This document shows, piece by piece, positions 1-64,000 of a stretch of 64,000 nt of DNA. Position 1 is the stretch's first letter; every line of letters begins with the position of its first letter. The notes beneath the pieces were generated by a model. The model saw only the letters and a list, made by a program, of their open reading frames with translations, had not been told where the DNA came from and searched no databases. A program made the position numbers and the translations under genes. Source of the DNA: Mesostigma viride (taxonomy: Eukaryota > Streptophyta > Mesostigmatophyceae > Mesostigmatales > Mesostigmataceae); the NCBI GenBank assembly GCA_009746045.1, contig RPFO01000213.1:8745814-8809813 (forward strand), in the 5' to 3' direction.

Positions 1-560
1 TTGTGTATTTTTAGCAAACGGATGTGTTGGAAAGAAAGTGACATGGGTTGATCTGAGGGGCATACTGCACGGGTGAAACGCATGCAGGTAGGGAGTATCA
101 TTGGTAAGGCTGTATGTTATGTGTATACATATCTTGCGTATGCGTAGGTTGCATTATGCGTATGCGTATATTGAATTTGGCCTTGTGGCAAGCTTTGGTT
201 TCTTACCAAAGGGTTGTGCTGGAAAGAAAGGTGACAGGGGTTGATCTCAGGGGCATACTGCATGGGCGAAACTGCACTAGGTACTCCTTACCTGTCCGGT
301 CATTGGTAAGGCACGGTGCGTGCCAGGGGTTGACCTGAGGGGCGTACGGCATGGGTGAAGCTGCATGTACGTATGCCCAATACCTATCATCATTGGTAAC
401 GCACTGCGTGACAGGGGTTGATCTAAGGGGCATACTCCATGGGTGAAACTGCATGTAGGTAGAGGGCATCTTTGGTAAAGCAGTATATAATGCCAGGTAT
501 ACATGGTTGTCTCCTTGATACATATATTTCAGGTTCTTCTTTTCGGGGTTTAAGGGGACT
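1..560. repeat. Diverged tandem repeat of about 90-190 bp spacing
   Basis: Four copies share GGTTGATCTGAGGGGCATAC, GGGTGAAACTGCATG and ATTGGTAAGGC (near 46, 239, 329 and 415). No gene recognised here. Confidence 0.6.
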
Positions 561-679
561 CGCACGTCCAAAAGCCTGAAAAACAGACTTTAGTGAGTAT
601 CAGTTCCAATGCACATGGGAACCATCTAGTGATGATTGGGTACCATAAATATGATGTTTGGACATTCATACCACCACTT

Positions 680-700
680 GTTGGGGGTACTACCCCCAAC
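680..700. repeat. Perfect 10-bp palindrome
   Basis: GTTGGGGGTA and TACCCCCAAC face each other across one base. Surrounding 560-3095 is non-coding sequence with no gene that I can support. Confidence 0.6.
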
Positions 701-3103
701 CACGCACCGGTGGCGAGCTAAAAATAGAAAAAGACGCTATTTATGAGATATTTTGCCCAAGACAAACCACTTGTCTAAATGACCTGCCCATACATTTCTG
801 CAAAGTTCCCCCACTTTTTTAAAAGCTGGGCTATTTACATGGCCAAAATGGTCACATTTGTTTGAGTTATTAATTTTCCCGCAAAATGGGTACTTTTTTT
901 AGCAAAAAAAAATAAATCAAATCATTAACACATCAGATTGGGTCATCCATACATTTTAAATTCCACTGAGTGGGGGGAAACACACTGCCAAAATTTGAGC
1001 TCATTCTGACAAGCGTAGCTCAAGTTATTGATTTTCCTGTGATGCCACCTGGGTAGACGCTAAAAGAGAATTGAGCTAGTGCTGAGCCAAAATGACATCT
1101 GTTTTGCTACCCTAGACACCCAAAAACATGCCCACTTTGATCACGGAGTGTGAGGAGGATGTCCGGAGCGTCATACGCCCCACCCCTCCATCGGCACAGC
1201 CAGCCTTGTGAGTCTACCCTTATCAACAAGGCTGGTAGGACGACACGCCTGAGCAGCATATGTCATGCCTATCTCAGGCTAATAATGTGCGATTTTGTGC
1301 CAACAACCAAGTTGTTCCACCCAACAACACATTAAAAACCCTGTTCCAAAATGCCCAACAAGCCGGACATGTGGAGGACCACACATGCAGTATATAAAGA
1401 GAAAATAAGCTGACTTTTTATCCAGCCAACCTGTGGCTAGCTGCTCTGGTTAGCATGACAAAGGCTATCATTTACTCAGTGGGAAAGGTGAAGAGACCAT
1501 TGGAACAACCTACCTGACGCATGTGCCACCAAAGCATTGTGTCCCGCAAAATGCACACTGCCTCCTTTCTAACAAGGACGAGCCACTTTCTTTAGGAGAC
1601 AGGTGCCAGCTCGTCAGTGTCTGGGGAAAATGATGCCGCTGCTTAGGAAGACCGCGTGAATTTCCTCGAACACAACTGTCTATAAAGCAAAAGAAATTTC
1701 AGAGAAGCATGTAAATAAAAGCATTACACCTTCCCGACAGGTTGTGGGCCACGCGCTGCAGCAAGCCAGCCACGTCACAGACGAACTTGCTAAAAAACAT
1801 CCAGGAATCTAGCGATGCAGCGCCAGGACCCGCAAGTTCATGGCTGCATCTGGCCGGAAAGAAGGCAAAAAGCTTACGCTCAACGAGCTAAGAAAGCAGG
1901 AAAGCGCTATCTTAGGACGTTTAATACAAGAACGTACCATAACGGGCATTTATTCGTGCCCAGGCGCACAAGAAAGGCCACCCTTTCATGGAGAGGTCGG
2001 GCGCGCATCGCGCAGGCCTAATGTTATCTTACCGCAAAATGACGGGAAAGGTAAGGATAGCAGCGGGAATTTTTACGGCTTTAGAAACATCATTAAACTA
2101 GCTTCCATTAGGACCATCAAAACTGGCAACAATCGACAATCACACCTGCAGGCATCCATTATACTTTATTCATCCCGACAGAAATTCAGGCCGGACCCCC
2201 CCTGCCGATGGTAAAGAAAAAAAGCCCACGACATTATAGATCGCAACCATCCCACCATAAAGTAGAATCAGTAACTAATTTTCTCCAACAATCGAGCATT
2301 TTTTCTGCTTTCCGCGAGCCAGATTTGTCACGTTTCGTCTAAAAGCAGTCGCCATGGCCACTTCCGCAAGGGGTGCGCGCACCGTGCACCCACTTTTCAC
2401 GGTACGGAGGGTACCGCGGAATTTTTTTGGCGCGGAAAAAATTCGCCGCGCCGAGTCCCCTTAATTTCCCTATGTTGCATGCCATTCTCACCCGCCTCTA
2501 ATATTCTCAATGAATGCATATATTGCTTCCACTCCGGGCGACCAACTTTACTGTAAATTGTCCTACGGTATAACCGGTTGTGATAAATTAATGGATGAAT
2601 AGATTAATGTCGCGCTCATGGTCCTCCCTGCCTTACCAATGAAATATAAATGCTTCCGTAACGCTCAATAAATGTCACAACTAAACCTAACGCACAAGCA
2701 ATGATATACGCATACGTAATTTACACGTACCTCCGTCTGAACATCGCACAGTGAACAAAGTGCAAGACGTGTTCGCTGTGTTACCCCAACGGTTACAAAT
2801 GCTTACGGCCTCAGTCGCACATCTCCGTAGCGCAATGGGAAGGGCAAATGTCTCCAGAATCTCCGATTGGCCGGGAACTAGCGTACGATTTTCACAGATT
2901 TTCACTCCAGTTGGTCGCCCGGACTGGAATATTTGCTCGCGTTCAGTGGGCCCTAAATGTGCACACGTTCCGTAGACGGTTGTAGTAGAGTAGGTGACGT
3001 GTCCGGCCGGAGACCGGCCACAAACGCCGGACAGGCACAATATTGGTTACTACCGGGGGCCCGGGGGCGAAGCCCCCGTTCTTGTATCATTTATATTAAT
3101 AAG

Positions 3104-3755
3104 TAGGGCTGGCACATCCGGGTATTTTCTCGACCCGGACACGAACACGAACACCTGGGGAGAGTACCCGAACCCGAACCCGAACATGTTCGGTACATTC
3201 CCAGGTGACCCGAACACGAACACGAACATGTACTGTTAGGATTAAGTGACCCGAACCCGAACCCGAACATACCCGAACATTTTACCGAACACGAACAATT
3301 CACTAAATAAATTAAAATAAGTGAGAAACTAGACATAGTTTGTTGTCACTTTTCATAATACGCAATAAATTAATAATGATTACGTAATCATTACCTAAAC
3401 TAGTCCGGTCGTGCTTAGACAATTCTACTACCGTACAACAGCTTTGCTCTTGCCAGCGTGTCGGCGGACTAATCTAGGCCGCTTTTTCATCAGAGAAGCG
3501 TTGCCTAGTCGGATCACTGGATGGTACTACAGGGATTCCGCCAGAAAATGTTCGGTACCGGGTCAGAGGCGAACATGTTCGCCCGGTTCCCAGGGTGACC
3601 CGAATACGGACACGAACATGTTCTGAAGTTTCCAGGTGACCCGAACCCGAACAGCACATGTTCGGCCGAACATTTTTGCCGACCCGAACACCGCACATGT
3701 TCGGTATTCGCCCGAACATGTCCGTGTTCGGTATGCGGCGGATGTGCCAGCCCTA
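3104..3755. mobile_element. hAT-like non-autonomous DNA transposon
   Basis: The ends are exact 17-bp inverted repeats, TAGGGCTGGCACATCCG at 3104-3120 and its complement at 3739-3755. Directly outside lies the same 8-bp word TTAATAAG at 3096-3103 and 3756-3763, the length hAT transposases duplicate, and TAGGGCTGGC is a typical hAT terminus. The interior is built of ACCCGAAC / ACATGTTCGG repeats and has no transposase frame, so it would need help from an element elsewhere. Confidence 0.8.
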
Positions 3756-3847
3756 TTAATAAGACTTATATTAATAATTTTGTATCAATTATATATTGAG
3801 ATACACTTAGTGTTTAATACTTTAGACGAGCACAGTTGCCTTCCTTT

Positions 3848-4057
3848 GGGTATTTCTTATTCCGGGGCCCAATGGCCGGCGCCGCGCCAGACTCGCCCGC
3901 CTTTGGGCTTTGGGCGTCTTGGAATTGGGCTTTGGGCGTCTTGGAAGTTGGCTTTGGGCGTTTGCGCTTTTGGATTTCTACACTACACTGGTACTACGTA
4001 AAAAAGCACAGACTGGTGCAGCGTAACATCCATACAACGTAAAATTACCGCCGCACA
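3848..4057 (+). repeat. Dispersed element, copy A
   Basis: Starts GGGTATTTCTTATTCCGGGG and ends near AAATTACCGCCGCACA; holds three internal units of GGGCTTTGGGCGTCTTGG type. The complement of the whole block is at 11023-11237 with only small differences, which defines the element limits. Confidence 0.75.
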
Positions 4058-5885
4058 TGAGGCCGGCAGCAATAAACTGGCAGCCAGCAAGCCGGAACCG
4101 GACAATGGCGTCGGTTGCTGGTATTTCACTTACACTTCACAGACTGCTTTGGAGTTTTGAGCATTTCCAGGCTAACCGAACTTAACATATTACCACATAC
4201 AGCCTAGGAGGCTCCGGCGTAGTTCTTAAGCAGGAGCGTCCCGGCCGTTTCCAATGGCGCATGATGCATTCAAGCACCATGTGGCTTTTATCTCGACATT
4301 ATTGCTCATCGTGTCTACATCTTTCGGCGTGCGGGCTAGCACTGACACGAGTGCGCAAGGCGGTTCTGATCGTGGGACTTCAATCAAGATCTTACGTAAG
4401 CTAATTTTTGTACACAAGCGAGGTTCCGAATGATCCAAGGGACCCGGCCCCTCATTATTCGGCCGCGGGTTCTTCTTATGCATGATGCTGCTGTGGATTG
4501 TCCGTGCCGGTAGTCTCTGTTCTACAGTAATGACGCGAATCCGCGTTGTGCTTGATCATGTAGTCAGCCCTTCGTGTTCATTACCTGTAAACTGAACGTG
4601 GCAACTTGCACAGCGATGGAGTGTAGGGTAGAGGGTTGTAGACCCGCCCTGCGCACGCCTGTGAGGGTGCTCCGGTATGTAGTGTGCATCCTTTGTGTGT
4701 GTTATCATTAGTTGGCCTACTCACTACCAAGTGGGAGTGTAATTGTTCGTGGTGGGAGTCCTGCCTTGGATGCCGTCCGCCCCGGCAAGCCCGTCCTCCA
4801 GGCAGTCAGGGGAACCACCATTGGGGGGAGGTGGCTCAATTGATGGAGGTGGTAAGCCCCTGCACCGATTGGCTAGTCGGTCGAATCCCACCAGATGATG
4901 TAACTCTCACTGCGTAATGGGGAGCTAATTGGTGGTGGCATAGTCATGGGATGCGTAGGTCTACTTCATGATTACCCGCTATCTTACTTTGTTTTTATCG
5001 TGGTCCTCTCTACTGCTGCAAGGGGCTCCCTACCTGTTGGGGGCGGGGGGGGCAGGTTATCATTTGTTAGTTATATACGCCGTCTCTCAGTGGTGTTACG
5101 TCCGTTCGATATGGACTTGCCTACAGAGGGTGGTACTGACGTACACGTTGATCGGGAGTTCCGGTTGAGCCTGTGATACATTATTTTTCAATTTGCGTTT
5201 CAATTTGCGGTGGTTGATCAAGCATGACTATATGGTTGTCTCCTTGATATGCTGTATAGTTTTCGGAAGACACCGACGCACGGCTGACACGCATGGTTGA
5301 CACTATACGTACCAACTTGATTATTTGGGTGGTTATGCCCTTTCATACGGCTTCACGTTGCATGGCTTTACATTTCCCTTCCTTATTTAAGTGAATGACA
5401 TGGGGAGACATGCTTTAGGACTTGGTGCACTTTGCCTGAGCAAGGTGTGACAATTAATTCACCGCTATAAATGTGAATGGACCTGTGAATGGACCAAGTT
5501 CGTCGAAACGGGGAAATAACGTTACTTGATACTAGATTTAGGGAGGTCCTGTGTTCGTAACTTGCTGGTAGCTACTGTGGTTTCTCATTTTCGGTGTTGT
5601 CCGTGGAATCTCATATTTGGGCAGCTAGCCCCATGCACGTTGAGCGCTTACTGACAACAATACAAGATTTAGACGCGTAGGGGGGCAAGAATCAATTGTG
5701 CGTCGGCACGGTAGCTTGCATCATTCACGATTTGTGCGTTTTAATCGAAGGGCATCTACTTAGTTCGGCAGAGCAACGGGGGTTGTTTAGTTAGTAGTTA
5801 GTTAGTACTTACTTAGTTAAAATAGTTAGTCAGTTAGTGAGCTAGTGAGCTAGTTAGAACTTGATAGGTAGGTCAGGTAGGTAGG
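4058..5885. other. Intergenic sequence without recognised gene
   Basis: Short frames only. Ends in a GTTA/GTAG-rich microsatellite (about 5787-5905). TGGTTGTCTCCTTGATA at 5233 also occurs near 504 and, as a variant, at 29181. Confidence 0.5.
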
Positions 5886-6074
5886 TAATTAATTAATTAA
5901 CTAATTAGACTCGTGCTCCCGTTGGGGAGTCACGGAGCCCGAACTGCCTTTCATCCCTTTGTTTGCACAACAGGAAGGAAGGTCATAGACCCCCTTTCTC
6001 CTTCATGCTAGAGGCATGCCACAGATGCGTGACTCCCAAACGGGAGCACGAGTCTAATTAATTAATTAATTAAT
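5886..6074. mobile_element. Foldback/MITE-like element
   Basis: Arms of about 48 bp at 5886-5934 and 6028-6074 (TTAATTAATTAGACTCGTG..., then CTCCCGTTGGGGAGTCACG) are inverted with few mismatches around a loop of about 90 bp. A similar terminus, TTAATTAATTAGACTCGTG, recurs at 31098-31118, so this is a dispersed family. Confidence 0.7.
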
Positions 6075-6282
6075 GCCACAGCTGCAATCGGACACGCTAA
6101 ACGATCCTGCAAGATATGTGGGTGCAATGAGACCCATGTGAGCTTATCATAACAAGGAGCGTGGGCAAGTAATGTGAGCATAGCCAAGACGTAGCATCAT
6201 TAGATGTACAAGGGAATATTTAATAGCTATCTTGATCTGTGCGTGGAGGAATAACGGCGAACATGAAATGAAGGAACAAGTA

Positions 6283-6437
6283 CCCCACAACCAGGAACGT
6301 GTTTCCCACAACCAGGAACGAGTATCCCACAACCAGGAACGTGTTTCCCACCACCAGGAACAAGTATCACATAACCAGGAACGACTATCCCACAACTAGG
6401 AACGTGTATCCCACAACCAGGAACAAGTATCCTCTGC
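6283..6437. repeat. 21-bp tandem repeat, first block
   Basis: Units of the form CCCACAACCAGGAACGTGTTT, about seven copies. The same unit forms a second block at 10086-10512. Confidence 0.85.
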
Positions 6438-8808
6438 CGGCAGTGCCACCCCATGCAAGACCCCACAAGCCATCCTTGCGTCAAGGGGACATGCAGTCAT
6501 CACAAGGAGCGGTAACTGCCGGCAGTGCCACGCCATGCAAGACCCTACAAGCCGTCCTTGCATAAAGGGGACATGCAGTCATCACAAGGAGTGGTAACTG
6601 CCGGCAGTGCCACCCCATGCAAGAAGACACAAGCCGGGGACATGCAGTCATCACAAGGAGTGGTAACTGCCGGCAGTGCCACGCCATGCAAGACCCCACA
6701 AGCCATCCTTGCGTCAAGGGGACATGCAGTCATCACAAGGAGCGGTAACTGCCGGCAGTTCCACGCCATGCAAGACCCCACAAGCCATCCTTGCGTCAAG
6801 GGGACATGCAGTCATCACAAGGAGCGGTAACTGCCGGCAGTTCCACGCCATGCAAGACCCTACAAGCCGTCCTTGCATAAAGGGGACATGCAGTCATCAC
6901 AAGGAGTGGTAACTGCCGGCAGTGCCACCCCGGCCATGCAAGACCCCACAAGCCATCCTTGGGTCAAGGGGACATGCAGTCATCACAAGGAGTGGTAACT
7001 GCCGGCAGTTCCACGCCATGCAAGACCCCACAAGCCATCCTTGCGTCAAGGGGACATGCAGTCATCACAAGGAGTGGTAACTGCCGGCAGTGCCACCCCA
7101 TGCAAGACCCCACAAGCCATCCTTGCATAAAGGGGACAAGCAGTCATCACAAGGAGTGGTAACTGCCGGCATTGCCACCCCATGCAAGAACCCATGCACA
7201 AGCCATCCTTGGGTCAAGGGGACATGCAGTCATCACAAGGAGCGGTAACTGCCGGCAGTTCCACGCCATGCAAGACCCCACAAGCCGTCCTTGCATAAAG
7301 GTGACATGCAGTCATCACAAGGAGTGGTAACTGCCGGCAGTGCCACGCCATGCAAGACCCCACAAGCCATCCTTGCGTCAAGGGGACATGCAGTCATCAC
7401 AAGGAGTGGTAACTGCCGGCAGTGCCACCCCATGCAAGACCCCACAAGCCATCCTTGCATAAAGGGGACATGCAGTCATCACAAGGAGTGGTAACTGCCG
7501 GCAGTGCCACCCCATGCAAGACCCCACAAGCCATCCTTGCATAAAGGGGACATGCAGTCATCACAAGGAGTGGTAACTGCCGGCAGTGCCACCCCATGCA
7601 AGACCCCACAAGCCATCCTTGCATAAAGGGGACATGCAGTCATCACAAGGAGTGGTAACTGCCGGCAGTGCCACCCCATGCAAGACCCCACAAGCCATCC
7701 TTGGGTCAAGGGGACATGCAGTCATCACAAGGAGTGGTAACTGCCGGCAGTTCCACGCCATGCAAGACCCCACAAGCCGTCCTTGCATAAAGGGACATGC
7801 AGTCATCACAAGGAGTGGTAACTGCCGGCAGTGCCACGCCATGCAAGACCCCACAAGCCATCCTTGCGTCAAGGGGACATGCAGTCATCACAAGGAGTGG
7901 TAACTGCCGGCAGTTCCACGCCATGCAAGACCCAACAAGCCGTCCTTGCATAAAGGGGACATGCAGTCATCACAAGGAGTGGTAACTGCCGGCAGTGCCA
8001 CGCCATGCAAGACCCCACAAGCCATCCTTGCGTCAAGGGGACATGCAGTCATCACAAGGAGTGGTAACTGCCGGCAGTGCCACCCCATGCAAGACCCCAC
8101 AAGCCATCCTTGCATAAAGGGGACATGCAGTCATCACAAGGAGTGGTAACTGCCGGCAGTGCCACCCCATGCAAGACCCCACAAGCCATCCTTGCATAAA
8201 GGGGACATGCAGTCATCACAAGGAGTGGTAACTGCCGGCAGTGCCACCCCATGCAAGACCCCACAAGCCATCCTTGCATAAAGGGGACATGCAGTCATCA
8301 CAAGGAGTGGTAACTGCCGGCAGTGCCACCCCATGCAAGACCCATGCACAAGCCATCCTTGGGTCAAGGGGACATGCAGTCATCACAAGGAGCGGTAACT
8401 GCCGGCAGTTCCACGCCATGCAAGACCCCACAAGCCGTCCTTGCATAAAGGTGACATGCAGTCATCACAAGGAGTGGTAACTGCCGGCAGTGCCACGCCA
8501 TGCAAGACCCCACAAGCCATCCTTGCGTCAAGGGGACATGCAGTCATCACAAGGAGTGGTAACTGCCGGCAGTGCCACGCCATGCAAGACCCCACAAGCC
8601 GTCCTTGCATAAAGGTGACATGCAGTCATCACAAGGAGTGGTAACTGCCGGCAGTGCCACGCCATGCAAGACCCCACAAGCCATCCTTGCGTCAAGGGGA
8701 CATGCAGTCATCACAAGGAGTGGTAACTGCCGGCAGTGCTACCCCATGCAAGAACCCACAAGCCAGCCATGCAATCATCACAGGGAGTGGTAACTGCCGG
8801 CAGTGCGC
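6438..8808. repeat. 82-bp satellite, about 29 copies
   Basis: Unit contains CATGCAAGACCCCACAAGCC, TCATCACAAGGAGTGGTAA and the palindrome CTGCCGGCAG. Variants differ at TCCTTGCATAAAGG versus TCCTTGCGTCAAGG and at ACCCC versus ACGCC. Open frames through it are an effect of repetition. Confidence 0.95.
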
Positions 8809-8811
8809 GGC

Positions 8812-10080
8812 CCTAACGTTAATTCCCACACCCCCTCTGCTAACGTTAGTTTCCACACCCCTCTTCTAACGTTAGTTTCCACACCCCTCTGCTAACGTTA
8901 GTGCCCACCCCCTCGGCTAACGTTAATTCCCACACACCCTCTGTTAACGTAAGGTCCCACACCCGTGTGCTAACGTAAGTACGTGCCCCTCCCCCCTCTA
9001 CTATCGTTAATTCCCTCCCCCCTTTACTAACGGCCCCGGGCAGCCTCCTGGTTTGTCTGTAATATGGAGGCAGATGGTACGCAAGGATAGATGGCAAGTA
9101 GTGATGAAGGATCTACCACCCCCAAGCCTGTGGGGGCTCCGCGTGTGACCAAGTATGGCATTCATAGCGATTCGGGCCGCGGTGCCCACACCCCTGTAAC
9201 TAGGACCTAGATAGCTTACACCATCCATTCCATCCCATGTTCCCCTCCCACTGAGGACTTATGCTCACGTGACGCAGTCACGTGTCTATTAATTAATAAA
9301 TTAATTTACTAACGTTAGTCCACAGCCCCCTCTGCTAACGTAAGTGCCCTCCCCCCCTGTTATCGTTAATGCCCACCCCCCTTAAAAAATTAAATTAAAT
9401 TAAATTATAACATGCCTCCGTGGGGAGATCATGTAGCACATATTCCGTGATGGATGGGGTGGAGGAAGCCGCCTGATCGAACTATCCTAACTCTAAGCTA
9501 TCTAGAAAATACTAACTACACTACTCATCAAAACGCCTCCTCCGCTTGGGGGGAGGGGGCTTGCCCACAGGGTCGGGCGTGTGCGCCTTGACAATCTTCT
9601 TCCGCCGTGTCTTGTCCTGCATGGCAGTCCAAGACGGGAGAGTCCCACCCCCCTTCACTAACGTTATTCCCCAGCCCCCTCTGCTAACGTTAGTGCCCGC
9701 ACCCCTTTACAAACTTTAGTGCTCGTGCCCCTCTGCTAACGTTAGTGCCCGTGCTCCTTTATTAACGTTAGTGCCCCCCCCCTCCCCCCCCTCTGCTAAC
9801 GTTAGTGCCCGTGCCCCTTCACTAACGTTATTCCCCAGCCCCCTCTGCTAACGTAAGTGCCCGCGCCCCTTTACAAACTTTAGTGCTCGTGCCCCTCTGC
9901 TAACGTTAGTGCCCGTGCTCCTTTACTAACGTTAGTGCCCAGCCCCCTCTGCTAACGTTAGTGCCCGTGCCCCTTCACTAACGTTAGCGCCCGTGCCCCT
10001 TCACTAACGTTAGTGCCCGTGCCCCTCTGCTAACGTTATTCCCCAGCCCCCTCTGCTATCGCTAATGCCCGTGCCCCTTT
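8812..10080. repeat. CTAACGTTAG-type repeats in three blocks
   Basis: Blocks at about 8812-9040, 9306-9385 and 9655-10080 consist of irregular units, about 22 bp long, with a TAACGTTAG palindrome and CCC-rich spacers (GTGCCCGTGCCCCT). Sequence between blocks shows no gene. Confidence 0.85.
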
Positions 10081-10085
10081 ATATT

Positions 10086-10512
10086 TGGACCAGGAACACA
10101 TCCTACAACTAGGCTCGACTATCCCACAACCAGGAACCCATCCCACAACCAGGAACGAGTATCCCACAACTGAACTAGGAACGTGTATCCCACAACCAAG
10201 AACAAGTATCCTACAACCAGGAACGTGCATCCCACAACCAGGAACGTGCATCCCACAACCAGGAACGACTATCCCACAACTAGGAACGTGTATCCCACAA
10301 CCAGGAACAAGTATCCTACAACCAGGAACGTGTTTCCCACAACCAGGAACATGTATCCCACAACCACGAACGAATTTCCCACCACCAGGAACAAGTATCC
10401 CACAACCAGGAACACATCCCACAACCAGGAAAGTGCATCCCACAACCAGGAACAAGTATCCCAAAACAAGGAACACATCCCACAACCAGGAACGTGTATC
10501 CCACAACTAGTC
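10086..10512. repeat. 21-bp tandem repeat, second block
   Basis: About twenty units of the ATCCCACAACCAGGAACGTGT type, the family already seen at 6283-6437. Confidence 0.9.
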
Positions 10513-11022
10513 GCGCAGTCGGTCTGAATGACTGGCATTATAACGAGCGTCATATTCGTCTCCGGCTTGGCAGTGCCGTCATCCTGCATACAAAAAGCAC
10601 ATTGGAGCCAGCACTTTCCCGCGGGTTGTAGCCGATATTCCTCCATGCAGCGATATTCACCAATGCGCTATCAATAAACAAGTCGACACCATCCGGGTAT
10701 GTAAAAAAAGCACGCTGCTGGCCACGACGGTCACGGCGATGATGAACGACAATAACAAGAACGCCTAATAGCAGGCGTCATACAAACTAGAACAGACTGG
10801 AACAACTACTTACCCGGTCGTCTGTGATCTTGACACAGAGCCTGGTTTACAAGGAAGCGAGGGAAACCGGCCACTATGAGCACCCCTACTTAACCCACAT
10901 AATGAAGGTTAGGAATCCTCCCCATCATGCTAACCGTAGACTCGGTGAAACGCCCCATGCTACAAATACGATAGCCCAGCAACGACTACTTGCGGCCATC
11001 ACCTTGTCCAGTTCTGGCTGGC

Positions 11023-11237
11023 TGTGCGGCGGTAATTTTACCAAGTTTAAAAATGTTACGCCGCACCAGTCTGTGCTTTTTTACGTAGTACCAGTGTAGT
11101 GTAGAAATCTGCCAAAAGAGCAAACGCCCAAAGCCAACTTCCAAGACGCCCAAAGCCAAATTCCAAGACGCCCAAAGCCCAAAGGCGGGCGAGTCTGGCG
11201 CGGCGCCGGCCATTGGGCCCCGGAATAAGAAATACCC
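11023..11237 (-). repeat. Dispersed element, copy B (inverted)
   Basis: Reverse complement of 3848-4057, with a 3-base insertion near 11114 and a few substitutions. Together the two copies form an inverted pair 7 kb apart. Confidence 0.75.
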
Positions 11238-11339
11238 TGCATAGTGCATTCAGCTTTTGGGCGTTGGCCTAACTCTTGAGTCGGCGGAGGCATGACCGCG
11301 CCAGCTGGTGAGTGGAGGCTGGAGGCTGCGCCGCCCGCT

Positions 11340-11570
11340 AGTAGGGGTACTACTATTCGATATTCGGAACTACGAATATATTCGTCGAATAGTAGGGTGT
11401 CCCGATTTCGATACCGAACATATTCGGAAGTAGAGCTTGCCTCCCGATACCGATACCGAATATGTTCAGACGGACAGACCGTTCGCCGTATACTGAACAT
11501 ATTCGGTGTTCGGTTCGGTATTCGGGGGATATTCGGTATTCGGAACACTATTCGGTACAACCCTACTGCT
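11340..11570. mobile_element. Degenerate element rich in ATTCGGTATTCGG
   Basis: Composed of (A)TTCGGTATTCGG and CCGATACCGATACC words, ending TACAACCCTA; TAGGGGTAC and TAGGGTGT motifs occur at the left. Composition recalls the hAT-like element at 3104 but no matching ends or target duplication were found. Confidence 0.35.
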
Positions 11571-14500
11571 CACTCACAAGTCAGTACGGACAGTACGTGT
11601 GACGTGTGAAGGATTGCTACAGCCTGCTACATCAACCTACAGTTGTTGTTGTTGTTGTTGTGTCCCACGCCGCACATGGGCAGCAGAGAATCTATAGTGG
11701 CCGAGGGCCGGATATATTTGGTATCGGTGGTACTATCAGGGCACTGGGACATGGACGGTTGCATCATCGGAGGAGGGGTGACATGCCCAGCCAAAATTTC
11801 ACGGGTACTAGGGTCTGGCCCCAAGGCTGCCGGTGGCTGCATTGGTCCGGCCCCTATATAAATATAGGGGCTGCGGCTGAAATAGCCTGCCGGCGGGTGG
11901 TCATGGCCCCCATACAGTACTGTATGGCGAGCCTACTGCCAAAGGGGATTTGCCACGTGGCAAGTGCTCGTCTGCAGTGTTTGGACTTCGGCGGGTGGAT
12001 AGGTTGCGGTCTTGCTGCGTTGTCTTCACACGCTTCCGCGTTGGCTACAAAACGCTTCCGCGGACACCTTTTCAGCGGGGAAAGTGCCCTCGGGCTTCCG
12101 ACGTGAGCAACACCAGGTGTATCCACCAGTAACAATCCATGGTCAGTTTCAAACCGAACATTCATTGGTGAATTTCTCAAGTATTGTCAGCGGGCCTTGG
12201 AAAGGGGGCAAATTCAGCAAGCGCTTCGGAACTTAGATACTAAAATTTCGTTTTTTGTTCTTAACTTACAGCAAATCATTTTGCTCCCGGATCAAAGTGT
12301 GATCTGGTCACTGAACACGAATTCAGCGCGTTGGGGGGGGGCATATGGGGGCCGGCTGTCGGCGCACCGGTGGCGGCGCCCCAGGGGGGCGCTAGCATAC
12401 TGTACTGGGGGCCAGCAAGTTTCATTCCGGCGGTTGGCATTGGACCCTGAGTTCAATATGGGGGCCGGACATTTCGACCTGGCGGTGGCGGTATTGGGCC
12501 CCCAAATAGCATGGCTGTATGTCACCCCTCCTATCATCGGATACCTTCGCGTGAATTCACAACGGCAAATCCAAGGCAAATCGATCGCACGCCAAGTAGC
12601 CTCGATGTAGCAAACTACAGTAGCCGCCCACGTGCGGCGTTGAGTCGAGTTGAGTTCAATTTATTCCCGCGCCGCCGTACCGACAGGGTTGTGCGGGGTG
12701 GGCAACAACAACAACAAGGGCCAGAAGTCCCGGAACACTGAACATCCAGTGATACAAGCTACACAGTCATGCTCACGCCGTCATGCTCACGCCATCACAA
12801 ACAAACAAAAAACGGTCGTGGCTTCGTGCAAAGGTACAGGTTGTACAGGTTTTTGTTGTTGTTGTTGCCCACGCCGGTACAGGTTGTACAGGTTGTACTG
12901 GTTCAACGTGCGGTCGGTCGGTGAGGTCGGCCTACTCGGATAACCGGCGTGGGATATAATTGAACTAAACTGAGAAGACGGCATATTATACGAACCGCAC
13001 GTGCGTCATGAGGCTCGTGGTCCCCGTGCGGCACTTACTTTGAACAAGGTCGTGGGAACTGAACTGAACTAAAATGAACTCGGAACCAGGCCGGACACAC
13101 AGGAATCCCGGATGCATGCTTGGCCAGGCAGGCCAGCGCGTTGCAGCCCGAAACACTTTCGGCAGCAATCAGGCAACACGACATGACGACCGCAAATACG
13201 CTAGTACCGACACGAGCCACGCGCTGGCTTGTCGAGAGGCCCACGGGCATTCCCGTTCATCCAGGTGATGGCTCCCGTTCGTTGCCTGAGGACTGGGGCG
13301 CTACGTGCCGTGAATGGCTATAGGGAAAGCCTGATCATGACAGCCAAGCCGATGAGCATTAGGCTGGACAAGTGCCGTCCGCCACCGTAGACAGCTGTCC
13401 TTTTGCCAATTGCGTTAGTATGAGGGCATTATCCAGACGAATGGCAATAATTCCTGCCGATCGCAGGAAATTGCGGACTTAGGAGTCCTCATGGCTGCCT
13501 CGCCGCAGCGACAACCCTTTTTAGAATGTATGCAGTACAGAGCGTGGAAGTCGATCGAGGTGTGGGGATAAGACTTAAGTAGAATTTGCCTCGAGATGCA
13601 TGCCGCCAAGGTGCGCTGCTGATAATTTTGAAAAGAATTCATGGGGTTGGCAGATTTTCTCTGCCGGGCGCGGCTTAACAGGCCGCACTTACTTCTTCCG
13701 GAAAGCGAAGTTCTGGACACCAAGTTGGCTAAATGGAGTCTGAGATTTATTGGCAGACAAGACCTCGAGGTGAGTGTGCCTACCATTGAATTCGGGGTGC
13801 CGGGACCTCGAAGTGTGATGTATATGGTGTATATGGAAGTATTTAGTGTAAACGGCATTACTCTTCGACGTTTCTCGTGTTGAAAAAGACTCCGTTGGTT
13901 TGTACCTAGCATTCTGTCCACCCCTCTCGCTCGTAAGTCTCACTCTGTTAGGTCTCATCAAAGGATTCTTTGCTGCCGTTCACGTGTTGGTTTGTCATCC
14001 GACTGGGGCATCTGTAAGAAACGTGATTATCGTGTCTGATCGTGTGGCAGTCCTGCTTCGACGCCAGTGTCCTGCTGCTCTTGGCTATTACCAATGAATG
14101 CCGCTCTCCAATGCCCAAGAACATCACTTCTTCCACGCCTCAGCGTGTGTACTAGGCTGGTGCTGTGGAGTGGGAATCCTGGTTTTGGCCTGCATGGTTG
14201 GGGTTTTGTTTCCGCATGCTTCGCGAGCATGGCATTACTAGTGTATGGGCTCTACTTGCAAAAGTACCATTCTTGTTTTCTTTCCCCGGCTGGATACAGA
14301 ATCTCACCGCCATTCGTTGTTGCAGCATAACTTGGTGTTATTCTAAATATAGACGCCGTGTGATGCACTTGTGGAGAAACATCCCGTACGGCAGGAGGAA
14401 AGCCACATCCCTCAGCGCCAGCCTTGTCGTCCAGCTCCAGCAGCCACTGCCCAGATGTCTGTATTGTAAACTACCCCAGATATCTGTAGTGTGAACTTTC

Positions 14501-15254
14501 CCAGAGAGCTGTGTTGTAAAGTGACCGGGTAAAGCAGTGATGCCTGTGAGCGCTCTGACCCCCATTCCATTTTGTTAGTGACCAATGCCATGAGCCATGA
14601 TGCTCGTTTTCAGGTAAAGTACGCTAAGGTGTAATGCCTCCATGCCGGAACCTTGGCATATATGGGGTTGATTGCCTGAACCATGTTTCCCAGCTGCCGC
14701 GAGCGCAGCTTCCACCCAGTGTGTGCGTGTGTCTGACACTATTAGGGACCACTGGCCAGGATTCCCCGTTGAGTATCTGGGTTTTGGGACAGCTTGGCTA
14801 AGGCTGCCCACCCGAATCACCATCTACTCCTGTCCATCAACCTATCTTAGGCCAACGAGAACCTTCCCAATGCACCTGACATTGATGACAAAAGCCCGCA
14901 TTATCTTTTTCATGAATCCATTTCTGCTTTCACGGTCTGCCTGTTATTAGTAAATGTTTGTGACATAGCTAGTTTCCTAGCAAGGACCAAGCATAAACGT
15001 GCATAGCTAGTTTCCTAGCAGGGACAAGCATGGCGTGTAGTGTTGGCGCGCACCCAGCATGTCGCTCTCTAATATAGCCTCGCCCCTTCTATTCATGTAG
15101 AAAAAACTCCATCAGTGAAACATGTTCATAACACTACTGCCTCATGAATGAGGGGCTATATCTTTACCCTTGTAAATTTTACCTGGCTTTCCTCCCACAA
15201 ATGGCAATCCACGGCGAACGCTCTCCTGTAGCCAGCCTATCACTCCATGTCCCC
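11571..15254. other. Intergenic sequence without recognised gene
   Basis: Contains (GTT)n at 11641, an inverted (CAA)n/(TTG)n pair with GTGGGCAACAACAACAA and TTGTTGTTGCCCAC around 12698-12875, and many short unsupported frames. No splice-consistent coding chain leading into the phosphodiesterase gene was seen. Confidence 0.5.
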
Positions 15255-15885
15255 TTAAGGTGGACCGTAGGTACCCCCCCCCCCCCCTGCCAGGGAGGGT
15301 GATGCGTAATAATATGTGCAGACATCTAGTATAAGCTTGTGATAGCTCAGCTGAAAGGCCTCATAAAGAGGATCCAGAATCGCGTGTAAGACACACAAAT
15401 TGAAATATTCCTCTACAAGTTAGCAAGTGGCAAGTTGCAGCAGCTAAAAATAGGTTTTGGCTCCCATGAGGCACCTGGCTTGACTTTCTCCCACATTTTA
15501 TGACACTGAAGGGATGTTACGTCCGTGGATAAGTTGTTTTCAAAGCCCCAGGCCAAACAGAAAAGGTTTACTTTTGTTAAGTTGTCATGTTTGCATGTGG
15601 CTGCTTCCATGCAAAGTTTAGCCTCAAAATTCATAACCTGAGCTAGCCACCTCTAAAAATCACGCTGACTAAACAGGCTGTCTCGCCGTGGATGTATCTA
15701 ATTGGCTGCAAAAATTCAGCTTCCGAAGATTTGTTTTGTGGCCATGCCTAGGTTGGGGGAATTCCCCCCTCATTGGGCCTGAAGTGTGACCTTTTGGCTG
15801 GGCCGGGTGCACTTTTGGCGGGGCGTGCCAGTTGGCGCCAAAGTCCTGGCGCTGGGTACCGAAGGTTACCTACGGTCCACCTTAA
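15255..15885. mobile_element. TTAA-flanked inverted-repeat element
   Basis: GGTGGACCGTAGGTACC at 15259-15275 faces GGTTACCTACGGTCCACC at 15864-15881, one base different in length, each bordered by TTAA. TTAA target sites are typical of piggyBac-type insertion, but the termini are not a known piggyBac sequence. There is a poly-C run just inside the left end and no transposase frame. Confidence 0.55.
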
Positions 15886-15899
15886 TTAAACATGCGTGT

Positions 15900-17512
15900 C
15901 CCTCCCTCCCTCCCTCCCTCCCTCCCTCCCTCCCTCCCTCCCTCCCTCCCTCCCTCCCTCCCTCCCTCCCTCCCTCCCTCCCTCCCTCCCTCCCTCCCTC
16001 CCTCCCTCCTCCCTCCCTCCTCCCTCCCTCCCTCCCTCCCTCCCTCCCTCCCTCCCTCCTCCTCCCTCCCTCCCTCCCTCCCTCCCTCCCTCCTCCCTCC
16101 CTCCCTCCCTCCCTCCCTCCTCCTCCCTCCCTCCCTCCTCCTCCCTCCTCCCTCCCTCCCTCCCTCCCTCCCTCCTCCCTCCTCCTCCCTCCCTCCCTCC
16201 CTCCCTCCTCCCTCCCTCCCTCCCTCCCTCCCTCCTCCCTCCCTCCCTCCCTCCCTCCCTCCCTCCTCCCTCCCTCCCTCCCTCCCTCCCTCCCTCCCTC
16301 CTCCCTCCCTCCCTCCTCCTCCCTCCCTCCCTCCCTCTCCTCCCTCCTCCTCCCTCCCTCCCTCCTCCTCCCTCCCTCCTCCCTCCCTCCCTCCCTCCCT
16401 CCCTCCCTCCCTCCTCCCTCCCTCCCTCCCTCCCTCCCTCCCTCCTCCTCCCTCCCTCCTCCCTCCCTCCCTCCCTCCCTCCCTCCTCCCTCCCTCCCTC
16501 CCTCCCTCCTCCCTCCCTCCCTCCTCCCTCCCTCCCTCCCTCCCTCCCTCCTCCTCCCTCCCCCTCCCTCCCTCCCTCCCTCCCTCCTCTCCCCCTCCCT
16601 CCCTCCTCCCTCCCCCTCCCTCCCTCCTCCCTCCCTCCTCCCTCCCTCCCTCCCTCCTCCCTCCCTCCCTCTCCTCCTCCCTCCCTCCCTCCCTCCCTCC
16701 CTCCTCCCTCCTCCCTCCCTCCCTCCCTCCCTCCCTCCCTCCTCCTCCCTCCCTCCCTCCCTCCTCCCTCCTCCTCCCTCCCTCCCTCCTCCCTCCCTCC
16801 CTCCCTCCTCCCTCCCTCCTCCCTCCCTCCTCCCTCCCTCCCTCCCTCCCTCCCTCCCTCCCTCTCCCTCCCTCCCTCCTCCTCCCTCCCTCCCTCCCTC
16901 CCTCCTCCCTCCCTCCCTCCTCCTCCCTCCCTCCCTCCCTCCCTCCCTCCCTCCCTCCCTCCCTCCCTCCTCCCTCCCTCCCTCCTCCCTCCCTCCTCCC
17001 TCCCTCCTCCTCCTCCCTCCCTCCCTCCTCCCTCCCTCCCTCCCTCTCCCTCCCTCCCCCTCCCTCCCTCCCTCCCTCCCTCCCTCCCTCCTCCTCCCTC
17101 CCTCCCTCCCTCCCTCCTCCTCCCTCCCTCCCTCCCTCCTCCCTCCCTCCCTCCTCCCTCCCTCCCTCCCTCCCTCCCTCCCTCCTCCCTCCCTCCCTCC
17201 CTCCCTCCTCCTCCCTCCCTCCCTCCTCCCTCCCTCCCTCCTCCCTCCCTCCTCCCTCCCTCCCTCCCTCCCTCCCTCCCTCCTCCCTCCCTCCCTCCCT
17301 CCCTCCCTCCCTCCCTCCTCCCTCCCTCCCTCCTCCCTCCCTCCCTCCCTCCTCCCTCCCTCCCTCCCTCCCTCCCTCCCTCCCTCCCTCCCTCCCTCCC
17401 TCCCTCCCTCCCTCCTCCCTCCCTCCCTCCCTCCCTCCTCCCTCCCTCCTCCCTCCCTCCCTCCCTCCTCCTCCCTCCCTCCTCCCTCCCTCCCTCCCCC
17501 TTCCCCCCCCCC
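15900..17512 (+). repeat. 1.6-kb pure pyrimidine CCCT/CCT array
   Basis: Irregular mix of CCCT and CCT units ending in CCCCCAAACAG, the acceptor of the first visible phosphodiesterase exon; it therefore sits at the 3' end of an intron. The long Ser/Pro/Leu frames over it on both strands are repeat artefacts. Confidence 0.9.
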
Positions 17513-17518
17513 AAACAG

Positions 17519-17836
17519 GCGCAATACCAAGAATACCGCGGGTCGATCCACTTCCGGCGTCTGGCCCGCGCGCTCATCTGGCTCATCATCTTCTGCTTCA
17601 TCGCCATCTCGTTTGCGTTCACGGGCCTGGCGGAGGAGACGTGCGCGTCGTCCATCATGGGCATCACGATGGGCTTCTTCGTCGCATTCATCGTCGTCAC
17701 ATTCGGCGTGCTGCTTGCAACCGACAAGTGGCCGCACAAGCTTGACCCGATGACGCCCGTCGTCGCCATCATCTGCATCCTCATGGTGCTCAACATGGTC
17801 TATCTGAGGCTCGACGTGGAGTGCAGCAGCTCACGG
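17519..17836 (+). CDS. PDE-like gene, exon 1 seen: three membrane helices
   Basis: 106 codons, phase 0 at both ends; acceptor CAAACAG directly after the CCCT tract, donor GTGGGT. It opens with a basic stretch (FRRLAR) followed by a helix [17 protein letters not shown], a second around [16 protein letters not shown] and a third around [17 protein letters not shown]. No start codon lies in this exon, so it is internal. Confidence 0.8.
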
Positions 17837-20800
17837 GTGGGTGCCGCATTGGAACGGAACGGAAGGGTACCCTGCTCGTGGCCTGGTGGGACTAGTGTAT
17901 ACATTAGGAAACAAGGAAAGGTGTGCTCATTAGAGATGTCATCACCCCAGCCGCGTTGCGGGTCGATTCTCTAACGTTACATTGTGCTGGATGCTTGAAC
18001 GTTACATTGTGCTGGATGCTTGAACGTTACATTGTGCTGGATGCTCTGACCATGGCATGGGTTTTCCCGTGGGAGATGGCCCGGTCGTAGTTGATGGATT
18101 CTCCATGGTTGGATACTCTAATGTACCGTTGTGTTTTACGTTGTGTGCGGCAGCGAACGGGCGGCGCCGCTGAGTAGAATCTAGAGTATAAGAGTATGTT
18201 CCCGCTATAGTGCCGTTCTCAGGGTGCGACAAGAAAGTCAATATATGCTGTGGCCGGCCGTGTGTCTTGCGGATGCTCTAGTGTTTGGGACTGCCGACAT
18301 GTTCCATTTAGGGTGATTCCTCGTGTTAACTGGCGGGAGAGCGATCACAGTAGTGGTACAACTGGACACTCCTGGCCTCTAGGAACACCTGCCTTGATCA
18401 TGCGAGGTTGTTTTTTAGCTACACCATCTAGGTCTCGACGAACGTTTTGCCAGCCATTTTTTTGAAGTCCACGGCTACACATCTCGACCTCCATTCATTT
18501 CCATCATCCTGAACGACTCGACAAACGCGGATAAGATAACAGCAGGCTTGAGCTACCTTGGTCCGGATTCTTCCAGATTTCTGGCCTGCGCTGGTTGTCT
18601 CTGTGATGTTGCTACTCCAATAATACATGTTTATGGTCATTTAAGGCACTTTTGCTTCAGATACCTGTAGCACTTTTGATTGTGCAGATGCATCCGCGCT
18701 AAACTGTCTTATTTGTAAAGGGAAGTGCCTCATGACTTGAGAGGTAAGCGCTAGGACATGAGTCTGGTGAATGGTCATTCCAAGGCTGAGGCCGTAATCC
18801 CTCACTGCGTCCCTTGTAACTGGAGATTAATTACTGTGCCGCAACGGAGGCTGGCTGGCGGCTCAATAGAACAATGGCTAAGCAACCCCTTGCTGGCAAC
18901 TGCCACCATTCTCTAATGCATATTTGTTGTCTCGCTCTGACATGCCTGCCCCCCCTAGAAGCTTTCCTCTCTTAGTCTTCAACTGCTAGCATTGGAGGTG
19001 CTGCAACACAGCCCCAGCATCATTGTTATGTCACCTGCACGAGTGGGTGGGGCTGGCATGTGGCACGTTCCACATCGCGTCGTGGTGTATGCCAGGAAAA
19101 GGGGAAGTGTAGCAGCTGTTGGGTTTTCCGAGTATCGAGGCTGGAACTCTACAAACATTTCATGCGTACGCCGCTTCAGTACACGGGGCCTGGAATGAAA
19201 GGAATGACTTGAATCCTTGCATTATTGCACTATGCGACACAGGACTTAGCTCTTCAGGCCTCGCTGTTTGAGTTTGCTAAACACAGGCAGCGCGCACACT
19301 TGCTGCCACCTGGGATTCCACCACCGCAGACGGTAGTTGACAATCCATGGACTCTCCATGGACAGTTCACTTACTGCCATATGCCCTTGCTCGCATCGTC
19401 GCTTCTTTTAATTGTTTCTGCTGTCAACGGCACCGTATGCTCGCCCCACCAATCACGGCCGGCTATCCTGCGCCCGGACGGCGACACCTGGCGCCCTCCT
19501 CCCCGTGTGGATCACAACCATCCTCATGCTGCCGACCGTTACATCCCCCCACGACGGCGCTTATGGGCTGAATCATCGGTCGCGGTCACCTCCACTCGCG
19601 TCCACGGGCATCCTATTCATGCATCGGGTCTTTCGGGTCATTACTTTCTGCCGCATGATTACCACCCTGGGGCCCACGCCGCGTTGCCACCATCGGCCGC
19701 CGCCTCCGTTCTTCACCCGCTCGCGCCGTGGTGCCACTGCGTCCGGCACCCTTCACCGGCGCCTTGTTACCGCGAACTTGCCGCCGATGCCGCCCATGCA
19801 TCTACTACCGCCCTGCAACGCATCTACTGGCACCCGGCAACGCATCGACTGCCACCTGGCATCATGCTCAACCTCACCGGCCTGGTGCCCGCAGTTTGCC
19901 AACCTGTTTGGCAACCGCGTGGAGGACGCATTGATCTACTTCACGTTCACGACCATGTCGATCATGTACTTCATTCACTGCATGTTCTCCATCCGGTACA
20001 TCCACTCGCTGCTCATGGTCGGCATGTTCGTGATCCTCTTCTTCGCGTGGCCCGTGCTGGGCGGGTCGTCCTTTTACGGGAACATCTCCCAGATGCGGCG
20101 CGTCGAGTGGCCGCGCGCGGTCCAGCACATGGCGTACTCGTGCGTCGGGTGCGTGTTCCTGGCGCTCAACCGGGAGCGGTCGGAGCGAAAGCACTTCCTG
20201 CTCAAGACCGCGTTCGCGCAGGGGTACAACGGGGGCAACGGGGGCGGAGATGGGTCCAACGCGGGCGGGCATCGCGTGTACTGGTCCATGGAGCCGCAGT
20301 CTGCGAAGAAGGATGAGTCGCGGAGAAGGGTACGTGTGCTAGGATGAGTAATGGAGAAGATGACGTGTGCTAGGATGAATGGCAGAGAAGGGTAGCTTTG
20401 GTAGGATGAATGGCGGAGGAGATGACGTTTGCTAAGATGAATGGTGGGGAAGGGTGGGTTTGCTAGGATTCATGGCGGAGAAGGGTGGGTTTGCTAGGAT
20501 GAATGGCGGAAAAGGGTAGGTCTGCTAGGATGACTTGGGTAGAATTGTACATTTGCTAGGGTGAAGGTACATTTGCTGGGATACCTGTACTAGGAATGCC
20601 CGGGCATGGCTGTGCCATGAAAAAATACCCTCAGAGTTCTCAAGTGACCCTGTGGCACGTAGGGACTGGTTTGCATTCACAGTCGCTTGGGTTGAGATTT
20701 CGGATGTGTGCCTCCCTAGGGCGATAACCGAGCAACCCTTGGATGTTATACCTTGGATAGTATTCAAGTTCTTGGGCTGTTTTCTGGCTTAGGATGACCA

Positions 20801-22834
20801 ACATACCGCACCGTAAATTTCTGGGTGAGCACGACCCCTGTATGGAAGCAAACTCAGGGAACAGGGAGGACTGAACCAGTTGACATAATAAAGATGTTAT
20901 TTGTTTGGATTACATGTTGTTATTGTTGTTAGAACACTAATAACATATAAAGTAATGTCATTATTATTACTACTGGTGTTATTCCAGGCAAGTACCAACA
21001 AGGCGGACTGCCTTGTGGGATTTTTCCTGCACTTGGCCGAAGTCCTGTCACAGAATGAACACTGCAACACTTGTACCTCCCTCTTCTGGCTCCCGCTTTT
21101 GGCTGCCTCTGTTGCTCCTGGCCATGCCTGCTGATGCTTGTGATCCCTATTCCTGGCCACAATGTCATTCGTTTATGCTGGCACACTCTGTTGGGCGAGT
21201 CATGGAATGCAAACTGCCCGAGTAGGTACTGCCTGCCCCTATCCCAGCAGTTGCTGGTCGCTATAGCTTGCCAATGCTTCTAGAACTAGAGAATCTAACC
21301 CCAACCGTGAGGGGTGGTCGTCGGGAAGCCTTGTTTCACGCTGATGCGAACAATATCCTCGGCTCCTGATCTCATCCCCCCTCGTGCGCTCCTTGCTGAT
21401 GCCAGCAACCAAAGAGCGACACCAACAGTCTACGCAAGTTCTCACTACCGGTCGAAGACAACCTGCTGGACATTGATACTGACACGTCACCAGGTAGGTT
21501 GGCCAACGTGTGTATGCCACTGGCACAGGCAAAGCATGTGATGAGCCAGGTCAACCGAACAAGTAGGCTTCTTTGTCTATATCACATCTGTATCACATCT
21601 AGTCTCTGTCACATCTATCTAGCATGCCTATGTAACAAGTAGGCTTCTTTGTCTATATCACATCTGTATCACATCTAGTCTCTGTCACATCTATACAGCA
21701 TGCCTATGTAACAAGTAGGCTTCTTAGTCTATATCACATCTGTATCACATCTAGTCTCTGTCACATCTATATAGCATGCCTATGTAACAAGTAGGCGCCT
21801 TGATCTGTTTTCTAGGGTAGGTCAGCCAGTGTGCACGCAACTGTGGTACCGGTACTTTTCCTGAGGAACAAGGTAGGTTGGCCTGAGCAGGGTAGCTTGG
21901 CCGATGTGCCACAGATGATGTCTGGTGCTTTGCAAGGGTGACTCCTTGTTCTGGACGCGCCACCTGATGGGCCAGGCAGGTCAGCGAATGCGCCCTTGAT
22001 TACAAGTACTCCTAAGTGCATGTTGCATGTCATTCCTCCGACATGTAACAGCAAGCTTCCTGGCTCACAAGCAAAGCACACTCACGCTGTCGTCCCCACG
22101 TGCCATCTGTGCCCTCTCTACTCGCTCTCCTTCCCACCTGTCCTCCCTACCTGCCTTATGTGCCTTGCCCTCCCCTCCCCCTCCCCTCCCGTACCTCCCT
22201 CCCCTCCCTTCCCCTCTCCTCGCCTCCCCTCACCTGGCCTCACCTCGCCTCGCCTCGCCTCGCCTCGCCTCGCCTCGCCTCGCCTCGCCTCGCCTCGCCT
22301 CGCCTCGCCTCGCCTCGCCTCGCCTCGCCTCGCCTCGCCTCGCCTCGCCTCGCCTCGCCTCGCCTCGCCTCGCCTCGCCTCGCCTCGCCTCGCCTCGCCT
22401 CGCCTCGCCTCGCCTCGCCTCGCCTCGCCTCGCCTCGCCTCACCTCACCTCCTCACCTCCTCACCTCCTCACCTCCCTCCTCTCCCCCTCCCTCCTCCAG
22501 AGCCCTCCAATGTGACGCTAGAGACCCCCCTGGAGGCCGCCATCGGCCTCGTGGACGGCATGCTCAACGGCAGCTGCCCGCCGTCCCAGCGCACGCTTCG
22601 GCAGCTGCGCGAGCTGCTGGATGCTGACAACCTGAACATGCCGCTGTTGCTCGAGCGGCTTCGGGTAGGTGCTGGGTGATTTGGAAAGGGATGGTTATTC
22701 TTGTGTGGGTGTGTGCCTGTGGGTGTTCGCGTTTCTATTTGTCCTTGTTAGACAACCTGGACATGCCGCTCTGTTGCGGAAGCGTCCCTCGTGTGCGTAA
22801 TTGCAACCCTCGACTGGCTCTAGCCAGTGTTGGC

Positions 22835-22928
<94 letters not shown>

Positions 22929-25900
22929 CTCGAAGCTCTCGAAACTCTCGAATCTCTCTCTCTGTCTCTCTCTCTCTCTGCCCCCCTCCTTTTCCTGCTT
23001 GCCCTCTTCTCCCCACACACTCTCTGCTGGCCCCCTCGCCCCCCCCCCCCCCCCGGTCTCTGCAACTGCAGCCCGAGGCACTGCTGCTAATCCTACAAAT
23101 ACTGCTCTTTATTTTTCCCGTCGCTCCACAAAAACAAACCTCAGGCCCACGGCGTGCCCGCACGACACGGGGCCTACCAATCCAGCACAATCGGCCGCAT
23201 CAGCCGCCAGACGTCGGTGCCCACGGGGAGCAGCGCCGGGGGGGGCAAGCTGGCACGCGGGGGCCGCCTCTCTGAGAGTTCGATCCCCGGCGACGGTGGC
23301 CCCTGGGGCATGTCCATCGACACCAGGCCTCTGGGATCGCCCGGGCCCGGTAACAGCCCTGCGATGATCACCCCCGGGGAGCACGAGCGGAAAGGCAGCT
23401 GGGACGGTACCGCCGCGTGGGACGCCTTCCTCGACCCCGAGGGGCTGAGTTGGCTCGCGGACGCGCTGTCCAAGCCGTGCGTGGATGAGCTCGAGGACCA
23501 CATGGAGGAGCCCGGCCGGCACCTCAAGGGCGGCATCTGCAACCTCATGGGCGTCGTCATGAATGAATCGTCGGTCGAGCCTCTGGTGCTAGGCAAGGGC
23601 GAGCTAAGGCTTGCAGACAGCAAGGGCGAAGGGCTCGTGTTTGATGCGATCGAGTCACCGTCATCCATGGCGGAGGGCATGCTGTCCCCCGTGGTCAACA
23701 GCCCGGTCCCGTTGATGGAGTCGGCGGTGTTGGGCAGCGTGTCGGGGGACAGCAGCTCGAGCAGCTCGTCGCAGTGGACGCTGCCGCCGCTCCTGCATTC
23801 GCTGGCAGGCGGGCGCATGGCCGTGGTGAACCAGCTACTGGCGACCACGCTGGGAAGGTGAGTGAGGGCCGGTGCCGTGTGTGATGGGTGACTGGGAAGT
23901 TAGGCGGGGGAGGGGGGGTTATAGCCTCGCACAGGCAATCATGTCAGTAGGACGTCAATTTTGTATAGCCAGGACCGTCGCCAGTGTTTGGGAGACAGCT
24001 TTTCTTGACCCCTTCATCTTTCTAGCATTTTCTTTCCCAGCTGCTTTCACTATCTCTTTTCCCCCTTCCCCTTTCCTCAAGCCCTCTCGCTTTCTTCTTT
24101 TAGGTTATGGCACCGTCTTGGGGTGATGTGTCCACGTGGGCGTTGTGTGGACTCATACAGATCCAGTTTACTTTTTTTGCCGTTTTCTTTCTGCCCAGGG
24201 CGAGCAAATTGGATCAGGATGGGGTATGATTCGCATTTTCAGCCACCAAGCTCCAAACTGTGCCCATCCCCAACCATGGCCCCTACCCTTACTACATGCT
24301 GCCCCAGTCGCCGCCCCTGCCAAAACCGTAACAACACCCCACCCCCACAACGTAACCCAGACCCAATCCCTAATGCTGACCCTAATCGCAACCCAAATCC
24401 AAACACCTACATCCCCACCTCAACCCCATCCAGGTGGGAGTTTAACGCGCACGAGCTGCAGTCGCTGACTGGCGGCAAGGCGCTCGCGGTGGTGGTCTAC
24501 GAGATCATCCGCAACGAGCGGCTCGTCCACAAGCTGGGGCTTGACCTGCGCCGCCTCCAGGGCTTCCTACTCGCGCTTAACGCCGGCTTCAACGAGCGCA
24601 ACGCCTACCACAACGGCACGCACGCGGCCGAGGTGGCCAACTCCTTCTACTGCCTCCTGCGCTGGTCCGGCGTGCGGGAGCTCCTTGATGACGTCGATGT
24701 CCTCGCTGGTCTGCTGGCATCCGCGATGCTCGAGTTTCGCCACCCGGGCCGCACCAACGACTCCCTCGTGCGCACGCGGCACAAGCTGGCGGTTCTGTAC
24801 AACGACCAGAGCGTGACCCAGAACCACGCGGTTGCGTCCGCTTGGCAACTCATGCTCGATGACCCGAGCGGCTGTGATTGCGTCGCGGGCTTTCCCCCGC
24901 ATCAGGCCACCCGTGTGCGGTCCCTCGTGCTGGACCTGGTGCTCGCGACCGACCTCGCCACACAGCACTTTGAGGTCCTCCGGCGCTTCAAGCGGCGCTT
25001 CCTCTGCGGCGACTGCCGCCAAGGGTGCAGCAAGACGGGCCGCCACGCGTGCTACCTGAGCTCGCCCGCCGTCCTCGAGGCTGTGAAGAGACAGCGAGAG
25101 AACCCGCTCAAGGGCAAGGGGGGCGGCAGGAGCCAGCGGCCGAGCAAGGGCAGGTTCTCGGATCACGGCGAGGGGGCTGTGGGGGGGGGGTCGCCCAGGG
25201 AGGAGGTGGCGAGCGTATCGATGGCGCCGGAGGGTCAGCCGCACCGCCTCCGGTTGTGCTTCAAGGACCGGAGGCTGCTGCTCATGATGGCGCTCAAGTG
25301 TGCGGATGTTGGGTACGTGCGATAGAAGTTAGAACCCTGATGGCGTACCACGGGTTGTGCTGTAGGAGAGAATACAATACATCCTGGCAATATATATATA
25401 TATATATCATAGGGTTGTACGATGAAAGACTTTACCCTCGTTCTCATGATGGCGATGAGTGTGCGGAAGTCAGGTGCATCCTGTGGAAAATTGTTGACAG
25501 GGTCATACTGCTGAAAAACGATTGGTTTGCGTGATTCCCTTGCGATGGTGATGGGTGCCAAGTGTCCGTGCGCATGTTGGGCACATGTGGAACTGTTGTT
25601 TGCGGTTGAAAGTCGCGGGATTGATGAGGTGGATGCCCAGGCGTGTAGTTCCATGCTCATGGCGGCCTTGAGTGTGGGGATGTTCAGTCCGCAAACAGCC
25701 CCCTATGCATGATCAGGTCACAGCAAACAACCACAGAAAGTAAACGATGGCCATGTCTGGGAAGGGCATGTACCTCCGCTGTATCCTTCCTCCAGAAGGT
25801 GTGCCCTACGCTAGCATTATTCCATGGTTTCACGCATGCTTGCTGTCAAAAGGGACAGCCGGGCACCACGCCAACCACCAAGTCAACCATGCCTGCTCAT

Positions 25901-28231
25901 TTGTACTGCATTCATGGCACTGATGGCTGCTGGATGTGTGCTGCCATACTCCTCCCTCTCTCCCCTTCCCCCCCCCCCCCCCCCCCCTCCTGTGCCCCCC
26001 TCCCTTCCCCCCTGCCACCTTCCGCCTACCCCCCTTCCCCACGCTACATTGCTCCCCAACCATGTGGTTACAGCCACCTGGCCAAGATCGGCCCCCTCCA
26101 CCGCAAGTGGGCGATCCAGCAACACTCCGAGCTGCAGAGGCAGGGCCAGCTAGAGCATGGGCTGGGCCTGAAACCATCACCTTTCTCCGACCCCACCACC
26201 AACGACCCGACGCAGCAAGGCGCGTCGCTCTACAACCATCTAGACGATGACTTCCAGCAGCCGTCACCTCAGCAACCGCATCCATATTCGCAGCGCAAGG
26301 ATGGCGTGGGCACAGGGGCGCCCTCGGCGGCAGCGGGGCACACACACTCGTTGCCCCATCCACCTCCAGGGAGCCCTACTCCGCACTGGCGGACGCCCGG
26401 GCCCATCCTGCCGGCGCCGCAGCTGCCCCCCCTCGCGCTCGATACCGCCTTCCCCCCCTCGGTCAAGGTCAGCACGAACCCGATGTATCATCATACGCGC
26501 ACGCTGTCGGACTCGGACAGCGTGCTCTCGGGCAGCCTCGTCGCGTCACCCTACGCGAGCAGGGCATCCCACGACGGCGTGGTCCCTCCCTCGGGCGACA
26601 TCCTGAGCGGATCTGGGAACGATTCGACGTCCTCACTCCCCCCGGAGCTGAACCTTCACTCAGCCACGGCGGCGCCCTCTGTGTCTGAGACAGCCAGCCT
26701 GGCCGCCGGCACTGGCACTGGCAGCGTGATTGTGTCTCCCCCCTCGCCCACGCCCCCTCTCTCGACCTCGCTCGCCCGTTTCCAGATGTCGTTCTTTGCG
26801 TTCGTCGGCCTCCCCCTGTTCAAGGCCTGGTCAGCCGCGTTCGAGGCGCACGAGAGCACGTCGGGGCGCGAGGTCATGGACAACCTAATGGACAACTACA
26901 ACACATGGCTGCGGCTCGTGGAGGTCTCCGCGGCGCACGATGGCGCCCATGCAGGGCAGCCCCAAGGAAACCGACGCGTGTCCCTGGAAACTCACCACGG
27001 GAGCATGACCATGCATCACGGGGGCAACAACGTCGCCTTGGGGGGCCCACCTGGCGGGCTGATTGACCATCCGGCGGCCCACGTGATGGGCCGGATCCAC
27101 GTGCCGGCGTCCAGCTCAAGCAAGTCCCAGCATTCCTCGCTCCACTCCATCCATCCGGAGATCAAGGACCTGTTGGAGACCGCCCACAGCCGTGACGGCA
27201 GCGAGAATGGCCATGGGAACGGCCATGCCCTCACGGGGGACAGATCCAGCAGTTCCCCATTTGATGCCCCTTTCCTGGTCCCTGGGGCGACCATGTCGAA
27301 CACCGAGGGGGACCACTCGGCCCTCTCCTCGCCCACGTATACCCCCCGCGGCGCCGCATACCAACGCAGCCTGAGCAGCGTCAAGATCATGATGTCGCTC
27401 TCACGGCCCGGGACGCCCCGCCAGGTGCCCCTTCCGGGGCCGCCGCAGGCTCCGGGCTACACGCCGCTGCCCCCACAGGCGCATTCGCCCACGCAGCCCC
27501 CGGCGCCGCCCCCGCCCTTATCCCACCGCGGTGCCACCCGGAGCGAAGGGAGCCGCCTCATGCCAGCTGTCCCGCTGTCGCTCGACACGACCGCGCTCCC
27601 GGGGCCAAAGGGCTCCATCACCCCGATCCCGGATGCGAGCAGTCTCTACATGCACGGGACGCCCAACGGGATCTACCCCGCTGCTCTCCCCCCCCACCTG
27701 CGTCTCCGCACCACGGGTGGGGCCACCGCGAGTGCTGACCTCGGCTCTCCGACCGGGTATTTCGATGGCAAGGCCTCTGGTGCCCCTGGGTGGGTCCCTG
27801 CGCGCGGCCCCTACGCGGCGGTGGAGGGCGATGACGCGCTCTCGGTGGAGGACAGCAACCGCAACGAGGAGGATTCCCCCCTGGCCGCCTTCAGTGAGCG
27901 GAGCGTCTCGTCCTGGGTGGACGCGCTCCCTGGTAGCGGGACCGGGCGGCACCGCAAGGCTAGCAGTAGTGGCGGGAACGGGGCGGGCGGTAGCAACGGG
28001 GCCCCAGTATCTGAGGCCAAGCCGGGCGGACGGCATGGCGGCACGGGCGCTTTGTCCAAGATCCGGAACAAGCTGTCCAAGCTGCCCTCGGCGGACAAGC
28101 GGAAAGGCCTCGGGATGGTATCTGCACCGTCGGAGGCATCGCTTGTGCAGGACAACAATGGGGAGAGGCCCCAGGACTCGAGCGTGGCGCTGGATGACAT
28201 GGAGAATGGGGACCTGGGCCGTATGGCATAA
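17519..28231 (+). CDS. Membrane-anchored class I cyclic-nucleotide phosphodiesterase-like protein (5' end missing)
   Basis: Six exons are read: 17519-17836, 19895-20329, 22503-22664 (or from 22501), 23145-23857, 24434-25312 and 26074-28231, about 1,550 codons. Exons 1-2 hold about six hydrophobic helices; exon 3 has a helical linker of the kind that precedes PDE domains; exon 4 is low-complexity; exon 5 and the start of exon 6 form the PDE catalytic domain (YHNGTHA, HPGRTN, YNDQSV, ATD, KCADVG, then Q with F three residues later); the rest is a long Ser/Pro/Gly-rich tail. The family hydrolyses cAMP or cGMP. Here the metal-binding HD pair reads LE, and ENHH reads QNHA, so activity is doubtful. 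Two insertions interrupt the domain. The phase from exon 2 to exon 3 needs either acceptor CCAGAG or donor GTGTGC at 20334. No start codon was found; earlier exons should lie upstream of the CCCT tract. Confidence 0.85.
17837..19894 (+). other. Intron between PDE-like exons 1 and 2
   Basis: Includes three 25-bp copies of AACGTTACATTGTGCTGGAT at 17973-18047 and a dispersed repeat at 18559-18612 that recurs at 29148-29196. No further exon supported. Confidence 0.6.
19895..20329 (+). CDS. PDE-like gene, exon 2 seen: further membrane helices
   Basis: 145 codons in phase 0; acceptor GCCCGCAG, donor GTACGT. Hydrophobic runs around [39 protein letters not shown] and [13 protein letters not shown] complete a roughly six-helix module, then comes a basic, Gly-rich cytosolic stretch. 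The last 19 bases form part of a 31-bp tandem repeat that runs on into the intron. An alternative donor at 20334 would give phase 1 and join cleanly to an acceptor at 22500. Confidence 0.8.
20311..20558 (+). repeat. 31-bp repeat straddling a splice donor
   Basis: About eight units of the type GGATGAATGGCGGAGAAGGG; the first unit is the last 19 coding bases of exon 2 plus the first 12 intron bases. Confidence 0.85.
21558..21800. repeat. 76-bp tandem repeat, three copies
   Basis: Starts AACAAGTAGGCTTCTTTGTC at 21558, 21634 and 21710, with a partial fourth at 21786. Lies in the intron before PDE-like exon 3. Confidence 0.85.
22236..22445 (+). repeat. (CTCGC)n array
   Basis: About 40 nearly perfect 5-bp units followed by a CT-rich tract and the acceptor of exon 3. 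Confidence 0.95.
22501..22664 (+). CDS. PDE-like gene, exon 3 seen: linker helix
   Basis: Follows a long pyrimidine tract (CTCGC array, then CCTCCAG). Reads [14 protein letters not shown] and an acidic helix [22 protein letters not shown], like the segment N-terminal to many PDE catalytic domains. Donor GTAGGT. In phase 0 the coding part begins at 22503; starting at 22501 requires a phase-1 upstream donor. Confidence 0.75.
22839..22926 (+). repeat. (CT)n(GT)n microsatellite
   Basis: Adjacent dinucleotide runs in the intron before PDE-like exon 4; another CT run and a poly-C run follow up to 23054. Confidence 0.95.
23145..23857 (+). CDS. PDE-like gene, exon 4 seen: low-complexity linker
   Basis: 713 nt, phase 0 in and phase 2 out; acceptor AACCTCAG, donor GTGAGT. 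Rich in Ser, Gly and Pro, with a more ordered part around [19 protein letters not shown] and a C-terminal helix [16 protein letters not shown] leading into the catalytic domain. No motif recognised beyond composition and position. Confidence 0.8.
24434..25312 (+). CDS. PDE-like gene, exon 5 seen: catalytic domain core
   Basis: 879 nt; one base completes the previous codon, phase 2 out; acceptor CATCCAG, donor GTACGT. Family motifs in order: catalytic His in YHNGTHA (24606-24626), where the second His is a metal ligand; the HD metal motif replaced by LEFRHPG (24729-24749); [11 protein letters not shown] in place of YNDxSVxENHH (24798-24830); ATD (24945-24953); KCADVG, with the final metal-ligand Asp at 25305-25307. 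Between ATD and KCAD lies an insertion with the spacing C-x2-C-x3-C-x7-C (25005-25052) and a Gly/Ser/Lys-rich run. Confidence 0.9.
26074..28231 (+). CDS. PDE-like gene, last exon: end of catalytic domain and long tail
   Basis: Acceptor GGTTACAG; one base completes Gly, giving [18 protein letters not shown], a clean match to the helix after the metal Asp in PDEs. [11 protein letters not shown] follows, then about 190 low-complexity residues, then [17 protein letters not shown], which carries the invariant purine-binding Gln (26783) and the Phe clamp. The remaining 450 or so residues are Ser/Pro/Gly-rich with a basic patch ([19 protein letters not shown]) near the end. Stop TAA at 28229. Confidence 0.85.
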
Positions 28232-29793
28232 AGGAGGAGGGGAGGAGGAGGAATGGGAGCGTGCGGGGGTCGAGGAGGAGGGCACCTGTGTCCTGTAATG
28301 TACAGCTTTTACTGTCCTGGCGCGCACTGGTTACTGCGCTTGCTGTAAGCAGGAGCAAGGAGGAGGGGCTGGGAGCAAGGAGGAGGAAGGAGGGAGGAAA
28401 AGGGGGGGTGTATAGGGAAGGAATGCTTCAAAGGAGGACTGTGGGCCTTGTGATGTGCATCCATCGTGGTCCCTTAAGGGAGGTGATCCTTGTCACACTT
28501 GGCATGTGCCTAGGTCCCACGGGGGTGGCCCCAAGTGCATGCGGAAGCGAGTTGACGCTGCCGTTGCCTGGGCCTGCCCATTCCTGGGGGTAGTGTATCC
28601 TGCAAATGGCAGGGTGACAAGATGGTCAAAACTAGGCTCGCGCCCCGACGGCGTGATCAGAACGGGAGATGCTGAGAATTTGTCGGGGTTGCTTGTGGTT
28701 GAAGTGCTTGGCGCAATATATTCGAATTTATAGAAGCTAGAAGGTGGAGGGCCAATCGTTCCTGTGTCCTCCCACGGCCAGGTCCTGATGAGCACTTTGA
28801 TGTATTTATGACGAACAGTGTTGGCTGATTCTCTAAGAAATTGCACATGTTCATGGCTAACTGTCTTGATGGCCAACAGTCTTGATGGCCAGGTGCCTGC
28901 ATGGTGGTAGCCCAACAGGGTATAATTGATACTTGTATTTCTGGTATAGGTTTCCCAGATCCTCCTTTGCTGAAAGTATTTGGTACCGTTCTGCACATGG
29001 GAAATGCATGTGAAATAGTTTTTGAGCGCTGACCTGCTGGCATGGGCACCCTGAGCTGGTGGCGTGACCCCTAGCGGACACGGATGCATGTTCAAACCCC
29101 TCATGTGATAGTTCTAGTTGCCTATATGTTTACAAATATACTATGTATGGTCCGGATTCTCCCGATTTCTGGCCTGCGCTGGTTGTCTCCTTGATACTAT
29201 GTATGATATTGTTGGCTTGCTCCTTGCATGTCATGGTGTCAATTCTTTTCTTTACGGTCCTTCCTCTTTTTCTGGCTTTCCTGCTGTTGCATGCCGATCT
29301 CATCTCCGTAATTTATCATTCTCAATAAAATTATCTGATTATTGATAATGATAAATTAGGGAGGTACGTAAGAGCGGCTGGCATGCAACATCAGGAAAGC
29401 CCTGAAAAGAAGAACCCTACAGAAAATAAGCTCATGACACCTCTACTTTTCTTTAGGCTGGGGCCAGATCGGGGCAACAATAACGGGGATGATGCAGACG
29501 ATATTTGTTTAAACTTTTGTGTAATTATTTTTCTAATGAGATTAGCGTAGTACTCCATGGCATGCCTTTGCGCATGACACGCAAGTACTTACTTACTTAC
29601 TTATCGGGGCAACAGCTCTAACCTTTTCACACACAGCAGCCCAAACAAAATTCCGGGAGCATTAACCAGAAATGCATTTACATTGACACTACAGTGGTCA
29701 GATTAGCATAAATCAAACTGTGCAACAATTCCCTACTTTGCGAGGGCATGGCTTCGTCATAGATGAATAAGACAAAAAATGACCACTGCCCAT
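28232..29793. other. Convergent 3' flank of the PDE-like and RETICULATA-related genes
   Basis: TGTAA words near 28296 could serve as an algal polyadenylation signal, but this is weak. Contains the dispersed repeat at 29148-29196 and the foldback at 29225-29445. Confidence 0.4.
29225..29445. repeat. Imperfect foldback of about 100-bp arms
   Basis: AATTTATCATTCTCAATAA faces TTATTGATAATGATAAATT across about 12 bases near 29333. Outward, TTTCCTGCTGTTGCATGCC matches the complement of GGCATGCAACATCAGGAAA, and TGTCATGGTGTCAA matches TCATGACACC, so the hairpin extends well beyond the core. Confidence 0.65.
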
Positions 29794-29987
29794 TTACTGC
29801 ACGCCAAAATAGCGCGCCATGTCGATAAACTGCTCCCCTCCGATCACGTTGTTGGCAAACCGCAGCACGATCGTGCCACCGTACGAGAGCGGTGGGAAGC
29901 GGCGGCCGATGAACGAGTTCTCCAGCACGCGCTCGAGACCGTTCAGCGTCTGGTACCGGAGGTTGGACGAGACGCCCATGAAGAGTG
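29794..29987 (-). CDS. RETICULATA-related gene, exon 8 (terminal)
   Basis: 194 nt; acceptor CCCTCGCAG; stop TAA at 29796-29794. Encodes the most conserved part of the family: LFMGVSSNLRYQTLNGLERV, then VLRFANNVIGGEQFIDMARY and FGVQ at the end. Confidence 0.92.
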
Positions 29988-32900
29988 CTGCGAGGGAAGG
30001 GCAAAGGAATCGGACAGGGCGATATGTCAGCGGCATAGTAGCGGAAACGAAAGCAGCAACGAAGCAGCAGCCAATCAGCGGCCAATCAGCAACCAAGAAG
30101 CGACCGAGCAGCAACCAAGCAGCCACCGAGCAGCAACCTAGCAGCAACCGAGCAGCAACCAAGCAGCAACCGAGCAGCAACCGAGCAGCAACCGAGCAGC
30201 AACCGAGCAGCAACCGAGCAGCAACCGAGCAGCAACCGAGCAGCAACCGAGCAGCAACCGAGCAGCAACCGAGCAGCAACCGAGCAGCAACCGAGCAGCA
30301 ACCGAGCAGCAACCGCGCAGCAACCAAGCAGCAACCGAGCAGCAACCGAGCAGCAACCGAGCAGCAACCAAGCAGCGACCAAGCAGCAGCCGAGCAGCAA
30401 CCGCGCAGCAACCGCGCAGCAACCGAGCAGCAACTGCGCAGCAACCGAGCAGCAACCGAGCAGCAACCAAGCAGCAACCAAGCAGCAACCAAGCAGCATC
30501 CAAGCAGCAACCAAGCAGCAACCAAGCAGCAACCAAGCAGCAACCAAGCAGCAACCAAGCAGCAACCAAGCAGCAACCAAGCAGCAACCAAGTAGCAACC
30601 AAGCAGCATACAAGGGACAGGGCAGTGAGACAATGAATACGAGGCGGCTGGCATGCTAATGCCTTTGCATGACTAAGATCAGGTTTCTGTAAGGAAGACC
30701 AGTGTATGTACACGAGGGGGCATGTGCAGGGCGGCGGAGCAGGGAAAATGCGGGAAGTGCAACCGGCCAACAAAAGCACAGCACGGAAGCAAAGCATATA
30801 TTCTGGGCAAAACGTCCTAAGAGTTCTGCAACGTCTGCTCTGCGTCTGCGCCCAACCGGACTTTTTTATTTCAAAAGAAATGCAGTCGTACTTGTATCAA
30901 TTATTCTGCACAAACGTGTTCGCCTACCACCTCCCAATTACTGCACCATTCAGCGGTTCCATGCCATAAAAATATCAGGATCAGACAGGCGGGAGGGCAC
31001 CCTAGGCAGCTCCCGCGGTTCCATGCCATTTCTCAAAGACAACCGGCCTGGGTCACGCTACGGCATTCACGCATAATGTATCCCGAATTAATAAAATTAA
31101 TTAATTAATTAGACTCGTGTATCCCATTATTATACTCACGCATCGTGTATCCCGCATTGGTGGTCTTATCTGACAGTCAGCACGTGCGTTCCATCACAAG
31201 TGAGCTGCATTGAAGAATGAGCGGCTATTACATAATTGACCAACAAGAAAACCATTTACAACGAACCATGTGAACTGAGCGGGCCATCTCGCGGCCCATC
31301 TCCAATGTGCCCACCCATCCCATGCGCGCCCATCCCATCCGCATGCACCCCGCAGTGTCCTGTTCTGGCCGGTCCACGTCAATGAGAGTTTACTTTACCG
31401 ATGACGCATGCCCATGGCGCTACCGGCCCCACGCGCCCCCCATGCCCTCCACTTACCCCACCCGCCCCACTTTCCCAACACGGCCTGCTTACGCCATGCG
31501 CCCCACTAACTCCACAGTGCACATTCACCCCGCTTACCCCAAACGCCCGCCGTCTTTAGCACGGGTGGCGGCACCACCTGCTTGGCTTCCTTGGCCGGCT
31601 TGGCCCCGTCCTTGGCCTCGCTCTTTTTGTTGCCCGTGAGCGCCCTGCAGGTTTGACGGGAAGCAGGCGGTGGCCATTGGAGTCAAAGGTTATACTAGGC
31701 AATCAAATCTCATGACTGCGTCACGGAGCCTAAATCCTCAATGGAACAGATTGCGGTGAGGGTGGATGGCAGACAGGCTTTTTGGTGGTCAATGTGGACA
31801 GTATGGCCAGGTGCCAGCAAACCACGCTCGCGTCATCATGCGCACCCACCGGCAACGCTTTTTTCCCATGGTGGTCACCCACTATTTGCTGCCTGCCTCG
31901 ACGATGTACAGGCAACTTGGGTTTCCCATAAACGTGGCCACTCACCGGCGCACAGCGATGAATCCGTTGGCAAGCGTCTGACCCGCGCCGCCGCACACCA
32001 AGCCGATGACCGCATACTCCCCGCCCTGCCACCCACATGGTCGCAACATTCCGAGCAGACCCAGACCACCACAAGGCCTCCAAGGGATGGAGAGTGAGGC
32101 GTTGTCAGGTCGGCCACATCGTACAAGGACGATTCTTGACACACGATGGGCGACTTTTGATAAATGTTCACTATTGTTCAAGTACCACCAATATTGCCTG
32201 ATCTACTGGTGTTGTTTGAGTGAATCCAGCCGTATGAGACGAGAATAAGAAAACAAGCTGGGACTCTGCGCCGGCAAACGCCACGTCATACGAGGTCCAA
32301 GATATCGCCACAAACACAGTCCATGACATCCAGCAGCTTCCTATACACCCAAAACATAACTGCCCGGGGGATGCATCCCCCACTGGAGCCGCGGCCTGCC
32401 TGCCCACTTCAATATCACGTCCACACAAGCAACAGTGTGCTACTTGGAACAAAAGAGGAGAGATATGTGAGCCAAGCATGTTGGCGCAAAGGTCTGAGGG
32501 TGGATTGAGTTTACTTTCATTGCAGGGAAAACATTTTGGCTTATTGATTTTGTTGAACCACACCAACTTGAAATAGCACAAGCCACCTTTGCAGAGATGG
32601 TGGACGTCCTCGGCTCCATAAACAAATCACATATACTGGCATTGTGTGACGTACCTTTACAAAGATCGTGGACGTCCTCTGTGCCACTGTGTACGGCGCC
32701 TTGCCGATGGGCGTCTTCTCAAAGCAGCTGCCGACAAATGTCACAAGGGGGCAAGGGGGGCGTAGCAAGGAAGCACAGCAAGCGACCGCAACAAGGGGGG
32801 AAAGGGTTCCGTGTGGTAGGTTTTTAGTGGGGACCTCCTTTGGCCTGCCAAACCGGCCTGCTATATCTATGCAGTTCTTCACGCACGATGCAACACCGCG

Positions 32901-35900
32901 CCACGTGCTGTGGCACACACCTTCCCGGCAAACTCTTGAGGAAGGCAGAGAAGGCGTTGGACTTGGCGGCGGAGGGCCGTGCCCCCGCGAGGGAGGCCAC
33001 CGGCGCCATCATGGTCACCAGTGCGACGTCCATGACGAGGCCGACCAGCACATCAGAGAAGTAGAACTCGAGCTGGTAGACGCGCCAACGATTCGACAGC
33101 AATGCGCCAGCAAGGCATGACAGAACCATGCCGCCATCCAAGGCATGGCGCGAGCAAGGCACGCCGCGGCACCCAGGACAGCCATCCAGACCGCGAATGA
33201 GTTGTCGTCAGCAAGGCATGGCACAATCATCCACGCAGGGCATGAGGTGAAAGGCATGCCGCCATCCAAACCGCCATCCAAACCGCCATCCAAACCACCA
33301 TCCAAACCGCCATCCAAACCGCCATCCAAACCGCCATCCAAACCGCCATCCAAACCACCATCCAAACCGCCATCCAAACCACCATCCAAACCGCCGTCCA
33401 AACCACCATCCAAACCGCCGTCATCAGGGGACGGGTGCATCGCAAGTGCATGGGACCTACCACGCATGGCATCCCTCATGCGGGGCAAGACAAGGGGCGA
33501 TGGATGCATGGCAACCATCACATCGGCCATGCAAGGCAAGGCATGGCGCTTGCGGCGAGAGGCAAGCAGCCACAGGCAAACACCACGTGTGCAAGTGAGT
33601 CCGTTGCTCCACTGCTCAACAGCGGTTCAACAAGACCACGGCCGCAATGATTTAGTAGACCTAGAGTGAATAAAGTCATACTAGTACTAGTACTACGGTA
33701 CATAAAGCCATTGATTTGAATCACTGCTAGACAAATGATTAGCAAGTGACTAGCACAAACTAATAATAATCGTCGTGATACCCGCCAATCACTGCTAGAC
33801 AAATGATTAGCAAGTGACTAGCACAAACTATTAATAATCGTCGTGATACCCGCCAATCACTGCTAGACAAATGATTAGCAAGAGACTAGCACAAACTATC
33901 AATGATCGTCATGATACCCGCCAATCACTGCTAGACAAATGATTAGCAAGTGACTAGCACAAACTATTAATGATCGTCGTGATACCCGCCAATCACTGCT
34001 AGACAAATGATTAGCAAGTGACTAGCACAAACTATTAATGATCGTCGTGATACCCGCCAATCACTGCTAGACAAATGATTAGCAAGTGACTAGCACAAAC
34101 TATCAATAATCGTCGTGATACCCGCCAATCACTGCTAGACAAATGATTAGCAAGTGACTAGCACAAACTATTAATGATCGTCATGATACCCGCCAATCAC
34201 TGCTAGACAAATGATTAGCAAGTGACTAGCACAAACTATTAATAATCGTCGTGATACCCGCCAATCACTGCTAGACAAATGATTAGCAAGTGACTAGCAC
34301 AAACTATTAATGATCGTCATGATACCCGCCAATCACTGCTAGACAAACGATTAGCAAGTGACTAGCACAAACTATTAATGATCCTCATGATACCCGCCAA
34401 TCACTGCTAGACAAATGATTAGCAAGTGACTAGCACAAACTATTAATAATCGTCGTGATACCCGCCACCCGCATCGCGACTCGCCAGCATCTCACCTCAT
34501 CCCAGAAATGCTCCCCCCGCTTGGTGACTTCGGCGTACGTGCAGCAGACTGAGTCAATCGCGACCTGGGCGGGCCAAGAAGGAAAACAGAAGGGCGGACC
34601 AAAGAAGGAAAGGACCAGGGGGGATCAAAGAAGGAAAGGACAAGGGGGGATCAAAGAAGGAAAGGAGAAGGGCGGGCAAGGAGGAAAAGTAGAAGAAGCA
34701 AACGAGTGAAAACAGGAGGATAAGCGATACAAGACATGGCAGGAGAAGAAGCAGGAAGAGGAGCAGACAACCCGAGCAGGAATGCAAACACGGACAAAGA
34801 CGAGTGGAAGACCGAGCACTGCTTTCCTGTTGCAAAAGCGGGCTGCCTGTACTACCTGCCTCTACTATCTGCCTCTACTATCTGTCTCTACCATCTGCCG
34901 CTACTATCTGCCTCTTCTATCTGCCTCAACCATCTGCTGCTACGATCTGCCTCTAATATCTAATCTGAGCGCTGTGCACGCCAGCATGGTTGAAATCCTG
35001 CCTCCAGCAGCGATGAGATGTCCCATTCCGACACATCAGCGCTATGCTCCCTTGAAAGGGCAAACGATCACCTCAGGGCGACGGGGCACATGACAACCTC
35101 AGGGCAGGAGGGCTAACAATATCCTCAGGGCAAGGGGGAACAGGATCACCTCAGGGCAGGAGGGCTAATAATAACCACAGGTGAAGACCGCTGAGCTCTA
35201 GCCAGCCAGGCAACCGTACCTGCACTCATGGCGACAATCAATGGCCTACATATATGATTAAGGCAGCCTTGCTAGATAAAATGCTCAAACATGTCGTATG
35301 CATCCTATCAAACATGTCTAATGCATCGGCATGGCAAGAAACCATAACGGCCGATGCCTCATGGGACCCATTTGTAACAAATGGGTGCCACACTAATGGG
35401 TGATTGCACGGGAAGCCATGTTCTCTGCATTCTCGTGCAGAAAGCGGAAGTATGCGATACGCGATGGTGAGGATAAGGGAAACACAGCAAACCGGATACA
35501 GCATGCTCTCGTCCGTCACCTGCCCATTCCACCCCCCCAAACCCCCCCCACCCCCACCCCACATGCACACACGAATGCAATGAAGCACCAGCCAATCGCT
35601 GCACATATATCAAGGAGAAAGCACAGATATGACCCTGAAGAGGCTCATTAATTTAAGGAGTGTTCAACTACTGCTGTAGCGATGACTCTCCCATGTCAGC
35701 AATCACTCGCATGAATGAGTGCGCAATGATTGAAGTGTGACAACAGGCGCATTCCTCGGACGAAACCTTGTACAAGCGATATACATATCAACCATTAGCC
35801 ATGGATACAAGCCATGACCATCTTCCACCCCATGCCAGGCCTCTTTTGGTATGATACATCGTGGTGGTGCAGGTGCACCTTGTGCACCCAGAGTAGGTGG

Positions 35901-38042
35901 CAGTTTACATTCCCGCACCTGCAGGTTGTAGCCCAGAATGTATTAAAAACCATATGCCCCTTTCAGGGATATGAGTTACATATACTCCCCATGGAGATAT
36001 GTTCTTAATTCATTAATGGGAATCTACCTCAGACAAGACCTTGCAGAGATAATTCAACTCTAATAAGGTACTGATAAATACTCGGCATGTGCATACCTCG
36101 GACAGGACTTTAAAGAGGTACTTTGGATCGGCCACCATGCGGTCCCTTATGATAGTGCCGACCTTGCACAAGGGGCCCACAAAGGGTTGCGCCTGGTGGT
36201 GGTGGTGGTGTGTGTCCGGGGGGGGGGGGGGGGGGGGGAGTACAAACGCACCATCATATGCGTGTTTGGTTTCGTGTTTATGTGTGATTGTCGGTACATA
36301 ACTGTTTGTGGATAGTTGTTCGTGTTTGGTTGTTCATGGGCAGTTGTGGGGAAGAGGAAGGCAGGCAGGCGGGAAGGCAGACAGGAAGGCAGGAAGGCAG
36401 GAAGGCAGGAAGGCAGGAAGGCAGACAGGAAGGCAGGAAGGCAGGAAGGCAGGAACACAGGCAGGAAGGAAGGCAGGAAGGCAGGCAGGAAGGCAGGCAG
36501 GTAGGCAGGCAGGAAGGCAGGCAGGAAGGCAGGCAGGTAGGCAGGCAGGAAGGCAGGCAGGAAGGCAGGCAGGAAGGCAGGCAGGAAGGCAGGCAGGCAG
36601 GCAGGAAGGAAGCCCGGAAGGCAGGCAGGCAGGCAGGCAGGAGGGAAGACTGAAGATGGGGAGAAGGCAAGTGGAGGACCCGAAGACAGCGCGATGGAAA
36701 GGGCTAGCAGCGTCGCACCCATCACAATGCACCCATCCACCATAAGCGAATATACTGCAGTGCTCGAACGGCACCTATGTGTGTGCTATTACTCGTGTGC
36801 CATCATATTTTGTGGCACACACATGGGGGCCCATAAGTCATAGCACACGCAATGTAATATATATGTTATAGCGCCTACATTGTAGAAATCCATCACAGCA
36901 CACACATTGTCTGGCACAGATGGTAGGAGTAGCACACATGTTGCAGCACACACAATCTCATACTCCATAGCTGCTAGCTTCCCTGTTCGTGTGCAGTGAC
37001 TCCCTTCAAAAGGATGAGAAGCTGGTGGATGATGGAGGAAGCCTTCGGGTAGAGGCAGCCCTCGTTCACCTGTGGGTAGCAGCCCTCACTAGAGTCCTCA
37101 TAAAGATAGCCCCCCGCACACTATAATCCTCACCACAACTTCGTGCACAATCGTGAGGAGGCACAAAGCGCACGGGCAGGGCAGGGCAGGGCAGGGCAAC
37201 ACGAGCGCCTTGCAACAACCTGAAAAAAGCAACAGCTTTCACGTTAAACTTCCTACACAAAGGGGAGCAGACAACAGTCGCGCAGTGATGGAATGCCGGC
37301 AAGGGATCAGCCAAGCTAGACGCGGAGTAATACAACGTGTGGCAATTGCTTCGAAATGGAGTAAATCCGTGTTTAAGGGCCAGACATGCCACATCCTCCA
37401 GTTGTCACGTGGCATTAGCACACGTACAGCAGTGAGGGAACGTTTCATACTCCCGGTCACAATTCCTTCACTAGACGACATTATAGGGAAGAATGCGTCT
37501 ACCTGGACGGCGAGGTAGGATTCGAGCCATGCCTTCTGAAGCTTTCCTTGCTGAGCGAGCGCGATGACGTCAGCCGGCAGTTTTGCATTCTTTGCAGCAG
37601 CAGCGGCGACCACTTCTGCATAAGTAAGGTATTCAATTTTCTTCGGTTCGTTACCATCGCCGTCACCCCCTCCGCCCCCAGAGGACCCGCCGCTTTTGCC
37701 GCCTCCGCTGCCCCCGTCCCCGCTATCAAGTGTGGCCTCTCCAGAAGAGCTCGCGGCTCTGCGAGATGCGCTTGATCGCCCTTTACCCACGGACGCCAAG
37801 GACGAAAGCCAATTCAGTCCAAAAGCCCCTGATGGTGGGCCAGATGCTGACGGTAAGTTGCAACTGGCCACTACGCGCGACGCATTGTTGCAGAGCGAGC
37901 GGGTGGACAACGACCCATGAGCTGGCGAAGGAAAGGCCAGCTTGGCGGGCGAACAAATCAGCGAAACATTTTGTCTTAAATTCTTCAAATTTATGTCGGA
38001 ATTCGCCACAATGCGGGTGCTATGCATGACAGCGACCGCCAT
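29794..38042 (-). CDS. RETICULATA-related (DUF3411) chloroplast envelope protein, complete, 8 exons
   Basis: Exons (plus-strand numbers): 37503-38042, 36097-36192, 34496-34564, 32921-33072, 32655-32727, 31946-32025, 31538-31644, 29794-29987. They total 1,311 nt and keep one open frame of 436 codons plus stop. All junctions are GT..AG and phases agree throughout. The start at 38042 has a strong context (GACAATGGCG) and opens a Ser/Arg/Ala-rich, acid-poor stretch typical of a chloroplast transit peptide. Family landmarks in order: RDRMVADPKYLFKVLSE, AEVTKRGEHFWDE, a membrane helix VLVGLVMDVALVTMMAPVA, YTVAQRTSTIFVKGGEYAVI, GQTLANGFIAVRR, and the C-terminal block ALFMGVSSNLRYQ..NGLER..FIDMARYFGVQ. 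Plant members sit in the chloroplast inner envelope and affect leaf reticulation and plastid function; the biochemical role is not established. Convergent with the phosphodiesterase gene and divergent from the 40.5-kb gene. Confidence 0.9.
30057..30608. repeat. 11-bp tandem repeat (AGCAGCAACCR)
   Basis: About fifty units of CGAGCAGCAAC and CAAGCAGCAAC, lying in the last intron of the RETICULATA-related gene. Long frames across it are artefacts. Confidence 0.95.
31538..31644 (-). CDS. RETICULATA-related gene, exon 7
   Basis: 107 nt; acceptor ACCTGCAG, donor GTAAGC. Encodes a Lys/Ala-rich loop (SEAKDGAKPAKEAKQ) and PPPVLKTAGVW, which joins in phase to ALFMGVSSN. Confidence 0.88.
31946..32025 (-). 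CDS. RETICULATA-related gene, exon 6
   Basis: 80 nt; acceptor GGTGGCAG, donor GTGAGT. Encodes a glycine-rich membrane helix, EYAVIGLVCGGAGQTLANGF, matching the GxxxGLVGxxxxNxxI helix of DUF3411. Confidence 0.88.
32655..32727 (-). CDS. RETICULATA-related gene, exon 5
   Basis: 73 nt; acceptor GTCGGCAG, donor GTACGT. Encodes CFEKTPIGKAPYTVAQRTST, equivalent to the xxFxxxxYTxxQR segment of the family. Confidence 0.88.
32921..33072 (-). CDS. RETICULATA-related gene, exon 4
   Basis: 152 nt, phase 0 in and 2 out; acceptor TACCAG, donor GTGTGT. Encodes the first clear membrane helix (DVLVGLVMDVALVTMMAPVA) and FLKSLPG. Confidence 0.88.
33257..33422. repeat. 12-bp tandem repeat (CCATCCAAACCG)
   Basis: Fourteen units, in intron 3 of the RETICULATA-related gene. 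Confidence 0.95.
33712..34462. repeat. 68-bp tandem repeat, eleven copies
   Basis: Unit includes CAATCACTGCTAGACAAATG and GACTAGCACAAACTATTAAT; copies are over 95% alike by eye. Ends 35 bases from exon 3 of the RETICULATA-related gene. Confidence 0.95.
34496..34564 (-). CDS. RETICULATA-related gene, exon 3
   Basis: 23 codons, phase 0 both ends; acceptor CGCCCAG, donor GTGAGA. Encodes IDSVCCTYAEVTKRGEHFW, matching the AEVxKRGxxFW signature of the family. Confidence 0.9.
34565..36096. other. Intron 2 of the RETICULATA-related gene
   Basis: Purine-rich AAAGAAGGAAAGGAC repeats (34603-34690), CTGCCTCTACTAT repeats (34852-34965) and CCTCAGGGC repeats (35070-35180). Echoes of the exon 2 end lie at 36024-36048 and 35749-35778. 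No extra exon supported. Confidence 0.6.
36097..36192 (-). CDS. RETICULATA-related gene, exon 2
   Basis: 32 codons, phase 0 both ends; acceptor ACCACCAG, donor GTATGC. Encodes KVGTIIRDRMVADPKYLFKV, matching the RERLLADPxFLxK block of the family. Confidence 0.88.
36358..36645. repeat. AGGC/AGGA tetranucleotide-derived array
   Basis: Mixed GGAAGGCA and GGCAGGCA units in intron 1 of the RETICULATA-related gene; a G-run precedes it at 36218-36238. Confidence 0.93.
37503..38042 (-). CDS. RETICULATA-related gene, exon 1
   Basis: 180 codons. Transit-peptide-like first 60 or so residues, then Ser/Gly-rich low complexity, then a helix with LPADVIALAQQGKLQKAW that matches the N-terminal part of DUF3411 proteins. 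Donor CAG|GTAGAC, phase 0. An in-frame upstream ATG at 38171 exists but gives a poorer context and a less transit-like start. Confidence 0.85.
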
Positions 38043-39685
38043 TGTCGGGAGTATGTTACGACTGGGCACCGCGTGTGCAAATTCGCCGTTGTGGGCTCCT
38101 GGCTCTTGGGCTTGGGTTGGGTTGGGCTCGGGGCTGTGCCCGCAACGCTTGGCTATTTTGACTACTGGCAATTTAAGGATAAAGTACGGCTGTACCTAGA
38201 CTGTACAAACCATGAGTCAGTCAGTCAGCGATCAACGTTCTTCACTAATAGTTCTTAGATTATGCTTATAGTATCTGTTATTTTAGACACCGCTTTGTTA
38301 TCCCTCCCGTCGGTTGTCAGCAAATCGGGCCCGCCACGTGGAGATAGCGCAGGGGTCGAGTAATTACGAGCATGGCGCGCGTTCACGAGCCCTTGACCAA
38401 ATAATTGGCATTTTTGCCATCCAGAAATACTGTGGCGGTAACGACGTCGTTGACAATTGGTTTTCGGAAAGGTGTCTACAAGTTAGCAGCCCACGGTTGA
38501 AGTTTTTACTGCCATGGGCAGGAGGCGGGATGCAGACAGGAGGGGATTATAGTATTTACGGCCGGATATCGCCGGCCTTAACCCCTCCAGGCTGTGCAAA
38601 TAACATGGCATCGCCCTAACGAGATACAGGAGTTGACAGCCTTTCCTGTATATATTTCTTTTAGGAAGCGGTGAAGACGCCCTGTTGAATAGCCTCGTAC
38701 ATTATGGCACCCAAGAAGGCACCAAGGTAAGCTCTGAGATTCCTAATAGAATGAACGCGTGTCACGAATAAGCACAAATATACACTATATTTAGAACGAA
38801 ATACAGGGTTGAAACCAATTGCTTTGCTTGCAGGCAGTAGTTGGCATTCCCATGAAATGCAGAGAAACCACGTAATCGTGTCCGGTAAACGACATATCAG
38901 TTGACCTGCCGACGTATCTCGCTTTCAGCGGCATGCACCCGTCCGAAATGCACAGGAGACTGTAGAATCCAGCATGTCCACGACGTCGCTCCATCGGCAC
39001 TTCAAGCCATAAATTTAAGCTAGAGAGCACTAAGTGATACACGATGTAGAATCCAGACTTCTTTGGTAAGGTTTAAATGCCCTGGTTAGAGCACTGCCTA
39101 CATTCCCCGGCTAGAACCCTACGTAATTGTACTCAGGACATACATCTCTGTATGTCACTGAATCTCTGTATCTTGCCCGCTTACAGCTTCGCAAGGCGAC
39201 CCCCACATCAAGTAGGCCGCAGCATTTCGGAATACTCCCCGTCGTAAACTTGTAAAACACTAAACAGCCCAGCCACACCAATATCTTTATGCAAATAGCC
39301 TTGCCCACAGTATCAATATACCCACCGGCATGGATGGGAGAGAGACGTTGCAACACAAAATGACCGCGTCATGACCACTGTAAGGAACTGATGTGGTCAC
39401 CACAGGGACCTGGGGAATTCGCCTTGCGAAGCCGTAGTACAGGAGGGGAGAATTTTAGGAGAAGGAGATTACAAGAGGAGGATAAAGGAGAAACTTACCG
39501 GACATCACTCCCTTGCTGCCCCAAGCTTTGCATGTCTCGCAGCTACTGTGGTTTCACTAAGCAGAGCTACTTCCCCCCTGTAAGCTTTACGGCCCGTGTC
39601 GTATCGCAATTTCCCTTTTGCCTGTGCCCCATGCTTCCCGCCTTGCGTGTTATCCCACATGCCTGACAGTTGTGCATTCTGACCA
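38043..39685. other. Divergent intergenic or 5' flanking region
   Basis: Lies between the starts of the RETICULATA-related and candidate flagellar genes, so both promoters should be here. I see no TATA box or other site I would defend. It holds the possible alternative exon at 38704. Confidence 0.5.
38704..38726 (+). CDS. Possible alternative first exon of the 40.5-kb gene
   Basis: ATGGCACCCAAGAAGGCACC opens a short frame ending at AAG|GTAAGC in phase 2. An acceptor TGTCCAG at 40487 inside the annotated first exon is in matching phase, giving MAPKKAPS joined to KSAEPPPPPP. If used, the 42-bp array at 39.7-40.4 kb is intronic rather than upstream. Supported only by signal and phase. Confidence 0.35.
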
Positions 39686-40435
39686 TGATACTGACACCTC
39701 ATGGCTCTGTACATGACCTTGGTGGCATGCTACTGACACATCATGGTTCCGTACATGACCTTGGTGGCATGCTATTGACACATCATGGTTCTGTACATGA
39801 CCTTGGTGGCATGCTACTGACACATCATGGTTCCGTACATGACCTTGGTGGCATGCTATTGACACATCATGGTTCCGTACATGACCTTGGTGGCATGCTA
39901 TTGACACATCATGGTTCCGTACATGACCTTGGTGGCATGCTATTGACACCTCATGGTTGTGTACATGACCTTGGTGGCATGCTATTGACACATCATGGTT
40001 CCGTACATGACCTTGGTGGCATGCTATTGACACATCATGGTTCCGTACATGACCTTGGTGGCATGCTATTGACACATCATGGTTCCGTACATGACCTTGG
40101 TGGCATGCTATTGACACATCATGGTTCCGTACATGACCTTGGTGGCATGCTATTGACACCTCATGGTTGTGTACATGACCTTGGTGGCATGCTATTGACA
40201 CATCATGGTTCCGTACATGACCTTGGTGGCATGCTATTGACACCTCATGGTTGTGTACATGACCTTGGTGGCATGCTATTGACACATCATGGTTCCGTAC
40301 ATGACCTTGGTGGCATGCTATTGACACCTCATGGTTGTGTACATGACCTTGGTGGCATGCTATTGACACATCATGGTTCCGTACATGACCTTGGTGGCAT
40401 GCTATTGACACCTAATGGTTCCGTACACGATCTTC
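39686..40435. repeat. 42-bp tandem repeat, about 18 copies
   Basis: Unit built on CATCATGGTTCCGTACATGA and CCTTGGTGGCATGCTATTGA; because 42 is a multiple of three, all frames stay open on both strands. A CACCTCATGGTTGTG variant alternates irregularly. Ends 44 bases before the first ATG of the flagellar gene. Confidence 0.95.
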
Positions 40436-40479
40436 CTGCACCATCCTTGTGTGTATGCTCTTGGTCATAAACATGCGCC

Positions 40480-63865
<23,386 letters not shown>

Positions 63866-64000
63866 GTGAGTGGCTGGGACGTGGCTATATCGTATACTGT
63901 ACTTGCACAAGAGGACCGGGAGCACTCCAAGCGCGTTGCTTGATGACCACGGTGGTACTCGGATGTGATTGCATGAGGACCGGGAGCACCTCAAGCAGCG

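What the first reader, a model, noticed from the sequence alone, without database searches (positions are those of the whole stretch)
17519..64000. Junction echoes: exon ends plus splice sites are duplicated into neighbouring introns across all three genes
At about half of the exon-intron boundaries I could define, the last 15-40 exon bases plus the first bases of the 5' splice site recur inside the following intron, either as clean tandem arrays (PDE-like exon 2, flagellar exons 5, 8, 10) or as diverged single copies (PDE-like 3 and 5; flagellar 3, 6, 7, 9, 12, 13, 14, 15; RETICULATA-related 2 and 5). Acceptor-side copies also occur (flagellar 12 and 13). The pattern is on both strands and in unrelated genes. 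It is known that tandem duplication of exon sequence containing AG|GT can create introns and that repeats slip; a genome-wide habit of duplication anchored on existing splice junctions is, to my knowledge, not described. It would lengthen introns, supply spare donors and allow small in-frame exon extensions.
Basis: partly seen in the sequence, partly recalled or inferred. Interest (0 to 1): 0.88.

Follow-up and report, generated by a model that had tools for sequence, protein, structure and literature searches.

The report
Local DNA duplications spanning exon ends
In this alga many introns hold an old copy of the end of the exon before them; similar small local duplications are common all through the introns sampled, so exon ends are probably not targeted but are where such copies are tolerated and stay readable longest.

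Summary
The echoes are real. With models for the three genes (PDE, RETICULATA-like, FAP92 homologue; 23 introns), exon end plus donor recurs in its own intron at 14 of 23 junctions, against 6 of 506 pairings with other introns. In 79 dynein heavy-chain (DHC) introns elsewhere in the genome it recurs at 23 donors, against 26 of 782 mismatched pairings.

Anchoring of duplication on junctions is not needed to explain this. Arbitrary points inside the same introns give 253 of 1050 hits. In a matched comparison donors exceed such points 1.75-fold (DHC, p=0.04) and 1.9-fold (all, p=0.002). A simulation in which only the exon side is frozen by selection predicts 1.2-1.7-fold, and the data do not differ from 1.7-fold (p=0.52). 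Where BLAST finds donor-spanning copies, 16 of 19 introns have the intron head copied too, as tandem duplication requires. Acceptors carry fewer copies than donors (17 against 36 of 101). Copied donors are not specially preserved.

Reading: frequent local tandem duplication, filtered by splicing and by unequal decay. The high window rate (13 of 22) and short copied exon tails leave a weak junction effect open.

The parts
20310..20565 (+). PDE exon 2 tail (20310-20329) plus donor at 20330, start of a 31-bp tandem array running into intron 2
   Evidence: TRF; echo score 22
18075..18170 (+). weak, long, gapped echo of PDE exon 1 tail (source 17749-17847, donor 17837)
   Evidence: score 19, gapped; copy junction reads GG, not GT
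22751..22794 (+). echo of PDE exon 3 tail (source 22626-22666, donor 22665)
   Evidence: score 22
25413..25475 (+). echo of PDE exon 5 tail, 61 exon bases (source 25252-25314, donor 25313)
   Evidence: score 24
32585..32618 (-). echo of RETICULATA-like exon 3 tail (source 32653-32686, donor 32654)
   Evidence: score 22
31449..31467 (-). weak echo of RETICULATA-like exon 5 tail (source 31530-31548, donor 31537)
   Evidence: score 13; level reached by 11 of 506 mismatched pairings
41828..41861 (+). first echo of FAP92 exon 3 tail (source 41791-41823, donor 41814); a further copy follows, seen by eye
   Evidence: score 19; sequence
43536..44037 (+). 60-bp array, 8.4 copies, beginning in FAP92 exon 5 (donor 43550)
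   Evidence: TRF; score 26
45875..45921 (+). echo of FAP92 exon 6 tail (source 45532-45578, donor 45573)
   Evidence: score 29; weak overall match (62%) into the intron head
46520..46576 (+). echo of FAP92 exon 7 tail (source 46364-46420, donor 46415)
   Evidence: score 22
55088..55452 (+). 111-bp array, 3.3 copies: FAP92 exon 8 tail plus intron head (donor 55117)
   Evidence: TRF; score 35
56518..56548 (+). echo of FAP92 exon 9 tail (source 56409-56439, donor 56433); a further copy carries part of the intron head
   Evidence: score 27; second HSP
56898..57073 (+). 62-bp array, 2.9 copies: FAP92 exon 10 tail plus intron head (donor 56908)
   Evidence: TRF; score 22
61263..61296 (+). echo of FAP92 exon 13 tail (source 61091-61124, donor 61122); another copy in between carries the intron head (spacing 84 bp)
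62772..62821 (+). echo of FAP92 exon 14 tail, 47 exon bases (source 62609-62658, donor 62656)
   Evidence: score 22
63899..63940 (+). echo of FAP92 exon 15 tail (donor 63866; intron runs out of the window, read in L051)
   Evidence: score 17
59683..59707 (+). acceptor-side echo upstream of FAP92 exon 12 (exon starts 59756); end approximate
   Evidence: score 19, starts 73 nt before the exon
60580..60616 (+). acceptor-side echo upstream of FAP92 exon 13 (exon starts 60962); end approximate
   Evidence: score 20, starts 382 nt before the exon

Best explanation
The echoes are by-products of frequent local tandem duplication in the introns of this genome. Units of about 30-350 bp are duplicated all along introns and, less evenly, outside genes. 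When a unit straddles a donor, its copy carries the exon tail and donor into the intron. That exon bases arrive with the junction attached is geometry: a local tandem duplication can put exon sequence into the intron only by crossing the junction. Shown: copy density in introns and exons, intron-head homology in most BLAST-level copies, exon part better conserved than intron part, fewer copies at acceptors than at donors. Inferred: (1) the first donor stays in use, so donor-spanning copies are tolerated; (2) part of the acceptor-spanning copies place a usable AG upstream, change the mRNA and are purged; (3) the exon side cannot drift, so exon-tail copies stay recognisable longer than intron-intron copies, which gives the appearance of anchoring.
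For: Arbitrary intronic points give 253 of 1050 hits against 36 of 101 donors; DHC alone 161 of 689 against 23 of 79. Along introns 13-34% of 30-nt windows have a copy within 350 nt, against 0.5% for other introns. Long coding stretches 7% at score >=14 and none at >=20, introns 30%. Of 19 introns with a BLAST-level donor-spanning copy, 16 have homology at least 15 nt past the junction. Exon part 85%, intron-head part 77% identical, exon higher in 12 of 16, p=0.02. Simulated excess from one-sided constraint 1.2-1.7-fold; matched observed excess 1.75 (DHC) and 1.92 (all), not different from 1.7-fold (p=0.90, 0.52). GT kept in 19 of 30 copies. Donors 36 against acceptors 17 of 101, p=0.004.
Against: The matched donor excess (1.75, 1.92; window 2.4) lies at or above the top of the simulated range. 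In a stricter test of the intron head after the best echo only 7 of 16 window echoes reached p<0.05, of which PDE 3 is a TG repeat and FAP92 14 is borderline and out of register; the best FAP92 9 copy matches at 29 of 31 bases and its flank does not align. Copied exon tails are short: 6 of 36 exceed 60 nt, against 49 of 118 intronic copies with score up to 45 (p=0.009; medians 32.5 and 49.5 nt). Outside genes the background is uneven: 28% and 22% in two stretches, but 8% when the 6272-10507 satellite block is left out, and 16% in flanks of seven repeat loci. Acceptors are not below matched intronic points overall (ratio 1.02, p=0.94), and donor against acceptor is not significant in DHC alone (p=0.19). 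No transcripts were available.
Confidence: 0.7

Rival explanations
1. Duplication is anchored on splice junctions: some process tied to the donor (bound nascent RNA, R-loop, replication stall) copies the last 20-60 exon bases plus donor into the intron.
For: Donors exceed matched intronic points 1.75-fold in DHC (p=0.04) and 1.92-fold over all (p=0.002); 13 of 22 in the window; copied exon tails short, median 32.5 nt; some copies without alignable intron head (three of 19 introns).
Against: The excess is not distinguishable from the 1.7-fold that one-sided constraint can give; unmatched DHC comparison not significant (p=0.27); intron head copied in 16 of 19; copies common along whole introns.
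Confidence: 0.17
2. The copies are kept as spare or alternative donors that permit small in-frame exon extensions.
For: 30 of 36 copies keep GT when the query includes donor bases, but that query selects for it.
Against: Exon-only query: GT in 19 of 30 at mean identity 0.84, so about 21 expected by drift. Copy distance modulo 3: 9, 13, 14. The extension at FAP92 exon 8 meets a stop after eight codons.
Confidence: 0.03
3. The introns themselves arose by tandem duplication of exon sequence holding AGGT (Rogers model).
For: Exon-derived sequence lies in the introns; the model is established in print (PMC4974935, PMC3443670, passages read).
Against: Echoes take up a small part of much longer introns and sit near the donor; 16 of 19 carry intron head, so the intron was there before the duplication.
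Confidence: 0.04
4. Assembly or sequencing artefact in repeat-rich DNA.
For: The window has a 25-N gap beside a 7.3-kb CCTCCCTT array.
Against: 23 of 30 exon-only copies are 70-90% identical to their exon, each different, in the window and in 13 gene stretches on 11 contigs.
Confidence: 0.02

Closest known systems
[quoted passage not shown] Gao and Lynch 2009; Hellsten 2011; reviewed in PMC3443670)
   Same: Local tandem duplication moves exon sequence with splice signals (passages of PMC3443670 read; Gao and Lynch, Hellsten and Rogers known only as cited in the papers read).
   Different: There the duplication makes a new intron; here existing introns are lengthened and nothing seen here indicates a new splice product.
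Potato RdRp intron, tandem duplication across an intron-exon boundary (PMC4974935, abstract and passages read)
   Same: The duplicated unit straddles an existing splice boundary.
   Different: It straddles the 3' boundary and created a new intron; most cases here straddle the 5' boundary.
Tandem-duplication introns in Drosophila (Lehmann 2010, PMC2891723, passages read)
   Same: Exon sequence with a proto-splice site is duplicated in tandem.
   Different: Duplication lies within the coding sequence and seven introns are proposed; here copies span existing donors in about a third of the introns sampled.
Tandem arrays and human introns (Zhuo 2007, seen only as a reference in PMC3488318)
   Same: By its title it links introns with tandem arrays.
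   Different: Not read; no comparison possible beyond the title.
Satellite DNA of chlorophyte genomes (PMC8226300, passages read)
   Same: Tandem repeats with units over 10 bp are counted as part of these genomes.
   Different: The passages read give genome totals and do not count arrays that begin in exon ends.

Membership tests
Local tandem duplications straddling a splice donor | Exon tail and intron head repeated together at one spacing | tested here: met
   16 of 19 introns with a BLAST-level copy; stricter test 7 of 16 window echoes
Local tandem duplications straddling a splice donor | Copies also common away from junctions | tested here: met
   253 of 1050 arbitrary intronic points; outside genes uneven, 8-28%
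Junction-anchored duplication | Copies at donors beyond the intronic background after allowing for constraint | tested here: inconclusive
   Matched excess 1.92-fold; against 1.0 p=0.002, against 1.4 p=0.11, against 1.7 p=0.52
Junction-anchored duplication | Copy ends at the donor, intron head absent | tested here: not met
   Intron head present in 16 of 19; absent or unalignable in the rest and in several window cases
Intron gain by tandem duplication | Intron absent before the duplication | not testable with these tools
   No related genome available; the copied intron head argues that the intron came first
Selected spare donors | Copied GT kept above drift | tested here: not met
   19 of 30, about 21 expected

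The most novel reading that the evidence does not exclude
Splice donors, or the transcription and splicing machinery on them, promote a class of short duplications that take about 20-60 nt of exon tail and the donor into the intron, on top of the intron-wide duplication background; this would explain the short copied tails, the copies without intron head, the excess at the top of what constraint predicts and the high rate in this window.
Probability: 0.17. Interest if true: 0.8.

Novelty: new member of a known kind. Interest (0 to 1): 0.42.

Why it matters
It shows how a duplication-rich genome can give a strong appearance of splice-site targeting through two filters: exon copies remain readable longer, and donor duplications are met more often than acceptor duplications. 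About a third of the introns sampled (36 of 101) carry a donor-spanning copy, so such a genome is a natural test of how the spliceosome chooses among repeated donors and of how introns grow.

Tried and rejected
Considered and dropped: special retention of GT (it looked nearly complete when the query held donor bases, but not with an exon-only query); a model in which only exon tail plus GT is copied (intron head found in 16 of 19). A non-genic background from hand-picked array-poor stretches (4.9%) was biased low and was replaced by whole stretches (28% and 22%; 8% without the satellite block). tRNA and Rfam scans of the window gave nothing. Searches for more dynein exons with PF12780 and PF08393 did not complete. 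Seven paper searches returned, in their listings, no description of donor-spanning copies at this frequency; the held library lacks most subscription papers, so this is weak evidence of absence. PMC3488318: only reference-list entries seen. PMC11228838: passages seen, not used.

Rows dropped: of 86 introns modelled, 51 were kept. Of 198 modelled in the later set (178, less 9 re-modelled, plus 29), 79 were kept after requiring flanking exons of at least 45 nt, introns of at least 100 nt, GT start, a supported junction peptide and no open read-through. FAP92 intron 7 (8.6 kb, N gap) was left out of the tests on 22 window introns. The matched test used 94 of 101 introns. The last stretches fetched (K, M, N) gave no net donor echo and lowered the DHC rate from 23 of 68 to 23 of 79.

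It shows a significant donor excess over intronic points and no acceptor deficit against them, so I lowered the best explanation from 0.8 to 0.7 and raised the anchoring reading from 0.1 to 0.17. I also corrected the number of contigs, the range of the intron profile, two part coordinates and the uneven non-genic background.

Full report
What was checked. The window is 64 kb of a eukaryotic genome of 440 Mb in 2243 contigs, by gene content a flagellate green alga (my inference). Three genes were modelled: a cyclic-nucleotide phosphodiesterase (PF00233), a RETICULATA-like protein (PF11891) and a homologue of the flagellar protein FAP92 (PDB 7n6g_3E, E=1e-17). The FAP92 frame is open through all 15 exons. 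The models give 23 complete introns.

A 40-nt query (30 exon, 10 intron bases) matches its own intron at score 14 or more in 14 of 23 cases and other introns in 6 of 506; exon-internal windows match in 0 of 189 and acceptors in 2 of 23. Alignments show exon ends of about 10-61 nt (and one doubtful 88) repeated with the donor. FAP92 exon 12 and one RETICULATA-like case are at or near chance level; exon 15 was confirmed after fetching the rest of its intron.

Genome sample. The first 51 introns gave 21 donors and 8 acceptors at score 14 or more; mismatched introns gave 29 and 23 of 2550. The final, stricter set has 79 introns from 13 gene stretches on 11 contigs: donors 23, acceptors 15, mismatched 26 of 782.

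Is the junction special? The spanning test at arbitrary points inside introns gives 161 of 689 in the DHC set and 92 of 361 in the window; over all 101 introns donors 36, acceptors 17, arbitrary points 253 of 1050. A profile of 30-nt windows gives 13-34% through introns, somewhat higher in the first 100 nt, 33-41% over the last 30 exon bases, and zero by 90 bases into the exon; on the acceptor side 10-14% around the junction and 18-33% more than 60 nt inside. By a 40-nt window measure introns give 30%, long coding stretches 7% and none at score 20, flanks of seven repeat loci 16%, and two non-genic stretches of the window 28% and 22%, but 8% in the first when its satellite block is left out. 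So the background is clear in introns and uneven outside genes.

A matched comparison, intron by intron with equal target lengths (94 of 101 introns usable), gives donors 0.36 against 0.19 for intronic points, 1.92-fold, p=0.002; DHC alone 1.75-fold, p=0.04; window 2.4-fold, p=0.02. Acceptors do not differ from intronic points over all (ratio 1.02), are below them in the window (0.34, p=0.04) and not different in DHC (1.42, p=0.24).

Why donors look enriched. In copies with both parts alignable the exon part is 85% and the intron-head part 77% identical (16 introns, p=0.02), as expected if the exon cannot drift. Simulating such one-sided constraint with the same detector predicts a 1.2-1.7-fold excess, depending on the age range assumed. 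The observed excess is at the top of that range: not different from 1.7-fold (p=0.52), nor significantly from 1.4-fold (p=0.11). Anchoring is thus not required, and a modest amount is not excluded.

Geometry. BLAST self-comparison finds donor-spanning copies in 19 of 73 introns and acceptor-spanning ones in 4. In 16 of the 19 the homology runs at least 15 nt past the junction, as tandem duplication requires. Results the other way: a stricter test of the head after the best echo succeeded in 7 of 16 window cases, one of them a TG repeat and one borderline; and copied exon tails are shorter than intronic copies of similar score (medians 32.5 and 49.5 nt). The shortness may reflect selection against long exon-tail copies that make the second donor competitive, or a real bias of the mechanism, or arrays that extend leftwards only in introns; the data do not decide.

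Function. Copied donors are not specially kept (19 of 30 GT with an exon-only query) and copy spacing shows no frame preference. The smaller number of acceptor copies (p=0.004 over 101 introns; not significant in DHC alone) would fit the textbook preference for the first AG after the branch point (recalled, not from a call). The potato RdRp case (PMC4974935, abstract and passages read) shows an acceptor-side duplication changing gene structure.

Place in the literature. Tandem duplication across splice sites is known (PMC3443670, PMC4974935, PMC2891723; passages read). Seven searches of an incomplete library listed no report of donor-spanning copies at this frequency. The finding is best filed as a frequent, well-resolved instance of a known process, with a modest junction effect still open.

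Noticed in passing
window 47601-54967: 7.3-kb array of CCTCCCTT inside FAP92 intron 7, followed by a 25-N gap (54943-54967); the intron's true length is unknown.
   Followed up: no
window 15899-17509: 1.6-kb TCCC-type array directly upstream of the PDE exon at 17519.
   Followed up: no
window 18302-18607: Interspersed repeat of about 300 bp in PDE intron 1 with 39 further listed places at 82-90% identity across the genome (a lower bound, only 40 candidates scored).
   Followed up: partly
window 6636-8773: 82-bp satellite array, 26 copies, 94% matches, outside the three genes.
   Followed up: no
L010, L012, L013, L014 (contigs C2022, C458, C1624, C1909): Some dynein heavy-chain genes have open frames of 1647-2441 codons while paralogues are cut into exons of roughly 60-450 bases; whether these are intron losses or, for small contigs, other organisms is open.
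   Followed up: no
101 introns: Exon tails in donor echoes rarely exceed 60 nt (6 of 36); unexplained.
   Followed up: partly
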